Positions 1 through 59,588 of a DNA stretch of 59,588 nt are shown piece after piece. How positions within the stretch are numbered: position 1 is the first letter of the stretch; the number at the start of each line of letters is the position of its first letter. The notes under the pieces are model-generated. The model made no database searches. It was not told the origin of the DNA and saw nothing but the letters and a program-made list of their open reading frames with translations. The DNA is from a virus, in the IMG/VR virus record IMGVR_UViG_3300021403_000011, positions 1 to 59,588 of that record; one strand, given 5' to 3'. A program made the position numbers and the translations under genes.

Positions 1-1
1 C

Positions 2-205
2 CGCGAGTGGGACGCGGCCGAGGCGTGCTGGACGGGCGACACCTGCAGCGCGACAGTCACGATGCTGGGCCGGTACCCGCTCGACGGGCTAGAGCGCGGC
101 CAGGTCCGCCTCTCGGTGATCCTGATCCGGAAGCCCATCCTCGTGCCGGGGGACCTCGCCGAGGAGCGTCGGCGACGGGATGCCCAGGGGACGGATGACC
201 TCTAG
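2..205 (+). CDS. partial hypothetical protein (5' end outside window)
   Basis: An open frame enters from the window edge and ends at TAG 203-205. The 67 visible residues contain a Trp/Cys-containing start and a basic-acidic C-terminus, with no motif I recognise. The frame has no start codon before the edge except internal ones, so it is probably the tail of a longer gene. Its position before small holin-like genes says little about function. Confidence 0.45.
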   Translation, partial: REWDAAEACWTGDTCSATVTMLGRYPLDGLERGQVRLSVILIRKPILVPGDLAEERRRRDAQGTDDL

Positions 206-211
206 TCGATC

Positions 212-217
212 TATGCT
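212..217 (+). promoter_or_regulatory. TATGCT -10 box, probable leaderless promoter
   Basis: TATGCT lies 9 nt before the GTG at 227, and no Shine-Dalgarno sequence is present. It fits the TAnnnT plus short gap pattern seen at many starts here, but the gap is at the long end. Confidence 0.35.
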
Positions 218-226
218 CGCCGCGCT

Positions 227-508
227 GTGCGCGACGAAGACGACACCGACGTCGAGACCCTGGACGGCGACCAAGTAGTCGAGGTAACCGACGCCGAGAT
301 CGCGGCCGAGACGAGGATCGGGGACGGGGACATAGCTGCCGAAGTGACCAAGCCGCACGACGGGGGCGAGTGGCTGACCGGCTTCAACAAGGGGGTCCTG
401 GCGGGGCGGAACGACTACGAGCAGGCCCTCAAGGCCGTCCTGGGAGACGGCCCGTTCTTCGATGACATCGCGCAGAAGGTGCGGCTGGTCCTGGCGGGCG
501 GTACTTGA
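227..508 (+). CDS. small acidic hypothetical protein (93 aa)
   Basis: GTG start. The first 45 residues are rich in Asp/Glu/Thr. A C-terminal half with Trp and aromatic residues follows (GGEWLTGFNKGVLAGRNDYE, about 47-66), where a short helical domain is plausible. I recognise no family. There is no SD, and a TATGCT box sits 9 nt upstream, so a leaderless start is likely. Confidence 0.6.
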   Translation: MRDEDDTDVETLDGDQVVEVTDAEIAAETRIGDGDIAAEVTKPHDGGEWLTGFNKGVLAGRNDYEQALKAVLGDGPFFDDIAQKVRLVLAGGT

Positions 509-532
509 CCGCCTGCTAGGCGTACCCCCAAC

Positions 533-982
533 ATGGGGGACATGCTCCAGACGGACTTCGACACCCACGACTCCGACGTCCACCAGGAGGCGTCGACGTT
601 CCCCGCGATCCCCGGCGCGACCACCGAGGTGACGATCTACGACACCACCAGGGTCGAGGCGGGGCGGTACCAGATGGAGCCGCTGGCCGCCAGTGGCGCG
701 AAGTCCCGCTCGTGCTCGCACATCAAGGGCGCGCTGCTGTCTCTGTTCGGCGACCAGATCGTGACCGTGAAGGTCTACTACATGATCGCCGGGCAGTGGC
801 GCGCCGTGAACGGCGCCGCCGGCGCCGGCAACGCGACGACCGCGAACCAGGCGTTCGCGAAGTTCTACCCGTTCGGGGGGGACGACACGAAGATCACCTA
901 CACCACGGGCGGCACGCCGCCGACCACGCTGGGGATCTCGAACCGGCTGTCGAAGTACCCGACGGCCAACGCGATGCCGTAG
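533..982 (+). CDS. hypothetical protein (149 aa), possible structural protein
   Basis: ATG at 533; an alternative ATG lies 9 nt further on. The protein is Thr/Ala/Gly-rich with alternating hydrophobic residues (TTEVTIYDTTRVEAGRYQME), suggesting a beta-rich fold. This composition is common in phage decoration or tail-fibre accessory proteins, but no specific family is recognised. It ends 10 nt before the next gene, which has an AGGAG ribosome site. Confidence 0.6.
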   Translation: MGDMLQTDFDTHDSDVHQEASTFPAIPGATTEVTIYDTTRVEAGRYQMEPLAASGAKSRSCSHIKGALLSLFGDQIVTVKVYYMIAGQWRAVNGAAGAGNATTANQAFAKFYPFGGDDTKITYTTGGTPPTTLGISNRLSKYPTANAMP

Positions 983-992
983 GAGAGGAACG

Positions 993-1304
993 ATGCCCCA
1001 CCCGCAGCCGCGCCTCCGCCTCCTGCCGACACCGACGGCGTTCGACTACGTCGAGGAGGCGCTGGCCGAGCAGCACCGGGTAAACGGCCAGCTCGCGGGC
1101 GAGCTGCGCGGTATCCGCGAGGAGCTGCACGCCATGAACGGTAAGCTCGGCGAGCTCGACGGCCTGAAGAAGCGCTGGGACAGGGTGTTCCAGGCGATCC
1201 TCATCGCGGCGGCGCTCGCGGCGGTCGGCGCGGTCGCGAAGTCCTGGGCGAGGGGCGAGGAGGCGAGGGCGCAACCCCCAATGATCGAGAGGCAAACCCG
1301 ATGA
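993..1304 (+). CDS. coiled-coil membrane protein, holin/spanin candidate (103 aa)
   Basis: The start is set by GGAGAGGAACG just upstream of ATG 993. Residues about 20-60 are charged and helical (coiled coil). One transmembrane segment follows at about 67-87 (FQAILIAAALAAVGAVA), then a short basic/acidic tail. Coiled coil plus one TM is the layout of small lysis-associated or membrane-tethered phage proteins. It overlaps the next gene by 4 nt (ATGA). The lysis role is inferred from size, TM and neighbouring TM genes. Confidence 0.55.
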   Translation: MPHPQPRLRLLPTPTAFDYVEEALAEQHRVNGQLAGELRGIREELHAMNGKLGELDGLKKRWDRVFQAILIAAALAAVGAVAKSWARGEEARAQPPMIERQTR

Positions 1305-1573
1305 GTGATAACGGCAGGGACGACGACCAGAGCTTCAACGACACGCCGCCCCAGCTCCCGCAGGTCACGCTGAAGGAGCACCGACCGTACGTCCTGGCGC
1401 TGATCTCGATCGTCGCGCCGTTGCAGGAGGCGGTACACAGACTCACGAGCATCTGCCACGAGATCCGCGTCGCCCGCGACCCGATCGGCGCGCGGACCGT
1501 CGAGGAGATCGGGAAGGCCGGCGCTCAGATCGAGCTGGTCGGCAAGTCGATCCGCACCGCATTCGGAGGTTGA
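1301..1573 (+). CDS. hypothetical protein (90 aa)
   Basis: It is translationally coupled to the preceding gene (ATGA at 1301). An acidic N-terminus is followed by a helical region with a mildly hydrophobic stretch (YVLALISIVAPLQEAVHRL, about 30-48). This is weaker than a clear membrane span. No family is recognised. Sitting between two membrane protein genes, it may belong to the same lysis or membrane cassette. Confidence 0.55.
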   Translation: MSDNGRDDDQSFNDTPPQLPQVTLKEHRPYVLALISIVAPLQEAVHRLTSICHEIRVARDPIGARTVEEIGKAGAQIELVGKSIRTAFGG

Positions 1574-1576
1574 ACC

Positions 1577-1846
1577 ATGGACAAGAACCTGCAGCTCATC
1601 TGGACGAACCGCGTCCTCCGAGTGTTCTCGGTCATCACCGGGATCGTCGGCGGCCTGGTGGCCGTCGTCGCGATGGTCGGCGACGTCGTGAAGACCATCC
1701 AGGGTCTGGGTCTCGTGCCGAACAAGTGGCTCGGGATCGCCGGCGGCCTGGTAACCCTCGGCACGATCGCGGCGACCTACTCGAAGACGCCGTCGCAGGC
1801 GATCGCCGCCGCGGTGCCGCCGGGGAAGACGCCGCCGCCCGGGTAA
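1577..1846 (+). CDS. two-TM holin-like protein (89 aa)
   Basis: ATG 1577 follows GGAGGTTGAACC. There are two hydrophobic segments, about residues 16-38 (Val/Gly/Ala-rich) and 51-68 (WLGIAGGLVTLGTIAATY), joined by a short charged loop, with a Pro-rich tail. Length and topology match class II/III-type holins, which form inner-membrane lesions at lysis. No endolysin gene is seen next to it, so the role stays tentative. Its TAA stop is the first half of the TAATAT box that drives the next gene. Confidence 0.6.
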   Translation: MDKNLQLIWTNRVLRVFSVITGIVGGLVAVVAMVGDVVKTIQGLGLVPNKWLGIAGGLVTLGTIAATYSKTPSQAIAAAVPPGKTPPPG

Positions 1847-1851
1847 TATCC
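1842..1851 (+). promoter_or_regulatory. GGTAATATCC element, leaderless promoter
   Basis: Exact copy of the recurrent decamer. TAATAT (1844-1849) acts as a -10 box 8 nt before ATG 1858, and its TAA is also the stop codon of the upstream gene. Confidence 0.65.
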
Positions 1852-1857
1852 CCGGGT

Positions 1858-2271
1858 ATGAGCACAGCCGAGGAGCAGGAGAAGGAACGCGCCACCTACG
1901 CCCGGGGGCTCGCCCAGGGCGCGCTCGGCGGGCGCGATGGTGAGCAGGCAGTCGAGGACGCCGTGACCGAGTTGGTCATCAACCTCCTCACCATCCACGA
2001 GAGGACCATCGCGGCGAAGAACGCCTTACTGAAGGAGAATGCCCAGCTGCGCGACCAGCTCGCCGGGAACACGCGCGAGCTGCCGCCGGGCTCGACCCTG
2101 GATGACCAGCTCGAGCAGGTGGCGGCGATGGCGCGCGAGGTCTTGAAGCGCTCGGGATCGGGCGGCCGCCTGCGCTCCCTGGCCTTCCTGTGGGAGGAGG
2201 GGCGGGCCATCGTCCTGCACGCTCAGGAAGCACCGGCGCCCCTGATCCAGGTCGCGACCAGCTTCTCGTAG
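1858..2271 (+). CDS. coiled-coil hypothetical protein (137 aa)
   Basis: The start is placed at ATG 1858 because the GGTAATATCC box ends 7-8 nt upstream, although the frame is open further left. The protein is helical: an acidic N-terminus, a long region with Leu/Ala periodicity (about 30-90), then a C-terminal RSLAFLWEEGRAIVLHAQE segment. A homo-oligomeric coiled coil is plausible. No catalytic motif is seen. Leaderless expression suggests it is transcribed independently of the holin-like gene. Confidence 0.6.
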   Translation: MSTAEEQEKERATYARGLAQGALGGRDGEQAVEDAVTELVINLLTIHERTIAAKNALLKENAQLRDQLAGNTRELPPGSTLDDQLEQVAAMAREVLKRSGSGGRLRSLAFLWEEGRAIVLHAQEAPAPLIQVATSFS

Positions 2272-2282
2272 CCCCCCCCATC

Positions 2283-2311
2283 TTGACGGCCAAGTAACGC
2301 ACTGAGATTCT
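2283..2311 (+). promoter_or_regulatory. sigma70-like promoter TTGACG-N17-GATTCT
   Basis: TTGACG (2283-2288) lies 17 nt from GATTCT (2306-2311). The upstream CCCATC-TTGACGGC context recurs near 40220 and, in part, 44256. A 7-bp hairpin (2322-2338, loop GCG) lies in the leader before the SD of the 2356 gene. Confidence 0.5.
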
Positions 2312-2355
2312 TTGGTCTGGGCCCCGCGGGGGTCCTCAAACCAAGGAGATCGACG

Positions 2356-2814
2356 ATGCCCAGCTTTTCCGTTTCCGGTTCCATCGCAGTGGCGGCCACC
2401 AAGACGCCGCTGATCATTGGCAGCGGTGGCACCTCGAGCCCCCGTACCCGCATCACGCAGTTCGTGCTGTCGGCCTCGGGCACGCCGTCCTCGGACGCCG
2501 GCTACGAGATGCAGGTCAAGCGCGCCACCGCGCTCGGTACCTCGACCGCGTTCACGCCGAACCCGGTGGACCCGGCCGAGACGGCCTGCGAGACCACGGC
2601 CGGCGTCAACTGTTCGGTCGAGCCGACCTACACGGCCAGCTCGCAGCTGAAGGACATCCTCTGCAACCCGCGCGCGACGTGGACCTGGATGCCCTACCAG
2701 ACCGAGGGCGAACTGGTGATCCCGGCGACCACGGCGAACGGCATCGGCTGGCAGCTTCAGTCGGCCGGCGGCGTCGGCACGAACGTCTTTGTCGACGCGA
2801 CCTTCCGCGAGTAA
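2356..2814 (+). CDS. hypothetical virion-like protein (152 aa)
   Basis: ATG 2356 follows an AAGGAG site. The protein is Thr/Ser/Ala/Gly-rich with short beta strands and three Cys (CETTAGVNC, ILCNP), and it ends in an FVDATFRE-type strand. Composition resembles phage decoration or fibre-tip proteins. It has its own promoter and structured leader, so it is probably expressed strongly. The function is not recognised. The TAA stop is part of a TAACAT box for the next gene. Confidence 0.6.
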   Translation: MPSFSVSGSIAVAATKTPLIIGSGGTSSPRTRITQFVLSASGTPSSDAGYEMQVKRATALGTSTAFTPNPVDPAETACETTAGVNCSVEPTYTASSQLKDILCNPRATWTWMPYQTEGELVIPATTANGIGWQLQSAGGVGTNVFVDATFRE

Positions 2815-2817
2815 CAT
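2812..2817 (+). promoter_or_regulatory. TAACAT -10 box, leaderless promoter
   Basis: TAACAT ends 6 nt before ATG 2824. It overlaps the upstream stop codon, and there is no SD. Confidence 0.5.
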
Positions 2818-2823
2818 CGCGGG

Positions 2824-3048
2824 ATGATCGCGGACCCGAACAACGCGGGCGCCACAGACGTGACCGCACCGGCGCTCCCAGGACAGGGCGGCCTGGAGGA
2901 CATCCGGTGCGGTGACTGCGGCGGGCTCGTGAAGCAGGAGCGGAGCCGGTGGCGCAACCCGCCGCCGCGCTTCATCCCCGGCCCGTGCGCCGCCTGCAAG
3001 CGCGTCGAGGTGGGCGCGCCCGGCGGCCTTCCACCGCTGGTGACCTGA
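2824..3048 (+). CDS. small zinc-ribbon protein (74 aa)
   Basis: It carries two CxxC knuckles, CGDC at about residues 29-32 and CAAC at 58-61. The spacing is typical of a treble-clef or zinc-ribbon fold. The N-terminus is disordered. Small zinc ribbons of this kind are common in phage genomes, usually without an assigned role. It is leaderless behind TAACAT and its stop overlaps the next start (TGATG). Confidence 0.6.
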   Translation: MIADPNNAGATDVTAPALPGQGGLEDIRCGDCGGLVKQERSRWRNPPPRFIPGPCAACKRVEVGAPGGLPPLVT

Positions 3049-3326
3049 TGGCGGCGGGGCAGCACAGGGCGCTCGGTGCCATCCTGATCTCGATGCCGGG
3101 TCAGGCCCAGGTAGAGATCGAGACCCACACATGTCAGCACTGCAACGGCATCGTCGAGACGAAGGGTCCCGGGGTGGACCCGGGGAAGACGTCGGGCTGG
3201 TGCGGGAACTGCTTCGCGATCATCTGCATCCGCTGCGCAACGAACGGACGCTGCACGCCGTTCGAGAGGAAGCTGGAGAGGGTCGAGAGCCGCGCTCGCT
3301 TCCTGGAGTCTATCGGGCTGGGCTGA
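3048..3326 (+). CDS. zinc-ribbon protein (92 aa)
   Basis: ATG 3048 overlaps the preceding TGA. There are three Cys pairs, CQHC (about 29-32), CGNC (51-54) and ICIRC (58-62), with a further Cys in NGRC. This forms a compact zinc-binding module, followed by a basic helical tail. It may contact nucleic acid or protein. The frame and Cys spacing make it a convincing gene, but no specific function is known to me. Confidence 0.6.
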   Translation: MAAGQHRALGAILISMPGQAQVEIETHTCQHCNGIVETKGPGVDPGKTSGWCGNCFAIICIRCATNGRCTPFERKLERVESRARFLESIGLG

Positions 3327-3360
3327 CCGGTGGGCCAGCGGCGGCCGAGGAGGTGAACCC

Positions 3361-3735
3361 GTGCCGCTGATCGGGAAGAGGATGGCCTCAGACGAGGCCG
3401 CGAAGCTGCCCCTGGCCCACGAGGTGCCGCCGCACCCAGACCGGGCCGCGCTCGACCGCGCGGGGACGACCGCGCGGCTGACCGCGTATGAGAAGGCCCG
3501 GGCGTATGCCCGGCCGCACTGGCACAGCTACCAGCACGCGGCGTGCGGCGAGGTCACGCATCTGCGCTATGACGACGAGGTCGTGGGCCTGGCGCAGAAC
3601 CCGCGGCGCCCCGCGCGCGCCCGCAAGGGCCTGTGGTGCGCCAGCTGCAAGGCCATGTTCCCCGTCGGGAACAACGGGGAGTTCTACTGGGTCAACACCG
3701 CCGGCACCGTCACGCAGGTGAAGGTCGGGACCTAG
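3361..3735 (+). CDS. hypothetical protein with C-terminal CxxC (124 aa)
   Basis: GTG 3361 has a GAGGAGG site 8 nt upstream. It has a helical N-terminus and a possible metal site combining HAACGEVTHLRY (about 58-69) and CASC (about 97-100). The last 25 residues look like a beta hairpin (GEFYWVNTAGTVTQVKV). It lies 3 nt before the large tail-protein gene and may be co-translated. Function unknown. Confidence 0.6.
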   Translation: MPLIGKRMASDEAAKLPLAHEVPPHPDRAALDRAGTTARLTAYEKARAYARPHWHSYQHAACGEVTHLRYDDEVVGLAQNPRRPARARKGLWCASCKAMFPVGNNGEFYWVNTAGTVTQVKVGT

Positions 3736-3738
3736 CCG

Positions 3739-6294
3739 ATGGCCGGCGCGTTCAAGCAAGACCCGCTGATCCTGACCGTGTCGGGGTCCGGGACCTCGAC
3801 GACGTCGAACCCGCCCGGGTTCCCCGCGGTGACGGCCGGCAGCTCGATCCTCGCCATCGGCACCAACGACACCGGCGGCGCCGGCGACCCGAGCGTGGCC
3901 GACGATGACCCGACCAACCTCGCGGCGTACACCAAGCTCGAGGACGTCACCGACACCACGGACGGCCAGCGCTTCTACGTCTTCTGCAAGGAGAACACGA
4001 GCGCTAGCGCGGTCCGCGTCATCACCATGACCTGGACGGCCGCCGTCGCCGCGCGCGGCTTCGGCATGGCGGAGATCTCGGGCTCGATCGCGCCGGGGGG
4101 CATCGACAAGCACGTCAGTAACTTGCAGACCGCCCCCACGACGGGGACCGACGCCGTCACCAGCGGCAGCTCCGGCACGCTGTCGAAGTCCCCCAACTTC
4201 GCCGTCGCGATCTCGATGGACATGTCGGGCTCGACGGCGCCGGCGACGGGCACCGGATGGACGAGCCCGAACGCAAACTATACCGGCTGGGCGACCTACG
4301 GCGGCGTGCGCATGGAGGGCAAGAACACCTCCGCCACCACGCCGATCGCGGGCACGTTCACCGCGATCGCGAACACGATCCACATCACCGCCCTGGTCGT
4401 GTTCGACGACATCGGCTCATCGGGTGGGGCCGTGACCACGATCTCCGACGAGGCGCCGCCCCGCCGACCACCGTTCCAGTCGACCGGCGATCGCCAGGCC
4501 GAGCAGTGGACGCTCCAGCCGCTGGGGGCCTCGCAGCCGATCAAGTCCTTCCTGGCGACCGAGGGGATGGACCGGCGCCCGTCGTCCGTGCCGCGCCACA
4601 CGTCCGTGCCGTGGACGCTGACCGCCCTGGCCACGCCGACGATCAAGCCGTGGTGCGACCTCGCGCCGCCGGCGCGCGTCCCGCCCTGGGCGCGGCCGCG
4701 CGTGCTCCAGCCGGACGTCTCGATGCAGCCGCTCGGGCAGTCCTCACCCGTGCGGAACTTCCTGCACCAGCACCCGGCGATCGCGCCGCCCTGGCGCGGG
4801 CCGCGCCCCCAGCAGCAGCCCTGGGTCGGCGCGCCGATCGTGGCCTCGCTGCCCGCGCTGCTGGTCAACGACGAGGCGCAGGTCGTGCGCCCGCGCCGCA
4901 TCCGGCGCTGGGCCCCCATGGGAGCGTTGGCGCGCGCGGCGCCCAGCACCGAGAGCTTCCCGTTCGCGCCCGACGCCACGGGGCGCTTCCTCGTGGACTC
5001 CCACGGCGCGCCGGTGCCGATCATCGCGCGCACCGCCTGGGGCATCCAGAGCCTCGGCAGCTCGGACTTGGCGGAGTTCCTCGACGACACCGTGGCGCGC
5101 GGCTACACCGGGATCGAGTGCCAGATACCGTGCAACCTGGCGGCCATCCACAACAACCCGTTCGACTGCAACGGCAACCTCCCCTTCAACAAGCTGCTCG
5201 ACACGTCCACCTGGACCACCGGCTCCTTCTCCGGCAGCAAGCCCGACCTGTCCACGCCGAACGCGGCGTTCTGGGCGAACGTCGACAACATCGTCGCGGC
5301 CTGCCGCACGCGCAAGCTGTGGATGGTCTGGTTCTCCGCCTACCTCGGCATCGACAGCAGCGAGGGCTGGGAGACGACCATGACGGCCAACGGCGACCCC
5401 GCGACGATCGCGTACGGCGCGTTCGTGGCGAACCGCTATAAGCCCCAGCCCAACATCGTGTGGGGGACCGCGGGAGACACCGCCTCGGGGTTCGACGAGG
5501 AGGACGACCACATCACCGGGCTGCAGTCGGTGTCGGGCCAGCGCTCGGGGCCCCAGTTCACGGCGGAGCGCAACGGCGGGTCGATCTCGAGCGACGGCAC
5601 CGGTCCGCTCGGCGCGGCCATGACCATCAATGGTGGCTACGACTGGCCGACGGTGATCGCGCAGTGCCGGCGCGCCTACGCCTTCGGCACCACGACGCGC
5701 GCCATCCCCTCCTTCATGATCGAGGGCCCCTACGACGAGGAGGGGCCAGACGGCAACAACATCAATACCATCGCGACGCAGCCCGTCCGGCGCTGGCCCT
5801 GGTGGGCCATCATCGAGACGATCGGCGGGTTCATCCAGGGCAACGGCTACATCTGGCCGTTCAACCCGACGGGGACGCCGCCCGCGACCGACAACTGGAA
5901 ACTCCACAAGAACACGCAGACCACCCAGGACATCACGCGCCTCGCTGCCCTCTGGAAGTCCATCGCGTGGTGGACGCTGATCCCGTCTGGCCAGAGCACG
6001 ATGGGCACGCTCATCACGTCCGGGGCGGGGACCCCCGACAACGCCAACTACGTCGCGTCCGCCTGCAACCCGGCCGGGTCGCTCTGGATCGCCTACGCCG
6101 GCCCGAGCCGCGCGAGCACGTTCACCGTCGACATGACCGTGATGCGCGGGACGGCGACGGCGCAGTGGTGGAACCCGTCGACCGCCGCGTTTACCTCGGC
6201 CGGGTCGATCGCCAACACGGGCACCCACACGTTCACGGTCCCCGGCGACAATGGGACGGGGTTCTCCGACTGGGTCCTGGTGATGACGGCGTGA
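3739..6294 (+). CDS. tail fibre/spike with glycoside-hydrolase-like domain (851 aa)
   Basis: Three regions are visible. Residues 1-230 are Ser/Thr/Gly-rich beta sequence, probably a structural or binding module. Residues about 235-410 are Pro/Arg-rich with repeats such as QPLGQSSPV. Residues about 415-851 resemble the DUF4038/GH140 (apiosidase-like) TIM-barrel family: the entry FLVDSHGAPVPIIARTAWG, then a GYTGIECQI strand. The C-terminus (WWNPSTAAFTS ... FSDWVLVMTA) resembles the small beta domain that often follows these barrels. The likely role is binding or cleaving host surface glycan from the tail. Catalytic acids were not mapped. The proline linker resembles parts of the next protein. 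Confidence 0.7.
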   Translation: MAGAFKQDPLILTVSGSGTSTTSNPPGFPAVTAGSSILAIGTNDTGGAGDPSVADDDPTNLAAYTKLEDVTDTTDGQRFYVFCKENTSASAVRVITMTWTAAVAARGFGMAEISGSIAPGGIDKHVSNLQTAPTTGTDAVTSGSSGTLSKSPNFAVAISMDMSGSTAPATGTGWTSPNANYTGWATYGGVRMEGKNTSATTPIAGTFTAIANTIHITALVVFDDIGSSGGAVTTISDEAPPRRPPFQSTGDRQAEQWTLQPLGASQPIKSFLATEGMDRRPSSVPRHTSVPWTLTALATPTIKPWCDLAPPARVPPWARPRVLQPDVSMQPLGQSSPVRNFLHQHPAIAPPWRGPRPQQQPWVGAPIVASLPALLVNDEAQVVRPRRIRRWAPMGALARAAPSTESFPFAPDATGRFLVDSHGAPVPIIARTAWGIQSLGSSDLAEFLDDTVARGYTGIECQIPCNLAAIHNNPFDCNGNLPFNKLLDTSTWTTGSFSGSKPDLSTPNAAFWANVDNIVAACRTRKLWMVWFSAYLGIDSSEGWETTMTANGDPATIAYGAFVANRYKPQPNIVWGTAGDTASGFDEEDDHITGLQSVSGQRSGPQFTAERNGGSISSDGTGPLGAAMTINGGYDWPTVIAQCRRAYAFGTTTRAIPSFMIEGPYDEEGPDGNNINTIATQPVRRWPWWAIIETIGGFIQGNGYIWPFNPTGTPPATDNWKLHKNTQTTQDITRLAALWKSIAWWTLIPSGQSTMGTLITSGAGTPDNANYVASACNPAGSLWIAYAGPSRASTFTVDMTVMRGTATAQWWNPSTAAFTSAGSIANTGTHTFTVPGDNGTGFSDWVLVMTA

Positions 6295-6298
6295 TGCC

Positions 6299-8134
6299 AT
6301 GCCAGAAATCGTAGAGACAGCGCAGTACCAGCAGTCGACGGACGCGCTCGCGCCCCTGGTCGCGGACCAGGGCACGTGGTTCGACCAGTCGCCGCTGCCG
6401 CCGCGCCCGCCCGTCCCGCCGGCGGTCGAGCGCGGCGCGGACGCCTGGTTCCTGTCGCCGCTGGTGGCGGCGCTGCCGTCGGTCCTGCAGCAGCTGCTGG
6501 CGACGCCCCCGCGCGCGCCCGCGGCCCGGGCCCCGATCCCCGCCCTGGAGCTGCGCCCGCTGGGGCAGTCGTCACCGGTCGGCGTCCTCGGGTGGGAGCT
6601 ACCCGGCGCGCGCCCGCCGCCGCCGGTGCCGCGCAACGCCGCCGGCGCCGACTGGCCGCTGCGCGCCTTCACCGCGTCGACGCCGCTGCTCTCGACGCTG
6701 GACCAGCCCCCGAACCGACCGCCGCCCGGCACCCCGCCGCGCATCGGCGCGCCCGCGCTCGAGCTCCGGCCCTTCACGTCGTCGACGCCGTTGCTGCCGG
6801 GCCTGGACCAGCCGACCGCGCGCGGGCCGGCGCCGGTCCCGCCGCCGCGCCCGATGGAGCAGGCGCAGCCCCTCGGCCCCGGGATCATCCTGCCCACCGG
6901 CTGGGAGGTCGCCGTCATCCTGGCCCCGCCGGTGGCGCGCGCGCGGATGGTCGCGGACGCCTTCGCGCTGGCGCCGCTCGCCCCGCAGCTCGGCGTCACC
7001 GGCTGGGAGGTGCCGCCGCTGCCGCCGCGCGCGCCGGCGCCGATCCCGCGCCCGTCCCCGCTGGCCGTGCCGCCGGGCACCATCATCCCTCAGCTGGTCA
7101 ACTCGAGCTGGGGCTGGGAGCCGCCCGGCCGTGTGCCGCCGCGCGTGCCCTGGATCCCGCGCGTCGAGCAGGCCGACCCGCCCGGCAACTTCCTGTTCCC
7201 GCCCGCCGCCTCGACCGGCTGGGAACCCCAGGGGGCGCAGCCGCGCTCGGTGCCGCGCGTCGCGCGCTTCGAGGTCGCCGGCCCGGTCGGTTCCCCCGTC
7301 GTAGTCCTGGCCCCCTCGGGCTGGGAGCCGGCCTTCCTGCGCCCGCCGGCGGCGCCGCGCCTCCCCATCCCCGGGTCATCCCTGCCCCCGGGGGCCCTGA
7401 TCCTGCCCTGGGGCTGGGACTCCGGGCCCGCCCAGGGAAGGCCGCCCGGCGCGCGCCAGATCGCCCAGGACGCCGTCCTGCCGCCCCTGGCCGTCCTGCT
7501 ACCCTACTTCGCGCCGGACGCCGGCGGGCGCGTGCTGCTGGCCCGGGCGCCCCAGCGCGTCGAGCAGGTCCCTGGGACCCAGCTCGTGGTCCTCGGCCCG
7601 ACCGGCTGGGAACCGGCCAGCCCACCGCCGCGCCGACCGTACCCGACCATGCCGGCGGCTCGTTTCCACGGCGGTGCGGACTTCGGCCTGCTGATGCCGC
7701 CGCCGGTGCTGGCAGTCTTCCTGGACGTAGAGCCCACGCTCTACCGCCAGCGGGTCCGGTACCCGGTCGAGCTGCTGATCGTCCCGCCGTCCTACCCGGT
7801 GCTGCCCGCCCCGGCCCTGCCGAAGTTCCCCCTGCCCCCGCCGTTCGTCGTCCAACTCCAGGACGAGGACGGGCCCGCGGACCTGACCGGCCTGACCGTC
7901 GTGTGCAGGACGATGCCGGCCGACCACGCGCGCGCGGTGCGCGTCGAATCCGCCGACGTGGTCGACGCCCTCCGCGGGATCGTCCAGAAGGCGTGGACCG
8001 AGCAGGACCTACGCGGGATCCCGACGGGGGACATGCTGGTGCAGTTCGTGACGATCGACGGCGCGGGTCGACCGCGGACCTACCCTGGGGGCGGGCGCTA
8101 CTACCACGTCGAGATCACGGGGAGGACCAGGTGA
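6299..8134 (+). CDS. proline-rich GWE-repeat tail protein with BppU-like C-terminus (611 aa)
   Basis: Residues about 1-505 are very rich in Pro, Ala and Arg, with a degenerate unit of roughly 30-40 residues. Most units contain GW-E/D followed by P and PPR-type clusters; eight GW[ED] occurrences are visible. The last about 100 residues (PFVVQLQDEDGPADLTG onwards) look like the beta domain of BppU-type baseplate proteins, which is also the fold of the next gene. The repeats probably form an extended stalk or multivalent binding surface. It overlaps the next start by 4 nt (GTGA). Function is inferred from position between fibre and BppU-like genes. Confidence 0.65.
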   Translation: MPEIVETAQYQQSTDALAPLVADQGTWFDQSPLPPRPPVPPAVERGADAWFLSPLVAALPSVLQQLLATPPRAPAARAPIPALELRPLGQSSPVGVLGWELPGARPPPPVPRNAAGADWPLRAFTASTPLLSTLDQPPNRPPPGTPPRIGAPALELRPFTSSTPLLPGLDQPTARGPAPVPPPRPMEQAQPLGPGIILPTGWEVAVILAPPVARARMVADAFALAPLAPQLGVTGWEVPPLPPRAPAPIPRPSPLAVPPGTIIPQLVNSSWGWEPPGRVPPRVPWIPRVEQADPPGNFLFPPAASTGWEPQGAQPRSVPRVARFEVAGPVGSPVVVLAPSGWEPAFLRPPAAPRLPIPGSSLPPGALILPWGWDSGPAQGRPPGARQIAQDAVLPPLAVLLPYFAPDAGGRVLLARAPQRVEQVPGTQLVVLGPTGWEPASPPPRRPYPTMPAARFHGGADFGLLMPPPVLAVFLDVEPTLYRQRVRYPVELLIVPPSYPVLPAPALPKFPLPPPFVVQLQDEDGPADLTGLTVVCRTMPADHARAVRVESADVVDALRGIVQKAWTEQDLRGIPTGDMLVQFVTIDGAGRPRTYPGGGRYYHVEITGRTR

Positions 8135-8466
8135 CGCCAGACTTCGAGATCGGGCAGGGGGACCTGCTGCCTCCCTTCCAGCGCCAGCTCCTGAACGCGG
8201 ACGGCACGGCGGAGGACCTCACGGGGAAGACGGTCATCTGGCGGGTCAGGACGCCGGGCTGCTGCGCGCGGGAGCTCGAGTCGACCGGGACGATCGTCGA
8301 CGCCCGGGGCGGGTACGTCTCGCACGACTGGCAGGCAGCGGAGACCCTGACCCCGGGCATCGTCTACGTCTATGCGGTGGCGACCGCGGCTGGATCGGAG
8401 CCGCGCGCCTACCCGCCGCCGCCCCTCGGGTGCTGGACGGTGCGGGTGCTGCCTCAGCTCCGGTAG
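8131..8466 (+). CDS. BppU-like baseplate/fibre protein (111 aa)
   Basis: GTG 8131 is coupled to the preceding stop. The pattern LLPPFQRQLLNADGTAEDLT, then a strand ending in VRTPG and a G-YVSHDWQAAETLTPGIVYVYAV run, matches the small beta-sandwich at the N-terminus of BppU-type upper-baseplate proteins. It is also similar to the C-terminal domain of the preceding protein. It ends convergently with the reverse-strand methyltransferase gene (13-nt overlap). It probably joins fibre components. Confidence 0.6.
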   Translation: MTPDFEIGQGDLLPPFQRQLLNADGTAEDLTGKTVIWRVRTPGCCARELESTGTIVDARGGYVSHDWQAAETLTPGIVYVYAVATAAGSEPRAYPPPPLGCWTVRVLPQLR

Positions 8467-9203
8467 GGGATCACCGCCAGGACGGTCCGCACGTTCGTCC
8501 CCGACTCGCGGAACGCGCCATCCGGGAGGTCCTCGATGTACCCGCCGCCCGAGTCGACGACGGCGCGAAACTCCTGCGCGATCCGGTCCTGCCGGAAGCG
8601 CGCGCCAGCCGACATCACCGCCGCGAGCACGCCGCCGCGCTTCAGGAACTTCAGCGCGTGGAGCACGTGGGCGACATCCTGTCGCTTCGCGAACGGCGGG
8701 TTCATGATGACGCGGTCGTAGAGCGGGATCGGCGTGACCGCGAGGAAGTCAGCCTCCTCGGTCACCACCGGCAACCCGGCGAACACAGCGCGCAGGTAGG
8801 CGCAGTGCTTCGCCTGGACCTCGTAGCAGTCGACGACCTCCGCGAGGTCGGCGACCCGCCGGACGAGCGCGCCGCGCCCGGCGCTCGGCTCGAGGATCTT
8901 GTGCCCCGGCTTCACGTCCGCCTCGTCGACCAGCAGGCCGGCGACCACCTCGGGGGTCTCGAAGAAGCCGAAGTCCTGGGGTCGAGCCACCTCTCCCGTC
9001 AGGACGATCTGGTCGAGCGCGTCGGCCGCGCCGCCGTCAGATAGATGGGCCTTGTCCTTCCGCGACCACTTCCAGCCGGCCGCCTCCAGGACCTTGTTCA
9101 CCTTCTCGTAGGTCTTCCTCTCGAGCTGCTCGGGCAGGTACAGCTTGTCCGCCTCGGTGCGGCAGTTCGCCAGGATGAGCATCACGTCGTCAGTCACTCG
9201 CAT
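8454..9203 (-). CDS. N6-adenine DNA methyltransferase-like protein (249 aa)
   Basis: The start is fixed by GAGGAGACCCC directly before the reverse-strand ATG. SAM motif I EPSAGRGAL (about 100-108) precedes the catalytic NPPF (about 167-170), the motif order of alpha/gamma amino-methyltransferases. An N-terminal about 90-residue helical region may recognise DNA. It is the only reverse-strand gene in the left 40 kb, so it is an independent unit. Protection of phage DNA from host restriction is the likely role. A GGTAATAACA sequence (9232-9223, reverse strand) may be its promoter. Confidence 0.75.
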   Translation of the reverse strand: MRVTDDVMLILANCRTEADKLYLPEQLERKTYEKVNKVLEAAGWKWSRKDKAHLSDGGAADALDQIVLTGEVARPQDFGFFETPEVVAGLLVDEADVKPGHKILEPSAGRGALVRRVADLAEVVDCYEVQAKHCAYLRAVFAGLPVVTEEADFLAVTPIPLYDRVIMNPPFAKRQDVAHVLHALKFLKRGGVLAAVMSAGARFRQDRIAQEFRAVVDSGGGYIEDLPDGAFRESGTNVRTVLAVIPYRS

Positions 9204-9246
9204 GGGGTCTCCTCTCTGCGCTTGTTATTACCCCGCGTCGATCGCG

Positions 9247-9252
9247 TAACAT
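9247..9252 (+). promoter_or_regulatory. TAACAT -10 box for terminase ATPase half
   Basis: TAACAT ends 8 nt before GTG 9261. The divergent methyltransferase gene begins 44 nt to the left, so this 57-nt gap holds both promoters. Confidence 0.5.
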
Positions 9253-9260
9253 CGGGCGAC

Positions 9261-10067
9261 GTGGGTGCGCTCGCATACAACCCAGACGTCGCCATAGCCC
9301 GCGCGAAGTACCAGCAGCGGGTCATCGACGCGCGCACCAGCCTCCAGAACTTCATCGAGTTCGCCGGCCGCTCCGAGGAGGGCGCCGGCATCGAGCTGGA
9401 CCACATCCACAAGATGTGGTGCCACCACCTGACCTACTGCTGGTCGCGCGGCCTGCACGCGGGCATCCTGGCGCCGTTCGGGTCCGGCAAGTCGTCGACC
9501 CTGGCGGTGCCCCTGTCGTGCTACCTGATCGGGCGCAACCCGCAGATCCGGATCAAGTTGGTGGCCAACCACGACGACTACGCCAAGCGCCGGGTCGGCG
9601 CCGCGAAGGCGATCATGGAGACCGTCGAGTACCAGCAGGTCTTCCCGCACATCGTGCCAGGTGAGAAGTGGACCGACCACGAGCTCGAGGTGGCGCGCAT
9701 GCGCGGCCCGATCGATCCCACGCTCCACGCGCGCGGCGTCCTGACTGCCGGCGTCGGCACGCGCGCTGACGTCGAGATCTTCGACGACGTCTGCGACCAG
9801 CTCAACAGTGAGGAGCCCGGCAGCCGGCGCAAGGTGAAGGAGTTCGTGCGCCGCACGTGGCTCTCCCGCCTCGACCAGAAGGCCGGGCGCGCGCTCTGGA
9901 TAGCGACGCCCTGGGACCCGGACGACGCGACCTACGACTTGATGCACGACCAGAAGTGGGCGTTTCTTGTCCAAAGGGTCGCTAAGAGCCACACCGAATA
10001 CGACCAGGAAGTCTTCAATGTCGGCGACGACTATACGGTCGGGTTGGAGGCAATATTGAAGAGATGA
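9261..10067 (+). CDS. terL (N-terminal part): terminase large subunit, N-terminal ATPase half (268 aa)
   Basis: This is the ATPase domain of the DNA-packaging motor. Walker A APFGSGKSS is at about 72-79, Walker B VEIFDD at about 171-176, and the coupling motif LWIATPW at about 212-218. The leaderless GTG at 9261 is chosen because a TAACAT box precedes it. The ORF stops right after the ATPase domain, and its TGA overlaps the ATG of an HNH gene. The nuclease domain, normally in the same chain, is encoded at 25869-26627. Base use shifts toward A/T after about 9960, as if the last 30 codons came with the HNH gene. Both halves together give about 520 aa, the usual terminase length. Confidence 0.88.
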   Translation: MGALAYNPDVAIARAKYQQRVIDARTSLQNFIEFAGRSEEGAGIELDHIHKMWCHHLTYCWSRGLHAGILAPFGSGKSSTLAVPLSCYLIGRNPQIRIKLVANHDDYAKRRVGAAKAIMETVEYQQVFPHIVPGEKWTDHELEVARMRGPIDPTLHARGVLTAGVGTRADVEIFDDVCDQLNSEEPGSRRKVKEFVRRTWLSRLDQKAGRALWIATPWDPDDATYDLMHDQKWAFLVQRVAKSHTEYDQEVFNVGDDYTVGLEAILKR

Positions 10068-10597
10068 CCCACGGAAATGCTCGCCTGCGCCGCCCGCTGC
10101 GCATCTTCGAGGACCGAGTGGAGATCCCGCTGACGCGCGGCAAGGTCGCGATCGTCGACCTGATCGATGCGGACCTCGCGTACTTCAATTGGACGACGGA
10201 GGCCAGTCAGGACGGACTGCGGTGGTACGCGCATCGCAATGGCCCGCGTCCCCGTCGGGAATGCATAAAGCTCCACCGCGAGATCGCGAAACGGATGGGG
10301 CTCAAGTTGAACGGGCGGGAAGTCGATCACCACGATGGCGATGGACTCAACTGCCGGCGGGTCAACCTGAGGCGCGCGTCCAGCGGTCAGAACAAGCACA
10401 ACGCGAGGAAGCCGCGCAACAACAAGAGCGGGTTCAAAGGGATCTCATGGAGGCAGGACAGCCAGAAATGGCAGGTCCACATCCAGGCCAATAAGAAAGC
10501 CCACTACCTGGGATTGTTCGCTGACCTGTCAACCGCGGTCGCCGCGCGGTCTGAGGCCGCGCAGCGTCTCCACGGGGAGTACGCCCGGGCCGTGTAA
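10064..10597 (+). CDS. HNH homing endonuclease with AP2-like domain (177 aa)
   Basis: ATG 10064 overlaps the stop of the terminase ATPase half. HNH motif: LHREIAKRM, then EVDHHDGDGLNCRRVNLR and an SGQNKHN tail (about 66-115). A C-terminal AP2/ERF-like DNA-binding module (SGFKGISWRQ ... LGLFADLSTAVAARSEA) covers about 124-170. The N-terminal IPLTRGKVAIVDLIDADLAY block is shared with the HNH gene at 25324, so the two are paralogues. AT-richer than its neighbours, consistent with recent acquisition. The TAA stop is part of the next TAATAT box. Confidence 0.88.
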   Translation: MTHGNARLRRPLRIFEDRVEIPLTRGKVAIVDLIDADLAYFNWTTEASQDGLRWYAHRNGPRPRRECIKLHREIAKRMGLKLNGREVDHHDGDGLNCRRVNLRRASSGQNKHNARKPRNNKSGFKGISWRQDSQKWQVHIQANKKAHYLGLFADLSTAVAARSEAAQRLHGEYARAV

Positions 10598-10602
10598 TAT
10601 CC
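10593..10602 (+). promoter_or_regulatory. TAATATCC element (near-exact), leaderless promoter
   Basis: TGTAATATCC differs from the consensus only at the first base. TAATAT 10595-10600 is 7 nt before ATG 10608 and contains the HNH stop codon. Confidence 0.6.
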
Positions 10603-10607
10603 CCCGC

Positions 10608-10964
10608 ATGAGCATCAACGCCAAGGAAGCCAAGGAACTGGGCGACCTCGTGGTCGAGGCGGCGCCGGGCCTCGGGGAGACGCCGCTGGCCAAGCTCCAG
10701 GAGCTCCTGGCCATCGTCATCGCCGAGACCACCAAGACGAACAACGGGGTCGAGGAGCGGGTGCGCGAGGCCGGCAGCATCCCCCCCGACATCACCATCG
10801 TGCTCATGCACTACGGCGCGCTGACGGCGATCTACCGCGACCTCCCGTCCGGCGACAGCCGGCGCGCTCTCATCCTCGCCGGCGAGCAGGTCGGCGCGTT
10901 CATCGCGAAGAAGTACGGCGAGAAGCTCCGAAGTGAGCTCACCGCCAAAACCACCACGCACTGA
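10608..10964 (+). CDS. helical hypothetical protein (118 aa)
   Basis: ATG 10608 is the leaderless start after TAATAT. It is mostly alpha-helical and mildly acidic, with a conserved-looking middle (PPDITIVLMHYGALTAIYRD, about 64-83) and a Lys-rich C-terminus. No motif is recognised. It is the first gene of the segment between the terminase halves; a small-terminase role was considered but there is no HTH signature. Confidence 0.55.
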   Translation: MSINAKEAKELGDLVVEAAPGLGETPLAKLQELLAIVIAETTKTNNGVEERVREAGSIPPDITIVLMHYGALTAIYRDLPSGDSRRALILAGEQVGAFIAKKYGEKLRSELTAKTTTH

Positions 10965-10981
10965 GAGGAGCCGAACCCGCC

Positions 10982-11482
10982 ATGGCCAAGCCCAGGAACC
11001 CACGCACACCCAAGCAGAAGGACGAGATCGTCAGCCGCGTGAAGCGGATGCTGCCCTGCGCCATCGACGAGAAGGTCACCAAGAAGAAGGAGAAGCGCAT
11101 CGTCCACGCGCTGACCGAGAAGAAGGACGAGCAGGAGAAGATGAACGCGGAGATCCTGCCCCGTCGGAAGAAGATCAAGGAGCTCGAGGGGGAGATCGAG
11201 ACCCTCCGCGCGCAGATCGAGAACGGCACCGAGGACCGCGAGGTGCTGTGCGACGTCGTCAAGGACTTCATCCACCACAAGGTGCTGGTCCGCCGCCGCG
11301 ATACCGGCGACGTCGTCGAGGACCGGACGATGACCGAGGAGGACCGCCAGGAGGACCTGCTCAAGGCCAGGGGTAAGAAGGCCAAGGCCGGCGAGGCGGA
11401 TACCGATGACAATGACCACGGCGACGTCGACGACGAGGGCGAGATCCCACCCGACGGTGACGGTGAGCCCGAGGTCCACTAG
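10982..11482 (+). CDS. coiled-coil protein with acidic tail (166 aa)
   Basis: ATG 10982 follows GAGAGGAGCC. Residues about 10-80 are Lys/Glu-rich with heptad-like Leu/Ile spacing (RRKKIKELEGEIETLRAQIE), a confident coiled coil. The last about 40 residues are Asp/Glu-rich and disordered. Cys at about 26 and 82 could be structural. Function unknown; it could be an oligomeric scaffold or nucleoid-type protein. Confidence 0.6.
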   Translation: MAKPRNPRTPKQKDEIVSRVKRMLPCAIDEKVTKKKEKRIVHALTEKKDEQEKMNAEILPRRKKIKELEGEIETLRAQIENGTEDREVLCDVVKDFIHHKVLVRRRDTGDVVEDRTMTEEDRQEDLLKARGKKAKAGEADTDDNDHGDVDDEGEIPPDGDGEPEVH

Positions 11483-11484
11483 CC

Positions 11485-11586
11485 GTGACGGGCGCCGGCG
11501 AGTACCTGGCCGACCTGGGGTGGCGTGTCGCCACCGCGGCGGTGGTGCTGCTCGGCGCGCTGCTCCTGTTCGGCCCCTGGCCCTAG
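11485..11586 (+). CDS. single-TM micropeptide (33 aa)
   Basis: GTG 11485 starts 2 nt after the preceding stop. One transmembrane segment (VATAAVVLLGALLLFG) fills the second half and the chain ends GPWP. The short upstream overlap implies translational coupling. It resembles other single-span micropeptides here (22425, 22806). Function unknown. Confidence 0.45.
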   Translation: MTGAGEYLADLGWRVATAAVVLLGALLLFGPWP

Positions 11587-11620
11587 ACGGCCGGGGGCCG
11601 AGCGTGGCAGCATCGGTCCC

Positions 11621-12055
11621 ATGAGCACCGTCTGCCGCTACATCTTCCTGCTAGCTCTCGGTGGTTGGCTGTCGTCCCAGGTCGCGAGCTGCGCCACCAC
11701 CACGGCTGTCGTCGCGACGGTCAAGGACTGCGGGAACCAGGTCACGAATACCGTGGCCCGCGGCATCTTGAACGACGTCTCGACGGCGGTCGTGTGCGAC
11801 GGCGGCAGCGTCAGCGCGCTCCCCGCGTGCGTCCTGGCCGGCCTGGCGTCGATCGCCAAGCAGGCGGGCTGGGCGGCGGTCGACTGCGCCCTGGCCGAGG
11901 TCCAGAAGGACGCGGCGAGCAACGTGAACAACCTCCCCGCGGCCTCCGCCCCCGACGAGCAGGAGCTGCTCAGGTGGCGGCGCGCGAGCGCGGCGATCGC
12001 CTGGAGGTCCGGGCCGGACGGGGGATCCGGCACCGCGCCCCCAGGGGCGCCATGA
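11621..12055 (+). CDS. putative lipoprotein (144 aa)
   Basis: ATG 11621 lies 7 nt after a CAGCAT box. The N-terminus is a signal sequence with hydrophobic core FLLALGGW and lipobox VASC, predicting lipid attachment at Cys24. The mature part contains several more Cys and Ala-rich helices. Phage lipoproteins often block superinfection or alter the envelope; here that is only a possibility. Its TGA overlaps the next ATG. Confidence 0.6.
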   Translation: MSTVCRYIFLLALGGWLSSQVASCATTTAVVATVKDCGNQVTNTVARGILNDVSTAVVCDGGSVSALPACVLAGLASIAKQAGWAAVDCALAEVQKDAASNVNNLPAASAPDEQELLRWRRASAAIAWRSGPDGGSGTAPPGAP

Positions 12056-12780
12056 GCTGCATCGCCGTCGTCAACCGCGTCCCCGGGCTCGACGACGGGG
12101 ACGCGGCATTCTGGGCCGAAGCCTGGAACCAACAGGCGCGCGAGGTCGCGGACGTGCATGGGGTCCAGTACACCCCGGTGGTCTTCTACGGCACGGCCGA
12201 GGGACTGCCGATCGACTGCCGCATCCTGCAGGTCCTGCCCCAGATCGACGTGCCGGGCGCTTCCGGGTTCCACGACGACGACCTCGGGGTGGTGTTCGCC
12301 GAGATAAAGGTGACGGCCGAGACGTCGGTCACCGGGTCGCACGAGGTCGCCGAGGAGATGGCCGACCCGACGGTCAACCTCTGGGACCCGTTCGACGACG
12401 ACCACGAGCAGGCGCACGAGCTCTGCGACCGCGTCGAGGGCGACTTCTACGTCCAGCAGGCGACGGTGCTCGGCAAGACGCGTTCGGTGCAGGTGTCGAA
12501 CTACCTGCTGCCGTCCGCCTTCGACCCGGGCGGCAAGGCGCCGTTCGACCGGATGGGCAGGCTCACGTCCTGGAACGGGATGACGGCCGGTGGCTACGTG
12601 ATCGTCAGGGACATCGGCACAGGCAAGGTCAGCGACGTCTTCAAGGACGACGGCGTCGGCAGCGGGCACGTCGCCGCGCGCCGCGCCCCCCGCGTCATCC
12701 CGGGGCCTGCCGCCGCCGCCGCTATCACCGAGAAGCTCGGCAGGTCCGGCTCCCGCCTCGCCCGCCGCCTCCGCGGCTAG
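12052..12780 (+). CDS. putative zincin-like protein with SHEVAEEMADP motif (242 aa)
   Basis: Residues about 87-95 read SHEVAEEMA followed by DP; HELCDRVEGDFY follows at about 121-132. SHE-x-x-E followed by a downstream E-x-C-D-x-V-E segment and an SNYLLP strand recurs, to my memory, in uncharacterised phage and bacterial proteins thought to be metal-binding. The His/Glu arrangement resembles a truncated HExxH zinc site, but the second His is missing. The C-terminus is basic and Ala-rich. ATGA coupling to the lipoprotein gene suggests joint expression. Proteolysis is not demonstrated. Confidence 0.5.
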   Translation: MSCIAVVNRVPGLDDGDAAFWAEAWNQQAREVADVHGVQYTPVVFYGTAEGLPIDCRILQVLPQIDVPGASGFHDDDLGVVFAEIKVTAETSVTGSHEVAEEMADPTVNLWDPFDDDHEQAHELCDRVEGDFYVQQATVLGKTRSVQVSNYLLPSAFDPGGKAPFDRMGRLTSWNGMTAGGYVIVRDIGTGKVSDVFKDDGVGSGHVAARRAPRVIPGPAAAAAITEKLGRSGSRLARRLRG

Positions 12781-12796
12781 GTCAACTGACCGGGCG

Positions 12797-12806
12797 GGTA
12801 ATATCC
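12797..12806 (+). promoter_or_regulatory. GGTAATATCC element, leaderless promoter
   Basis: Exact decamer. TAATAT 12799-12804 is 7 nt before the ATG of the HNH gene at 12812. Confidence 0.65.
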
Positions 12807-12811
12807 CGTCC

Positions 12812-13273
12812 ATGGGTAGCCGCGTCGGCGTCCTGAAGATAGCCGCCAAAAAGCTCGGCCTGGAGTTCGGCTGCGACACATGGCACCCGCGGTCAGCGTT
12901 CGGCGCGGATAAGAGCCGCAATGACGGGTTAGCTGCGGCGTGCACAAAGGCCAGGGCGGCGACGCATCCTCCAGGGTGGGAACCCGCGCCAAAGACGAAC
13001 CCTCTTACGGGTAAGCCGGGGCCGGCTCCGGCCCTTGGCCGCGATGGCGACAAGATCCAAGCCAGGTCGCGGATCAATCGTGAGGTCAAGAACGGTTCAA
13101 GGCCGAACCCAAACACGGTCCCGTGCACCGACTGCGGGCACTTGGGCAAGGATCGGCGACATGAACACGACCACTATCGTGGCTACGCTGCTGAACATCA
13201 TGGGGATGTCCAGGTGGTCTGTAGTCGGTGCCACCACGAGAGGGAGATGAAGCGTGGGCGAAACGTCCATTGA
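12812..13273 (+). CDS. HNH endonuclease (153 aa)
   Basis: C-terminal HNH module: CTDCGH (about 108-113), HEHDHYRGY (about 119-127), then VVCSRCHHERE (about 137-147); the two CxxC pairs bind structural zinc. The N-terminal half is basic and Pro-rich, with no recognised DNA-binding fold. It has its own TAATAT promoter and its last 20 nt overlap the DUF5131 gene start. It looks like an independently transcribed mobile gene placed upstream of DUF5131. Base composition is less GC-rich than flanks. Confidence 0.8.
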   Translation: MGSRVGVLKIAAKKLGLEFGCDTWHPRSAFGADKSRNDGLAAACTKARAATHPPGWEPAPKTNPLTGKPGPAPALGRDGDKIQARSRINREVKNGSRPNPNTVPCTDCGHLGKDRRHEHDHYRGYAAEHHGDVQVVCSRCHHEREMKRGRNVH

Positions 13274-14282
13274 ATGGAGCCAATTTACGGTCAACCCCAT
13301 CCGCGCGCGGCCGAAGAACAAGCCGGGCGCGCGCTCGGGGCACTACTGCGAGAAGGTCAGCCCCGGCTGCAAGAACTGCTACAGCTCGAGCTTCCAGCCG
13401 CGATTCGGCATGCCGCGGTTCGAGGACGCGGAGATCGACGACCTGGAGGTCTACCTGGACCCCGAGGTCCTGAGGCAGGTACTGCGCCGCCGGCAGCCGA
13501 CGAAGTTCTTCTGGTGCTCGATGACGGACGTGTTCGGGCGCTGGGTTCCGGACGAGTGGATCGCGGCCTGCTTCGGGGTGATGGCGGCGACGCCCCACCA
13601 CACCCACCAGGTGCTGACGAAACGCGCGGAGCGCCTGCCCCAATGGTTCGAGTGGATCAAGGGCCAGTGTTTTACCGGTAATCCGTTTCTGCAGGATTCG
13701 TATGCCCTGTGTTCCACGTGCGCATTCCTTACGCAGGACGTCGCCGGGATCGATGTCCAGAAAGAATCAAGGTCTCCGATAGCAGGCCGAGCTGCTTGGC
13801 CGCTATCCAACGTCCACGTCGGGGTCAGCGTCGAGACCCAGGAGTACGCCGACCTGCGGATCCCGCTGCTGCGCAAGGTGCCGGCGGCAGTGAAGTTCGT
13901 CAGCGCCGAGCCGCTGCTGGGCCCGGTCAACATCTTCGACGTCGACCAGGAGGACGGCGACTACGGTCCCGGATGGGACCTCAAGCACGTCGAGCACCGG
14001 ACCGACTATGGGACTGGCGTCGAGCACGACGTCGACGCGCAGACGGGCATTGATTGGGTCATCGTGGGCGGCGAGAGCGGGAACCGCGCGCGCGATTGCG
14101 ACCTGGCCTGGATGCGCTCCCTGGTCCGGCAATGCCAGCGCGCCCAGGTCCCGGTCCTGGTCAAGCAGCTCGGCGCGCGGCCGGTCGACGGCGGCCAACT
14201 CATCCAGCTGCGCGGCAGCAAGAAGGGCGGGGACATAGAAGAATTTCCGAACGAGTTGCGGGTCCGGGAGTTCCCGCTGTGA
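13254..14282 (+). CDS. phage Gp37/Gp68-like (DUF5131) protein (342 aa)
   Basis: The start SIEWSQFTVNPIRA and the YCEKVSPGCKNCY Cys cluster (about 31-43) match the DUF5131 family, which has a radical-SAM-like CxxxxxC-x2-C motif. Later blocks FFWCSMTDVFG, HTHQVLTKR, NVHVGVSVETQEYADLRIP, FVSAEPLLGP and WVIVGGESG are the usual landmarks of the family. A roughly 45-residue Cys-containing stretch (about 135-180) with lower GC sits where relatives are shorter. The biochemical role of the family is unclear. It begins inside the HNH gene, with GGGAGATGAAGC before its GTG. Confidence 0.85.
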   Translation: MGETSIEWSQFTVNPIRARPKNKPGARSGHYCEKVSPGCKNCYSSSFQPRFGMPRFEDAEIDDLEVYLDPEVLRQVLRRRQPTKFFWCSMTDVFGRWVPDEWIAACFGVMAATPHHTHQVLTKRAERLPQWFEWIKGQCFTGNPFLQDSYALCSTCAFLTQDVAGIDVQKESRSPIAGRAAWPLSNVHVGVSVETQEYADLRIPLLRKVPAAVKFVSAEPLLGPVNIFDVDQEDGDYGPGWDLKHVEHRTDYGTGVEHDVDAQTGIDWVIVGGESGNRARDCDLAWMRSLVRQCQRAQVPVLVKQLGARPVDGGQLIQLRGSKKGGDIEEFPNELRVREFPL

Positions 14283-14425
14283 AACGCATCTGGCGCTGGC
14301 TGCGCGCGCGCTGGCGGGGAGAGCTGACAGACGAGGAGCTAGGACAAGTTCAGGTGGCGGTGCGCCTGGGGATCCGAGACGCATTTAGGGATCTCGGTTT
14401 TAAGGTCGACGAAAGGGAGCAATGA
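14279..14425 (+). CDS. small basic helical protein (48 aa)
   Basis: GTG 14279 overlaps the preceding TGA, and its own TGA overlaps the next ATG. Arg/Trp-rich start (IWRWLRARWRGE), then an acidic helix. Double coupling in a tight operon supports that it is real. Function unknown. Confidence 0.5.
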   Translation: MKRIWRWLRARWRGELTDEELGQVQVAVRLGIRDAFRDLGFKVDEREQ

Positions 14426-14865
14426 AAGTTCTGTCGGCCTGGCAGCCCTACGCGCAGCTGATGGTGCTGGGCAGCAAGGGCATCGAGACGCGCGGCTGGC
14501 CCCTCGGCGTCGTGCCGCAGCGGATCGCGATCCACGCCGCGAAGTCCGTCAGGGCGCTGCGTGAGGTGTTCACGCAGCCGCACTTCTACGAGGCGCTCGA
14601 AGCGGCCGGCTTCACCCACTCGGAGGCGCTTCCGCTCGGCGCGCTGGTCGGGACCGTCGAGGTCTACGGCTGCACCCCGACGGAGGAGGTCGACCCGGCG
14701 GTGATCGGGATGCGTGAGTACGCATTCGGTGACTACGGCCCCAAGCGCTTCGCGTGGCACCTGCGCAACCAGGTGAGCTTCCCGCCGATCCCGATGGTCG
14801 GGCACCAGGGGCTGCGCGAGCTCCCGCCGGACATCCTGGCGTTCATCCCGGAGCGCGCGCTGTGA
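14422..14865 (+). CDS. ASCH-domain protein (147 aa)
   Basis: The opening VLSAWQPYAQLMVLGSKGIE followed by TRGW is the hallmark of ASCH domains, a PUA-like RNA/nucleotide-binding fold. A later GALVGTVEVYGC strand and FAWHLRN complete the barrel. Some ASCH proteins are ribonucleases or hydrolyse modified cytidines; in phages the substrate is mostly unknown. It is coupled by ATGA upstream and by GTGA to the UDG-like gene downstream, so both may act on nucleic-acid bases. Confidence 0.85.
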   Translation: MKVLSAWQPYAQLMVLGSKGIETRGWPLGVVPQRIAIHAAKSVRALREVFTQPHFYEALEAAGFTHSEALPLGALVGTVEVYGCTPTEEVDPAVIGMREYAFGDYGPKRFAWHLRNQVSFPPIPMVGHQGLRELPPDILAFIPERAL

Positions 14866-15326
14866 GCGTCGCGATCGTCGGGGAGCTGAACCCATACGGC
14901 GCCAACCCGCGCTATGCGCTTTACCACGAGCCGCGCAACGCGAGCGGCGACCGTCTCCGGCGCATCCTGGGGCTCACGGTGCGCAGCTACGTGCCGTTGC
15001 CGAAGTACAATCTCTGCGTCGGGGACTGGTCGATGAAGGCGGCGCGCGCGCGGGCGCAAGAAATCTGGGACGCGCACGACCTGATCGTCACGCTGGGAGT
15101 CCGGGTGCGCAGCGCCTTCAACCAGCTGATCGGCACGCCGGGTTGTTCTGGGGTCGGCTTGGACATGATCCACGGGCACACGGTGGTCACTCTGCCGCAC
15201 CCGTCAGGGCTGTGCCGCGCGTGGAACATCACGGAGAACGTGGCCGACGCGCGCGAGCTGGTGCAGCGGTACACGGGCCTGCCGTGTGGCGAGGTCGAGG
15301 AGTTCCTCCGCGGGGCCGGGACGTGA
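14862..15326 (+). CDS. uracil-DNA-glycosylase-superfamily-like protein (154 aa)
   Basis: It begins with the strand VAIVGELNPYGANPRYALY and the ASGDRLRRILGL helix, then LCVGDWSM. The end has LPHPSGLCRAWN (about 111-122), the position of the HPS-type catalytic loop of UDG-like folds. Short single-domain phage members of this group are known to me, but their substrates are not. It may excise or sense modified bases. The context (ASCH partner, three DNA methyltransferases in the window) fits a base-modification role. Confidence 0.7.
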   Translation: MSVAIVGELNPYGANPRYALYHEPRNASGDRLRRILGLTVRSYVPLPKYNLCVGDWSMKAARARAQEIWDAHDLIVTLGVRVRSAFNQLIGTPGCSGVGLDMIHGHTVVTLPHPSGLCRAWNITENVADARELVQRYTGLPCGEVEEFLRGAGT

Positions 15327-15556
15327 TCCCCTGCGATGCCGATAGACCCCTGTACCTGGGGGCGTGGCGCAAGAAGGACCGGGTCCGGGATCGGTTCCGC
15401 GGGTGGGCGGACGAGACGCGCGTGACGTCGTGCCGAACGGTCACCGGCGGCCGGTTGGTCACGATCGAGACCCCCGGGTGCCCACCCGCCGAGATCTGGG
15501 CCTGGGAGCTGCTGGAGATCTACGAGGAGGCGCGCGGTGAACCCGACCTTCTGTAA
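15323..15556 (+). CDS. hypothetical protein (77 aa)
   Basis: GTG 15323 overlaps the preceding TGA. A Trp/Arg-rich, mixed alpha/beta small protein with Cys at 4, 37 and 52. It shares 20 nt with the next gene. No family recognised; tight coupling in the 13.2-15.8 kb operon supports expression. Confidence 0.5.
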   Translation: MIPCDADRPLYLGAWRKKDRVRDRFRGWADETRVTSCRTVTGGRLVTIETPGCPPAEIWAWELLEIYEEARGEPDLL

Positions 15557-15761
15557 GGGGTGCGGCAAGCCGATCCGGTGGTACCAGGACGACCGCAGCG
15601 GCAAGCGGTTGCCGCTCGACCCTGACCCGCACCCCGACGGGGACATGCGCGTCAACGTCGTGCGAAACGACGTCGCGCGCGTGAAGAAGGGGTCCCACGC
15701 CCCCCTCTACCGCCTGCACTTTGACACCTGCGCCAAACCCTGGAGCGGTCCACGAAAATAG
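15537..15761 (+). CDS. zinc-knuckle protein (74 aa)
   Basis: Starts NPTFCKGCGKPIRWYQD: an N-terminal CxxC knuckle (about 6-9) with a paired H-x2-TCAK (about 61-66) near the C-terminus. The middle has DPDPHPDGDM. Similar one-knuckle proteins that begin with a CxxCG-x-I motif are common in high-GC phages. GTG start inside the previous gene. The stop at 15761 lies inside the conserved promoter region that follows. Confidence 0.6.
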   Translation: MNPTFCKGCGKPIRWYQDDRSGKRLPLDPDPHPDGDMRVNVVRNDVARVKKGSHAPLYRLHFDTCAKPWSGPRK

Positions 15762-15763
15762 TT

Positions 15764-15793
15764 GTGGACAACCGTTACGATATTTACTAACGT
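15764..15793 (+). promoter_or_regulatory. conserved promoter, copy 1 (TGGACA-N17-TAACGT)
   Basis: TGGACA (15765-15770) and TAACGT (15788-15793) are 17 nt apart. The spacer contains CGTTACGATATTTAC, identical in three copies in this window. It drives the 15852 gene and the following operon. The leader holds CGGCGATGAGCCG (a 4-bp hairpin) and an AGGAGG ribosome site, both also present after copy 2. Spacer conservation suggests a regulator-binding site. Confidence 0.75.
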
Positions 15794-15851
15794 GGTCTGC
15801 GTAGGACGGGACGGCGATGAGCCGGGCCGAAACGAACCGAGGAGGTTCCCG

Positions 15852-16100
15852 ATGAGCGAGCGTGAGACGAGGTACTTCGAGAGGGTGGGCGCCGCGAAGA
15901 CTCCGGTGGCCCTGGCAGGCGCCTTCCGCCGCGGGCGTCGCAAGGTCGGCGATCGAGTCATGTTCCGCAATGGTTCGGCCCCTGGCGGCTGGCGCGCCGG
16001 TCGCGTGGTTGCCTGCGGGACCCACCGCGCTCGGGTGGCGTTCACGTTCTTCAACGGCCGCACCTCCGAGCGCAGCGTCCCATACGCGGACCTGCAGTAG
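15852..16100 (+). CDS. small basic protein (82 aa)
   Basis: ATG 15852 has CGAGGAGGTTCCC upstream. Helical N-terminus; the C-terminal 50 residues form a likely small beta barrel (KVGDRVMFRN ... GWRAGRVVACGTHRARVAFTF), reminiscent of SH3/Tudor-like KOW folds. It is first in the unit driven by the conserved promoter, so it may be an early protein. Function unknown. Confidence 0.6.
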   Translation: MSERETRYFERVGAAKTPVALAGAFRRGRRKVGDRVMFRNGSAPGGWRAGRVVACGTHRARVAFTFFNGRTSERSVPYADLQ

Positions 16101-16109
16101 CTGCAGCCT

Positions 16110-16142
16110 TGCCCGCCCGGCCTCACGGGGCCCGGCGGGGAG
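16110..16142 (+). terminator. GC-rich hairpin, possible terminator or attenuator
   Basis: CCCGCCCGGCC pairs with GGCCCGGCGGGG around a short loop. There is no U-run after it, so it may attenuate rather than end transcription. It lies between the 15852 and 16190 genes. Confidence 0.35.
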
Positions 16143-16189
16143 GGCGCGAGCCACTCCGAACGGACAACCAACGCACCGAGGAGACCACC

Positions 16190-17371
16190 ATGCAGAACGG
16201 ACAAGTCATCGACGTGAAAGAGATCAAGCCCCAGCGCCGCACCCTGGACGCGCACCATTCGGAGTACGCCAAGTTCTCCCCGGCGGAGCGCGAGGCGAAG
16301 GCGCGCGCGAAGCTGCGCGAGCGCATCAACGTGGGCCAGAAGGCGGCGATGGTCGCGCTGGAGCGCATCCAGCGCGAGGTGCCGGCGGACCGGATTGTCC
16401 GGGCTCGGGCGCTGGACTTCGTCGCCCGCGGTGACGGGTCGATCGCGGCCGTCCTTCCCCAGGGCGAGCGCGGCGGCCGCCTGGCGCTCGGCCTGCACAA
16501 GCACGCGCGCTCGCAGTTGGCCCAGCGGGTCGGCCTGCCGATCAAGTTCATGAACGAGATGCTCGCCGAGGGCGCTTGGGGCCAGGACCTGGTCGCGCAC
16601 AACCTGGCGAAGCTGGCCGGCAACGGCACCGATGAGAAACTGCTGGTGCGCGCGGTGGGCGACGAGGTGCGCGGCGTCCTCTCGTCCAGCTATCGCACGG
16701 ACGACAGCCGCCCCGCGCTGGACTCCCTCCTCGAGTTCGCCCGCGAGGTCAACGCGGTGGTGGTGCAGGGCCACGCGCTCGACACCCGGGTCAGCTTCAA
16801 GATCATGAAGGGCGAGCCGGTCGAGATCTTCCCGGGCGAGTGGGCGATCATCGGGCTCGACTACCGCACCAGCGACTACGGCAACGGCGCCCGCGAGCTC
16901 CTCGGTTGGATCGAGCGGCTGCTCTGCCTCAACGGCTGCGTGGTCACGACCAACTTCCGCCGCGTCCACCTTGGTGGCCGCATCGAGAGCGACGTCGACT
17001 TCTCGTCGCGGACCAAGAAGCTGAACGAGCAGTACACGCGCAGCGCGACCCGCGACATGGCGAAGGCCCTGCTGGGCGACGGCGCGATCGAGAAGATGGT
17101 CACCCTGGTCCGCAGTGCCAACGAGGCCGCGCTCGACCCCGACGCGGCCCTCGCGACCCTCAAGAAGAGCGTGAACAAGGAGGAGGAGAAGCTCATCGTC
17201 GAGAAGTACAACTCGCCCGACGTCGAGCTGCTCCCCGCCGGCAACACCGCCTGGCGCTTCAGCAACGCGATCAGCTGGCTCGCCGGCCAGGTCGAGGACC
17301 AGGACCGCCGGCTCGACCTCGAGCGCCTGGCCGGCCAGGTGGTGGAGGACGCGGCCAAGAAGGCGGCCTAG
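16190..17371 (+). CDS. DUF932-like protein (393 aa)
   Basis: ATG 16190 follows CGAGGAGACCACC; the frame is open further left but no ribosome site supports an earlier start. The region LLVRAVGDEVRGVLSSSYR (about 144-162), the DYRTSDYGNGARELLGWIER block and LLCLNGCVVTTNFRRVH are landmarks of the DUF932 family of phage and plasmid proteins. The role is unproven, though genes of this family often sit near recombination or anti-restriction functions. It is the largest gene of the operon behind conserved promoter 1. The C-terminus is a helical, Lys/Glu-rich region. Confidence 0.7.
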   Translation: MQNGQVIDVKEIKPQRRTLDAHHSEYAKFSPAEREAKARAKLRERINVGQKAAMVALERIQREVPADRIVRARALDFVARGDGSIAAVLPQGERGGRLALGLHKHARSQLAQRVGLPIKFMNEMLAEGAWGQDLVAHNLAKLAGNGTDEKLLVRAVGDEVRGVLSSSYRTDDSRPALDSLLEFAREVNAVVVQGHALDTRVSFKIMKGEPVEIFPGEWAIIGLDYRTSDYGNGARELLGWIERLLCLNGCVVTTNFRRVHLGGRIESDVDFSSRTKKLNEQYTRSATRDMAKALLGDGAIEKMVTLVRSANEAALDPDAALATLKKSVNKEEEKLIVEKYNSPDVELLPAGNTAWRFSNAISWLAGQVEDQDRRLDLERLAGQVVEDAAKKAA

Positions 17372-17386
17372 CTCGCGCCCTGCTCC

Positions 17387-17408
17387 GGCCCCCGGTGCGA
17401 CGGGGGCC
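17387..17408 (+). terminator. GGCCCCC/GGGGGCC hairpin
   Basis: A 7-bp GC stem with an 8-nt loop, ending 4 nt before the GGAGG of the 17426 gene. No U-run; a leader hairpin or weak terminator. Confidence 0.35.
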
Positions 17409-17425
17409 GCATGGAGGGACACGAG

Positions 17426-17635
17426 ATGAAAGTTGAAGACGTCAGGAAACGGGTCGCCGCGATCGAGGCGGTGGCGGCCGAGGGGGACGATGAGAAGGCC
17501 CACAGCATGGAGGACGAGCTCTGGTACGACGTCCTGCTGGCGATCTCTCGGTACCACCAAACTAGCTACACCCCCGCAATGGCGCGCGAGGCGATCAAGA
17601 CCAAGGACATCGACTTCCAGAGGAACTGCGCATGA
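17426..17635 (+). CDS. hypothetical protein (69 aa)
   Basis: ATG 17426 is preferred over 17411 because GGAGG lies 8 nt before it. Acidic, helical, with a Tyr/Trp-containing middle (DELWYDVLLAISRYHQ). It is coupled to the next gene by ATGA. Unknown function. Confidence 0.55.
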   Translation: MKVEDVRKRVAAIEAVAAEGDDEKAHSMEDELWYDVLLAISRYHQTSYTPAMAREAIKTKDIDFQRNCA

Positions 17636-17847
17636 GCACCCAGGTCATCGACCTCTGCCAGCAGGACCTGTGCATGGCCCCAGCTGTCTCGACGGTCACC
17701 ATCACCAACGGTGACCAGTCGGTCGACGTCAAGGTCTGCGGCAAGCACGAGCAGGAGCTGCAGGACAAGGTGCGCGCCGCCAACGAGGAGCCCGGCGCGC
17801 AGCTGGGGCTGACGGTCGTTCCGCTGCCGGCGAGGGCTGGGGCGTGA
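17632..17847 (+). CDS. small Cys-containing protein (71 aa)
   Basis: N-terminal CQQDLC (about 9-14) and a later VCGKHEQEL. A C-x4-C plus C-x2-H pattern could bind one zinc. Beta strands in between (VSTVTITNGDQSVDVKV). Coupled on both sides by 4-nt overlaps. Unknown function. Confidence 0.55.
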   Translation: MSTQVIDLCQQDLCMAPAVSTVTITNGDQSVDVKVCGKHEQELQDKVRAANEEPGAQLGLTVVPLPARAGA

Positions 17848-18089
17848 GCGCCGCCGGCCTCGCCAACCCGGCGCCGGCGGCGCGCTCCCTGTCCCGGGAG
17901 ATCGAGCGCGTCGACCAGGACATGTGGGCGGTGCTCCAGCGCCACCTGAAGCACTGCCAGCTCTGCGCCGGCAAGAAGGCGGGCGAGGACCTGTGCACGC
18001 TCGGCGGCATGCTGCGCAACGCCTGGTGCGAGGTCCGGCAGCTCCAGCGCGAGCCGTCACGGTGGTCCCTCATCGAGGTCATCGCGTGA
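17844..18089 (+). CDS. helical protein with CxxC (81 aa)
   Basis: GTG 17844 overlaps the preceding stop. It has two long helices with CQLC (about 38-41) and further Cys at about 50 and 61, suggesting a zinc-stapled helical hairpin. Overlaps the next gene by 4 nt. Unknown function. Confidence 0.55.
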   Translation: MSAAGLANPAPAARSLSREIERVDQDMWAVLQRHLKHCQLCAGKKAGEDLCTLGGMLRNAWCEVRQLQREPSRWSLIEVIA

Positions 18090-18592
18090 CCCGATCCCAC
18101 TACGAGGACGAGCCCAGCGTCATCGCCGCGCTCGAGCAGGCCGAGGACGCGGACCGGCGCGCGGACGGCCTGGTACCCTGCGCCGGCCCTGCCTGCGCAG
18201 AGTGGCTCCACCCCGGTCACGTGGTCATCCGCGACGGCGCGGATGCCTACGGCTCCTGCTGCGCGGTCCTGGGCGCGCGCGTCGACGCTGACATGGTCGA
18301 GGCGGTGTGCAGGACGATCTTCGCCAACACCGCCAACGGCGACGGCTTGGGCGTGGTCGGGAGACGGGTCTCCGTCCTGCGCCACGTCGGCAAGACCTGG
18401 GCGGTCGTCTACAAGGACGGGACGGTTCTGTTCGTCGCGCACGATGTATTCGAGGTCGCGCGCTGGTACTGCTTCGCGGAGTCAGGCGAGATGGAAGTCG
18501 GGCCAGACACGCCGCCGTACTGGCTGCCGACCGACGCCAAGCAGGCCGCGCGGATGTTTGAGGAGCGCACCATGTACATGAGGAGGGACTAG
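18086..18592 (+). CDS. hypothetical protein (168 aa)
   Basis: GTG 18086. N-terminal helix, then a Cys cluster (CAGPACAEW, about 32-40, and CC at about 58). After that comes an alpha/beta region with strands VGRRVSVLRH, TWAVVYKDGTVLFVAH and helix VFEVARWYCFAE. This may be a small Cys-stabilised domain. No family recognised. Confidence 0.55.
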   Translation: MTRSHYEDEPSVIAALEQAEDADRRADGLVPCAGPACAEWLHPGHVVIRDGADAYGSCCAVLGARVDADMVEAVCRTIFANTANGDGLGVVGRRVSVLRHVGKTWAVVYKDGTVLFVAHDVFEVARWYCFAESGEMEVGPDTPPYWLPTDAKQAARMFEERTMYMRRD

Positions 18593-18595
18593 ACC

Positions 18596-19141
18596 ATGAG
18601 CACGAACTGGATCCTGAGCCAGCTGAAGCACCAGGCGCGCGGCGTGGCCGACGCGACTGACGCGAACGCGGCCGCCGCCGCCGACAAGAAGACCGTGTCG
18701 GTCGAGCTGCTGGACGCGGTCGTGGAGGCCGTGCGGCCGGCGCTCCGCGCGCTGGCGAGCCGGATCGTCATCGCGCGCGCCGTGAGCGGTGCGGGCACGA
18801 CGGAGAAGACCCTCGACGAGCCGGGCCTCTTCCTGGCGTCGACGGGCCCGGCGCCGGCGACCCCGGGTAAGGCGGACCTGTTCCTCTGCCGCGAGGGATC
18901 GTTCGTGCTGCTCGGCTACGACGAGGCCGTCGACGTCGGCGGCGTGAGGCAGTGGAAGGCCGCCGTCGTCGAGCTGGCCACCCGCGACGTGGTCGACATG
19001 TTCCCGCTGGCGGTGGTCCTCGACTCGATCGCGCGCGCGCTGGTCGAGCAGGCGAAGAGCAACACCACGAAGCGGACGCAGGAGATGGTGAACCAGGCGG
19101 CGCGGCTGCGCGCGCTGGTGACGCTGGTCCGGTCGATCTGA
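18596..19141 (+). CDS. hypothetical protein (181 aa)
   Basis: ATG 18596 has AGGAGGGACTAGACC upstream. Helical, Ala-rich; a central strand pair (KADLFLCREGSFVLLGYDEAV) lies between helical halves. Positive C-terminus. It ends before a TAATAT element. Unknown function. Confidence 0.55.
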   Translation: MSTNWILSQLKHQARGVADATDANAAAAADKKTVSVELLDAVVEAVRPALRALASRIVIARAVSGAGTTEKTLDEPGLFLASTGPAPATPGKADLFLCREGSFVLLGYDEAVDVGGVRQWKAAVVELATRDVVDMFPLAVVLDSIARALVEQAKSNTTKRTQEMVNQAARLRALVTLVRSI

Positions 19142-19149
19142 CCGTGCCG

Positions 19150-19159
19150 GGTAATATCA
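19150..19159 (+). promoter_or_regulatory. GGTAATATCA element
   Basis: Matches the decamer except for the last two bases. TAATAT 19152-19157. Here the start codon is 29 nt downstream with GAGGAGGG, so this copy makes a short-leader mRNA rather than a leaderless one. Confidence 0.55.
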
Positions 19160-19186
19160 GAACGACCGATGAGAGGAGGGAGCGAC

Positions 19187-19525
19187 ATGGGGGCAGCAGC
19201 GAGGATGATCGAGGACGACCACCGGTGGTTCGCGCCGTCTGACCGGGAGGCGCCGCGGGAGGCGTTCGATGACGTCACCATGGTCACGGAGGTGTCGGCG
19301 GCGGACATCGAGATCGTCGAGGAGGAGGACCTGCCGCCGGTCCTGCCGACGCCCGCGCAGCGGAGCGCGACCCCGCTCCCGACCGGGGAGCGGCGAGACA
19401 CCCGCTTCGCGGAGCTGAGCACGATGGTCGACGAGATGCGCGTCGTCCTGCGCGAGCACAACATGGTGGACCAGGAGATCGACTCGGTCGAGTGGGCCCT
19501 GCGAGAGAGGATCGCCAAGCTATGA
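19187..19525 (+). CDS. acidic hypothetical protein (112 aa)
   Basis: ATG 19187 is chosen over 19169 because GAGGAGGGAGCGAC ends just before it. The first 65 residues are acidic and Pro-rich, probably disordered; the last 45 form a helix pair (TMVDEMRVVLREHNMVDQE). Coupled to the next gene by ATGA. Unknown function. Confidence 0.55.
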   Translation: MGAAARMIEDDHRWFAPSDREAPREAFDDVTMVTEVSAADIEIVEEEDLPPVLPTPAQRSATPLPTGERRDTRFAELSTMVDEMRVVLREHNMVDQEIDSVEWALRERIAKL

Positions 19526-19764
19526 GACCGCCATTCGTGACCGTGAACAGACCAGAGCGGGGGGGGGCGCACCACGTCGAGGCGCTGGCCATGGACGTGG
19601 TCAACAAGCTGTATGAGGAGGCGCCGGACCGGTGGGCCCAGCTGTGCCACGAGGCCGTCAAGAGGGGGCTCAAGCCGCTGAAGTACGCCGAGAACCTAAT
19701 CCGCGACCTCCTGCAGACCGCGGTGCTGACCAAGCCCAGAAACGAGAACGGGGCCCAGAGCTGA
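19522..19764 (+). CDS. small helical protein (80 aa)
   Basis: ATG 19522. Central helices (AMDVVNKLYEEAPDRWAQLC and VKRGLKPLKYAENLIRDLLQ). Its stop overlaps the start of the MT-A70 gene, so it could be an accessory partner. Unknown function. Confidence 0.55.
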   Translation: MRPPFVTVNRPERGGAHHVEALAMDVVNKLYEEAPDRWAQLCHEAVKRGLKPLKYAENLIRDLLQTAVLTKPRNENGAQS

Positions 19765-20318
19765 TGCGGTTCGCCACCATGGCGTCCGACCCGGCCTGGA
19801 AGTTCGGCGACAGACTTCCTGGCGCCGGGCGCGGTGCTGCTAAGAACTACCGCGTGATGTCCATCGAGGACATCATGCAGTACCCGATCCCGCCCATGCT
19901 CGACGACTCCTACCTGTTCCTGTGGCGGGTCTCGGCGATGGTCGAGGAGGCATACCGGGTCGTCCGCGCGTGGGACTTCAACCCGAAATCCGAGGTGGTC
20001 TGGGAGAAGCTCACGAAGGAGGGCAAGCCCTGGTTCGGTATGGGGCACCACGTGAGGGCCGCGCACGAGACCTGCATCATCGCTACGCGCGGGAGACCGA
20101 AGCGACTCGCGGCCAACGTCCGCAGCCGGTTCGCAGCGCCGGTACCGCGCGACGCCGATGGCAGGTACATCCACTCGGCCAAGCCCGAGGAGTTCTACAG
20201 GGACGTAGTGATGAGGCTCGCCGGCGGTCCCTACGTCGGGCTGTTCGAGCGCCGGCACCGCCCGGGGTGGGTGACGATCGGCGACCAGGCATGGGGACCA
20301 CCGGAGGTAGGAATATGA
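19764..20318 (+). CDS. MT-A70-family adenine methyltransferase (184 aa)
   Basis: The catalytic DPAW is at about 9-12, preceded by hydrophobic FATMAS; the YLFLW strand at about 52-56 and a downstream WEKLTKEGKPWFGMGHHVR block are typical of MT-A70 enzymes. HETCIIATRGRPKR (about 98-111) matches the later conserved strand. The length is short but covers the catalytic core. Phage members methylate N6 of adenine in DNA, protecting against restriction. Genes around it are unrelated small ORFs. Confidence 0.85.
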   Translation: MRFATMASDPAWKFGDRLPGAGRGAAKNYRVMSIEDIMQYPIPPMLDDSYLFLWRVSAMVEEAYRVVRAWDFNPKSEVVWEKLTKEGKPWFGMGHHVRAAHETCIIATRGRPKRLAANVRSRFAAPVPRDADGRYIHSAKPEEFYRDVVMRLAGGPYVGLFERRHRPGWVTIGDQAWGPPEVGI

Positions 20319-20587
20319 ACACGAGGTCGCAACGGATCGCGAAGGCGCGAGAGTACCTGACGATGGCGCAGCTGAACGACGCCGAGCAGCTCCTCCTGGC
20401 CGAGAGGTTGATCGACGAGGTGTTCGCCCGCGTGTGCCCGATGACGGACCCGCAGATATGCATCGCCGAGGGCTACCTGGCGTCCGCGTCGCACGCCGTC
20501 GAGCAGGCCAGATTGCTGGTCGAGTCGTGGCCGCATGACAGCCTCCCGGCCGACCCGGACCTCGAACCGGAGAACGTCCGTGGATGA
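20315..20587 (+). CDS. helical hypothetical protein (90 aa)
   Basis: ATG 20315 overlaps the MT-A70 stop. Nearly all alpha-helical, with a Cys pair. Co-translated with the methyltransferase. Unknown function. Confidence 0.55.
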   Translation: MNTRSQRIAKAREYLTMAQLNDAEQLLLAERLIDEVFARVCPMTDPQICIAEGYLASASHAVEQARLLVESWPHDSLPADPDLEPENVRG

Positions 20588-20921
20588 CGACAGGCACCTG
20601 TTCTCCCGCGGGTTCTTGGGGCAACCGGCCCCGGTGCCGAAGATGAGCCCGCTCCCGTGGACGCTCAAGGAGCACTTCAACCACGGTCCTGGCGGTCATG
20701 TCGACCGAGTCTGGGTCGTCCTGGACGCGGACAGCAAGGCGGTCGCGGAAGTCGACCGCTGGCAGGACGCTGACCTGATCGTCAGGTCGGTGGGCACCAG
20801 GGTCGAGCCGGGCACGATCGAGGAGCTGGTCTCGACCGCGAACCAGGCCATCGCCCGGGGGATCGCGCCGCACCTCGTGCTCGCGGCGCTGGAGACCCAC
20901 CTCGTGAGGAAGCTCTCGTGA
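20580..20921 (+). CDS. hypothetical protein (113 aa)
   Basis: GTG 20580 lies inside the previous gene. Alpha/beta: HVDRVWVVLDADSKAVAEV strand region, then helices. Possibly a small alpha/beta fold. Overlaps the next gene by 4 nt. Confidence 0.55.
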   Translation: MDDDRHLFSRGFLGQPAPVPKMSPLPWTLKEHFNHGPGGHVDRVWVVLDADSKAVAEVDRWQDADLIVRSVGTRVEPGTIEELVSTANQAIARGIAPHLVLAALETHLVRKLS

Positions 20922-21163
20922 TCCGCAGGTTCTTCCGGTGGCTGCGCCGCCTCCTCCCCTACCCCGGACCCCGGGGGGCGGCGCAGCCTGCAGTGCCGAG
21001 GCGGGTCCTGCACTTGATGGACCCGGGGATGCGCAGCGCCTGCGACGGCGCTGCGGCATCCGCGAAGAACTGGGTGACGGTCCAGCTCGAGCACGTCAAC
21101 TGCAAGGAGTGCCTGCGGATCGGCCGCCGCCGCCGCGTGCGCCGAGTGACGAGGGTGCGGTGA
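20918..21163 (+). CDS. basic Cys/His-containing protein (81 aa)
   Basis: GTG 20918. Arg-rich N-terminus (IRRFFRWLRRLLP), then HLMDPGMRSACDGAA and CKECLRIGRRRR. The H-x8-C, CxxC pattern suggests a zinc site, as in small phage finger proteins. The basic ends favour nucleic-acid binding. Unknown function. Confidence 0.5.
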   Translation: MIRRFFRWLRRLLPYPGPRGAAQPAVPRRVLHLMDPGMRSACDGAAASAKNWVTVQLEHVNCKECLRIGRRRRVRRVTRVR

Positions 21164-21384
21164 TGGGGACGATCGAGACGACCTGCGCCATCCTGGGCGG
21201 CCTGCTCCGCGGCGCGACCCACGACCGGCGTTCGCTGGCGCACGTCCACGGCATGACCGTCGCCTCCGCCGACCGCTACATCCGCCACCTGTCGACGGTC
21301 CCAGGCGTCGTGATCGTCAAGAAGGGGCGGCGGCTGCTGGTGTCCTTCTCATTCGGCGTAGCGCTGAAGGGCCTGGGGATATGA
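21163..21384 (+). CDS. winged-helix-like protein (73 aa)
   Basis: ATG 21163. Helix AILGGLLRGA, then DRRSLAHVHGMTVASADRYI (helix-turn-helix-like), and a hairpin VVIVKKGRRLLVSFSF (wing). The pattern matches a small winged-helix DNA-binding domain. It may regulate local transcription. The assignment rests on the pattern only. Confidence 0.55.
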   Translation: MGTIETTCAILGGLLRGATHDRRSLAHVHGMTVASADRYIRHLSTVPGVVIVKKGRRLLVSFSFGVALKGLGI

Positions 21385-21710
21385 ACCGCAAGGCCTTCCT
21401 TGAGCGCTACGGTCGCAGCCAGCGCGCCCCAGCGGTCATCCGGGTCCTGGAGGACGCCTTCAAGCTGGAGGCATACCTGCGCCGCAACTCGATCTTCATC
21501 GTGAAGCACGTCCCGGTCGACGGGTTCGTGACCGAGCTCCGCTGGGACCGCCGCACGAAAAGGAGCGAGTTACAGCTGCTGGTGGCGACGCTCCGCCAGA
21601 GCGGGACCGTCCACGTCCGCCCGATCAAACAGTGCAACTCCAGCCTTATCAAGGAACTGGGCCCGGCGCTGGCCACCCTCATACGCCGACTGACCGAGGT
21701 GGCACCGTGA
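21381..21710 (+). CDS. hypothetical protein (109 aa)
   Basis: ATG 21381 overlaps the winged-helix gene. Basic, mixed alpha/beta with a central strand (NSIFIVKHVPVDGFVTELRW). ATGA/GTGA overlaps on both sides. Unknown function. Confidence 0.55.
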   Translation: MNRKAFLERYGRSQRAPAVIRVLEDAFKLEAYLRRNSIFIVKHVPVDGFVTELRWDRRTKRSELQLLVATLRQSGTVHVRPIKQCNSSLIKELGPALATLIRRLTEVAP

Positions 21711-22009
21711 GCGACCTGGTCCGCTGCAGCTGCGGTTGGTCCGTACCGGAGGGCAGCGTCGTCGGCGTCCCGATGCTCGTGGTCCTGGCGCCGCACGTGA
21801 CCGACATGCTCCAGCACTGGCGCGACGGCCACCAGGTACAGTGCCGGTCCGAGCTGCGCCACCCGATCCGCTCCCTACTCAAGCGCTATCGCCAGCTCCA
21901 GCGCGAGAAGCACCACTCCGGCGACGACGCCGAGAACCTGCGCGAGGAGTTCCGCAGGCGCGGCCTCCGCTTCGAGGCATACGACCCCTTCACCGACGAG
22001 TGGAACTAG
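21707..22009 (+). CDS. zinc-finger-like protein (100 aa)
   Basis: GTG 21707. N-terminal VRCSCGWSVPEG, then H-x-x-D-M-L-Q-H-W plus a later H: a C-x-C ... H-x8-H arrangement that may bind zinc. C-terminal Arg/Glu-rich helix. Unknown function. Confidence 0.55.
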   Translation: MSDLVRCSCGWSVPEGSVVGVPMLVVLAPHVTDMLQHWRDGHQVQCRSELRHPIRSLLKRYRQLQREKHHSGDDAENLREEFRRRGLRFEAYDPFTDEWN

Positions 22010-22011
22010 GC

Positions 22012-22428
22012 GTGCCCGAGGAGACCACCATCAACGGCGAGCGCTGCGAGCTCATCACCGACTTCGAGCAGCTGCGCGAGGCGGACGTCGTCTACGTCGT
22101 CCGCTGCATGTTCTGCGGCGCGGCCCGCCACCGCGCGCTGCTCGGCCGCCGGTACCCGGCCGTGCCGTCCCGCGACCATCTGGGCACCGTCATGGTCTCC
22201 CCGGCCTTCTCGATGCTGCCCAACCCGCACGCGCGCCACAGCGAGGCCGTCCTGGTCCCGGCGAACGTCGACCAGCGGATGATCTGGCGGGTCATCGACC
22301 CCCAGAAGGCGACCGGCGAGGACATGAAGCGGGGCCAGCTGGACGCGCGGCCCCGGCAGAAGACGGACCTCGAGACGCTGGGCCAGGACCTGAAGCAGCA
22401 CCGCAAGCACGACAGGGAACGGTCGTGA
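22012..22428 (+). CDS. hypothetical protein (138 aa)
   Basis: GTG 22012, 2 nt after the preceding stop. Contains CMFCGAARHRALLG (about 33-46), a CxxC next to a basic stretch. Charged C-terminal third. Overlaps the micropeptide start at 22425. Unknown function. Confidence 0.55.
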   Translation: MPEETTINGERCELITDFEQLREADVVYVVRCMFCGAARHRALLGRRYPAVPSRDHLGTVMVSPAFSMLPNPHARHSEAVLVPANVDQRMIWRVIDPQKATGEDMKRGQLDARPRQKTDLETLGQDLKQHRKHDRERS

Positions 22429-22526
22429 GCTGGTGGGACGCCCCGCGCTTCAGCGCGCAGCACGTCGTGGCCTTCGTCATCGCGGTCAGCATCGTCGAGG
22501 TCCTCGTGATCCTGGCCCTGAGATAG
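22425..22526 (+). CDS. WW-P-R-S membrane micropeptide A (33 aa)
   Basis: GTG 22425 overlaps the previous TGA. Starts SWWDAPRFSAQHVV, then one TM helix. It shares its WW-x2-PR-x-S-x3-VV opening with the peptide at 22806, so the two are a paralogue pair flanking the 22536 gene. Confidence 0.5.
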   Translation: MSWWDAPRFSAQHVVAFVIAVSIVEVLVILALR

Positions 22527-22535
22527 GAGGAACCC

Positions 22536-22802
22536 ATGGGAAGTGACAGGCAGAGGTTCAGCACGGTCGCGTGCCCGTTCGGTTGCGACTGGTCGTGGGT
22601 CATCGTTGATTTCGCACCACCGCACTCGGTGCAGCACTACGTCGTCCCGGCGACCGGCGAGGACTCGATCGTCGTGATGGGCGAGGTCAACGGCCTCATC
22701 CCCCAGGTGACCGTCAGCATCCTCCGCCGCCACGCTGGCCAACTGAGCCCCAACTTCCTGTTCAAAAAGTCCCACACCTGCCCGAAGATCACCCGAGGTT
22801 GA
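22536..22802 (+). CDS. Cys-containing protein (88 aa)
   Basis: ATG 22536 has TAGGAGGAACCC upstream. CPFGCDW (about 13-19) and a C-terminal SHTC point to a Cys/His metal site. It lies between two related membrane micropeptides and may act with them. Unknown function. Confidence 0.55.
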   Translation: MGSDRQRFSTVACPFGCDWSWVIVDFAPPHSVQHYVVPATGEDSIVVMGEVNGLIPQVTVSILRRHAGQLSPNFLFKKSHTCPKITRG

Positions 22803-22805
22803 ACA

Positions 22806-22958
22806 TTGGCGAACAACGACCGCCCCGTGACCTGGTGGAACTGCCCGCGCATCAGCATCAAAGACGTGGTCTTGGTGACCGTCGGGTACCAGTTCGGGAG
22901 CTTCATCGGCCAGATCATCGTCGAACTGCTTCGCCGCGCGCTCGGGCTGGTATCCTGA
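22806..22958 (+). CDS. WW-P-R-S membrane micropeptide B (50 aa)
   Basis: TTG 22806, or GTG 22827 giving a closer match to peptide A. Contains VTWWNCPRISIKDVV, then a hydrophobic helix and a basic end. The frame is closed by TGA 22956. Reality is supported by the match to 22425; the start is uncertain. Confidence 0.4.
   Translation: MANNDRPVTWWNCPRISIKDVVLVTVGYQFGSFIGQIIVELLRRALGLVS
22951..22956 (+). promoter_or_regulatory. TATCCT -10 box, leaderless promoter
   Basis: TATCCT lies 7 nt before ATG 22964, with no SD. It overlaps the end of micropeptide B. Confidence 0.5.
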
Positions 22959-22963
22959 CCGCC

Positions 22964-24475
22964 ATGCCTTATGCGAGTAACCGTCAGCGGCGCTTCCTCC
23001 ACGCGGTCAAGCCCGAGGTCGCGGCGGTCTACGACCGGCACGAGCGCCAGGCCCCGGCGATCGGCTCCGCGGTCGACTTCTCGACCCTGCGCCAGCGCGG
23101 CCTGGTCGGCATCTCGGACCGCGTCATCGCCGACCACCTGGCGATGTACGAGCGGTGGTGCGCGGAGCTGCGGCTGCTGGACGCTGCGATCGCCTCGCGC
23201 CCGCTGACCGCGCCGGCGGCGATGCCGAGCGCGGCGGTGGAGGACCTGCTGCGCCGGCGGGTGCGCGACCTGCCGCTCCAGGAGATCAGCGGCCGGCTCG
23301 AGGAGGTGATCGACCAGCTCAAGGGCGAGTTCGTGGCGAGGGGGATCACGTGGTTCCCGACGTTCTACCTGGGCGAGGCGGACTTCTGGACGGCCGATCG
23401 GGCGACGTCGATCAACGTGCCGTGGTACCTGGGCGACGACGTGCTGTGGTCGTTCGTGAACGGGCAGGACGCGCGTTACACGCCTGAGGAGGTACTGGGG
23501 ATCCTGCGGCACGAGGCTGGGCACGCGCTCGGCTACGCGTTCGAGCTCTATCGGCGACAGGACTGGAAGCGCACCTTCGGCAACTTCGGCGCGTCCTACC
23601 GCGACGAGTTCCCGATCGACGCGCAGTCGACGGACTACGTGCGCCACCTCCACGTCATGGACGCCGGCGCCAACGCGCACTACGCCCAGAAGCACCCGGA
23701 CGAGGACTGGGCCGAGACCTTCGCCGTATGGCTCGACCCCGGCAGCCGCTGGCGCGAGGCCTACGCCGCGTGGCCCGGCGCGCTGGCGAAGCTCGAGGCA
23801 GTCGAGCTGATGCTGGTGGGTGAGGGCGCGGCTTACGGCCTGCCGTCGGACACCAGGATCGGCCGGCGGGTCCCGTACGCGACGCTCGACTACACCGTGG
23901 GCGAGTACCTGGGGCAGGCCGAGCAGGACCGGCCAGACCCGCGCGCGGCGGCGCTGCGGCGGCGGCCGGAGGTGTACAGCGCGGTGGTGCTGCACGAGCT
24001 GTACTTCGGTGGGCTTGAGCGCGGCGCCAACGGTCTCGGCCTGGCGCTGACCGGCCGCTTCGCCGAGCTGGCGGGCCCGGACTGGGCAGCTGACTTCCGC
24101 GTGGCGGCGGAGGCGTCCGGCGTCGGCTGGGTGCTCGCTGTCTGGGACCGGCGCGACAACCGGGTGCGCAACGTCCTGGTGAGGGGGCACGACCAGGGCG
24201 TGCCCCCGGGGTGCGAGGTCCTGCTGGCGCTGGACATGCACGAGCACAGCTACGCGGCCGACGTCGGCGCGCGCCGGGACGCGTACGTCGCGGCCTGGTT
24301 CCGCAACGTCTCGTGGTCGGTGGTGAACGGCCGGCTCGACCGCGCGTACCCGCCGCGCGTGGGGGCATTCACGATCGAGAACCCTAACGCGATGTTCGTC
24401 GGGGACCTCGCCGAGCGCAGTGATGCCGTCTTCGTGCGCCGCGACGTCGTCATCAAGCCGCCCGGGGACATATGA
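22964..24475 (+). CDS. zincin-like protease fused to superoxide-dismutase-like domain (503 aa)
   Basis: N-terminus PYASNRQRRFLHAVKPEVA is a common opening of phage proteins. The middle has HEAGH at about 183-187 with a possible third ligand in DWAETFAVW (Glu about 251), a zincin metalloprotease site. The C-terminal about 180 residues match Fe/Mn superoxide dismutase: HELYFGGL (His about 344), SGVGWVLAVWD, DMHEHSY (Asp about 424, His about 428) and YVAAWFRNVSWSVVN. The usual first ligand His in the N-terminal SOD hairpin is not evident. Leaderless start after TATCCT. Activity of either domain is untested, and the role is unknown (virion protease or redox protection are possible). Confidence 0.8.
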   Translation: MPYASNRQRRFLHAVKPEVAAVYDRHERQAPAIGSAVDFSTLRQRGLVGISDRVIADHLAMYERWCAELRLLDAAIASRPLTAPAAMPSAAVEDLLRRRVRDLPLQEISGRLEEVIDQLKGEFVARGITWFPTFYLGEADFWTADRATSINVPWYLGDDVLWSFVNGQDARYTPEEVLGILRHEAGHALGYAFELYRRQDWKRTFGNFGASYRDEFPIDAQSTDYVRHLHVMDAGANAHYAQKHPDEDWAETFAVWLDPGSRWREAYAAWPGALAKLEAVELMLVGEGAAYGLPSDTRIGRRVPYATLDYTVGEYLGQAEQDRPDPRAAALRRRPEVYSAVVLHELYFGGLERGANGLGLALTGRFAELAGPDWAADFRVAAEASGVGWVLAVWDRRDNRVRNVLVRGHDQGVPPGCEVLLALDMHEHSYAADVGARRDAYVAAWFRNVSWSVVNGRLDRAYPPRVGAFTIENPNAMFVGDLAERSDAVFVRRDVVIKPPGDI

Positions 24476-24687
24476 GCCGCCGTCGGATCCCCGAGGCCGC
24501 TAATCACGCCGCGAAAGACCCGCGCGGAATCTGGGGCGAGCTGCATTTCGTCCCTGACGGCAGACGATCGGTCTACTGGGTCTCGCGGCGCTACAGGGGC
24601 GGTTGGGTCATCAACGTCTGGCATCGCTGGGTCCCGAGGACGCACCATCAGGTCAGGCCCGCGGGGATGTTCGACCGTCGCGGGTAA
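24472..24687 (+). CDS. small basic protein (71 aa)
   Basis: ATG 24472 overlaps the fusion gene stop. Basic, Trp/His/Arg-rich with beta strands (SVYWVSRRYRGGWVINVWHR). Its TAA is inside the next TAATAT. Unknown function. Confidence 0.55.
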   Translation: MSRRRIPEAANHAAKDPRGIWGELHFVPDGRRSVYWVSRRYRGGWVINVWHRWVPRTHHQVRPAGMFDRRG

Positions 24688-24692
24688 TATCC
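24683..24692 (+). promoter_or_regulatory. GGTAATATCC element, leaderless promoter
   Basis: Exact decamer, 8 nt before ATG 24699; contains the previous stop codon. Confidence 0.65.
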
Positions 24693-24698
24693 CCATCG

Positions 24699-24962
24699 AT
24701 GGTCAGCGAGTATGTCGTCGGGCAGTGGCTGTTCGTCCGTTTTTGCGGGATGGACTGCTTCGGGAAGTTCGTCCATGCCAAGGAGCACCAGGTCGTGGTC
24801 GACGTCTTTTATGCCGAGTCAAAACCGGCTAACTATTTACCGACGAGAGCGGTCGATTACTTCGGTCAAAACGGATTGAGGAATCCGCCGTCACGGGTCG
24901 ATTTCGGGCGCGCCGCGTGCTTGATCGCCCCGGTCGAACCGCCATTGGTCCTGCCGGCCTGA
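24699..24962 (+). CDS. hypothetical protein with low-GC coding (87 aa)
   Basis: ATG 24699 after TAATAT. Beta-rich, with aromatic residues (VVGQWLFVRFCGMDCFGKFV). A noticeably lower GC content than neighbours suggests recent transfer. Unknown function. Confidence 0.55.
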   Translation: MVSEYVVGQWLFVRFCGMDCFGKFVHAKEHQVVVDVFYAESKPANYLPTRAVDYFGQNGLRNPPSRVDFGRAACLIAPVEPPLVLPA

Positions 24963-24997
24963 CACCGCGCTGGTGCGCGCGGTCTACCCGGACCTGG

Positions 24998-25003
24998 TAC
25001 CCT
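24998..25003 (+). promoter_or_regulatory. TACCCT -10 box, leaderless promoter
   Basis: TACCCT lies 6 nt before GTG 25010. No SD. Confidence 0.5.
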
Positions 25004-25009
25004 GATCGC

Positions 25010-25276
25010 GTGGTCAAGAAGGCCGCCGCCGCCCGGAAGTCCCGCCGCCAGCTCGCCACGGTGCACGCGCTCCCGGGCGCCGACCGCCCCGAGGACTCGC
25101 TCAAGCGCCTGCACGAGGTGCTTGCCAATGAGGCCCCGAGCGCGGTCATCATCATCAGCGTGGACGCCGGCGGGAAGATCGACGTCAGCAGCTTCGGCAA
25201 GCACGACGACGAGCAGCTGATGGTGGCGGCCGCGCGCATCATGCTGGTCGTGGCGCAGGGCCAGGCCGGCGAGTGA
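25010..25276 (+). CDS. hypothetical protein (88 aa)
   Basis: GTG 25010. Basic helical N-terminus, then an alpha/beta half (SAVIIISVDAGGKIDVSSFG and a C-terminal helix). The TGA stop overlaps a GTG (25273) that begins the abandoned copy of the terminase nuclease start, showing that this gene was once directly followed by that ORF. A paralogue-like pattern is seen in the 27235 gene. Confidence 0.6.
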   Translation: MVKKAAAARKSRRQLATVHALPGADRPEDSLKRLHEVLANEAPSAVIIISVDAGGKIDVSSFGKHDDEQLMVAAARIMLVVAQGQAGE

Positions 25277-25320
25277 ACCGCGGCCAGCAGCTCCCGTCGA
25301 TCCCGACGGTAATATCCTAA
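25273..25320 (+). pseudogene. remnant of terminase nuclease-half start (15 codons)
   Basis: GTG 25273 opens NRGQQLPSIP, the same first 11 codons as the intact ORF at 25869, then diverges and stops at TAA 25318. Every difference between the two copies is at a third codon position or the first base of the start codon. It is the left flank of the inserted HNH gene. Confidence 0.8.
25308..25317 (+). promoter_or_regulatory. GGTAATATCC element, leaderless promoter of HNH gene
   Basis: Exact decamer that begins 2 nt after the point where the two copies of the terminase start diverge (25306), 8 nt before ATG 25324. It probably arrived with the HNH gene. Confidence 0.65.
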
Positions 25321-25323
25321 GCC

Positions 25324-25872
25324 ATGCGCTTTATCGACCTGACCGGCGACATCTTCGGTCGCTTGGTCGTAATGGAACGAGCGCCGAGTCGCGCGCGGAA
25401 CGTCTACTGGTGGTGCCAATGCTCGTGTGGTCAGCGCTGTGCTGTGATGGGTGAGCTGCTGCGCCTGGGGAAGACGAGTTCATGCGGGTGCCTCAAGGCG
25501 GAGACGTACTACCAGATCGACGTGAAGCGCCCGGCAGTCATCGACGGGGACATTGTCCGCATCCAGCTGACCAAGGGCCTGGTGGCGATCGTCGACCTGG
25601 TCGACGCTGACCTGGCACTGTTCAACTGGTGCGCGCTCAAAGGTCGTGACACCTGGTACGCGGCTAGGAACAAGACCGTACCGGAACGCGAGACCATTCT
25701 CCTGCACCGCGAGGTGGCGAAGCGGGCCGGCCAGGCGATCGATGGGTTGGAAGTGGACCACAAGAACGGCGACGGCTTGGACTGCCGGCGGGACAACCTC
25801 AAGCCCGCCAGCCGTTCCCAGAACGCGATCAACACCCGCCGGTATCGCGAGAAACTGGCTACTCTCGGATGA
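25324..25872 (+). CDS. HNH homing endonuclease (182 aa)
   Basis: N-terminal zinc-ribbon: GRLVVMERAPS, WWCQCSCGQR, then SSCGCLKAE (about 12-58), a module common at the front of phage HNH proteins. The middle IQLTKGLVAIVDLVDADLAL is shared with the HNH at 10064. HNH core: LLHREVAKRAG, EVDHKNGDGLDCRRDNLK, SRSQNAINT (about 124-175). No AP2 domain. Its TGA overlaps the ATG of the terminase nuclease half. AT-richer than its surroundings. Leaderless after GGTAATATCC. Confidence 0.88.
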   Translation: MRFIDLTGDIFGRLVVMERAPSRARNVYWWCQCSCGQRCAVMGELLRLGKTSSCGCLKAETYYQIDVKRPAVIDGDIVRIQLTKGLVAIVDLVDADLALFNWCALKGRDTWYAARNKTVPERETILLHREVAKRAGQAIDGLEVDHKNGDGLDCRRDNLKPASRSQNAINTRRYREKLATLG

Positions 25873-26627
25873 ATCGCGGGCAACAACTGCCGTCGATACC
25901 GTGCTGGTCCTTAAAGCACCCCAAGAAGGCCCTCGACGACCTGGCGCGCGACGAGGGGACGTGGAACCGCGGCTACGCGATGAACCCGATCTCCCCGGGC
26001 GAGCTGAAGTTCCCCAACTTTGAGAAGTGCCGGAAAACCGGGATCCTGCTGTCGGACCTGCACCAGCGCCAGCTGCCGGCCTACGTCGGGGTCGACCTGA
26101 GCTCCAAGAACCGCCCCGGCAACGCGATCGTGGTCGTGGGGCTCGAGCCACCGCTGATGCGCCGGTACCTGCTCGAAGTCCGGTTCGGCGCCTGGACCAG
26201 CCCGGACACCGCGTCGAACCTGGCCGAGGTCTGCTCCCACCACAACGTCCAGTGGATCCAGGTCGAGAACAACGCCTACCAGCAGGCCATCATCGACTGG
26301 GTCAAGAAGGAGAAGGCCAAATTCCCCTACTGGATGAAGATCATGCCGTTCACCACCGGCGCGGGGAAGGCAGACCCGCAGTACGGCCTGCCGGGCCTGG
26401 AGGTCGAGTTCAAGAACGACGGCTGGGTGATCCCCTACTCCGAGTACGAGAGCCACCCGACGACCTGCCTGTGCGACTGGTGCCACCTCGACAATGAGTT
26501 CCGGAACTACCCGCGCGCGGCGACGAGCGATGGCGTGATGGCGACCTGGTTCGCGAGGGACGCGGCGAACAAGTGGGCGCCCCGGACCGGCGGCGCCCGG
26601 GTGAAGGGGAACGTCCGGCGCAGGTAA
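25869..26627 (+). CDS. terL (C-terminal part): terminase large subunit, C-terminal nuclease half (252 aa)
   Basis: RNase-H-like nuclease of the packaging motor. Catalytic acids are placed at Asp76 (YVGVDLS), Glu133 (IQVENN) and Asp221 (ATSDGVMATW). The KFPNFEKC block at about 47-54 is the usual junction just before the nuclease. ATG 25869 overlaps the HNH stop. Its first 11 codons are a recoded version of those at 25273. Joined to the ORF at 9261 it makes a normal-length terminase, so it is a domain-split gene rather than a decayed one. The TAA is part of the next TAATAT box. Confidence 0.88.
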   Translation: MNRGQQLPSIPCWSLKHPKKALDDLARDEGTWNRGYAMNPISPGELKFPNFEKCRKTGILLSDLHQRQLPAYVGVDLSSKNRPGNAIVVVGLEPPLMRRYLLEVRFGAWTSPDTASNLAEVCSHHNVQWIQVENNAYQQAIIDWVKKEKAKFPYWMKIMPFTTGAGKADPQYGLPGLEVEFKNDGWVIPYSEYESHPTTCLCDWCHLDNEFRNYPRAATSDGVMATWFARDAANKWAPRTGGARVKGNVRRR

Positions 26628-26632
26628 TATCC
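26623..26632 (+). promoter_or_regulatory. GGTAATATCC element, leaderless promoter
   Basis: Exact decamer, 7 nt before ATG 26638; contains the terminase stop codon. Confidence 0.65.
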
Positions 26633-26637
26633 TGGGC

Positions 26638-27012
26638 ATGGGAGACAAGGCTGGCCAGGCACCGCTCCACGCGGTGGTCAAGGTCATGGAGGTGCGCGGC
26701 CCGCGCGGCGGGACGGTGCACGTGCTCGTCCTGTCCTGCGGGAGCTTCGTCACCCGGCGGCTGAAGGAGATACACGCGGCGCCCGAGAGCGTGCCGTGCA
26801 TCGCCTGCTTCGTCCGCGAGCAGATGACGCTGGAGCCGGTGGTACATGCCCGGATCACTGATGACCAACTCTACAAAGGCGTGGTGGCGACACGGTGCGG
26901 ACTGAACATCGACGTCGAGCAGGGCTGGGCATGGGGGCGCCATGACGTCACCTGCGGCCGCTGCGTCGCCGCGATGGACGCCGCGCCGAAGAAGAAGCGC
27001 CGCCGTGGGTAA
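26638..27012 (+). CDS. Cys-rich protein (124 aa)
   Basis: ATG 26638 is leaderless. Beta-rich first third (VVKVMEVRGPRGGTVHVLVLSC), CIACF (about 60-64), TRCG and CGRC near the C-terminus, then a Lys/Arg-rich end. Two CxxC pairs plus single Cys fit one or two zinc sites. Unknown function. Confidence 0.55.
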   Translation: MGDKAGQAPLHAVVKVMEVRGPRGGTVHVLVLSCGSFVTRRLKEIHAAPESVPCIACFVREQMTLEPVVHARITDDQLYKGVVATRCGLNIDVEQGWAWGRHDVTCGRCVAAMDAAPKKKRRRG

Positions 27013-27223
27013 ACCGAACCTCAGGATAGCTTGCGTCGAGTTCTATGACGACGGCCCGGACGAGCAGGGGCGCCGCCACTACGCGCTGACGTGGTGGAGC
27101 GAGAGCGCGCCGATCCATTCGACGGTCCCCGGCCGCGAGCACATCTGTCTCGGGTACGGGCTCGGGATGCGGGGCCAGCACTTCCACGCGAACCCCGATC
27201 GGCTGGCGCCCCGGATCGTGTAG
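27005..27223 (+). CDS. hypothetical protein (72 aa)
   Basis: GTG 27005 overlaps the previous gene by 8 nt. Aromatic and His-rich, beta-type. The TAG stop is inside TAGCAT, the -10 box of the next gene. Unknown function. Confidence 0.55.
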   Translation: MGKPNLRIACVEFYDDGPDEQGRRHYALTWWSESAPIHSTVPGREHICLGYGLGMRGQHFHANPDRLAPRIV

Positions 27224-27226
27224 CAT
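27221..27226 (+). promoter_or_regulatory. TAGCAT -10 box, leaderless promoter
   Basis: TAGCAT ends 8 nt before GTG 27235 and contains the upstream stop. Confidence 0.5.
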
Positions 27227-27234
27227 CGGCCCCC

Positions 27235-27558
27235 GTGGCAGACATCATCGACGAACGCTCGGTCCTCACGCCGATCGCGGCCAAGGTGATCGAGGTCGCC
27301 GCGACGCCGCTGGACGCGCTGGGCTTCGCGGAGACGACGTCGATCAGCATCGGGCTGGGCGAGGACCGGAAGGCGTTCGTGTTCACGCTGTCGCAGAGTG
27401 CACGCGCCGCGATGAAGGACGACGCCGGCCGCGACCGCCTGGGGGACCTCGCGCTGCAGTTGGGCGCGTTGGTCAACCCGTCGAGCGCGGTGCTGGTGGT
27501 GCTGCCGGACGGGGAGCAGCTGTCCGCGTACCGCGTGGAGGTCGAGCCCCCGCGATGA
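27235..27558 (+). CDS. hypothetical protein (107 aa)
   Basis: GTG 27235. Helix, strand TSISIGLGEDRKAFVFTLS, helix, strand SAVLVVLPDGEQLSAYRVEV: a compact alpha/beta fold, similar in layout to the 25010 gene. Followed by ATGA coupling. Unknown function. Confidence 0.55.
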   Translation: MADIIDERSVLTPIAAKVIEVAATPLDALGFAETTSISIGLGEDRKAFVFTLSQSARAAMKDDAGRDRLGDLALQLGALVNPSSAVLVVLPDGEQLSAYRVEVEPPR

Positions 27559-27722
27559 GTCGCAAGACCAAGAAGAAGGTCCCGCTGCCGTATGACAGTC
27601 GCCTGTGGCCAGCTACGTATTGGAGGATCCCCAAGATGTCGTGGGCACCGCGCTGCCAGTGCGGTCGGCTAACCTGCAGCGAGTGCCACGCCGGCGCCGC
27701 CGCAAAGCTGGAGGCGCAGTGA
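27555..27722 (+). CDS. zinc-knuckle peptide (55 aa)
   Basis: ATG 27555. Basic start, then CQCGRLTCSECH (about 34-45), a tight cluster of four Cys and one His that should bind zinc. Its TGA overlaps the ParB-methyltransferase GTG. It may be an accessory of that enzyme. Confidence 0.5.
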   Translation: MSRKTKKKVPLPYDSRLWPATYWRIPKMSWAPRCQCGRLTCSECHAGAAAKLEAQ

Positions 27723-29050
27723 AGAAGAAGCCCAGGGTCGACGTCCCGCCCGCGGCCGAGCAACGCCAGCGGATCGAGTACATGGAGCTCGGCGTCCTGC
27801 TCAAGTTCCCGAAGAACCCACGCGGGCACGACTTCGTCGCCCTGGGCGAGGCCTTCAAGGACCGGGGCTTCGTGACGCCGCTGTTGCTCGACGAGACCTC
27901 GGGGCTGCTGGTCGAGGGGCACGGGCGCCTCGAGAAGCTCGAGGAGATGCGCGCGGCCGGGGCGCCGCCGCCGGCGCGCATCGAGGACCGCGACGGCAAG
28001 TGGAGCGTGCCGGTGGTCCGCGGCGTCTACTTCGAGAACATGGACCAAGCCCGCCGCCACCTGCTGGGCGCGAACCGGATCGGCGAGGGGCTGTGGGACA
28101 ACCGCCTGACCGCGGACATGCTGGGCAAGCTCGGCGAGGGCAACCTGATCGGCAGCGGCTTCGGCGAGAAGGACCTCGTGACCTTCCTCGCGCGCGCCGG
28201 CGGCGCGCCGGGCGAGGGCGCGACCGACCCGAACGCGGTTCCCGAGCGCCCGAAGAAGGCGCGCAGCAAGACGGGCGACCTCTGGATCCTGGGCGAGCAC
28301 CGGCTGCTGTGCGGGGACTCGACCGTTGCTGCGGACGTGAAGCGGCTGATGGGATCGGATCGCGCGGCGATGATGGCGACCGACCCGCCGTACGGCGTCG
28401 ACTACACCGATGAGCAGCGCGTAGGCGCGGCGAAGCAGGTCGATGGTGGTAAGCGGAAGCAGATCTGGAAGGTGTCGATCGACAACGACGACAAGACCGG
28501 CGCCGACATCCAGCCCTTCCTCGAGGCCGTCTTCGCGGCGTCGCTGCAGCACGCGCTCGCGCCGAACGCCGCGTGGTACCTGTGGCACGCGCACATGACG
28601 CAGGGATTCTTTGCTGCTGCTGCTGCTGCTGCTGCAAACCTCGTGCTCCACCGGCAGATCATCTGGGTGAAACCTGGGATGCTGCTGGGGTTCGGCGACT
28701 ACCACTGGCGCCACGAGCTGTGCTTCTACGGGTGGGTCAAGGGCAGCCGGCCGCCGTTCTATGGGGACCGGAACCAGACGACCGTTTGGGAGGTGTCGAA
28801 CGAGACCGCGGCGGCGAAGCGCGTCCACCCGACCCAGAAGCCGGTGGAGATTTTCGAGCGCCCGATGAACAACCACGTCAAGCGCGGCGGCGTCTGCTAC
28901 GAGCCCTTCAGCGGGTCGGGCACCCAGATCATCGCGGGCGAGCGCCTGGGGCGCCGGGTGCTGGCGATGGAGAAGGATCCGGCCTACGTCGACGTCGCGG
29001 TCCAGCGCTGGGAAGAGTTCACCAAGCTGAAGGCCAAACTTCAGAAGTGA
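27719..29050 (+). CDS. ParB-like nuclease domain fused to DNA methyltransferase (443 aa)
   Basis: Residues about 20-130 match the ParB/sulfiredoxin-like domain (PKNPRGHDFVALGEAFKDRG, LVEGHGRLEKLEEM). The rest is a methyltransferase: DPPYG at about 222, then WEVSN, HPTQKP and EPFSGSGT at about 395-402. DPPY before the SAM motif is the beta-class order of N6-adenine/N4-cytosine enzymes. This ParB-MTase fusion is frequent in phages and usually protects DNA. A pure Ala tract (299-306) encoded by seven GCT and one GCA sits in the core. Confidence 0.88.
   Translation: MKKKPRVDVPPAAEQRQRIEYMELGVLLKFPKNPRGHDFVALGEAFKDRGFVTPLLLDETSGLLVEGHGRLEKLEEMRAAGAPPPARIEDRDGKWSVPVVRGVYFENMDQARRHLLGANRIGEGLWDNRLTADMLGKLGEGNLIGSGFGEKDLVTFLARAGGAPGEGATDPNAVPERPKKARSKTGDLWILGEHRLLCGDSTVAADVKRLMGSDRAAMMATDPPYGVDYTDEQRVGAAKQVDGGKRKQIWKVSIDNDDKTGADIQPFLEAVFAASLQHALAPNAAWYLWHAHMTQGFFAAAAAAAANLVLHRQIIWVKPGMLLGFGDYHWRHELCFYGWVKGSRPPFYGDRNQTTVWEVSNETAAAKRVHPTQKPVEIFERPMNNHVKRGGVCYEPFSGSGTQIIAGERLGRRVLAMEKDPAYVDVAVQRWEEFTKLKAKLQK
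28613..28636 (+). repeat. (GCT)7GCA microsatellite inside methyltransferase
   Basis: Seven perfect GCT repeats plus GCA encode eight Ala in a gene that otherwise uses GCG/GCC for Ala. Slippage would change the Ala count without a frameshift. Confidence 0.9.
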
Positions 29051-29070
29051 CCGCCGGCCCGGATCGGGGT

Positions 29071-29076
29071 TAGGCT
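29071..29076 (+). promoter_or_regulatory. TAGGCT -10 box, leaderless promoter
   Basis: TAGGCT lies 7 nt before ATG 29084. A GTGACC sequence 18 nt upstream could be the -35. Confidence 0.5.
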
Positions 29077-29083
29077 CTGGGGC

Positions 29084-29404
29084 ATGGCCAATGAGAACCC
29101 GCCGCCGCCGGACCCGAGGAGGATGGACTTCTACGCCCCGCGCGACGAGCGCTTCGACGTCGTCCTCTGCAAGGACGGCGTCGGCCACCACGCCGCCGCC
29201 GAGGGTGACTTCAAGCGGATCTCGGTCCAGACGGACCGGGGGGCCGCCGGCGCCCGCAACCTGCCCGAGGTCGAGGCCCTCGAGAAGGAGGGCTACAACA
29301 TCGTCAGCGTCGTCCCGCCGGGGTTGCTGACCGAGGGCGAGCGCATGGCGCGGCAGCGCGCGCACGACGACACCTACGGCGCCTTCGACCGGACCAAGGT
29401 CTAA
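29084..29404 (+). CDS. hypothetical protein (106 aa)
   Basis: ATG 29084 is leaderless. Pro-rich N-terminus, then RFDVVLCKDGVGHHAAAEGD and a GYNIVSVVPPGLLTEGE block. Located right before the Tad2-like gene with 2 nt between, so co-expressed. No family recognised. Confidence 0.55.
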   Translation: MANENPPPPDPRRMDFYAPRDERFDVVLCKDGVGHHAAAEGDFKRISVQTDRGAAGARNLPEVEALEKEGYNIVSVVPPGLLTEGERMARQRAHDDTYGAFDRTKV

Positions 29405-29406
29405 CC

Positions 29407-29697
29407 ATGGGAGGTAACGGCATCGGCTGGGCGATCGACATGATGAAGGCTGGCGGGCGCGTAACGCGCGCGGGCTGGAACGGCAAGGGGATGTACCTGG
29501 CCTACCAGGCGGGCTACCCGGCCGGCATCCCCATCAACGCCAACACCGCACGCGCCACCGGGCTGCCAGAGGGGACGGTCTGCCGGTTCTTGCCGTACAT
29601 CATGATGCGCACGGCCGACGGGTCGTTCGTGCCGTGGCTGGCGAGCCAGACGGACCTGCTGTCGGACGATTGGGAAGCTTTGCCGCTGGGGACGTAA
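29407..29697 (+). CDS. Tad2-like (DUF2829) putative anti-Thoeris protein (96 aa)
   Basis: The opening AIDMMKAGGRVTRAGWNGKG (about 9-28), then MYLAY, the PYIMMRTADGSFVPWLASQT block and DLLSDDWEAL are the full signature of DUF2829. In Tad2, the characterised member, the protein sequesters the cyclic ADP-ribose-type signal of the Thoeris defence system. The length is normal for the family. The GW and W-L-A-S-Q-TD residues that form the ligand pocket region are present. ATG 29407 follows closely on the previous stop. Anti-defence activity is inferred. Confidence 0.82.
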   Translation: MGGNGIGWAIDMMKAGGRVTRAGWNGKGMYLAYQAGYPAGIPINANTARATGLPEGTVCRFLPYIMMRTADGSFVPWLASQTDLLSDDWEALPLGT

Positions 29698-29698
29698 C

Positions 29699-30124
29699 GT
29701 GAGCTTCATCGTCGACGCGGCGACCGGCGCCTTCGAGCAGACGGTCGACCGCATCCGGCGCAACGAGGATCACGGCGGCTTCAACCCGCGGCCCAAGCTG
29801 GACGAGAAGCAGCTCGCCGAGTTCCAGGCCGAGCAGCGCCAGGGCCGCACCGACGAGCCCTACCGCCAGTGCCTCACGTACCACGGCTTCGTCTGGCGCG
29901 AGGTCGAGCAGCTGCCGATGCTCGAGGGCGGCGTCTACCGCAGGGAGGGCGAATGGAGAAGCGCGAAGCTGCGCCTGGCGTTCACGCCGACGGACCTGGC
30001 CTCGAGCTTCCCGACGGGGCCAGAGAGCTTGGACCGGTACATCCGGGACGAGCTCCTGAAGCGCCAGGTGACGGCGGGGCGCGTGGCCAAGAAGGACCTG
30101 CGCCGCTCCCGCGACCGCAGGTGA
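29699..30124 (+). CDS. hypothetical protein (141 aa)
   Basis: GTG 29699, 1 nt after the Tad2-like stop. Charged and helical, ending in a basic tail (KKDLRRSRDRR). The middle CLTYHGFVWREVEQLP may be a small beta segment. Overlaps the next GTG by 4 nt. Unknown function. Confidence 0.55.
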   Translation: MSFIVDAATGAFEQTVDRIRRNEDHGGFNPRPKLDEKQLAEFQAEQRQGRTDEPYRQCLTYHGFVWREVEQLPMLEGGVYRREGEWRSAKLRLAFTPTDLASSFPTGPESLDRYIRDELLKRQVTAGRVAKKDLRRSRDRR

Positions 30125-30261
30125 TCCTGCGGCCGACGACCACGCCGCGCCTGTCCCAGGACCTGCGGTTCCCGCCCGCCCCGACGACGAGGGCCCCGTG
30201 GTGGCGGCGCGCGGCGCGCCGGTGCTGGGCCCTAGCCTTGAAGTCCATGGGTCGCCCGTGA
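30121..30261 (+). CDS. small basic peptide (46 aa)
   Basis: GTG 30121. Pro/Arg-rich with a Trp-Trp-Arg-Arg centre. Ends 13 nt before the portal start. Reality is supported only by coupling and by the gap it fills. Confidence 0.35.
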   Translation: MILRPTTTPRLSQDLRFPPAPTTRAPWWRRAARRCWALALKSMGRP

Positions 30262-30274
30262 GACGCTCCGGGAC

Positions 30275-31972
30275 GTGAGCACCACGATCGAGGGCCGCCC
30301 GGCCGACACCGCGGTCCAGCCGAACGCCGACCAGCTCGTCCAGATGCTCCAGGACCGCGCCGTCTTCGGCGAGACCGAGCGCTACAGGCTGCTTGACCGG
30401 CGCGAGGCGTTCTTCCGCTGCCTCCAGTACCAGCACCAGGAGCGCGACTGGGAGGGGCGCAACGCGGACGCCTACGAGACGATCTCACCCGAGGTCACGT
30501 TCCCGAAGGCGATGGGGCCCACCGACGCCATCGACAACCTGCTGGCGCGCGACAAGCGCCCGACGGCGCCGACGAACCGGGTGCGCACGATCATCAAGCG
30601 CTACACCGGCCTGCTGTTCTCGGAGAAGCGCAGGCCCGCCGTCCAGGTCGCGAACGACCCAGACACCGAGGCCTTCCTGGAGGCGGTGCGGGAGGCGTCC
30701 GGGTTCTGGGCCGCGATGCGCACCGCGCGCGACAAGGGCGGGGCGATGGGATCGGTGGTGATGACGGTCGGCTGCCAGGACGGCAAGTTCAACTACGAGG
30801 TCCACAACTCGAAGAACGTCACGCCGGTCTGGGCCGACCGCCGCAAGCTGCAGCTCGCCGGCATCCTGGTCATGCAGCGCTACCTGCGCGAGGTCGACGT
30901 CGTCGCGGAGGACGGCAAGAACGAGGGGACCGAGGTGGTGGACTACCTGTCGCGGCGGATCATCACGACCGACGTCGACATCGTCTACGAGGACGTCCGC
31001 GCCGACATGGCGCGCGAGGCGCCGTGGACGGTGCAGTCGAGCGTCCAGCACGGGCTGGGGCAGTTCCCGGGCGTCTGGATCCAGAACAACGCCGAGAGCG
31101 ACGACCAGGACGGCGACGCCGACTGCGAGGGCGCGTGGCAGACCATCGACGCCGAGGACCGGATGATCGCGCAATGTCATTCGGGCACGCTCAACAACCT
31201 CGACCCGACCCTGGTCACGAAGACCGACCCGACCGAGGTGCAGCAGCTGACGGCTGGGCAGGACCTCCAGAAGGGGTCGCGGAACGCGATCGAGGTGGGC
31301 TCGAAGGGCGACGCGAAGTACCTGGAGATGACCGGCGCCGGGATCGAGGCAGGCCTCAAGCTGACGGCCGAGTACAAGCAGACCGTCTGCGACCTGACCG
31401 GGATCGTGCTGATCGACGACGCGGACCTGGCGGCCGCGCAGTCGGCCAAGGCGATCGAGTTCCGCTTCGCGCCGATGCTCGAGCGCGCCGACGATCTCCG
31501 GGCGCAGTACGGCCCGGCGGTCATCCTGCTGATGCGGCTGACCGAGGCGATCGCGCGGAAGTTCACGTCGACGACGGTCACGATGCGGACGCTGGACGGG
31601 CAACTCGTTGACGGCGTGTTCCGGTTCGACCTGCCGCCGCGCGAGCTCAACGGCGATCTGGTCGACCACAAGCTCGGGGCCGGCGGCTACATCTCGCTGA
31701 AGTGGGGACCGTACTTCGCCCCGACGGCGTTCGACGTGCAGCAGGACATCCGCAACAGCTCCAGCGCCGCCGCCGCGGGGTTCATCCGCAAGGTGACCGC
31801 GGCCCGCCCGATCGCAGCCGCGTTCGGCGTCCAGGACGTCGAGGGAGAGGTCGACACCGCCACGAAGGAAGCCGACCAGCAGTCAGAGCAGATGCTCGCG
31901 ACGGCTCTCGGCCGGCAGAGCCCGTTCGGGGGCGGCAGCAGCCCGCCGGCAGGTGCCGGCGGGCGACCGTGA
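30275..31972 (+). CDS. portal protein (565 aa)
   Basis: Size and order (terminase nuclease upstream, gpF-like protein downstream) and sequence support a portal: a helical N-terminal part, NRVRTIIKRYTGLLFSEKRRP (about 90-110), then central beta region and the long helical stem (QTVCDLTGIVLIDDADLAAA, AIEFRFAPMLERADDLRAQY). The portal dodecamer forms the capsid vertex and packaging channel. GTG 30275; a clear SD is not seen. The C-terminus is Gly/Pro-rich. Confidence 0.82.
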   Translation: MSTTIEGRPADTAVQPNADQLVQMLQDRAVFGETERYRLLDRREAFFRCLQYQHQERDWEGRNADAYETISPEVTFPKAMGPTDAIDNLLARDKRPTAPTNRVRTIIKRYTGLLFSEKRRPAVQVANDPDTEAFLEAVREASGFWAAMRTARDKGGAMGSVVMTVGCQDGKFNYEVHNSKNVTPVWADRRKLQLAGILVMQRYLREVDVVAEDGKNEGTEVVDYLSRRIITTDVDIVYEDVRADMAREAPWTVQSSVQHGLGQFPGVWIQNNAESDDQDGDADCEGAWQTIDAEDRMIAQCHSGTLNNLDPTLVTKTDPTEVQQLTAGQDLQKGSRNAIEVGSKGDAKYLEMTGAGIEAGLKLTAEYKQTVCDLTGIVLIDDADLAAAQSAKAIEFRFAPMLERADDLRAQYGPAVILLMRLTEAIARKFTSTTVTMRTLDGQLVDGVFRFDLPPRELNGDLVDHKLGAGGYISLKWGPYFAPTAFDVQQDIRNSSSAAAAGFIRKVTAARPIAAAFGVQDVEGEVDTATKEADQQSEQMLATALGRQSPFGGGSSPPAGAGGRP

Positions 31973-31988
31973 CAAGAGGAGGGTACCG

Positions 31989-32804
31989 ATGCGCAATAGA
32001 ATCCTGATCGCCAGTGCACTGACCGTCCTGCTCGCCGCCGCCTGCGGAGGCTCGTCCCCCGCGACCACCGAGGAAGCTCTCGTCGGAACGTACAATCTCG
32101 GCACCGGGTGGATGGTCGACGGCACGCTGTCACAGCCGATCCAGACGATGTTCCAGGAGGTCGACCAGGTGCCGAACACGCCGCACAGCCCGTCGGCCGG
32201 CGCCGCGTGGTCGATGTCGTTCGCCGTGGGTAACGGCGGGAGCGGCGTCTTCGGGTCCGACGGGATCCACGGCACGGGGAACCTGAACCAGATCACCTTC
32301 CAGATGTACCTGGTCAAGGCGACGCCCGCCTACTTCGTCGCGACGACGAACATCGTCTTCACGGACGGCGCCGGCCACATCGCGGCCGAGAACGGCGTGA
32401 TCAGCGTGACGCTGTCCCCATACGACAAGCTCCAGATGAATTGGCAGAGCGGGTACCTGACCTTCGCGACGTTCGACCCGCAGTGGAACTACAAGCAGTA
32501 CCAGCAGGTCGCTTGGTCATTCCCAGCTGGCGTGCTGCCGACGATCGCGTACAGCCCGGCGCTGTTCTTCACGCTGCAAAACAGCCAGTTCTACGACGGC
32601 TGCAAGAACGACATCCTGAGCTACGACGACAACGTCAACGACACAGGGCACATCGAGGTGCGCACGCTCTACGGCACGACGGGGGCCGCCACGATCCCCG
32701 CGTACGTGACCATCCCGACGTCACAGTCGATGTGCCAGCTGCAGGCCATCCACCACCCGGAGCTCGGCTATGACATCGCCCAGTGGCACGTCGACGGGAT
32801 TTAG
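31989..32804 (+). CDS. putative secreted lipoprotein, moron candidate (271 aa)
   Basis: ATG 31989 has an AGAGGAGGG site. Signal sequence (ILIASALTVLLAAACGG) with Cys at about 19 as the lipid site. The mature part is a beta-rich domain (AWSMSFAVGNGGSG, NQITFQMYLV, AAENGVISVTLSPYDKLQMN) of unknown family. It sits between the portal and HAD-like genes with no structural relation, which suggests a moron. Superinfection exclusion or envelope modification is possible but not shown. The C-terminus overlaps the next gene by 35 nt. Confidence 0.6.
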   Translation: MRNRILIASALTVLLAAACGGSSPATTEEALVGTYNLGTGWMVDGTLSQPIQTMFQEVDQVPNTPHSPSAGAAWSMSFAVGNGGSGVFGSDGIHGTGNLNQITFQMYLVKATPAYFVATTNIVFTDGAGHIAAENGVISVTLSPYDKLQMNWQSGYLTFATFDPQWNYKQYQQVAWSFPAGVLPTIAYSPALFFTLQNSQFYDGCKNDILSYDDNVNDTGHIEVRTLYGTTGAATIPAYVTIPTSQSMCQLQAIHHPELGYDIAQWHVDGI

Positions 32805-33396
32805 GGACCACCCCACGCTGACCCTGGCGCTCGACTTCGACGGTTCGCTGGTCGAGTCGCACTCCAAGCCGCTGCGCTGGCGCCCGCGCGCGAAGGACTT
32901 CATCCTGGCCGCCAGCGCCAGCGGCGCGACGCTCTGGCTACATAGCTGCCGCTGCGCGAGCGCCGTCGCGCTGGACATGGAGATGCCCGGCGACCCCGAG
33001 GCCTTCTGGCGATTCGGGCGCGTCCCCGAGGACCTCGAGTATTCCTGGGGCCTCTTCGAGGAGATGCGCGCATTCCTTGAGGCCGAGGGGGTCTGGGGCC
33101 TGATGCAGCCGTGGACGCGTCCCGGCAAACCGATCGCGGACATGTACCCCGACGACCTCGGCGAACGCCCCGACTGGCTTGCCCTCGCTGGCGAGCTGGG
33201 CCTATCCTTGCCGTATGCCCAGCAGGGAGGAGATCGCCAGGTGGTCACGGAGGGGATCGCGGCACCCGTCGCCGTCGTCAGCCCCAGCCCCGTCCCAGCA
33301 GCCTCCCCAGGCCCTGACCCAGGCGCCGCCGGGGATGGCATGGATGCTCCACCAGACGGGGACCTACGTCCTGGTCCCGCTCCCGGCAGCGCCTGA
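32770..33396 (+). CDS. HAD-like phosphatase-fold protein (208 aa)
   Basis: LTLALDFDGSLVESH (about 17-31) is the HAD motif I DxDGS; WRPRAKDFILAASASGATLWLHS (about 37-59) matches motif II, where a Ser/Thr precedes the turn. The last about 60 residues are Pro/Ala/Gly-rich and overlap the next gene in another frame, so the true functional end may be near 33200. ATG 32770 lies inside the lipoprotein gene. Substrate unknown. Confidence 0.65.
   Translation: MTSPSGTSTGFRDHPTLTLALDFDGSLVESHSKPLRWRPRAKDFILAASASGATLWLHSCRCASAVALDMEMPGDPEAFWRFGRVPEDLEYSWGLFEEMRAFLEAEGVWGLMQPWTRPGKPIADMYPDDLGERPDWLALAGELGLSLPYAQQGGDRQVVTEGIAAPVAVVSPSPVPAASPGPDPGAAGDGMDAPPDGDLRPGPAPGSA
33203..33208 (+). promoter_or_regulatory. 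TATCCT -10 box, leaderless promoter inside HAD gene
   Basis: TATCCT lies 6 nt before ATG 33215, within the HAD reading frame. Confidence 0.45.
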
Positions 33397-33820
33397 TCCG
33401 GTCCGCCAGCCCCAGGGCGTCCGCGCCTACGCGCCGAACCAGGCGAACGGCTACGGCCAACCGCCGTCGAACGTCATCCCGTTCCGGAAGGTCGAGGAGT
33501 GCCAGCTCGTCCCGCCGGGCGTCGACCGGTTCGGGAACCCGGTCAACCCGTGGGCGGACTTCCTGGCGCGGCAGCCGGACCTCGACCCCAACCAGCTCGC
33601 GGGCCGCGTCGGCTTCGACGTGATGGGCCTGGTCCCCGGCGAGGAGGACCAGCGCCGGCTCGAGCAGCTGCACCACCCGGCGACGGTCCAGGACCGCAAC
33701 CCGAATGCCTCCGCCAGCTCCGACCCGGGCGCCGACGCCCGCGGCGGGCGCGGGTTCGCCGTAGCGCGCGCGGCCCCGATGCTGGTCCCCGGCGGCGCCG
33801 GGCCCGAGCCCGCGGCCTAG
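33215..33820 (+). CDS. proline-rich hypothetical protein (201 aa)
   Basis: ATG 33215 fits a leaderless start after TATCCT and shares 182 nt with the HAD gene in a different frame. First 60 residues are Pro/Ser/Gln-rich and disordered. The rest holds VEECQLVPPGVDRFGNPVNP and DVMGLVPGEEDQRRLEQL. Gly/Ala-rich end. Possibly a head-assembly accessory protein; unproven. Confidence 0.55.
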   Translation: MPSREEIARWSRRGSRHPSPSSAPAPSQQPPQALTQAPPGMAWMLHQTGTYVLVPLPAAPDPVRQPQGVRAYAPNQANGYGQPPSNVIPFRKVEECQLVPPGVDRFGNPVNPWADFLARQPDLDPNQLAGRVGFDVMGLVPGEEDQRRLEQLHHPATVQDRNPNASASSDPGADARGGRGFAVARAAPMLVPGGAGPEPAA

Positions 33821-33823
33821 CCG

Positions 33824-34273
33824 GTGGCGAAGCCGGCTGCCGTCCGCGCCTGGGCGACCCGCATCAAGAAGCGCGCGGGCGCGTCCTCCGACGACCGGGT
33901 CGTCCGCCGCATCCAGCGCGAGGCCAAGCGCGCGGGCGCTACCCTGGCGCACGGCGGGAAGGGCGGCTTGGACCCTAGGCTGGCGCTCAAGGTGTTCCGG
34001 CGGGACCACTGGCGCTGCTCGAACCCGAAGTGCCCGACCCCCAAGAAGGACCTCGACCTGGACCACCAGAGCGGTCATCCGGAGGAGATCCTGCAGGACC
34101 CGAAGGCCCGGAAGGACCCCGGGGACCGGGCGGCCGCGCGCGCGGGGGATGACCCCAAGGACGACCGCTACTTACATACGTTGTGCGTCAAATGCCACGA
34201 CCGGGTCCACGACCGGGAACGGGCCATCGAGCAGGGGAAGCGTCCTAAACCGATGCGCGGCGCGGCCGGGTAA
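33824..34273 (+). CDS. HNH endonuclease (149 aa)
   Basis: GTG 33824. HNH core: VFRRDHWRCSNPKCPTPKK (about 61-79), DLDLDHQSGH (about 80-89) and LHTLCVKCHDRVHDRERA (about 125-142), with two CxxC-type zinc pairs. N-terminus basic and helical. Could be a head-associated HNH that helps terminase cutting, as seen in HK97-type phages, or a mobile gene. It lies 3 kb downstream of the portal. The TAA stop overlaps a TAATAT element. Confidence 0.82.
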   Translation: MAKPAAVRAWATRIKKRAGASSDDRVVRRIQREAKRAGATLAHGGKGGLDPRLALKVFRRDHWRCSNPKCPTPKKDLDLDHQSGHPEEILQDPKARKDPGDRAAARAGDDPKDDRYLHTLCVKCHDRVHDRERAIEQGKRPKPMRGAAG

Positions 34274-34278
34274 TATCC
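34269..34278 (+). promoter_or_regulatory. GGTAATATCC element heading candidate RNA A
   Basis: Exact decamer with the HNH stop inside; no start codon follows within reach. The sequence downstream is the pentamer-and-hairpin element. Confidence 0.6.
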
Positions 34279-34282
34279 CCCG

Positions 34283-34388
34283 TAGCGGCCAGGTATCGTA
34301 CCGCTGGGCAGGGCAAGGTTTGGATCGGATCGGCTTGGCGGGACATGGCGCGGGATTCCCCGTCCTCCAGTTGGAGGGGACGGGGATC
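34283..34388 (+). ncRNA. candidate small RNA A (NGGNN pentamer array plus hairpin)
   Basis: After TAATAT and a small AGCGG/CCGCT stem comes a run of ten 5-nt units, nine with GG at positions 2-3 (34310-34359). A strong hairpin follows (arms CCCCGTC and GACGGGG, inner CTCC-AGTT-GGAG). Two further loci, 38489 and 59373, have the same order. No ORF uses this stretch. Function unknown; an RNA or a terminator-like module is possible. Confidence 0.55.
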
Positions 34389-34399
34389 ATTATTCCAAT

Positions 34400-34426
34400 G
34401 GACATCCGTTACGATATTTACTAGGA
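34400..34426 (+). promoter_or_regulatory. conserved promoter, copy 2 (TGGACA-N17-TAGGAT)
   Basis: TGGACA 34399-34404, -10 TAGGAT 34421-34426 after a 17-nt spacer that includes CGTTACGATATTTAC. It drives the 34470 gene; the leader shares CGGCGATGAGCCG and an AGGAGGTTCC site with copy 1. Confidence 0.75.
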
Positions 34427-34469
34427 TGGTCCTCAACGGCGATGAGCCGCAGAAACCGAGGAGGTTCCG

Positions 34470-34580
34470 ATGTCCCTGACCCTGCCGACCCTGATCCAAG
34501 TCGCCGCCCTGATGGGCGGCACCGGCGCCTGCAGCGCCAACGCGGTCCTGTTCCCACGCCGCCCGGTGGTGCGCTGGTGA
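34470..34580 (+). CDS. leader peptide or micropeptide (36 aa)
   Basis: ATG 34470 follows CGAGGAGGTTCCG, the same ribosome site as the 15852 gene. MSLTLPTLIQVAALMGGTGA then basic residues; a weak hydrophobic segment. Its TGA overlaps the GTG of the CxxC protein (GTGA), so it could couple translation of that gene. Short but well supported by leader conservation. Confidence 0.55.
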   Translation: MSLTLPTLIQVAALMGGTGACSANAVLFPRRPVVRW

Positions 34581-35062
34581 CTAAGCTGGTCGTCATCCAG
34601 GACTCGTTCGTCCAGCCGGACCTGTGTGGTCCGTGCGGCGGGAAGTGCTGCCGCAACATGCCGGGGGCGGCGATGCCGTCCGACTTCGGCACGACCCCCG
34701 ATGAGATCCGCGCGCGCCTCATCGAGCGGCTCCGCACGGGACGCTGGGCGATCGACTGGTGGGAAGGGGACCCGCGACCGGACCAGGACGAGGTGAGTCG
34801 CGGGTATTTCGTGCGCCCCGCGACCAAGGACAGCCTCGGTGAGCTGCTCGACCCGTCTTGGGGCGGCGACTGCACGTTCCGCGGCGAGGGCGGATGTGAC
34901 ATCTTCGACGAGCGCCCGTCCGGATGCCGCGGACTGAAGCCGGCCCAGGACTCGAAGGGGTGCGAGGATGTCCACAGCGGGAAGCGAGACTGCGCGATCG
35001 CGTGGGTGCCGTACCGCCTGCTCATCGAGCAGGTCATCGCAGAACTTGGGGTGCGCCGGTGA
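34577..35062 (+). CDS. YkgJ-like Cys-cluster protein (161 aa)
   Basis: GTG 34577, coupled to the micropeptide. CGPCGGKCC (about 17-25), later CTFRGEGGCDIFDERPSGC (about 101-119) and a final Cys pair match the YkgJ (UPF0153) zinc/iron-chelating family: a C-x2-C-x3-CC head and a C-x(6-8)-C-x-I-F-x-x-R-P-x-x-C tail. The biochemical role of the family is unknown. Driven by conserved promoter 2 with the micropeptide. Confidence 0.75.
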   Translation: MTKLVVIQDSFVQPDLCGPCGGKCCRNMPGAAMPSDFGTTPDEIRARLIERLRTGRWAIDWWEGDPRPDQDEVSRGYFVRPATKDSLGELLDPSWGGDCTFRGEGGCDIFDERPSGCRGLKPAQDSKGCEDVHSGKRDCAIAWVPYRLLIEQVIAELGVRR

Positions 35063-35385
35063 TCGCCCCGGGCACGGCCCCCGAGGCGGCGCGCGCGTTC
35101 CGCCGCGACGTCCTGGCGGTGGTGGTGTTCACCGTGGGGTGGATCGTCTTCGTGCTGCTGCTCGGGAGCTCATGCGGCGGCGTCCCGCTGGTCCCGCCCT
35201 GCGTCGAGCAGCTCGCGCCCGGCGACAACGCGGAGCTGAGCTCGCCGTGCCCCACCGCGCCCGGCTACAGCTTCGGCTGCGCCGGGTCGCCGAGCCAGAA
35301 GCCGCTGGTCGAGTGCGAGATCGACGATGGCCGGATCCAGCACTTCCGCACGGTCTGCGTCGACGCCTGCCCGGGGGCACGGTGA
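35059..35385 (+). CDS. membrane-anchored Cys-rich protein (108 aa)
   Basis: GTG 35059. One TM or signal helix (LAVVVFTVGWIVFVLLLG, about 19-36) followed at once by SSCGG; the lipobox is imperfect (-3 is Gly), so a TM anchor is equally likely. Extracytoplasmic part with Cys residues that could form disulfides. 4-nt overlap upstream. Could be a superinfection or envelope protein. Confidence 0.55.
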   Translation: MIAPGTAPEAARAFRRDVLAVVVFTVGWIVFVLLLGSSCGGVPLVPPCVEQLAPGDNAELSSPCPTAPGYSFGCAGSPSQKPLVECEIDDGRIQHFRTVCVDACPGAR

Positions 35386-35618
35386 TGGCCGTCTACGCCG
35401 TCCGCCGCGCCGAGTTCGCGATCGAGGACCAGCAGCTGGTCGCGGTCGAGGTCTCGGACGGGAAGATCGAGCTGTACCAGGTCGACCCGGCCGACGGGAT
35501 CGAGATATGGGCCGGCTACGTCAGCAACCCGTCGATCCCCGCGATCGCGCGTATCGGCGCCGTCGAGGCGCTGGCGCGCGTGCCTCGACGCGAGCCGGAC
35601 CGGGTGCACAGGTGGTGA
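35385..35618 (+). CDS. hypothetical protein (77 aa)
   Basis: ATG 35385 overlaps the previous stop. Beta-strand-rich (YAVRRAEFAIEDQQLVAVEV, DGKIELYQV, IEIWAGYVS). Compact small fold. Unknown function. Confidence 0.55.
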   Translation: MAVYAVRRAEFAIEDQQLVAVEVSDGKIELYQVDPADGIEIWAGYVSNPSIPAIARIGAVEALARVPRREPDRVHRW

Positions 35619-35639
35619 CCGCCGGGGTTTGGGACGCCG

Positions 35640-36017
35640 GTGGCTGACCAGCGGCCCCCGAGCCCGTTCGAGCGCGACCTGGTCGAGCGGTTCCGGACGG
35701 AGCCCGGGTTCAGGAAGGCGTACGAGACCGCGCGCGGCGTGGCTGGCGCGCAACCGGAGGATCCCCGGCGCCCTGTGGCTGCCGGTCCGGTGCGAGCACA
35801 ACGGGGGAGGGAACAAAATAATCATGGCGAGACTCAGCTGTCCTTGTGGCGTCGCGATCCGGCTCCAGCAGTCGCCGGACCCGAACGCGGCCGTCCTGGT
35901 GACCGAACGCGACGACGACGAGGTGGAGCGGCGCAACGTCGTCGAGTGCCCGGCGTGCCTATCACTGCTGGTCGAGACGCGTCCCTGCTCGAACGAATAT
36001 GTCCGGTTCTCCCCTGA
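35640..36017 (+). CDS. hypothetical protein, C-terminal half doubtful (125 aa frame)
   Basis: GTG 35640. The first about 45 residues (PFERDLVERFRTEPGFRKAY) look like genuine helical protein, similar to the N-terminus of XRE-type antitoxins. From about 35824 the frame runs inside the next gene, and its Arg/Gly/Pro composition looks like a shadow frame. A lost stop or frameshift near 35730-35820 is likely. Confidence 0.35.
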   Translation: MADQRPPSPFERDLVERFRTEPGFRKAYETARGVAGAQPEDPRRPVAAGPVRAQRGREQNNHGETQLSLWRRDPAPAVAGPERGRPGDRTRRRRGGAAQRRRVPGVPITAGRDASLLERICPVLP

Positions 36018-36078
36018 CAGCGATCATCCCCGCGGGATCGATCTCGGGCGCGGCCGCGGATTCTTCAGCCGGGGATAG
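35824..36078 (+). CDS. CxC/CxxC zinc protein (84 aa)
   Basis: ATG 35824 follows GGGGGAGGG. CPCG near the start and ECPAC at about 41-45 give a four-Cys zinc site; a later single Cys near 56. The rest is Arg/Asp-rich. Coding composition is good in this frame. Unknown function. Confidence 0.55.
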   Translation: MARLSCPCGVAIRLQQSPDPNAAVLVTERDDDEVERRNVVECPACLSLLVETRPCSNEYVRFSPDSDHPRGIDLGRGRGFFSRG

Positions 36079-36080
36079 CC

Positions 36081-36278
36081 GTGCTGTTCATGGTCCACGC
36101 CCTCTGCTGCGACGGCAAGCGCCTGGCGCTCCAGGTGGCCCCCGACATGATGCTGTTGAAGGTCGGCCGGATCACCGAGTGGTGCCGCTGCCCCCAGGTC
36201 GTGTGGAAGCAGATCGAGAACGGCCCGCCGTTCCTGACCGCCCATGACGTCAAGGAATGGGTCCCAGGGCGCCGGTAA
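36081..36278 (+). CDS. hypothetical protein (65 aa)
   Basis: GTG 36081. VHALCCDGKRLALQVA, CRCPQVVWKQIENGPP: Cys pairs and aromatics suggest a zinc-ribbon-like mini-domain. TAA is inside the next TAATAT element. Unknown function. Confidence 0.55.
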   Translation: MLFMVHALCCDGKRLALQVAPDMMLLKVGRITEWCRCPQVVWKQIENGPPFLTAHDVKEWVPGRR

Positions 36279-36283
36279 TATCC
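36274..36283 (+). promoter_or_regulatory. GGTAATATCC element, leaderless promoter
   Basis: Exact decamer; TAATAT 36276-36281 is 7 nt before ATG 36289. Confidence 0.65.
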
Positions 36284-36288
36284 AAGAG

Positions 36289-37455
36289 ATGATCAATCTT
36301 CTGGCTACTGGCGAGATCGTCGACGTCTATGAGGACGGTCTGTTCTGCAAGCTTTGCAACACCTTCTTGGAATGTGCCGGGACTCACTTCTCGCGAAGAC
36401 ACAACTTGCCCGTACACCGGGGGATGTCGACGATCGATCGCCTACGCGTGTATGGACTCCCCCTGGGGGCTCGCCTTTCATCCGCGAGGCTCAGGAAACA
36501 GTTCCATGACCAGGTCGACTCATCATTCACCAATGGCGGGCACCGGTTTAAAAAAGGCGACAGGACCCCGGGGAGGGTGGCGCAGATCGGGATGAAGTCA
36601 TCGACCGCGATGCTCCAGGCCAAGCGAGCGGCAGCGGTAGCGGCGGGCCGATCCAAGCATGAGAAGGCTATCGACGTCAGGACTTGTGCGCAGTGCGGGC
36701 AGAGCTTCACACGGTGTCGGGGAGAAGCCACCAAGCTCTGTAGCAGGCCGTGTTGGGAAGCGTATATCTGCGCGAAAAACAAAAGCAGAACAGGCAGGAC
36801 GTACACCCCGGAGCAGATCGCCAAGTTTACGGCAGCGGCCATTTTGCGCGAGCAACGGCGACCACCGCGCCCCCAGAGACTTTGTTCAGTGCCGGAATGC
36901 GGGTTGCCGTACCTCACCAACGGCTACTGCAATGGACACGTGGGTTGGGCCCGGAAACACAACTGGGCGGTCCCCACCCACATGCTCCGAAGAAATCACC
37001 TTGGATACAAGGGCGTGACCGAGGACCGGCGTCGAGGGACGTACGGCTATCGGGTTCGTATCGACAAAATCGACCACCATGGTTCTGGGTTTAAGTCAGC
37101 CTCCGAAGCCAATGATGCATTGGTCTTGCTCAGGGGCCGCCTGAAGGATCATCATCCGGAAGATGAAGTCCAAGCAGACCCGCAACGCGAAGACCAGGCA
37201 GGTGACCCGCCTTTACGGCCAGCGCCGCAGGGCGACGGCCGCAGGGAAGACGGGAGAGATCAAGCGCAACGAGACGGCGATCGCCCAGATCGAGTCGATG
37301 CTGCTCTACGGCGTCTCTCGGGAATCGATGGCGCGGAAGCTGAAGCGCCCGATGCGAGTCATCGACCAGCACATCGACCGGGTCAGGAAGCGCTGGGAGA
37401 AGGAGGTCGCGAATGCGCGGCAGATCTTGCGACTCCGCAAGTTGGACAGAAGTGA
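36289..37455 (+). CDS. multi-zinc-finger DNA-binding protein with AP2-like domain (388 aa frame)
   Basis: ATG 36289 after TAATAT. Residues about 19-56 (FCKLCNTFLECAGTHFSRRH ... YGLP) resemble the Ros/MucR zinc finger. Two further Cys clusters follow, CAQCGQSFTRC (about 128-138) and LCSVPECGLPYLTNGYCNGH (about 204-223). An AP2/ERF-like module (NHLGYKGVTEDRRRGTYGYR ... SASEANDALVLL) covers about 241-286. No HNH catalytic residues are visible. The last about 98 residues overlap the 37163 gene in another frame and are probably not functional. Low GC points to recent transfer; related in layout to homing-endonuclease accessory proteins. Confidence 0.65.
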   Translation: MINLLATGEIVDVYEDGLFCKLCNTFLECAGTHFSRRHNLPVHRGMSTIDRLRVYGLPLGARLSSARLRKQFHDQVDSSFTNGGHRFKKGDRTPGRVAQIGMKSSTAMLQAKRAAAVAAGRSKHEKAIDVRTCAQCGQSFTRCRGEATKLCSRPCWEAYICAKNKSRTGRTYTPEQIAKFTAAAILREQRRPPRPQRLCSVPECGLPYLTNGYCNGHVGWARKHNWAVPTHMLRRNHLGYKGVTEDRRRGTYGYRVRIDKIDHHGSGFKSASEANDALVLLRGRLKDHHPEDEVQADPQREDQAGDPPLRPAPQGDGRREDGRDQAQRDGDRPDRVDAALRRLSGIDGAEAEAPDASHRPAHRPGQEALGEGGRECAADLATPQVGQK

Positions 37456-37558
37456 ATTGTCCTGGGCATCCCTGACCGCAGCCGAGCTCAAGCACATCAT
37501 CGACAACGACGGTCGCCTCCCGCCCGGCGTATCCGCAGAGCTGCTCCTCCGGAAGTAG
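37163..37558 (+). CDS. helix-turn-helix protein (131 aa), small terminase candidate
   Basis: ATG 37163. Basic N-terminus, then IAQIESMLLYGVSRESMARKLKRPMRVIDQHIDRV (about 35-69): an HTH with a recognition-helix pattern. Helical C-terminal half. Its position just before the gpF-like head gene would suit a small terminase or a regulator. The start of this ORF lies inside the zinc-finger gene frame. Assignment as terminase is a guess. Confidence 0.5.
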   Translation: MKSKQTRNAKTRQVTRLYGQRRRATAAGKTGEIKRNETAIAQIESMLLYGVSRESMARKLKRPMRVIDQHIDRVRKRWEKEVANARQILRLRKLDRSELSWASLTAAELKHIIDNDGRLPPGVSAELLLRK

Positions 37559-37567
37559 ATTGGGGGC

Positions 37568-38491
37568 ATGGCCTCCCTGATCCGCGAGATCGTCGACCTG
37601 CACCGCCGGCAGCTGTTCGGCGTCATCGAAGTTCGCGGGGTGGGACGAATGCGACGTCTTTACGCCGACGCGCGCGGCGAGCTCGAGGCCAAGCTGCGGC
37701 GCCTGACGCGGACCGGGCGGGGGGACACATTCGGGGCCCAGCACCTGCGCATGGTGCTGACCCAGGTCAGCGACACGGTCGCGACCTTCGAGAAGGACCT
37801 GGTCCACCACATGGACCAGACCGGGCGCATGGCCGGGAACCTGGCGCCGAAGCACCTGGTGTCGATGGTCGGGAAAATGGAGGAGAAGTTCGGGCACATG
37901 ACCCCGGTCATCCAGGTGGCCCAGGCCGCGGTCGTGCGCGGGGCCTACCCCGAGGTCGCGCGCACGCTGCTGGACAAGTACCGCGAGAGCGCCGCGTTCT
38001 ACGGCCCGGAGACGATGCGCGCGATCCGGACGGGGCTCTCACACTCGATCATCCAGGAGGAGACGGTCGACGAGGCGGTGGGCCGCGTGGTGGAGACCGA
38101 CGGCCTGTTCGACGCCCAGCGCTGGCGGGCGGAGCGGATCGTGCGCACCGAGATGTCGTACTCGTACCACGTGACGAACCAGCGCGGCCTCGAGCAGCTG
38201 GCGCCGTCGGTCCCGAAGCTGATGAAGCGGCTGGTGACGACCCACGATGACCGGACCGGCGAGGACTCGATCGAGCTGGACGGGCAGACGGTTCCCGTCG
38301 ATCAACCGTTCGTATGGGTCGTCAAGGACGCGCGGGGGACGCCCACCGGGAAAGTCGTCAGGTACATGAGCCCGCCGAACAGGCCGAACGATCGAGAGAC
38401 GGTCATCCCGTGGGTCCAGGGCTGGGCCGAGCCGAGCCAGGTGACCGACCTCGGCGGCGTCCGGCCGTCGGTACCGTCGGACCTCGGGTAA
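37568..38491 (+). CDS. Mu gpF-like minor head protein (307 aa)
   Basis: ATG 37568. The C-terminal half carries the head-morphogenesis signature: ERIVRTEMSYSYHVTNQRGL (about 197-216), a THDDRTGEDSIELDGQTVP block (about 233-251) and SPPNRPNDRETVIPW (about 275-289). The N-terminal half is helical. gpF-type proteins are minor capsid components needed early in head assembly, and they normally lie near the portal. Stop TAA is in the following TAATAT. Confidence 0.85.
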   Translation: MASLIREIVDLHRRQLFGVIEVRGVGRMRRLYADARGELEAKLRRLTRTGRGDTFGAQHLRMVLTQVSDTVATFEKDLVHHMDQTGRMAGNLAPKHLVSMVGKMEEKFGHMTPVIQVAQAAVVRGAYPEVARTLLDKYRESAAFYGPETMRAIRTGLSHSIIQEETVDEAVGRVVETDGLFDAQRWRAERIVRTEMSYSYHVTNQRGLEQLAPSVPKLMKRLVTTHDDRTGEDSIELDGQTVPVDQPFVWVVKDARGTPTGKVVRYMSPPNRPNDRETVIPWVQGWAEPSQVTDLGGVRPSVPSDLG

Positions 38492-38496
38492 TATCC
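38487..38496 (+). promoter_or_regulatory. GGTAATATCC element heading candidate RNA B
   Basis: Exact decamer containing the gpF-like gene stop codon. No ORF start follows. Confidence 0.6.
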
Positions 38497-38500
38497 CGGG

Positions 38501-38580
38501 TGTCATGGCAAGGCAGGGCGGGGTTAGGAGAGGTAAGGCAAGGCGGTGGGATCTCACTCCTCTAAAAGGAGCGAGATCAG
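38501..38580 (+). ncRNA. candidate small RNA B (pentamer array plus hairpin)
   Basis: Eight consecutive 5-nt units with GG at positions 2-3 (38505-38544), then hairpin 38550-38578: arms GATCTC-A-CTCCT and AGGAG-C-GAGATC with loop CTAAA and one A-C mismatch. Same order as loci A and C. May also terminate the gpF-like transcript. Confidence 0.55.
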
Positions 38581-38593
38581 TTTCCGTGCCCCG

Positions 38594-38623
38594 TTGACAG
38601 CGCGCGGGCGGCGGCCTCATCCT
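38594..38623 (+). promoter_or_regulatory. promoter TTGACA-N18-CATCCT, leaderless
   Basis: Perfect TTGACA -35 (38594-38599), CATCCT (38618-38623) and 7 nt to ATG 38631. Drives the head-gene block. Confidence 0.65.
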
Positions 38624-38630
38624 CGGGGTC

Positions 38631-39080
38631 ATGAACTCCGGCTATGACAAGGGCGACCTCAAGAGTTGGGCCGGCGCTGGTGACGGTGCGGCTGACCAGA
38701 GCCAGCAGAACGGTGCGGCCGACGACGGCACTGAAGGCCAGGACGGTGACCAGGACGAGGACGACGAGGGCGGCGGCCCGACCGACTGCTGCCAGATCCT
38801 GAAGGAGCTGAGCACCGACCTCGACGACAAGCTGAAGGCCCTCAAGGGCCTGACCCTCCCCGACGAGACCCCGAAGGCGTTCAAGAAGAAGTACGAGAAG
38901 TTCCAGGACGCCGTCGAGGAGCTCAAGACCGAGGCGGATGACCTCGCCGACGAGCACGAGGAGGAGCACGAGGAAGATGAGGAGTCCGACGAGGACGACG
39001 ACGAGTCGGACGACGAGGACGACGGCGGCAAGGACGACGACGGCGACGATGAGGCGGACGACGAGTCCGACGACGAGTAG
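38631..39080 (+). CDS. acidic disordered protein (149 aa)
   Basis: Leaderless ATG 38631. A short Gly/Gln/Asp-rich start, a helical middle (about 58-100, KKKYEKFQDAVEELKTEADD) with a CC pair before it, and a tail of about 45 residues almost entirely Glu/Asp/Ser. Highly acidic phage proteins next to head genes may be scaffolding helpers or DNA mimics. Role unknown. TAG overlaps the next GTG. Confidence 0.55.
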   Translation: MNSGYDKGDLKSWAGAGDGAADQSQQNGAADDGTEGQDGDQDEDDEGGGPTDCCQILKELSTDLDDKLKALKGLTLPDETPKAFKKKYEKFQDAVEELKTEADDLADEHEEEHEEDEESDEDDDESDDEDDGGKDDDGDDEADDESDDE

Positions 39081-39256
39081 TGCCGCGCCCGAGTGCCATC
39101 CAGGACCCGCCCGAGCCGAGCATCCCGTTCGCTGACGAGGCGAACCCGGGGCTCGGCCGGCGCAGCGGACTGATCGAGCAGCAGCGCCGAGACAGCGGCG
39201 GGCTCGACGACAGCTCGCCCGAGAACCCGGTGCGGGACGACAACCCGATCAAGTAG
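39080..39256 (+). CDS. disordered micro-protein 1 (58 aa)
   Basis: GTG 39080 overlaps the previous stop. Pro/Asp/Glu-rich with SIPFADEANPG and a C-terminal NPIK. First of four tandem short disordered proteins, most with a [VIA]PF motif. Confidence 0.5.
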   Translation: MPRPSAIQDPPEPSIPFADEANPGLGRRSGLIEQQRRDSGGLDDSSPENPVRDDNPIK

Positions 39257-39265
39257 GAGGCCGCC

Positions 39266-39421
39266 GTGCCCAGCCCACGAGAGATCGCGCTCCAGCAGAA
39301 CAACAAGGGGTCGTTCGAGCCCGAGCCGGACGACGACGAGCAGAACCCCAAGGCGAAGGAGCCGGACTACACCGGCAACCCGGGCGCGGCTCCCCCCGAA
39401 GAGAAGGCACCGTTCAAGTAG
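39266..39421 (+). CDS. disordered micro-protein 2 (51 aa)
   Basis: GTG 39266 after AAGTAGGAGG. Asp/Glu/Pro-rich, ends KAPFK. Belongs to the tandem micro-protein array. Unknown role. Confidence 0.5.
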   Translation: MPSPREIALQQNNKGSFEPEPDDDEQNPKAKEPDYTGNPGAAPPEEKAPFK

Positions 39422-39433
39422 GAGGACCGTCCC

Positions 39434-39595
39434 ATGGCCGAGCAGAACGACAAGGGCAGCGACCCCAACGACGAGACCCTCCGCAAGTTCGGGGACCCGT
39501 CGAAGTCCGAGGACCACAAGGCGTTCGACCCGACGCAGATCCCGAAGGAGCCGGACCCGGTGCCCTTCAGGATCACCACCAGCGGCAACAAGTAG
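39434..39595 (+). CDS. disordered micro-protein 3 (53 aa)
   Basis: ATG 39434 after AGTAGGAGGACCGTCCC. Charged and Pro-rich, with DPVPFRITTSG near its end. Member of the same array. Confidence 0.5.
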   Translation: MAEQNDKGSDPNDETLRKFGDPSKSEDHKAFDPTQIPKEPDPVPFRITTSGNK

Positions 39596-39632
39596 CCGCT
39601 CCCTCCCCAGTATCCACACGAAAGGCCGCACC

Positions 39633-39803
39633 ATGAGCACCGAAGCGAACTACGACCCGAACGAGGAGCACGAGAAGAAGGTCGGCCCCGACCACCCGAA
39701 CGTCTCGCCCGCCGACGCGTGGGGCGAGAAGCAGAACCCCGTCCGCGACACCGACGTGCCGTTCACGGGCGTCCGCGACGGCGGCACCAGCTCCGGCGGG
39801 TAA
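39633..39803 (+). CDS. disordered micro-protein 4 (56 aa)
   Basis: ATG 39633. Glu/Asn/Pro-rich, with DVPFTGVRDGGTSSGG at the end. The ribosome site is weak. Fourth member of the array. Confidence 0.5.
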   Translation: MSTEANYDPNEEHEKKVGPDHPNVSPADAWGEKQNPVRDTDVPFTGVRDGGTSSGG

Positions 39804-39813
39804 CCGGACCCGC

Positions 39814-40206
39814 GTGGCGCAGTCGTCGCGGATCAAGGTCACCGGGATGGTCGCGGCGTCGCCCGCGACCTCCTCGGCGTACTCCTGCACGCTGCAGGCG
39901 CTGATGGACCTCAGCCTCTGCGCGGTCTACCAGGCCGCGAAGGGGGCCGAGCTGTCGATCGCGTCGACCGACCTCGCGCCCTACTCGGTCCCGTTCGAGA
40001 GCATCACGAAGGGCAGGTTCTTCTGCGCGCGCGTCCTCAGCGGCGCGTCGATGAAGCTGCTGATCACCACCGGGCTCGGCGTCGCGACGCTGCCGCTCTC
40101 GGACCGGTACATGATCCACAACCCGAGCGACGGGGACGAGATCACCGCGATCCAGATCGTCGGCACGGGAGACCTCGCGTACGTGCTCTCCGGCGACGTC
40201 CTGTGA
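39814..40206 (+). CDS. hypothetical structural protein (130 aa)
   Basis: GTG 39814. Ser/Ala-rich N-terminus, then beta strands (SIASTDLAPYSVPFESITKG, MKLLITTGLGVATLPLSDRY, AIQIVGTGDLAYVLSGDVL). All-beta, head-decoration-like. Located just before a TTGACG promoter. Unknown role. Confidence 0.55.
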   Translation: MAQSSRIKVTGMVAASPATSSAYSCTLQALMDLSLCAVYQAAKGAELSIASTDLAPYSVPFESITKGRFFCARVLSGASMKLLITTGLGVATLPLSDRYMIHNPSDGDEITAIQIVGTGDLAYVLSGDVL

Positions 40207-40219
40207 GCGGCCCCCTATC

Positions 40220-40248
40220 TTGACGGCGCTCCGCGCGCGGCGTTTCAT
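40220..40248 (+). promoter_or_regulatory. promoter TTGACG-N17-TTTCAT
   Basis: TTGACG 40220-40225 and TTTCAT 40243-40248. The surrounding CCCTATCTTGACGGC matches the element at 2283. Leader with AGGAGATCACC before ATG 40288. Confidence 0.5.
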
Positions 40249-40287
40249 CGTGATCGAGCGGAACGCAAACCCGACCAGGAGATCACC

Positions 40288-40689
40288 ATGAGCATCCGGA
40301 TTGAAGCGAACACCGGCCCCGAGAACCGCGCGATGGACATCTTCCGGGAGATCGGGCTCGGCGATCTCTTTGCCAAGCTGATCCTCGGTCTCACCGCGAC
40401 CGAGGCGGGCGCGACCATCACGTCGAACGTCTGCACGATGGCCAACCAGCCGGCCTACCTGTGGTCGGTGCAGGGCATCGGCGGCACCGCCGGCGAGCGG
40501 ACGATCCTGAAGGGTCCCATCACCGGCTCGCAGAAGATCACCCCGGCCCCCGGCCAGGTGGTCTGGGACGGCGGCAAGAAGCTGCTGTTCAACGTCGCGG
40601 ACGCGAACACCACGTGCGCGCTCCGCTACTCGACCGCCGCGGACACCACGCCCGGCGTCCTGGCTCGCGAGATCGGGCAGAACCCGTAA
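40288..40689 (+). CDS. hypothetical head protein (133 aa)
   Basis: ATG 40288 after CAGGAGATCACC. Alpha start (MDIFREIGLGDLFAKLILGL), then beta strands with a Cys (TSNVCTMAN, TTCALRYS). Near scaffold and capsid genes; a decoration or chaperone role is possible. Unknown family. Confidence 0.55.
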   Translation: MSIRIEANTGPENRAMDIFREIGLGDLFAKLILGLTATEAGATITSNVCTMANQPAYLWSVQGIGGTAGERTILKGPITGSQKITPAPGQVVWDGGKKLLFNVADANTTCALRYSTAADTTPGVLAREIGQNP

Positions 40690-40702
40690 CGCCTGAACAT
40701 CC

Positions 40703-40729
40703 GCGCGCGCGGCGGGAATCCGCGCGCGC
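40703..40729 (+). other. GCGCGCGC inverted repeat hairpin
   Basis: Two copies of ATCCGCGCGCGC (40699-40710, 40718-40729). The GCGCGCGC arms can pair as an 8-bp stem around an 11-nt loop. Lies between the 40288 and scaffold-like genes; attenuation or termination is possible. Confidence 0.45.
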
Positions 40730-40778
40730 AGGCCGCCACCGGGGCCTTGTACTGGCGGGTACGAAAGGACCGTGACCC

Positions 40779-41597
40779 ATGGCCGACCCAGCAGCCCCCG
40801 CCCCGCAGAATCCTCCCGCCCCAGGCGCTCCCCCGGTAGCCCCAGCGGCCGCCCCACCGGCAGCGCCCGCTGCCCCCGCGCCGCGAGCGGCGGCCCCGCC
40901 GGCGCCCGCTCCCAAGAAGCCGAAGCCCGGGAACGTCGATGACATCCAGCTCGACAAGCACCCGAAGCTGCTCAAGCGGCTACGCCAGGAGGCCGCCCGC
41001 CAGGCCGCCCGCCTGGTCCAGGACAAGCTCGGCGTCTCCCTCGACGAGGCAGTGGAGCTGGTCAAGAAGGCCGGTACCGCGATCGACGCCGCGCCCGGCG
41101 GCGCTCCGCCGGCGGCGGCTCCCGCACCCGGGTCGGACCGCGAGAAGCGCTTGCTGGAGAGGCGCGTCGCCAAGCTGACCGCGCGCGTCGAGCAGTCGAA
41201 GCGCAAGGTGGTCTCGACCAAGCGCCGCGCGCGCGACGAGGTCGTCGAGCTCGAGCTGAGGCTGGAGACCCTGCGCGCCGGCATCAAGGACGACCAGGCG
41301 GACTTCGCGCTCTGGCAGTACCGCAAGGCAGTCGCTGCCGCGCCGGACGAGGCGGCGATCCCCGAGGCCTCCGCGTTCTTCGCCGGGATGAAGGCGTCGC
41401 ACCCGCAGATCTTCGCGGGCGCCGCGCCGTTGCCGCCGGTCACGCTGCGGCCGACGATGACGCCGCCCCTCAGCCTGCAGCCCGGCGAGGAGACGCCGGC
41501 GAACCGGAAGCCTGGCGACGAGCCGCCGCAGGTCGACGCGTTCAAGATGTCCGACGAGCAGTTCCGGAGGCACAAGGCGAGCTACGGCGTCCGCTAG
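40779..41597 (+). CDS. scaffold-like protein (272 aa)
   Basis: ATG 40779 after AAAGGACCGTGACCC. Ala/Pro-rich first 45 residues, then charged helical coiled-coil (about 60-190: RQEAARQAARLVQDKLGVSL, EKRLLERRVAKLTARVEQSK) and a Pro-rich tail ending in a helix. Low complexity, helical, right before the major capsid gene: the profile of capsid scaffolding proteins. No protease domain is seen. Confidence 0.6.
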   Translation: MADPAAPAPQNPPAPGAPPVAPAAAPPAAPAAPAPRAAAPPAPAPKKPKPGNVDDIQLDKHPKLLKRLRQEAARQAARLVQDKLGVSLDEAVELVKKAGTAIDAAPGGAPPAAAPAPGSDREKRLLERRVAKLTARVEQSKRKVVSTKRRARDEVVELELRLETLRAGIKDDQADFALWQYRKAVAAAPDEAAIPEASAFFAGMKASHPQIFAGAAPLPPVTLRPTMTPPLSLQPGEETPANRKPGDEPPQVDAFKMSDEQFRRHKASYGVR

Positions 41598-41602
41598 GGG
41601 CC

Positions 41603-41632
41603 TTGACGGCGACGGCCGGAGTCCTGCACAGT
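41603..41632 (+). promoter_or_regulatory. promoter TTGACG-N18-CACAGT
   Basis: TTGACG 41603-41608; CACAGT at 41627-41632 with an 18-nt spacer. Upstream of the major capsid gene by about 75 nt. Confidence 0.45.
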
Positions 41633-41708
41633 TTTCGTCAGTACCAAGAACCCCATACCCGCCAAGAAGGAGAGCCGATCGATGAACTGACCCAACCACG
41701 AGGACCAC

Positions 41709-43094
41709 ATGGCGAACTTCCCCGACGGCTCCCTGCAGGTAACGTTCAACCCGACCGTTGCCGCGACGATCCAGGATCGCACTCTCCAGCGCGTCTACCG
41801 AGACGCCCTCTTCCCGAACCTGCTGTACCGGATGGAGGCCCAGGCGGAGATGTGGGGCGTCCACCTCGGCAGCTCCCAGACGTTCACGCGCACGGGCCTG
41901 ATGGAGGTCATCACCCGGCCGATCACGCCGAACACGGACCCGGTGCCGCTGACCTACTCGATGGAACAGTGGGACGCGACCGCGCAGCAGTGGTCCTCGG
42001 CCATCGACACGTCGATGCCGACGAGCTACCTGGCGCTGGCGTCGCAGTACCTGCGCAACGTCCACCAGCTCGGCATGCAGTCGGGCCAGTCGATCAACCG
42101 CATCGTCCGCGACAAGGGCTACAACGCCTACGTCGCCGGCAACTCGGTGGTCGACGCCGCCGCGGTCTCGACTGCGACCACGGTCCACGTCGCGAACCTG
42201 ACCGGGTTCACGTCGCAGCTGCTGAACGGCCGCCAGTCGGCGGTCAGCGCGTCGAACCCGATCGGGATCACCATCCCGGCCCAGGCCGGCGGCGCGTACG
42301 TCGGCCAGGTCACCGCGTTCACCCCGGATACGGTCGGCGACCCGATCCACGGCGGGACGCTGACCATCACCCCGGCGCTCACGGGCAACGTCGCGGCGCG
42401 CTCGGCGATCTTCACCGACAAGCACTCGGAGATCGTCTACTCCGGCGGCGGCGTCTCCATCGACGACATCGACGCGAGCGACCAGTTCGCGGTGCGCGAC
42501 ATCCGCACGGCGATCGCGAAGCTGCGGTTCAACAACGTGCCGCCGCACGACGACAGCCTGTACCACTGGCACCTCGACCCGCAGTCGGAGATGCAGATCT
42601 TCGCGGACAACGAGTTCCAGCGCCTGAACCAGTCGCTGCCGGACTACGTCCACTACCGCCGGTTCGCCATGGGCATTTTCGGCCAGGGCGTGTTCTACCG
42701 GAACAACGAGGCGCCCAACTCGCAGACCTGCAACCCGAACGTCGTGCGGGGCAACACGCACGGCTTCGAGCTGACCAACGGCGCGAGCATCGACATCCGC
42801 CGACCGATGTGCACGGGCATGGGCTGGATCGAGGAGAAGTACCTCGACGAGTCGCAGTTCATCTCGCAGGCCGGCGTGATGGGGAAGATCGGCGAGTTCG
42901 CGATCACCAACACCGGCGTGCAGGTGGTGACCGAGCGCATCCGCCTCATCATGCGGGCGCCGATGGACGCGCTCCAGCAGGTCACGACCGCGACCTGGTC
43001 GTTCAGCGGCGACTTTCCGGTCCCGTCGGACGAGCTCGGCCCGGGGTCGAAGGCGACCTTCAAGCGCGCCGTCATCGTCGCGCACGCGGCATAA
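41709..43094 (+). CDS. major capsid protein (461 aa)
   Basis: ATG 41709 after ACGAGGACCAC. Size, position (scaffold before, terminator after) and composition (long beta-rich chain, no catalytic motif) support major capsid. Visible features include an N-terminal arm, TFTRTGLMEVITRPITPNTD (about 60-80), a possible insertion domain at about 155-240 with TITPALTGNV, and a C-terminal strand region ending FKRAVIVAHAA. The subfamily was not identified by eye. Confidence 0.75.
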   Translation: MANFPDGSLQVTFNPTVAATIQDRTLQRVYRDALFPNLLYRMEAQAEMWGVHLGSSQTFTRTGLMEVITRPITPNTDPVPLTYSMEQWDATAQQWSSAIDTSMPTSYLALASQYLRNVHQLGMQSGQSINRIVRDKGYNAYVAGNSVVDAAAVSTATTVHVANLTGFTSQLLNGRQSAVSASNPIGITIPAQAGGAYVGQVTAFTPDTVGDPIHGGTLTITPALTGNVAARSAIFTDKHSEIVYSGGGVSIDDIDASDQFAVRDIRTAIAKLRFNNVPPHDDSLYHWHLDPQSEMQIFADNEFQRLNQSLPDYVHYRRFAMGIFGQGVFYRNNEAPNSQTCNPNVVRGNTHGFELTNGASIDIRRPMCTGMGWIEEKYLDESQFISQAGVMGKIGEFAITNTGVQVVTERIRLIMRAPMDALQQVTTATWSFSGDFPVPSDELGPGSKATFKRAVIVAHAA

Positions 43095-43117
43095 GCCGCC
43101 GAAGGGCTACTAATTAA

Positions 43118-43153
43118 AAAGGGCCGGTCCGGGGAAACCCGGGCCGGCCCTTT
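43118..43153. terminator. bidirectional terminator with GAAA tetraloop
   Basis: A 16-bp stem (5' arm 43118-43133, 3' arm 43138-43153) with one G-T wobble, loop GAAA, and A-run/T-run flanks on both sides. It ends the capsid transcript and the reverse-strand gene transcript. Confidence 0.9.
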
Positions 43154-43171
43154 AATCGTGCCCCGTGAGCG

Positions 43172-43543
43172 CTAGGTGGCGGGCGTGGTCGCCGGGTCAG
43201 TCGTCGCCGGCGGCGTGGCGGGAGCGCCCGGGTCGGTCGCGGTCGGCGCCGCCGGGGTATTCGCGACGACCGCGGCCTGCAGCTCGGCGTTCGAGGCGCC
43301 GACCTGGGCGGCCAGGTCGTCGAGCGCGGCCTGGGTCGCCGGGTCGGCGCCGGGGACGGCCGCCTTGATCAGGTCGGGGATGCTGTTCAACAGCTTGACT
43401 GCGCCGTCGACGACGGTCTTCTCGGCGGCGACGGCGTCGATGATCTTCTGGAGCTGTACGGTTGCCATGCGGGTCTCCTGGATGAGGGTTTGCACCTGGA
43501 TGGTGAGTCCGTCCAGGGCCTGTCGGGTCTTGCGTCCGAACAT
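43172..43543 (-). CDS. reverse-strand helical Ala/Pro-rich protein (123 aa)
   Basis: The reverse-strand ATG at 43543 is 6 nt after TACCTT, a leaderless start with TTGCGC 18 nt upstream. An internal ATG (43468) has a strong AGGAGACCCGC site and could give a 98-residue product. Helical region (about 10-85: LQKIIDAVAAEKTVVDGAVK, LDDLAAQVGASNAELQAAV) and a Pro/Thr-rich tail. Convergent with the capsid gene across the terminator. Moron-type placement. Function unknown. Confidence 0.6.
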   Translation of the reverse strand: MFGRKTRQALDGLTIQVQTLIQETRMATVQLQKIIDAVAAEKTVVDGAVKLLNSIPDLIKAAVPGADPATQAALDDLAAQVGASNAELQAAVVANTPAAPTATDPGAPATPPATTDPATTPAT

Positions 43544-43579
43544 GCCGCCAAGGTAGTGGCTTGACGGCAGCGAGCGCAA

Positions 43580-43936
43580 GCGCCAACCTGGCGACAGATG
43601 GACTTCGTCACCGAGCTGCGCGTTTCAGGACGCGCCGGCGCGCGCCGGGCCGAGAGCCCGCGCACAGGTGGTCCTGGTCCGTCGATCTCTTTGGACACTT
43701 CGGTGTCCACTGGACCACTTCGGTGGTCTCGAGACGCTTCGGCGTCTCAAATTCCCGGTTTGCTACATGCGCCCGGCTTCGTGCCGCAAGCGCTGCGCTC
43801 GCTGGGGCCCGAGGATACGATTCGCGCTACCGCTACGGATCAGCGTCCGGCTCGTCCGGAAGAGATCTGAGACGTCGCTTGGCTCCGGCCGGGTTTCGTC
43901 TACTTGCGCGAATCAGCCCACGGGTTTGTCTTCTGG
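43580..43936 (+). other. intergenic region between reverse-strand gene and 43962 gene
   Basis: About 360 nt with no convincing coding frame. It holds the three UUCG hairpins (43692-43748), a CGGC-TTCGT-GCCG stem (about 43774) and a TCCGG-CTCGT-CCGGA stem (about 43848). Forward ORFs here use repeat-derived residues and look non-coding. A TAGCAT promoter follows at 43937. Confidence 0.6.
43692..43748 (+). ncRNA. three tandem cUUCGg tetraloop hairpins
   Basis: H1 43692-43709 (7-bp stem), H2 43713-43728 (6 bp), H3 43731-43748... arms GAGACGC/GCGTCTC (7 bp). Each closes a C-TTCG-G loop, and loop centres are 20 and 19 nt apart. All are perfect palindromes apart from the loop. UUCG loops make very stable RNA hairpins. 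The role is unknown: terminator cluster, RNA element or protein-binding site. Confidence 0.75.
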
Positions 43937-43942
43937 TAGCAT
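43937..43942 (+). promoter_or_regulatory. TAGCAT -10 box
   Basis: TAGCAT, then a short leader with GGAGGATCACCCC (SD) before ATG 43962. Confidence 0.5.
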
Positions 43943-43961
43943 GACCGTGGAGGATCACCCC

Positions 43962-44246
43962 ATGGCAAACGTCCCATCCCTGAGCCCAGAGACCCCCGCC
44001 GCCCCGCAGAAGGCCAAGCCGAAAGCCCCGGCCGCGGAGATGAAGTGGTACCGCGTGATGTCGGCCAGCCAGCGCATCCCGCGCGCGCAGGGCGACTACC
44101 AGCTCAATCGAGGTAAGGTCATCAACTCGGCGAACTTCGACATCCAGTTGATCCAGAACCTGGGCGTCGAGCTCAAGGAGGTCGAGGAGCCCGGCTGGCA
44201 CAGGGCGAAGCAGGGCGCGCCAACCGACGGCGCCGACGCGGCGTAG
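43962..44246 (+). CDS. hypothetical small head/connector protein (94 aa)
   Basis: ATG 43962 is set by GGAGG 8 nt upstream. Pro/Ala/Lys-rich N-terminus, then KWYRVMSASQRIPRAQGDYQ and an INSANFDIQLIQNLGVELKE helix-strand. Small proteins with this profile are common beside capsid genes as putative connectors. Role inferred from position. Confidence 0.55.
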   Translation: MANVPSLSPETPAAPQKAKPKAPAAEMKWYRVMSASQRIPRAQGDYQLNRGKVINSANFDIQLIQNLGVELKEVEEPGWHRAKQGAPTDGADAA

Positions 44247-44255
44247 CCCCCCATC

Positions 44256-44284
44256 TTGCGCGGGGCCCGCGCGGCGGGCATCCT
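44256..44284 (+). promoter_or_regulatory. promoter TTGCGC-N17-CATCCT, leaderless
   Basis: TTGCGC 44256-44261, CATCCT 44279-44284 and 6 nt to GTG 44291. Upstream CCCATC as at 2283. Confidence 0.6.
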
Positions 44285-44290
44285 CGATCC

Positions 44291-44713
44291 GTGGCCGAGA
44301 ACAACGCCGTCCTGTCCGAGGAGGAGAAGGGCCGCATCCTCTACCACATGGGTTATGGGCTGGTTAACGTCGCCAGCCTGTTCACCCTCGGCGTCCCGGC
44401 GATCAGCCAGCCGCTCTACATCGCGGCGTCGGCGATCGAGCACATCCCGGTCTCGCGCATCCAGCTCGTGCGCGAGATCGTGGCGGTGCTGGACCGCATC
44501 GACCAGGCGGACATCGAGGACATCGACTACATCCCGGCCGAGTCTCTCGGCGAGCTGACGCTGGCGGCTGACCGGCAGGACCGGATCAAGAACAAGCGGC
44601 GCGACTGGGCGAACCGCCTCTCGGACGTCCTGACCGCCCCGCTCAACCCGTACAGCGACCGCTTCGGCGGCGGCGGGCGGCCGATGAACTTCCGCGTCGC
44701 GACCGTCCGGTAG
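44291..44713 (+). CDS. head-completion/connector-like protein (140 aa)
   Basis: GTG 44291 is leaderless. Helical: GRILYHMGYGLVNVASLFTL (about 14-33), long middle helices (VREIVAVLDRIDQADIEDID) and a charged tail. The LYHMGYG helix resembles the gp6-type adaptor proteins that join portal and tail. Position between capsid and tail genes agrees. Confidence 0.55.
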   Translation: MAENNAVLSEEEKGRILYHMGYGLVNVASLFTLGVPAISQPLYIAASAIEHIPVSRIQLVREIVAVLDRIDQADIEDIDYIPAESLGELTLAADRQDRIKNKRRDWANRLSDVLTAPLNPYSDRFGGGGRPMNFRVATVR

Positions 44714-44748
44714 GGGCAGGCCCACTAGGCGGCGGGATCGCGTCGGCG

Positions 44749-44754
44749 TAGAGT
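44749..44754 (+). promoter_or_regulatory. TAGAGT -10 box
   Basis: TAGAGT about 28 nt before ATG 44783, which has AGGAGAACGGACC. Makes a short-leader mRNA. Confidence 0.4.
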
Positions 44755-44782
44755 CGGAGCAACCCTACCAGGAGAACGGACC

Positions 44783-45316
44783 ATGGCACGGAACACCTCG
44801 AACCGCCTGATCGAGCAGCTCGACCCCGGATCGCATCGCGACGTCCCGAACAACGCGCCCGCGGTCGAGACCGCGAACGCGCGCGTCGACATCATCGGGC
44901 CGTTCCGACAGGTCCAGGTGGCGGCCAACCAGTCGGCCGTGGCGCTCAGCACGGGCATCTCTGGCACGGACGGTCAGCCGGGGATCATCGCGCACAGCGC
45001 GGGCAAGATCTTGGGCATGACCTACAGCTTCAACGCTGCGGTGACCGCGGGCGGCGCCACGGCAGCGCAGCTCCAAGCGACGGTCGCACCCGCCGCGACG
45101 CTGACCGCGGCAGCCCAGGGCGACGTGGTCGCCGTGGCATCACAGGCATCACCGCGCCAGGCGGCCACGATCGACCAGTCGGCAGACATCTTGTTCAACA
45201 AGGGTGATGCCATCGGCGTCAACCTCTCGACCAGCGGCACCTTCGCGCCGACCACCGTGGACGTGGACGTCTTCCTGATCGTCCGCTGGGCCGCGAGCCC
45301 CGGCGTCCCGGCCTAA
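44783..45316 (+). CDS. hypothetical structural protein (177 aa)
   Basis: ATG 44783 with a strong SD. Ala/Thr/Val-rich, beta-type repeats (AATLTAAAQGDVVAVASQAS), and a final DVDVFLIVRWAAS strand. Looks like a decoration or head-fibre protein. No family recognised. Confidence 0.6.
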   Translation: MARNTSNRLIEQLDPGSHRDVPNNAPAVETANARVDIIGPFRQVQVAANQSAVALSTGISGTDGQPGIIAHSAGKILGMTYSFNAAVTAGGATAAQLQATVAPAATLTAAAQGDVVAVASQASPRQAATIDQSADILFNKGDAIGVNLSTSGTFAPTTVDVDVFLIVRWAASPGVPA

Positions 45317-45359
45317 ACCGCGCGCGTGGCGCGCTGGGCGCGCGCCAGGGAGGCGATCG

Positions 45360-45974
45360 ATGGGGTCCGACAGGGTTCCGACTGGGGACGTGGCGGCCGA
45401 GCTCCCGGAGTTGTCCGGGCGCCTCCGGCCGCCCGAGCCCCAGGCGATGCCGCAGACCCTGGCCGGCCGGCTGGTCCCCCTGGCCGACCGGCTGCGCGGG
45501 CTCAAGGCTAGGTTCGGGATCCGGCCTTACCGGGTCTTCCTGGTCCACGCGGTCTGGACCGGCGGTAAGCGCGGCATCGGCCACCAGCAGCTGACGAGCC
45601 GCTTCGAGATCATCCCGCCGCCGCGGGTGCGGGACCTGTCGGGCGTCAATCGGCGCCTGCGGGCCGCGGGGCTGACCGAGGAGGGGGACGTCACGATCGA
45701 TGAGATCTCGGCCAAGTACGCCGAGGACGACCTGATGGGCCGGACGCCCGACCTGCAGAACCCGGAGCTGCGGCGGACGCTGCGCCAGGACGTCGAGTTC
45801 TGGTGGGAGGTCCACGAGGCGCGCGCCGTCGGGGTACCGACCGTCATCCGCCGGTACAGCCCGCCGACCAGCGTGCCGACGCTGTCGCGCGACAACATGC
45901 AGTGGAAGGTGACCCTGACCAAGCAGGGCGAGGACCGCGGGCGTAACGGCGGGACCGACCGCAACGAACCGTGA
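45360..45974 (+). CDS. head-tail connector-region protein (204 aa)
   Basis: ATG 45360. Helical start, then a beta core: YRVFLVHAVWTGGKRGIGHQ, SRFEIIPPPRVRDL. The pattern with an embedded RWRV-type strand and C-terminal W-x-V-T-L-T is seen in phage neck proteins, but I cannot name the family. Overlaps the next gene by 4 nt. Confidence 0.55.
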   Translation: MGSDRVPTGDVAAELPELSGRLRPPEPQAMPQTLAGRLVPLADRLRGLKARFGIRPYRVFLVHAVWTGGKRGIGHQQLTSRFEIIPPPRVRDLSGVNRRLRAAGLTEEGDVTIDEISAKYAEDDLMGRTPDLQNPELRRTLRQDVEFWWEVHEARAVGVPTVIRRYSPPTSVPTLSRDNMQWKVTLTKQGEDRGRNGGTDRNEP

Positions 45975-46537
45975 AGTTCACCTTCGATCAGTACGCCGAG
46001 CAGCTCCGCAAGGACGGCCACCTGGTGGAGGACGCCGTGGGCTTCATCCGCAAGACGGTGAAGCTCTACGGCCCGCGCTACGTCCAGGAAGAGATCCAGT
46101 CGGCGACGCCGCGCCAACCGGTGGACCGCGCCACCTACAAGCGGTCATTCCGGTTCGATGACATCCCCGGCGGCGCCGTCGCCTACAACTTCGCGCCCTA
46201 TGCGTCCGTCATCGAGCTCGGGCGTCGGCCGGGCGCGCGCATGCCGCCGCTCGAGCTCATCCTCGCCTGGGTAAAACGCAAGGGGATCGGCAGGGCGATC
46301 CACGGCCCCGTGCAGCCGCAATACGGCCCGCAACAGCGCGGCGCCAGGCGCAAGAGCGACCGGGCGCACGCAGTCGAGAACCAGCAGCACTGGATCGCGC
46401 TGCAGATCGCCCGGAAGATCCGCGCGCGCGGCCTGCCCGCGCACCACATCCTGAAGCTCGCGGGCGAGCGCATCGCGAAGCGGATCGCTGAGGACCTGGT
46501 CAAGGCCCTGGCGGAGGGGAGAGAATCGAGGGAATGA
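45971..46537 (+). CDS. HK97 gp10-like tail-completion protein (188 aa)
   Basis: GTG 45971. N-terminal helices, then YNFAPYASVIELGRRPGARM (about 75-94), the Y-A-x2-I/V-E-x-G block of gp10/HK97-type proteins, and PPLELILAWVKRKG. C-terminal long basic helix. These proteins form the neck or tail-completion ring. Order matches (before tail terminator and sheath). Confidence 0.65.
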   Translation: MKFTFDQYAEQLRKDGHLVEDAVGFIRKTVKLYGPRYVQEEIQSATPRQPVDRATYKRSFRFDDIPGGAVAYNFAPYASVIELGRRPGARMPPLELILAWVKRKGIGRAIHGPVQPQYGPQQRGARRKSDRAHAVENQQHWIALQIARKIRARGLPAHHILKLAGERIAKRIAEDLVKALAEGRESRE

Positions 46538-47187
46538 TCACCCCTGAGCAATTCTCCCGCCACGCGATGACGGACCTCGAGACGGCGATCTCCCTGGCGG
46601 TCGCGCGCACCCTGAGCGTCCCGTTCCCCGGGCCCGGCGGCGTGGGGAAGATCGCCTTCACCCAGATCTTCGAGGACTGGCCGTCCTTCGAGAGCGAGTA
46701 CACGGACCCCTCCGGGGTCATCCTGCCCGATGAGCCGCTGGTGTACGGGCCGAGCCACCTGGTGCCGCACCTGCTCGAAGACACCTGGGAACCGGTCGGC
46801 GAGCCGGGGCTTGGTCTCTATGAGCTGTGCGAAGCGAGCCGCGACCTCGGGTTCCAGTATCGCTCAGGTAGCGCCGCCGAGCGCAACGCGCTGAAGGCCG
46901 GCATCGAGACCGCATTCGTGGTCCCCGAGGTGACGCTGGCGCCGGTGGCGGGCGAGCGCTACGGGATCCTGGCGACGATGCCGGAGTACTGGGGCCTGAC
47001 CGTGCGCCTGGCGATCGCCGATAGCATCAAGCTCGACGACGCCGACAGCGCGGCGAAGAACATCTGGGAGGGGCGCGCGACGATCCGCGCCCAAGCCAAG
47101 CTGGTGAAGTTGGCCGTCGTCCAGCCCTTCCGCGTGCGCATCAAGGAAGTCATCAGCGCCGCGCCGATCCCCCGGCCGGTGCCTTGA
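46534..47187 (+). CDS. tail terminator-like protein (217 aa)
   Basis: ATG 46534 overlaps the previous stop. Helix AISLAVARTLS, then ILPDEPLVYGPSHLVPHLL and later strands. Position just before the sheath gene and the size suggest tail terminator/completion. The family is not certain by eye. Confidence 0.55.
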   Translation: MITPEQFSRHAMTDLETAISLAVARTLSVPFPGPGGVGKIAFTQIFEDWPSFESEYTDPSGVILPDEPLVYGPSHLVPHLLEDTWEPVGEPGLGLYELCEASRDLGFQYRSGSAAERNALKAGIETAFVVPEVTLAPVAGERYGILATMPEYWGLTVRLAIADSIKLDDADSAAKNIWEGRATIRAQAKLVKLAVVQPFRVRIKEVISAAPIPRPVP

Positions 47188-47212
47188 CAGGCTCCGCGCG
47201 CCGTCCGAGCAT
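47184..47212 (+). promoter_or_regulatory. promoter TTGACA-N17-GAGCAT, leaderless
   Basis: Consensus -35 TTGACA (47184-47189) inside the end of the previous gene; GAGCAT (47207-47212) is 6 nt before ATG 47219. Drives the tail operon. Confidence 0.65.
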
Positions 47213-47218
47213 CGGGAC

Positions 47219-48904
47219 ATGGCGTTCTTCCTGCGCGTCCTGTCCTTCCCGCCGCTGACCCAGATCACCGCGATCCCGCAGATCGTCGTCATCGACCGGA
47301 CGGGCCCGACGATTTCGTTCGGGACGCAGCCCGGCGCCGCCTGCCTCGTGGGCGAATTCACCGCCGGCCTGTTCGTCCCGACGGAGGTCTTCAGCCAGCA
47401 GGACGTCACCAGCCAGTACACGGGCGACGGCAAAGTCTACCCGTACTTCTCGCAGGACGGGTCGGCCACCCCGATCCAGAACGGCACCCAGGTCGGCTAC
47501 AACGGCAACGGGATGCTGCAGCTGCTGAGCAAGACGTTCCAGCGCCTGATCCTCCAGCGCGTCGACCATGAGGCAGTCACCCTCGACCAGGGCACCGCGA
47601 AGGCGACCCTGTCCGTGACGGTGACGGTCGCCGTGTCCGACCAGGACGGCAGCGGCAACACCAACAAGGACATCGTCATCCCGGCCGGCGCGCGCTTCGG
47701 CGACGCAGTCTTCGGGTCCGCGACGCGCGTCTTCGGCGCCTCGGGCAACACCATCATCCCGGCGGGTACGGCGCTCACGTCGAACCAGGTCACGGTGCAG
47801 GTCCCCTGCTTCCCGATCCGCGTCGTCGAGCCGGTGGTGGCGACGGCGATCGCCGCGGTCGCCACGGTGATCGACCCCGTGCTGCAGAACGTCGCCGCGA
47901 CGACGCTGATCAGCGGCGTGAACAACTCGACGGCGCTCTGGCCCCAGGGTGTCGGCACCACGCTGGCGCTCCGCCTCGAGAGCCAGTACGCGCCGGCGAT
48001 CGCGAAGACGCTCCCGACGAACGCGCCCATGGACGCGATCACCATCATCTGGGCCGCGCGTCGCTCGTCGATCATCCGCCAGGCCCTGGCGCAGAACGCG
48101 AACGACTCGTCTGCCAACAGCCCGACCGGGCGCATCGCGATCGTCGCGGCGGACCCGGCTGCCAACGCCACCAGCGGCGCGGCCTCGGCCGCGGTCACCG
48201 CAGCGATCGGGCTCGCCAGCTCGGACAACTACGTCCAGCCGGCCGACCGCGTGGTCATCTGCTTCCCGATGACGAAGATCTTCGTCCCCGACTTCGGGGT
48301 CAAGGTCGTCACCAACAGCGACGGCTGGATGGCCACGACGCTGTCGAACTTCGCCGAGGAGGTGAACCCCGGCGCGCAGAACGCGTACATCCAGTCGATC
48401 GTCGAGCTGGAGGACGCGTTCATCGCGAACCCGCTGCTCAAGCCCGCGCACACCGCGCTCATCGCCGGCGGCGTCGCGGCGATCCGCCACGACACGAACG
48501 TCGGCTGGGAATTCGTCCAGGGCGTCACCGCGGCGAACAAGGTAACCTGGCCCACGCGCGTGCGCATCCAGCGGCGCCGCATGGCCGACCTGATCGAGGG
48601 GACCCTGGCCCAGCTCGCGGCCCCGTACCTCAAGGGGCCGGCGACCGTCGAGAACGTCGACGCGTTCGTAGGAGCGATCCACTCCTTCATGGACAGCCTC
48701 AAGAGCCCTGACCTCCCCGCGGCGCAGCGGATCGTCGACTACTTCATCGACGAGAAGTCGGAGAACACCCAAGTGCTCAACAGCCAGGGCGTGTTCGTCT
48801 ACAAGGTCTATGCCCAGACCCTGCCGTCGCAGGACTACATCGTGTTCGACACCCAGATCGGCGAGACCGTCGTCATCCCGAACCCCGTCGCCGCTGCGGC
48901 CTAA
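47219..48904 (+). CDS. contractile tail sheath protein (561 aa)
   Basis: ATG 47219. The C-terminal third reads RRMADLIEGTLAQLAAPYLK (about 457-476), then the IVDYFIDEKSENTQVLNSQG and VYKVYAQTLPSQDYIVFDTQ strands, the layout of phage sheath C-domains. The middle has beta and Ala-rich helices. It is followed at once by the tube gene, as in myoviruses. Sheath contraction drives injection. Overall family match is by order plus C-domain pattern. Confidence 0.75.
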   Translation: MAFFLRVLSFPPLTQITAIPQIVVIDRTGPTISFGTQPGAACLVGEFTAGLFVPTEVFSQQDVTSQYTGDGKVYPYFSQDGSATPIQNGTQVGYNGNGMLQLLSKTFQRLILQRVDHEAVTLDQGTAKATLSVTVTVAVSDQDGSGNTNKDIVIPAGARFGDAVFGSATRVFGASGNTIIPAGTALTSNQVTVQVPCFPIRVVEPVVATAIAAVATVIDPVLQNVAATTLISGVNNSTALWPQGVGTTLALRLESQYAPAIAKTLPTNAPMDAITIIWAARRSSIIRQALAQNANDSSANSPTGRIAIVAADPAANATSGAASAAVTAAIGLASSDNYVQPADRVVICFPMTKIFVPDFGVKVVTNSDGWMATTLSNFAEEVNPGAQNAYIQSIVELEDAFIANPLLKPAHTALIAGGVAAIRHDTNVGWEFVQGVTAANKVTWPTRVRIQRRRMADLIEGTLAQLAAPYLKGPATVENVDAFVGAIHSFMDSLKSPDLPAAQRIVDYFIDEKSENTQVLNSQGVFVYKVYAQTLPSQDYIVFDTQIGETVVIPNPVAAAA

Positions 48905-48916
48905 AGGAGCTGACCG

Positions 48917-49366
48917 ATGCCTGATTCACTTCGCGCCCGCGGCCAGGAGACCCAGCTGCGGATCACCTTGAACGGCCAGATCCTGCGGACGTTCACGTCG
49001 ATCGAGAACTTCACGATCACGTACAACGTGACCATCCTCGAGAAGAACTACATCGGGCAGACGGCGCCGAACTTCGACGAGATCTTCATGGGCAGCGACT
49101 TCGAGTTCTCGCTGGACCCCGAGTCCAGCGAGGCTTTCAAGCTGGCCGACACGATCACCGAGCGCGCCAGCCGGCGCACGGCGCTGTCTGCGGCCATCGT
49201 CAACGTCGTCTCGATCTACAACTTCCCGAATGGCCAGCGCATCCGCGGGACGCTGCCGAACGTCAAGTTCGGGAACATCCCGATCGGCAACGGCGGGCGC
49301 GACCAGTACGTCAACTTCAAGTTCAGCGGGAAGTGCGAGTCGAAGCTCCTGCTCGCCGGGGTGTAG
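48917..49366 (+). CDS. tail tube protein (149 aa)
   Basis: ATG 48917 follows AAAGGAGCTGACCG. Beta-rich: LRITLNGQILRTFTSIENFT, TYNVTILEKNYIGQTAPNFD, NFPNGQRIRGTLPNVKF. Size and position right after the sheath match the tube subunit that polymerises the tail interior. Confidence 0.75.
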   Translation: MPDSLRARGQETQLRITLNGQILRTFTSIENFTITYNVTILEKNYIGQTAPNFDEIFMGSDFEFSLDPESSEAFKLADTITERASRRTALSAAIVNVVSIYNFPNGQRIRGTLPNVKFGNIPIGNGGRDQYVNFKFSGKCESKLLLAGV

Positions 49367-49401
49367 ACTCCTCGGGGTAGGCCAACCCCAAGGAGATCCG
49401 C

Positions 49402-49767
49402 ATGACCATCGCACCCGCCGCCCTCACCCCGCCGACCCTCGCGCTCCCGGAGTACACGTACAAGATCCCCGAGTCCGCGCGCGAGTGGACCACCGACCCC
49501 ACGTCAGTGACCATCCGCAGCTTCACTGTCGGCCTCGAGCTCGACGCGATCGCCGCCGCCGTCGGGGAGCGCGTCCTGGCCTACGAGATCCTCCAGCGCT
49601 GCGTCATCAGGATGAACGGCAAGCCGGTCGACCAGGGCTTCGACCTGATGACCGAGTGCTCCCCCAAGGTCCGTTCCCTGCTAACCACCGCGGTCAATAA
49701 GCTGTTCCTGCCGAGCGCCGACGAGACGAAGGATTTTCTCGGCAGCGTGGAGGTAAAGGTGCCGTAG
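49402..49767 (+). CDS. tail assembly chaperone, short form (121 aa, gpG-like)
   Basis: ATG 49402 after CCAAGGAGATCCGC. Alpha/beta start (YTYKIPESAREWTTDP), then helices ending DFLGSVEVKVP-stop. It is the ORF immediately before the tape measure, where tail chaperones with programmed frameshifts lie. The long form is produced by a -1 shift at 49752-49758. Confidence 0.7.
   Translation: MTIAPAALTPPTLALPEYTYKIPESAREWTTDPTSVTIRSFTVGLELDAIAAAVGERVLAYEILQRCVIRMNGKPVDQGFDLMTECSPKVRSLLTTAVNKLFLPSADETKDFLGSVEVKVP
49752..49758 (+). other. probable -1 frameshift slippery site GGTAAAG
   Basis: In the zero frame G-GTA-AAG; slipping back one base gives GGT-AAA. It resembles the GGGAAAG site of lambda gpG-T. 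The -1 frame is open from here to TGA 49941. Confidence 0.65.
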
Positions 49768-49943
49768 ACCCCGCAGCAGAGCTGCGGAAGGCCAGGGCCG
49801 TCCTGTGGCGCCAGGTGGCCTACGCCTGCAGGTACGGGAAGCAGCCGATGTCGGAGGTCTTCTCCCTGACCCCCGACAACCTCTGCCAGTTCACGGCGGC
49901 CCTGAGCGCCATCGTCGGGGACGAGAGCGACAAGAAAGGCTGA
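49758..49943 (+). CDS. tail assembly chaperone, -1 frameshift extension (61 aa; long form 180 aa)
   Basis: In the -1 frame the sequence reads DPAAELRKARAVLWRQVAYA and FTAALSAIVGDESDKKG before TGA 49941, a helical, protein-like run quite unlike the other two frames. Fusion to the upstream 119 residues would give the long chaperone, as in lambda gpGT. It ends 4 nt before the tape-measure start. Confidence 0.7.
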   Translation, partial: GAVDPAAELRKARAVLWRQVAYACRYGKQPMSEVFSLTPDNLCQFTAALSAIVGDESDKKG

Positions 49944-49947
49944 CGAC

Positions 49948-51678
49948 GTGAGTGACGAGCACCGGAAGGTAGAGACAGAGTTCACCGCGAAGGACGCCGG
50001 CTACGGGGCCGGGCTCGCGAAGATCTCTCGCGCCTTCTCGGAAGTCCACCACAAGCTCGAGGGGATGCGGGAGAAGATCGGGGAGTTCCGGCGCGAGCAG
50101 GGGCTCACCACCGTCGCGGCTCTCGGGCTCGGGTACGGCATCGGTTCCTGGGTCGAGAAGATCAAGGAGGCGAACGCCGAGTTCTCGTCGACCCAAAAGC
50201 AGATCGCCGGCGTGCTCTCCGGCGCCCTCAACTTCGCCAAGGGGACCGACGAGCTCGAGCGCTACCAGCGCTCGCTGAAGCTCTCGACGGATATCACCAA
50301 GGAGCTGAACGAGACCGCGGGGCGCTTCACGCAGCCGCTCACCGACGTCGCCACGGCGTACAAGAGCATCGCGATCGCGGCCGGCGGCCTGGGCCTCAGC
50401 CAGAAGCAGGTCATGGACCTGACGGTCGCGGCGACGGCGACGGCCAAGCGCTTCGGCGTCAGCGGTGAGCAGGCGGCGACGGCGATCTCCCGCGCGCTGC
50501 AGACCGGCGCGGTCCGCGGCTTCGACCCGTTCGACAGCCGGCTCCGCCAGACCCTGGGCAACATGAAAAAACTGACCCAGGCGCAGCGCTTCGACCACAT
50601 CGAGAAGGCTCTCCGCGGGTCGATGGCGATCGCGGACGCGATGTCGGGCGGCATCGGCGGCGCGCTCTCCCAGGCGCGCCACGCGGTCGAGGGCCTACTC
50701 CGCGACGCGACCGGCCCGCTGTTCAAGGAGATCGCGGTCTCCCTCCAGGCGTGGAGCAAGCACATCCACGAGATGACCAAGGAGGGCAAGCCGATGGTCG
50801 ACATGTTCGCCGACAAGCTGGTCAAGGCCTTCCACGTCCTGCAGGACGTCAGCAAGTTCATCCGCGAGCACTGGGTGGCGATCGGCGCGGTGTTCGCCGG
50901 CATCAAGGCCGGCGGGATGCTGACCAGCGCCGCGGGCGCCCTCGGCGGGCTCGGTGAGACGCTCGGCGGTATGCGCGCCCTGTCTGGCCTGGGAGGCGCG
51001 GCCAGCGGGCTCGGCGGGATGCTCGGCACGCTCGGCGCCGTCGCGCCGGCCCTGGGCGGGATCGTCACCGCGGCCGGCCTCGCGGCGATCGCGCTCCACG
51101 GGGTCTACGAGGAGTGGCAGGGCCGGAAGAAGCAGGCGGCCGACCTCGGCGGGTTCTTCGACGAGATGGGCAAGGTAGCCCAGACGCGGCAGTACCTGAG
51201 GGCCCACGAGGCGGGGCTGACGCCGGACCAGATTGAGGCGGGCAAGGCCTACGCGCAGGCCCACGCGGCGGCGGCGATGGAGGTCCTTAAGCAGAAGAAC
51301 ATGCTCGAGGACGGGGTCCTGGCGATGCAGAAGTTCAACGGCGTCATGGACGCCATGTCCGACGACGTCCGGCAGAACTTCGCGAAGAAGCTCGGCATGG
51401 GCGGCCTCGGCGACGTGTCGAGCAGCATGCTCGGCGCTGCGGCGGCCGAGCTCCTGAACCACACCCAGCAGGCGGTCACGCGTGCGGCGACGCCGGTCAC
51501 CGACGACAAGTCGCTGAAGTTCGCGAAGCAGATAAACAACTTCTACGGCGGCGTCCACGTCGCGATGAAGTTCGAGGACACCGACCTGGACCGGGTCTTC
51601 CCGCGGTTCGTCTCGGCCTTGCAAAACGAGGTATCGAGCCGCACGCAGGCCCTCACCGCCGAGCCACAGGGGGACTAG
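49948..51678 (+). CDS. tape measure protein (576 aa)
   Basis: GTG 49948. Long helical chain: charged coiled N-terminus, a middle with Ala/Thr repeats (VAATATAKRFGVSGEQAATA), a Gly/Ala-rich hydrophobic stretch (about 305-390, GLGGAASGLGGMLGTLGAVA), then helices. It is the longest helical protein between chaperone and baseplate genes, so it sets tail length; at 576 aa the tail would be fairly short. The hydrophobic segment may enter the membrane. Confidence 0.75.
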   Translation: MSDEHRKVETEFTAKDAGYGAGLAKISRAFSEVHHKLEGMREKIGEFRREQGLTTVAALGLGYGIGSWVEKIKEANAEFSSTQKQIAGVLSGALNFAKGTDELERYQRSLKLSTDITKELNETAGRFTQPLTDVATAYKSIAIAAGGLGLSQKQVMDLTVAATATAKRFGVSGEQAATAISRALQTGAVRGFDPFDSRLRQTLGNMKKLTQAQRFDHIEKALRGSMAIADAMSGGIGGALSQARHAVEGLLRDATGPLFKEIAVSLQAWSKHIHEMTKEGKPMVDMFADKLVKAFHVLQDVSKFIREHWVAIGAVFAGIKAGGMLTSAAGALGGLGETLGGMRALSGLGGAASGLGGMLGTLGAVAPALGGIVTAAGLAAIALHGVYEEWQGRKKQAADLGGFFDEMGKVAQTRQYLRAHEAGLTPDQIEAGKAYAQAHAAAAMEVLKQKNMLEDGVLAMQKFNGVMDAMSDDVRQNFAKKLGMGGLGDVSSSMLGAAAAELLNHTQQAVTRAATPVTDDKSLKFAKQINNFYGGVHVAMKFEDTDLDRVFPRFVSALQNEVSSRTQALTAEPQGD

Positions 51679-51679
51679 C

Positions 51680-52864
51680 ATGCCGTTCGACTCGCAGGAG
51701 CTCGGGCTCCAGATCAAGCTGCTCGAGGGGTCGATCTCGACGGAGACCCTGCAGACCGGCCAGCCTCCCGGGACGGTGCTGCTCGTCGGCCGCGCGGCGC
51801 ACTTCAAGGGCACCAAGTGGGGCCGCAAGATGCGGGTGCAGACCACCTTCAGCCCGGGCAACCCGAACGGGACCCAGCAGGTCATCGGCCGGACGCTGGA
51901 GCCGACGACGTTCACCGGCGAGTGGAACGACCGCTTCCTGGGCGACGGGCAGGCCCAGGCGCTGCGCGTCCTGTTCGAGCGCATCCACGACGCCGGCGTC
52001 TCGGTGCAGGTCACCTGGGGCGGCGCGCTCGGCGGCGAACCAGGCGCGCCGGTGCTGTCGGGTGAGGCCTACGTCCGGGTCGGGATCATGAGCGCATTCA
52101 CGCCGACGACCGACCGCGTGCAGGACGTCCCATGGGAGGCGACGTTCGACTGGCGCTCGGCGGGCGAACCGGCGGCGCCGCCGATCGCCGCCACCGGCAA
52201 GCTCAACCCGTCGGAGGGGTTCGGCGCGCTGACTGACCAACTCGACCTCGCGACCGCGACCTGGACCGCCGTCAGCCAGGGCCCGCAATTCGCCGCGGGG
52301 ATCTCCCAGGCCGCCGAGAACGCGATGGCCCAGGCGTTCGCCGCGGTGCAGTCGGCGAGCGACACGATCGCGAACGCGACCGCCCAGGTGACGTCGACGG
52401 TCGTCATCCCGACCCAGGCGGCGCTCCAGCTCATCGGCGCGGCGCAGACGGGCCTCCAGTCGATCGCGACCATGGAGTCGACGCTCCTCAACGTCAACCA
52501 GCTGCTGCTCGAGGTGCAGGACAGCGCGCTCGACCTGCTGCGCCTAAAGGACCAGGTCCTGACCACGCTGCAGGTCTGGCTGGGGGCGAAGGGCGCATGC
52601 GTCGACGCGAGCGAGGGGATGCAGCAGTACGTCGAGAGCGACGTCATCGCGGAGGTCCGCGCGCCGGCGGGAACGGACCTCCGCGACCTGGCCATTCGAT
52701 ACTACGGCGACGCCGACCTCTGGTTCGCGATCGCGCGCGCCAACGGGATCGACGGGTCCGCCGTGCCGTCGCCGCCCGGCGGCCCGAGCGACGACCCGGC
52801 GCGGCCGATCAGGATCCCACGCCCGCAGCCGGGGTCCTCGTCTGACATCCGGCAGCAGTGCTAG
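51680..52864 (+). CDS. baseplate protein with C-terminal LysM-like domain (394 aa)
   Basis: ATG 51680, 1 nt after the previous stop. N-terminal beta domain (RAAHFKGTKWGRKMRVQTTF), Ala/Thr-rich helical middle (about 190-300), and C-terminal VRAPAGTDLRDLAIRYYGDA with WFAIARANGI (about 329-359), a LysM-like fold as found in gp53/tail-X type baseplate proteins. Position after the tape measure agrees. The C-terminal 56 nt overlap the reverse-strand Lar gene frame. Confidence 0.65.
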   Translation: MPFDSQELGLQIKLLEGSISTETLQTGQPPGTVLLVGRAAHFKGTKWGRKMRVQTTFSPGNPNGTQQVIGRTLEPTTFTGEWNDRFLGDGQAQALRVLFERIHDAGVSVQVTWGGALGGEPGAPVLSGEAYVRVGIMSAFTPTTDRVQDVPWEATFDWRSAGEPAAPPIAATGKLNPSEGFGALTDQLDLATATWTAVSQGPQFAAGISQAAENAMAQAFAAVQSASDTIANATAQVTSTVVIPTQAALQLIGAAQTGLQSIATMESTLLNVNQLLLEVQDSALDLLRLKDQVLTTLQVWLGAKGACVDASEGMQQYVESDVIAEVRAPAGTDLRDLAIRYYGDADLWFAIARANGIDGSAVPSPPGGPSDDPARPIRIPRPQPGSSSDIRQQC

Positions 52865-53027
52865 CGCGTTTGTTCCAGAGCACGGCTTTCTGATCTCCGA
52901 ATGCATTGCCGCGGTAGTTCCTGGGGATAGCAGGCCCCTCGGCGCCGCATTCGAAGCACAGGATCTGATTCCCGTGTGAGCGACATAGGTTCGATGAACC
53001 GCAGAACGGGCAGGGGAGTAGGTCCAT
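52809..53027 (-). CDS. Lar-like restriction-alleviation zinc protein (72 aa)
   Basis: Reverse strand, leaderless ATG 53027 after TAATAT. PCPFCGSSNL (about 5-14), ILCFECGAEGP (about 22-32) and AVLWNKRA (about 48-55) are the Lar pattern: two CxxC knuckles and a terminal W-N-x-R. The useful part ends near residue 56; the rest overlaps the baseplate gene. Lar-type proteins relieve restriction in lambdoid phages; here the function is inferred. A single-gene moron inserted in the baseplate operon. Confidence 0.75.
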   Translation of the reverse strand: MDLLPCPFCGSSNLCRSHGNQILCFECGAEGPAIPRNYRGNAFGDQKAVLWNKRASTAAGCQTRTPAAGVGS

Positions 53028-53032
53028 GCCTG

Positions 53033-53042
53033 GGATATTACC
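53033..53042 (-). promoter_or_regulatory. GGTAATATCC element (reverse strand), Lar promoter
   Basis: Exact decamer on the reverse strand; 7 nt before ATG 53027. A forward TAGCAT promoter lies just to the right, so the gap holds divergent promoters. Confidence 0.7.
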
Positions 53043-53053
53043 TGCCGGTCCGG

Positions 53054-53059
53054 TAGCAT
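53054..53059 (+). promoter_or_regulatory. TAGCAT -10 box, leaderless promoter
   Basis: TAGCAT 6 nt before GTG 53066. It restarts transcription of the baseplate genes after the moron. Confidence 0.55.
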
Positions 53060-53065
53060 CGTCCC

Positions 53066-55279
53066 GTGGCCCTGACTGACCTCGCTGTCCTGGCCGGCGC
53101 GCAAGCCCCGGTCGGCGTCTCCCCGGCGCAGACGTCGAAGCCGATCGGCGGCAGCGTCAAGTACGTCTACCGCCCCGGGGTCATCGTCCGCCTGACCATC
53201 CGCCTGGATGACTGGTCGAACGCGGACGGTCCGCAGGCCCAGTCCGAGACCGTGCCCGCCAAGAACCCCGGCGCGCGCGTGATCCAGGAGGCCGCGTCCC
53301 TGCAGGCCCTCCAGGCGGTCCGGCGCGCGTCTGGTGAGTTCGACCCCGCGGCCGACGCCCAGGTCATCACCGCGCAGAAGAAGGTCGCGCGCGTGAAGGC
53401 CGGGAAGACCGCGGGCACGGGCGCGGCGGCGCCGGTTACGGCCACGCCGGACGACCGCACCATCCAGCTCGGCGTCGTGCCGCTCGATATCAGCGTCGAC
53501 CACAACGGCTTCCGGACCGCCGACAAGGTCTCGTTCGAAATCTCCCTGGGCGACCTGCCGCTGCCGCCCGATCTGATCCGGTCGCTGCTGGTCGAGGTCT
53601 TCGTCGGGACCGTCCCGGCGGACGACTTCGGCGACCCCGCGCGCTGGGTGCCGAACATCCTCGGCAACCCGCCCGACTTCCGGGGCTATGCCGAGCAGGA
53701 GAGCATCCAGGCGGACTACCAGACGCTGAAGGTCAGCGTTGACGCGCTCTCACTCGAGCAGCGCCTGATGGTGCTCAAGATCAACCCGTTCACCAAGGAC
53801 CGCGCGATCGCGAAGGGCGGCGAGCCGGTCACCGACTACATCCGCCGGTTGATCGCGACGATCCCCGAATTCAACGGCTCCCTGGGCGACGCCATCGGCG
53901 TCCGGATGTTCCCGAACGTCGCGCCCGACCAGGTTCCGCGCCTGGACGCGGCGCTGTTCAAGCGCAGCCTCCAGTCGGCGCAGTCGCGCGCGCAGGCCGG
54001 CGGCCCCGTGCAGGGCGGCCCACCGCCGGGGATCGACCCGTCCCAGGACCCGTCGGTCGGACAGCCCGGCGGTGTGGGGTTCCCGACGCCATCGCCGGCG
54101 GTCGCGGACGTATCGGTCTGGGACCTGGTCACGAGGGCGGCCGAGCTCGCCGGCGTCCTCCCGGTCTACGACCCGTCGATCGTCGCGCGCGACCTAGGCG
54201 GCAACGTCACTATGCTGGGCGCGAACAACATCCTGCTCGTGCCGCCGCAGACCATCAAGGAGACCCCCCAGGACGGCATCACGATCCCGGGTGGCCCGAC
54301 CGACGGCTTCTCGCGGGACCTGACCGTAGGCGGGACCAGCACCATCCACACCCAGGTCCGCTTCCTGGTGTGGGGCAACAACATCAAGTCGTACAAGATG
54401 ACCCGCAAGTACGGGCGCGAGAAGGCGCCGCGCGTGCGGGTGATGTGCCACAACCCGGACGCGCCGGCAGGCAAGCGCACCATGACGTCGGTGTTCCCCA
54501 CGACGGTCCGGGGAACGTCGGTATCGGCGATCGGGTCGGGGACCGGTAAGGGGCACGCGCCAATCGAGGAGGAGGTCGTCCGCGTGGTGCGCGAGATCCG
54601 GAGCCAGGCGCAGCTCGACGCGATCGCCGTCGCGCTCTACCACGCCATCGGCCGGCGCGAGGTGAGCTGCACCATCGAGACCGACGAGCTTGCGAGCTAC
54701 ATCGACCCGACGCGGCCGGAGACCCACAACGAGAACCCCGACCTCCTGCGGCTTCGCCCGGGGACCCCGTGCCGCGTGCTCGTCGCGCGCCGCGTGGCAG
54801 ACCCGGCGTCCGAGGGCTTCGAGGTAAACGGGCTCTCCGAGCTGATGGACCGGCGCTCGAACCCGGCGTTCCTGCGCAAGGCGCTGATGGACGGGACGAA
54901 CCTGATCGCGCCCGGCCTCGCGCGCGCCAAGCTCGAGGACGCATTGAACAAGCTGGAGAACGCCTTCCAGTCGTCCCGCCTCACCGACTGGTTCTACTGC
55001 CGGAACATGTCCTGGCACTGGTCGTCATCGGACGGCTGGTCGGCGACGATCGAGCTCGCGAACTACGTCGAGGCGCGGAACAGCCCGGCCAACCTGTCGC
55101 CGGCAGACGCCGCGCGCAACAACGCGATCAAGGCGGTGAAGCCGGTATCCAAGCCGGACCTGGCCGCGGCGGCGGCGCTGAGTGCCCAGAACGCGAACCT
55201 GGACGCCCTGATCGCGAAGGCGACGGCGACCCAGACGCCGACGGACCCCGCGCTGGCGGCGGCGCTGAGGGGTGAGTGA
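53066..55279 (+). CDS. baseplate hub protein, gpD-like (737 aa)
   Basis: GTG 53066. Size, order (after tape measure, before spike and wedge genes) and domain pattern fit late-control gpD-type hub proteins: beta start, PLDISVDHNGFRTADKVSFE (about 139-158), LLVEVFVGTVP, a Pro-rich linker (about 310-350), KYGREKAPRVRVMCHNPDAP (about 450-469) and AIAVALYHAIGRREVSCTIE. It would link the tail tube to the spike. Individual domains were not confirmed by search. Confidence 0.65.
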   Translation: MALTDLAVLAGAQAPVGVSPAQTSKPIGGSVKYVYRPGVIVRLTIRLDDWSNADGPQAQSETVPAKNPGARVIQEAASLQALQAVRRASGEFDPAADAQVITAQKKVARVKAGKTAGTGAAAPVTATPDDRTIQLGVVPLDISVDHNGFRTADKVSFEISLGDLPLPPDLIRSLLVEVFVGTVPADDFGDPARWVPNILGNPPDFRGYAEQESIQADYQTLKVSVDALSLEQRLMVLKINPFTKDRAIAKGGEPVTDYIRRLIATIPEFNGSLGDAIGVRMFPNVAPDQVPRLDAALFKRSLQSAQSRAQAGGPVQGGPPPGIDPSQDPSVGQPGGVGFPTPSPAVADVSVWDLVTRAAELAGVLPVYDPSIVARDLGGNVTMLGANNILLVPPQTIKETPQDGITIPGGPTDGFSRDLTVGGTSTIHTQVRFLVWGNNIKSYKMTRKYGREKAPRVRVMCHNPDAPAGKRTMTSVFPTTVRGTSVSAIGSGTGKGHAPIEEEVVRVVREIRSQAQLDAIAVALYHAIGRREVSCTIETDELASYIDPTRPETHNENPDLLRLRPGTPCRVLVARRVADPASEGFEVNGLSELMDRRSNPAFLRKALMDGTNLIAPGLARAKLEDALNKLENAFQSSRLTDWFYCRNMSWHWSSSDGWSATIELANYVEARNSPANLSPADAARNNAIKAVKPVSKPDLAAAAALSAQNANLDALIAKATATQTPTDPALAAALRGE

Positions 55280-56013
55280 TGCCACCACGTAAGTCCAGGC
55301 TCGGGCCGATCGACTTCCGCCGGATGGCGCGCGGCATGGCGCAGCAGGGTAACGACCTCCGGCACTGGGTCTCCTACGCCACCGTCGCCACGGCGAACGG
55401 GGACGACGGGACCATGGACCCAACCGACCCGGACGCCATCCTGGTGACCCCGGCGGGCGTCGAGGTCGACGTCGTGCTCGAGCCGAGCGGCTACCCGTGC
55501 TCCGCGCGGTTCGGCGTCGCGGCCGGCAGCTGCAGCATCAACACCCCGATCCGCCCGGGTGACCAGGTGATCGTCGGGATCCCGGACGGCGACGTCTCCA
55601 TGGTCCCGCAGATCCTGTGCGTCATCACCGGCAGCTCGGACCCGATGCCGGTGGGGGATGACGGGCTTCCGATCTTCCGGAACGACCGGCTGATGATCTA
55701 CGCCGGCGCCGGCCTGCCCATCGAGATCCGTACGTCGAACGGGACGATGGTCCGGATCACCGACGACCTGGTGGAGGTCGGCGGGCAGGGCGTGACCGAG
55801 CAGGCGGTGCTGGGGACCACCCAGCGCCAGGCGGAGGCCACGCTCAACGCTACGACGCCGGAGGGGCTCCAGGGCATCTGGAACGCGGCGCAGGCCGCCT
55901 GCGTCGGTCCACTGGCGCCGCTCAAGCCGATGTTCGTCGCGGCGGCCCTGGCGATCGAGACGTACGAGGCCCAGGCGGACGGGTTCCTATCCGACGTCGT
56001 GAAGCTCCGGTAA
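55279..56013 (+). CDS. baseplate spike-like protein (244 aa)
   Basis: ATG 55279 overlaps the hub stop (GTGATG). SYATVATANGDDGTMD, an OB-like run VEVDVVLEPSGYPCSARFGV, then PIRPGDQVIVGIPDGDVSMV and a beta region IEIRTSNGTMVRITDDLVEV that could extend as a beta-helix, followed by helices. gpV-type spikes have this OB plus beta-helix order. TAA is inside TAACAT of the next gene. Confidence 0.6.
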   Translation: MPPRKSRLGPIDFRRMARGMAQQGNDLRHWVSYATVATANGDDGTMDPTDPDAILVTPAGVEVDVVLEPSGYPCSARFGVAAGSCSINTPIRPGDQVIVGIPDGDVSMVPQILCVITGSSDPMPVGDDGLPIFRNDRLMIYAGAGLPIEIRTSNGTMVRITDDLVEVGGQGVTEQAVLGTTQRQAEATLNATTPEGLQGIWNAAQAACVGPLAPLKPMFVAAALAIETYEAQADGFLSDVVKLR

Positions 56014-56016
56014 CAT
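56011..56016 (+). promoter_or_regulatory. TAACAT -10 box, leaderless promoter
   Basis: TAACAT contains the spike stop codon and lies 7 nt before ATG 56024. Confidence 0.5.
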
Positions 56017-56023
56017 CAGGGGC

Positions 56024-56860
56024 ATGGCAGGCGGATTCGGCGGCTCTGGCTTCGGTGGCTTCCCGCTCGGCGTCGGGGGGCCGCTCTCGGTCGTGCGCGC
56101 GCTGGCGGTCGCCGGCCAGGTGGTGCGCGTGGTGTTCAGCGAGGAACCGCTCCACCGCAGCGCGGCCGGCGCGATGGATGCCCTCAACCCGGCGAACTAC
56201 ATCTTCTCGGTCATCGGCGGCGCCGCGACGGCCCCGAGTCCCGTCGGCGTGAACCCAGCGATGGTCGTCGGCCCGACCTACGGCGTCCAGGGTAGCGCGC
56301 CCGAGCGCGGCTTCGACGTCGCGGTCGACCGCCAGCTCATCGTGGGGATCCACTACGTCGTCACGGTGCGCGACGTCGCCGCGCTGTCGGGGAGCGCCCT
56401 GGGCTCACCCGACTCGGGCGATTTCTTCGGCGTGACCCGGCTCGAAGAGACGCGCCTGCCAGTCCGTAACCAGGACCTGGTCGACTTCGCGTGCCCGCCG
56501 TCGCTCGGCCACTACGTCATCGACGACACGGGCGACATCGCCGTCGGGACCCCGGCGGACGGTACGGTCTGCCGGATCTTCCGCCGGCTCACCACCAAGA
56601 AGGACGCCTTCCGATGGCTGCGCGGCTACGGTGTCGGCATCGACCTCAAGGGCGTGGCCAGCACCGCTAGCCTGTCGGGCATGAAGAACGACGGCACGTC
56701 CCAGGTGAAGCTGGAGCCCGACGTCGCCGCCGCGTCGGTTGCAGTCACGACTCAGCCGGTCGGGATCGTCCTGGTACAGGTGCGCGCGCAGACCCGGCGC
56801 GGCGCCTTCGTCGACGTCGGCGCCAAGGTCTCCCCGACCGGCGTCTCCTTCTCCTCGTGA
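56024..56860 (+). CDS. baseplate wedge protein, gp25-like C-terminal domain (278 aa)
   Basis: ATG 56024 is leaderless. Gly-rich start, beta middle (LNPANYIFSVIGGAATAPSP), then a C-terminal part with DIAVGTPADGTVCRIFRRLT, KKDAFRWLRGYGVGIDLKG and a final GIVLVQVRAQTRRGAF: the usual gp25/GPW pattern (L-x-T, YG-x-G). gp25 is a wedge subunit next to gpJ, and the next gene is gpJ-like. Confidence 0.6.
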   Translation: MAGGFGGSGFGGFPLGVGGPLSVVRALAVAGQVVRVVFSEEPLHRSAAGAMDALNPANYIFSVIGGAATAPSPVGVNPAMVVGPTYGVQGSAPERGFDVAVDRQLIVGIHYVVTVRDVAALSGSALGSPDSGDFFGVTRLEETRLPVRNQDLVDFACPPSLGHYVIDDTGDIAVGTPADGTVCRIFRRLTTKKDAFRWLRGYGVGIDLKGVASTASLSGMKNDGTSQVKLEPDVAAASVAVTTQPVGIVLVQVRAQTRRGAFVDVGAKVSPTGVSFSS

Positions 56861-56868
56861 GGTGACCC

Positions 56869-57987
56869 GTGGACCTACCCGACCGCTCAGACCTCGTCGT
56901 CGTCGCCCGCGAGTACATCCGCGGCCAGGCGATGCTGAACCCCGGCCTCCGCGTCAACCCCGCGTTGGTCGACGTCGACGGCAGCAACCTGAATCTCGAC
57001 GTCGGGTCCTCCGCGGTCATGGGCGAGGCCCTCACCGCCTCGTGGGCGGCGTGCGCGCGCGACCTCTTCCTGGGGACGGCGGAAGGCCCCGGGCTCGACC
57101 GGTACGTCTTCGAGCGCATGGGCGGGATGACCCGAAAATCATCGGCGCCGGCGTCGGTCGCGCTGACGCTGGCGCGGCCGACGTTCACTGCGGGCGGCGG
57201 GGTCGTCAATGCCAGCGCGCGCGTCACCACGCCGGGCGGGTCGATCTTCGCGCTCCAGACCGACGTCACGTTCGGCGCCACCGACCTCACCCAGCCCGCG
57301 GTGGGGATCGCCCAGGTCGTCGGCCCCACGCAGAACGTTCCGGTCAACACCCTGACCGCGTGGCTCGACCAGCCGTTCGACTCGACGATCACGGTCACGA
57401 ACCCCCAGGCCGCCGCGGGCGGTACGAACAATGAGAACGACGCGCAGCTGCGGGCGCGCGCGGCGGTCTTCTTCCTGACGATCCGGCGCGCCATCATCCA
57501 GGCGATCCAGTTCGCGGCGACCACCGTCCCCGGCGTCACCGTCGCGACGGCCTTCGAGATCCTCAACCCGGGCAGCGGCTACCCGGCCGCCGCCGTCGAG
57601 CTCATCATCGCGGACGACACCGGCGGCGCGTCGCCGACGATGATCCAGGGCGTGGTCGACGCGCTCCTGCAGTTCCGCGCGGCGGGGATCCCCGTCTTTG
57701 TATCCGGCGGCGACGTGGTGTTCGAGCCGGTCACCTACCACCTGTCCTTCGCGTCCGGCATCGACACCGTCGCGGCGACCGCCCAGGTGCGCGCCGTCGC
57801 GTCGGCGTTCTCCCAGTTCCTGCGCCCCGGGCAGGCCCTGCTGCGCTCCAACCTCCTCGCGGCGGCGAGCGCGGTCCCGGGCACGATCGTCGGCGACGAC
57901 GCGCTCCCGGTCCCCGTCGGCGACATCGTGCCCGTCACGAACAGCACGATCATCCGCGTCCGCCCGCAGGACGTGAGCTTCGTCTGA
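56869..57987 (+). CDS. baseplate gpJ-like protein (372 aa)
   Basis: GTG 56869 after GAGGTGACCC. ALTASWAACARDLFLGTAEG, LDRYVFERMGGMTRKSSAPA, TTPGGSIFALQTDVTFGATD and QLRARAAVFFLTIRRAIIQA are landmarks of the baseplate_J family. Followed by alpha/beta domain with VAATAQVRAVASAFSQFLRP. gpJ forms the baseplate wedge. Stop overlaps the next ATG. Confidence 0.85.
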   Translation: MDLPDRSDLVVVAREYIRGQAMLNPGLRVNPALVDVDGSNLNLDVGSSAVMGEALTASWAACARDLFLGTAEGPGLDRYVFERMGGMTRKSSAPASVALTLARPTFTAGGGVVNASARVTTPGGSIFALQTDVTFGATDLTQPAVGIAQVVGPTQNVPVNTLTAWLDQPFDSTITVTNPQAAAGGTNNENDAQLRARAAVFFLTIRRAIIQAIQFAATTVPGVTVATAFEILNPGSGYPAAAVELIIADDTGGASPTMIQGVVDALLQFRAAGIPVFVSGGDVVFEPVTYHLSFASGIDTVAATAQVRAVASAFSQFLRPGQALLRSNLLAAASAVPGTIVGDDALPVPVGDIVPVTNSTIIRVRPQDVSFV

Positions 57988-59375
57988 TGGTCGACCCGGA
58001 GACGCCCGACACGCTGCTGGCCCTGCTGCAGCGGACCAGCGACGGCCAGGGCTGGCTGCAGCCCCAGCTCGACGACCCGGACGCGGCGACGCTGCTGATG
58101 GCGCGGGTCGCGATCTTCGCGCGGCTCGGCGTCGCCGCGATCCACAACGCCGCGCAGGCGACGATCTCCGGCGCGTCGGGCGGCAGCCCGGGGACGAGCG
58201 CGGTCACGATCTCGCGCGCGTCGGGGACGACCACGGGCACGATCCCCAAGGGGTTCGCGTTCGTCGACCCGCGCGGCGTGCGCGCCGTCCTGCAGGTCGA
58301 CGTCCCAGTCACGACCCAGACGGTGCTGGTCCTACCGGTCCAGACGCTGCGCCAGACGGAGCTCGTCAACACCGAGGCCGACCCGGAGTTCGAGGTCGAC
58401 CCGCAGAGCCCCGTCGTACCAGCGAGCTCGGGCATCCTGATCGCGCCCCCGGGGACCGGCGGCGTCGGCGCGAGCACGTTCCAGGCGGTCGGCCCGTCGA
58501 CGAAGATCGACGGCGGCGCGGCTGACTACCTGTCAGTCCAGGGCGAGGAGCGCGGGATCTTCCGCCAGCCCGGCGAGACGACCGCGGCCTACCGCCAGCG
58601 CGTGCTCAACATCCCCGACGCGGTCAGCCCGATCGCGATCGCCGACGTCGTGCAGGCGGCGGCGCAGCAGCCGGGGATCCCGCCGCTGCTCACTCTCGAG
58701 CCGTTCGAGGACGGGGCGACCCCGGCGCTGAAGGCGCTCCATGGGCTGGGGAGCTTCTCGGGGTTCGCGTGGGACGTGGACTTCTGGGACGACCCGCTCA
58801 GCGGGTTCACGCTCCTGGACCGGCGCATGGGGCGCGCGTACTTCCTCATCCAGGCCCAGGACTACGTCGTCGACACGCAAAACTTCGGCGTGTTCTGGGA
58901 CGACATGTTCTTCGACGACGGCGTCCTGGGGTTCCCCGCGGACGTCGACCTGTTCCCACCGGCGCAGTCCGCCGCGCTCCTGGCGATCGCTGCCAGCGTC
59001 GACCCCAAGCGCGCCGGCGGCGTGCAGTTCGACATCCAGCTCAAGAGCGGCGATCTGCTCGAGGGGCGCGGTACGCGCAGCGCCAACAGCTTCGGTGAGG
59101 TCGTCACGCTGACGCCCGCGGCGGGCGCCATCTGGTACTTGTCGCAGGTCCTCGCCGGCCACGACTCGCCGACGCCGAGCACGTCGATCGCCCACCACCT
59201 GACCTTCGACCTCGAGGACGGCTCCAGCTTCACCACCGCCGACTTCTCGCAGACCTGGACGGAGATCATCCCCCCGCCCGGCGCGCGTGTTACCGCGATC
59301 CATGGATTCTTACGGTCAGACGGAACGATCGTGGCCGATCTGGTCATCTACGTCAGAGCCGTTGCCGTGGGTTAA
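57987..59375 (+). CDS. baseplate/fibre-junction protein (462 aa)
   Basis: ATG 57987 overlaps the gpJ-like stop. N-terminal helix (DDPDAATLLMARVAIFARLG), then a GTIPKGFAFVDPRGVRAVLQ beta block similar to gpJ domains, a RQPGETTAAYRQRVLNIPDA segment and an acidic middle (WDVDFWDDPLSGFTLLDRRM). A C-terminal beta domain (HLTFDLEDGSSFTTADFSQT). Likely the partner that connects gpJ to fibres. TAA is in the next TTAATAT. Confidence 0.6.
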   Translation: MVDPETPDTLLALLQRTSDGQGWLQPQLDDPDAATLLMARVAIFARLGVAAIHNAAQATISGASGGSPGTSAVTISRASGTTTGTIPKGFAFVDPRGVRAVLQVDVPVTTQTVLVLPVQTLRQTELVNTEADPEFEVDPQSPVVPASSGILIAPPGTGGVGASTFQAVGPSTKIDGGAADYLSVQGEERGIFRQPGETTAAYRQRVLNIPDAVSPIAIADVVQAAAQQPGIPPLLTLEPFEDGATPALKALHGLGSFSGFAWDVDFWDDPLSGFTLLDRRMGRAYFLIQAQDYVVDTQNFGVFWDDMFFDDGVLGFPADVDLFPPAQSAALLAIAASVDPKRAGGVQFDIQLKSGDLLEGRGTRSANSFGEVVTLTPAAGAIWYLSQVLAGHDSPTPSTSIAHHLTFDLEDGSSFTTADFSQTWTEIIPPPGARVTAIHGFLRSDGTIVADLVIYVRAVAVG

Positions 59376-59380
59376 TATCC
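59371..59380 (+). promoter_or_regulatory. TTAATATCC element heading candidate RNA C
   Basis: GTTAATATCC differs from the decamer at one base. Contains the baseplate gene stop codon. Confidence 0.55.
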
Positions 59381-59384
59381 AGCC

Positions 59385-59475
59385 TGCGGGGGGTCGCCAG
59401 GCGCGGTTTTGCCTGGCAAGGCTCGGCGAGGCATGGCAGGGAGGGGCTTCAACTTGTTTCTAAAGTTGAAGCCCC
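59385..59475 (+). ncRNA. candidate small RNA C (pentamer array plus hairpin)
   Basis: A GCCAGGC/GCCTGGC stem, then seven 5-nt units with GG at positions 2-3 (59414-59448), then a perfect 13-bp hairpin (59443-59455 with 59463-59475, loop GTTTCTA). Same arrangement as A and B. A T-rich stretch follows the hairpin, so it may terminate. Confidence 0.55.
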
Positions 59476-59484
59476 TATCCTTTG

Positions 59485-59509
59485 TAAGTCCGCGCGGGAC
59501 GCGGACTTA
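59485..59509. repeat. 10-bp perfect inverted repeat
   Basis: TAAGTCCGCG and CGCGGACTTA arms with a 5-nt CGGGA spacer. Lies between candidate RNA C and promoter copy 3. Could be a second terminator or an operator. Confidence 0.6.
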
Positions 59510-59530
59510 GGCGTGACCGCACTTCTAGCA

Positions 59531-59559
59531 TGGACAAGCGTTACGATATTTACTAACGT
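59531..59559 (+). promoter_or_regulatory. conserved promoter, copy 3 (TGGACA-N17-TAACGT)
   Basis: TGGACA 59531-59536, TAACGT 59554-59559, with the shared CGTTACGATATTTAC spacer. It fires rightward into sequence beyond the window. Confidence 0.75.
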
Positions 59560-59588
59560 TGTTCACATGAGGACAAACTGGGGATTCG

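What the first reader, a model, noticed from the sequence alone, without database searches (positions are those of the whole stretch)
9261..26627. Terminase split between ATPase and nuclease domains, halves 15.8 kb apart, each abutting a paralogous HNH gene
The ORF at 9261 carries Walker A, Walker B and the coupling motif and then stops; the ORF at 25869 carries the three acidic nuclease residues. Together they give about 520 aa, and no motif is missing, so the gene is divided at a domain boundary rather than decayed. The HNH genes at 10064 and 25324 share an N-terminal block (VAIVDL-DADLA type). Genes split by free-standing homing endonucleases are known (for example ribonucleotide reductase in T4-like phages), but I know of no terminase whose halves are so widely separated. 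A two-chain packaging motor is implied.
Basis: partly seen in the sequence, partly recalled or inferred. Interest (0 to 1): 0.95.

Follow-up and report, generated by a model that had tools for sequence, protein, structure and literature searches.

The report
Phage DNA-packaging motor split in two genes
A family of uncultured phages encodes the large DNA-packaging motor protein, normally one chain with an ATPase end and a nuclease end, as two separate genes up to 17 kb apart, which makes it possible to ask whether the two ends of a viral packaging motor really need to be joined.

Summary
The gene at 9261-10067 is the ATPase half and the gene at 25869-26627 the nuclease half of a T7 gp19-like large terminase (phrog_38 positions 258-471 and 483-715); the window holds no other. 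The split is neither local damage nor an assembly error. Of nine uncultured phages forming one clade with the window, eight also show both halves as separate same-strand genes: seven 5-17 kb apart, one (G018) with a 4-base GTGA overlap; the ninth shows only the nuclease half near a contig end. In the sister group thirteen of fourteen contigs have a single-gene terminase; the exception (G052) was split independently, again with a GTGA overlap. The HNH genes came later, each beside a recoded terminase end. No intron or intein signature was found at the break. Most likely: two separately translated chains that assemble non-covalently, divided between the ATPase core and the lid/hinge. That the two chains work together as a motor is inferred, not shown.

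The parts
9261..10067 (+). Terminase ATPase chain (N half), 268 aa; Walker A, Walker B, coupling motif; CGTAACATC box 8 nt before the GTG start
   Evidence: phrog_38 264-471, E 1e-27; 36-48% identity to seven N halves of split relatives; promoter-like box
9960..10064 (+). Recoded C-terminal part of the ATPase gene (codons 234-268): GC3 0.69 against 0.95 upstream, protein sequence still conserved (tail of YxQEVxNxGxDY type)
10064..10597 (+). HNH1, free-standing HNH_3 endonuclease gene overlapping the stop of the ATPase gene (ATGA)
   Evidence: Pfam HNH_3, phrog_99 E 5e-35; no homologue found in records G002-G010
10598..25272 (+). Intervening accessory block of about 14.7 kb; content varies between relatives
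22964..24475 (+). 503-aa Peptidase_Mx-like / Sod_Fe_C-like gene, the one gap gene shared by seven split phages, always upstream of the nuclease half
25010..25276 (+). Small gene whose stop overlaps the old start of the nuclease gene (GTGA at 25273-25276)
25273..25308 (+). Relict original 5' end of the nuclease gene (GTG; VNRGQQLPSIPT), identical in protein to the present start over ten residues, with only synonymous differences apart from the start codon
   Evidence: next best six-frame match in the window 6 of 10
25324..25872 (+). HNH2, free-standing HNH_3 endonuclease gene inserted in the nuclease gene after about codon 12; GGTAATATC box upstream
25869..26627 (+). Terminase nuclease chain (C half), 252 aa, including the lid/hinge-like N-terminal segment; codons 2-11 recoded (GC3 0.60)
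   Evidence: phrog_38 484-697; 41-58% identity to C halves of relatives; acidic triad D76/E133/D221 invariant
30275..31972 (+). Portal gene, the usual neighbour of intact TerL (also next to it in G007 and G009)

Best explanation
The large terminase of this phage clade is encoded as two separately translated chains: an ATPase chain (ASCE core with a new C-terminal tail) and a chain holding the lid/hinge segment plus the RNase H-like nuclease. The chains most likely assemble non-covalently on the portal into a two-chain motor. History, inferred: a single-gene terminase was broken between ATPase core and lid into two cistrons, as in G018; accessory genes then came to lie in the gap; later, two HNH endonuclease genes inserted beside the window's halves together with recoded terminase ends. 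Shown: two genes, conserved active sites, conserved break, one split clade, strong purifying selection on one nuclease-half pair, HNH2 arriving after the split. Inferred: non-covalent assembly and function, order of split and cargo insertion, docking role of the tail.
For: Same family, same break: phrog_38 matches end at 468-477 and start again at 483-487 in the window and G004-G006, and are continuous in G007 and G009. Five further phages show both halves, apart or adjacent (G013, G015, G018, G022, G025). MCP tree: the split phages form one clade (97/99), with G052 as an independent split inside the otherwise intact sister group. Intact relatives read through the junction in one frame. Catalytic residues invariant. 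dN/dS about 0.014 for the G015/G016 nuclease half. Own starts and stops, with GTGA overlaps in G018 and G052 (worked out from the coordinates). No Rfam intron. Old start of the nuclease gene under HNH2; GC3 drop at the two ends facing the HNH genes.
Against: No transcript or protein data. In T4 gp17, separated ATPase and nuclease domains keep their activities but lose translocation without the hinge (PMC9958956), so function in two chains cannot be taken for granted; here the break seems to lie before the hinge, by alignment only. AlphaFold models of both halves were too poor to use (pLDDT 44-45). dN/dS for the ATPase half rests on divergent pairs with large dS and is not informative. The virus is known only from metagenome contigs, and the window may be a fragment (relatives reach 82-93 kb).
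Confidence: 0.8

Rival explanations
1. Free-standing HNH homing endonucleases split the terminase and moved the pieces apart.
For: Both HNH genes abut exactly the ends that face the break, are paralogous, and the abutting terminase ends are recoded.
Against: HNH homologues not found in records G002-G010 (those searches lacked a positive-control genome) and no HNH motif near the halves of eight split phages, while the same motif finds both window HNH genes. The pre-insertion start of the nuclease gene survives upstream of HNH2. An HNH in the common ancestor, since lost, cannot be excluded.
Confidence: 0.08
2. The halves are rejoined after transcription or translation: a very long or trans-spliced intron, or a split intein.
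For: Introns split terL in Jug phages (PMC12363816), inteins sit in TerL of Mic1 (PMC7156551), and a relative here (G025) has an in-frame insertion at Walker A that looks like an intein.
Against: No group I or II intron in Rfam. Both halves have their own stop and start, overlapping by 4 bases in G018 and G052. By inspection the N half ends in a short tail and the C half starts with about 12 residues before the conserved W, so there is no room for intein parts.
Confidence: 0.05
3. One or both halves are remnants and an intact terminase lies elsewhere in the genome.
For: The window is a linear contig and may lack part of the genome.
Against: In the 87-93 kb relatives G004-G006 phrog_38 finds only the two halves; active sites kept in all; dN/dS 0.014 in a close nuclease-half pair. 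Terminases of unrelated families were only partly searched for (PF03237).
Confidence: 0.05
4. Assembly artefact.
For: Metagenome contigs only.
Against: The same architecture, on one strand, in divergent contigs from many different IMG/VR datasets.
Confidence: 0.01

Closest known systems
T7 gp19-type large terminase (phrog_38; DNA maturase B, PDB 4bij)
   Same: Same family, motifs and order of domains; intact relatives G007 and G009 match phrog_38 across the junction, and G009 matches 4bij weakly (E 1e-4)
   Different: One chain there; two genes here, with a conserved new tail on the ATPase chain
[quoted passage not shown]
   Same: terL in 2-3 fragments
   Different: There the fragments are co-transcribed and RNA splicing is supported by metatranscriptome reads; here no intron was found and 5-17 kb of other genes lie between in most members
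Phage genes split by homing endonucleases (e.g. nrdA of T4-like phages; from memory)
   Same: Two half genes with HNH genes beside them in the window
   Different: The HNH genes look like later arrivals, were not found at the other splits, and the halves are far apart
Split minimal DNA polymerase III alpha and split RNA polymerase subunits of jumbo phages (PMC7824862)
   Same: A normally single enzyme chain divided; for Pol III between distantly located genes
   Different: Different enzymes; here a force-generating packaging motor
Herpes simplex virus UL15 terminase (two exons with other genes between; from memory)
   Same: Terminase coding parts separated by unrelated genes
   Different: Joined by mRNA splicing; no such signal here

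Membership tests
Large terminase TerL, T7 gp19 type (phrog_38) | Walker A, Walker B and coupling motif in an ASCE ATPase | tested here: met
Large terminase TerL, T7 gp19 type (phrog_38) | RNase H-like nuclease with three acidic residues | tested here: met
   profile match and invariant D76, E133, D221; the fold itself was not confirmed
Large terminase TerL, T7 gp19 type (phrog_38) | ATPase and nuclease in one chain | tested here: not met
   two ORFs in nine phages including the window
Large terminase TerL, T7 gp19 type (phrog_38) | Packaging activity | not testable with these tools
   needs experiment
Gene split by homing endonuclease | Endonuclease gene at the break in split members, arriving with the split | tested here: not met
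   relict start of the nuclease gene
Intron-split gene | Group I or II intron at the junction | tested here: not met
Split intein protein | Intein N and C parts at the ends facing the break | tested here: not met
   by inspection of the aligned ends; no intein profile search was run on them

The most novel reading that the evidence does not exclude
A heteromeric terminase motor in which the ATPase ring and the lid-hinge-nuclease subunits are separate proteins that can be produced in different amounts, loaded at different times or used at different stoichiometry, so that force is transmitted across a non-covalent joint.
Probability: 0.35. Interest if true: 0.9.

Novelty: new variant of a known kind. 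Interest (0 to 1): 0.8.

Why it matters
The large terminase is described as a universal two-domain chain (PMC7824862), and T4 work says that separated domains lose translocation without the hinge (PMC9958956). A natural two-chain version, kept through a clade of phages and arisen again in G052, gives a direct test of whether coupling needs a covalent link at this point. It also warns that terminase surveys and TerL-based taxonomy will miss or double-count such phages. The adjacent, 5-kb and 17-kb forms make the history of a gene fission readable, and the HNH genes with recoded terminase ends show how such elements settle beside an essential gene.

Tried and rejected
Direct scans with each half found no relatives in IMG/VR or, for the C half, in cultured phages; the T7-type alignment was too diverse to scan with; the way in was the major capsid protein. 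MCP relatives Kromp and phiKX1 were too distant to help with the break. A scan of genome contigs with the joined halves found none. Intron, HNH cause and assembly error were tested and set aside; split intein was set aside by inspection. AlphaFold models of both halves were too weak for fold searches, so none was run. The stops reported inside G015's ATPase half came from the profile match running upstream; its frame is open. Stops reported inside G039, G040 and G055 were likewise not in the terminase frame; G029 was not re-checked. Nine literature searches found no terminase split into distant genes, in an open-licence library only.

Full report
Observation. The ORF at 9261-10067 and the ORF at 25869-26627 match the same terminase family, phrog_38, in consecutive parts (264-471 and 484-697). 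ATPase motifs are in the first; the three nuclease acids are in the second and invariant in the alignment with relatives. A whole-record search finds no third match. Pfam gives only sub-threshold matches for both halves, so the family assignment rests on PHROGs and on the relatives.

Relatives. Neither half found relatives directly, but the major capsid protein found 9, then 64 IMG/VR loci. G004, G005 and G006 (87-93 kb) have both halves on one strand, 14-17 kb apart. Over further records, G013 (13.5 kb), G015 (10.5 kb), G022 (5.3 kb) and G025 (13 kb) are split with large gaps (gap lengths), G018 has the halves overlapping by GTGA, and G016 shows only the nuclease half near a contig start. In the sister group the terminase is one ORF across the junction (G007, G009, G028, G036, G039, G040, G046, G049, G053, G054, G055, G057; G029 only), except G052, which is split with a GTGA overlap. 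An MCP tree puts the split phages in one clade (97/99) and G052 elsewhere. So the split arose at least twice, once at the base of the window's clade.

Where the break is. In intact members the sequence runs like IGTPW...WRAVENPEAPSEAWVPIWPEQF...FxRKY (G009). In split members the ATPase chain ends soon after the strand that follows the coupling motif and gains a tail (EQEVxNxGxDY type; Q249 invariant in eight), while the nuclease chain starts just before the segment aligned with WPEQF. By analogy with known TerL structures (T4 review; D6E) this lies between the ATPase core and the lid helix, so the hinge to the nuclease stays covalent. This is inferred from alignment; the AlphaFold models were not usable.

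Selection. The closest pair of nuclease halves (G015/G016) has dN 0.007 and dS 0.49. For the ATPase half only divergent pairs exist, with high dS, so I rely on conservation of motifs (42-48% identity to the window in six of seven relatives, 36% for G022).

The gap. The intervening genes differ between phages. One gene, a 503-aa protein with Peptidase_Mx and Sod_Fe_C matches, is detected upstream of the nuclease half in the window, G004, G005, G006, G013, G015 and G016, and not in G018, G022, G025 or the intact phages searched. DUF5131, MT-A70 and other genes are shared by fewer. The gap behaves as an accessory-gene site. Because G018 groups with G015 on the tree, either G018 lost its cargo or cargo entered more than once.

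The HNH genes. HNH1 overlaps the end of the ATPase gene and HNH2 the start of the nuclease gene. Just upstream of HNH2 lies VNRGQQLPSIPT, starting with GTG in a GTGA overlap with the previous gene; it equals the present nuclease start over ten residues, the DNA differing only at synonymous sites and the start codon (next best match in the window 6 of 10). So the nuclease gene already had its own start when HNH2 arrived. GC3 falls from 0.95 to 0.69 in the last 35 codons of the ATPase gene and from 0.97 to 0.60 in codons 2-11 of the nuclease gene, HNH genes being 0.82. So each HNH probably arrived with a recoded terminase end, which may also protect the gene from cutting (inference). Searches for either HNH protein in records G002-G010 were empty (no positive control in those calls), and an HNH motif that finds both window genes finds none near the halves of eight split phages.

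Splicing and ligation. Rfam shows no self-splicing intron. The aligned ends leave no room for split intein parts (inspection). In-frame insertions that look like inteins are present inside terminase ORFs of G025 and of G049 and G054.

Most likely mechanism. Two proteins made from separate starts, forming a two-chain large terminase. The window's ATPase gene has a CGTAACATC box before its start, close to GGTAAYATC, which occurs 11 times in the window against 0.1 expected. Function as a motor is inferred. T4 experiments in which separated domains lost translocation without the hinge (PMC9958956) make this the point to test.

Novelty. I found no report of a terminase divided between distant genes in nine searches of an open-licence library. 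Intron-split and intein-bearing terminases are known. I recall that actinophage annotation guides list ATPase-domain and nuclease-domain terminase genes; this is a lead I could not test.

Noticed in passing
window 1842, 12797, 19150, 24683, 25308, 26623, 34269, 36274, 38487, 53034 (-), 56009: GGTAAYATC repeated 11 times against 0.1 expected; in seven called genes a TAAYAT box lies within 16 nt of the start, like a promoter of leaderless messages
   Followed up: partly
window 22964-24475: Protein with a Peptidase_Mx-like part and a Sod_Fe_C match (E 2e-13), detected upstream of the nuclease half in seven split phages
   Followed up: partly
L147 (G022) 9412-10488: The ATPase half of G022 is 359 aa with an extra C-terminal stretch that looks like a KTSC domain (by eye)
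   Followed up: no
L148 (G025), L157 (G049), L156 (G054): Likely inteins inside terminase ORFs, at Walker A in G025
   Followed up: no
L149 (G052), record positions 42847-44717: Independent split of a terminase with a GTGA overlap in a phage whose nearest MCP relatives have intact terminases
   Followed up: partly
window 15765-15854, 34399-34472, 59531-59562: Dispersed repeat, 73-94% identical
   Followed up: no
window 3739-6294: Apiosidase-like domain with Collagen_bind_2, perhaps a depolymerase
   Followed up: no
window 28022-53091: An IMG/VR contig (3300050821_006559) is identical over the stretches compared; it does not reach the terminase halves
   Followed up: yes
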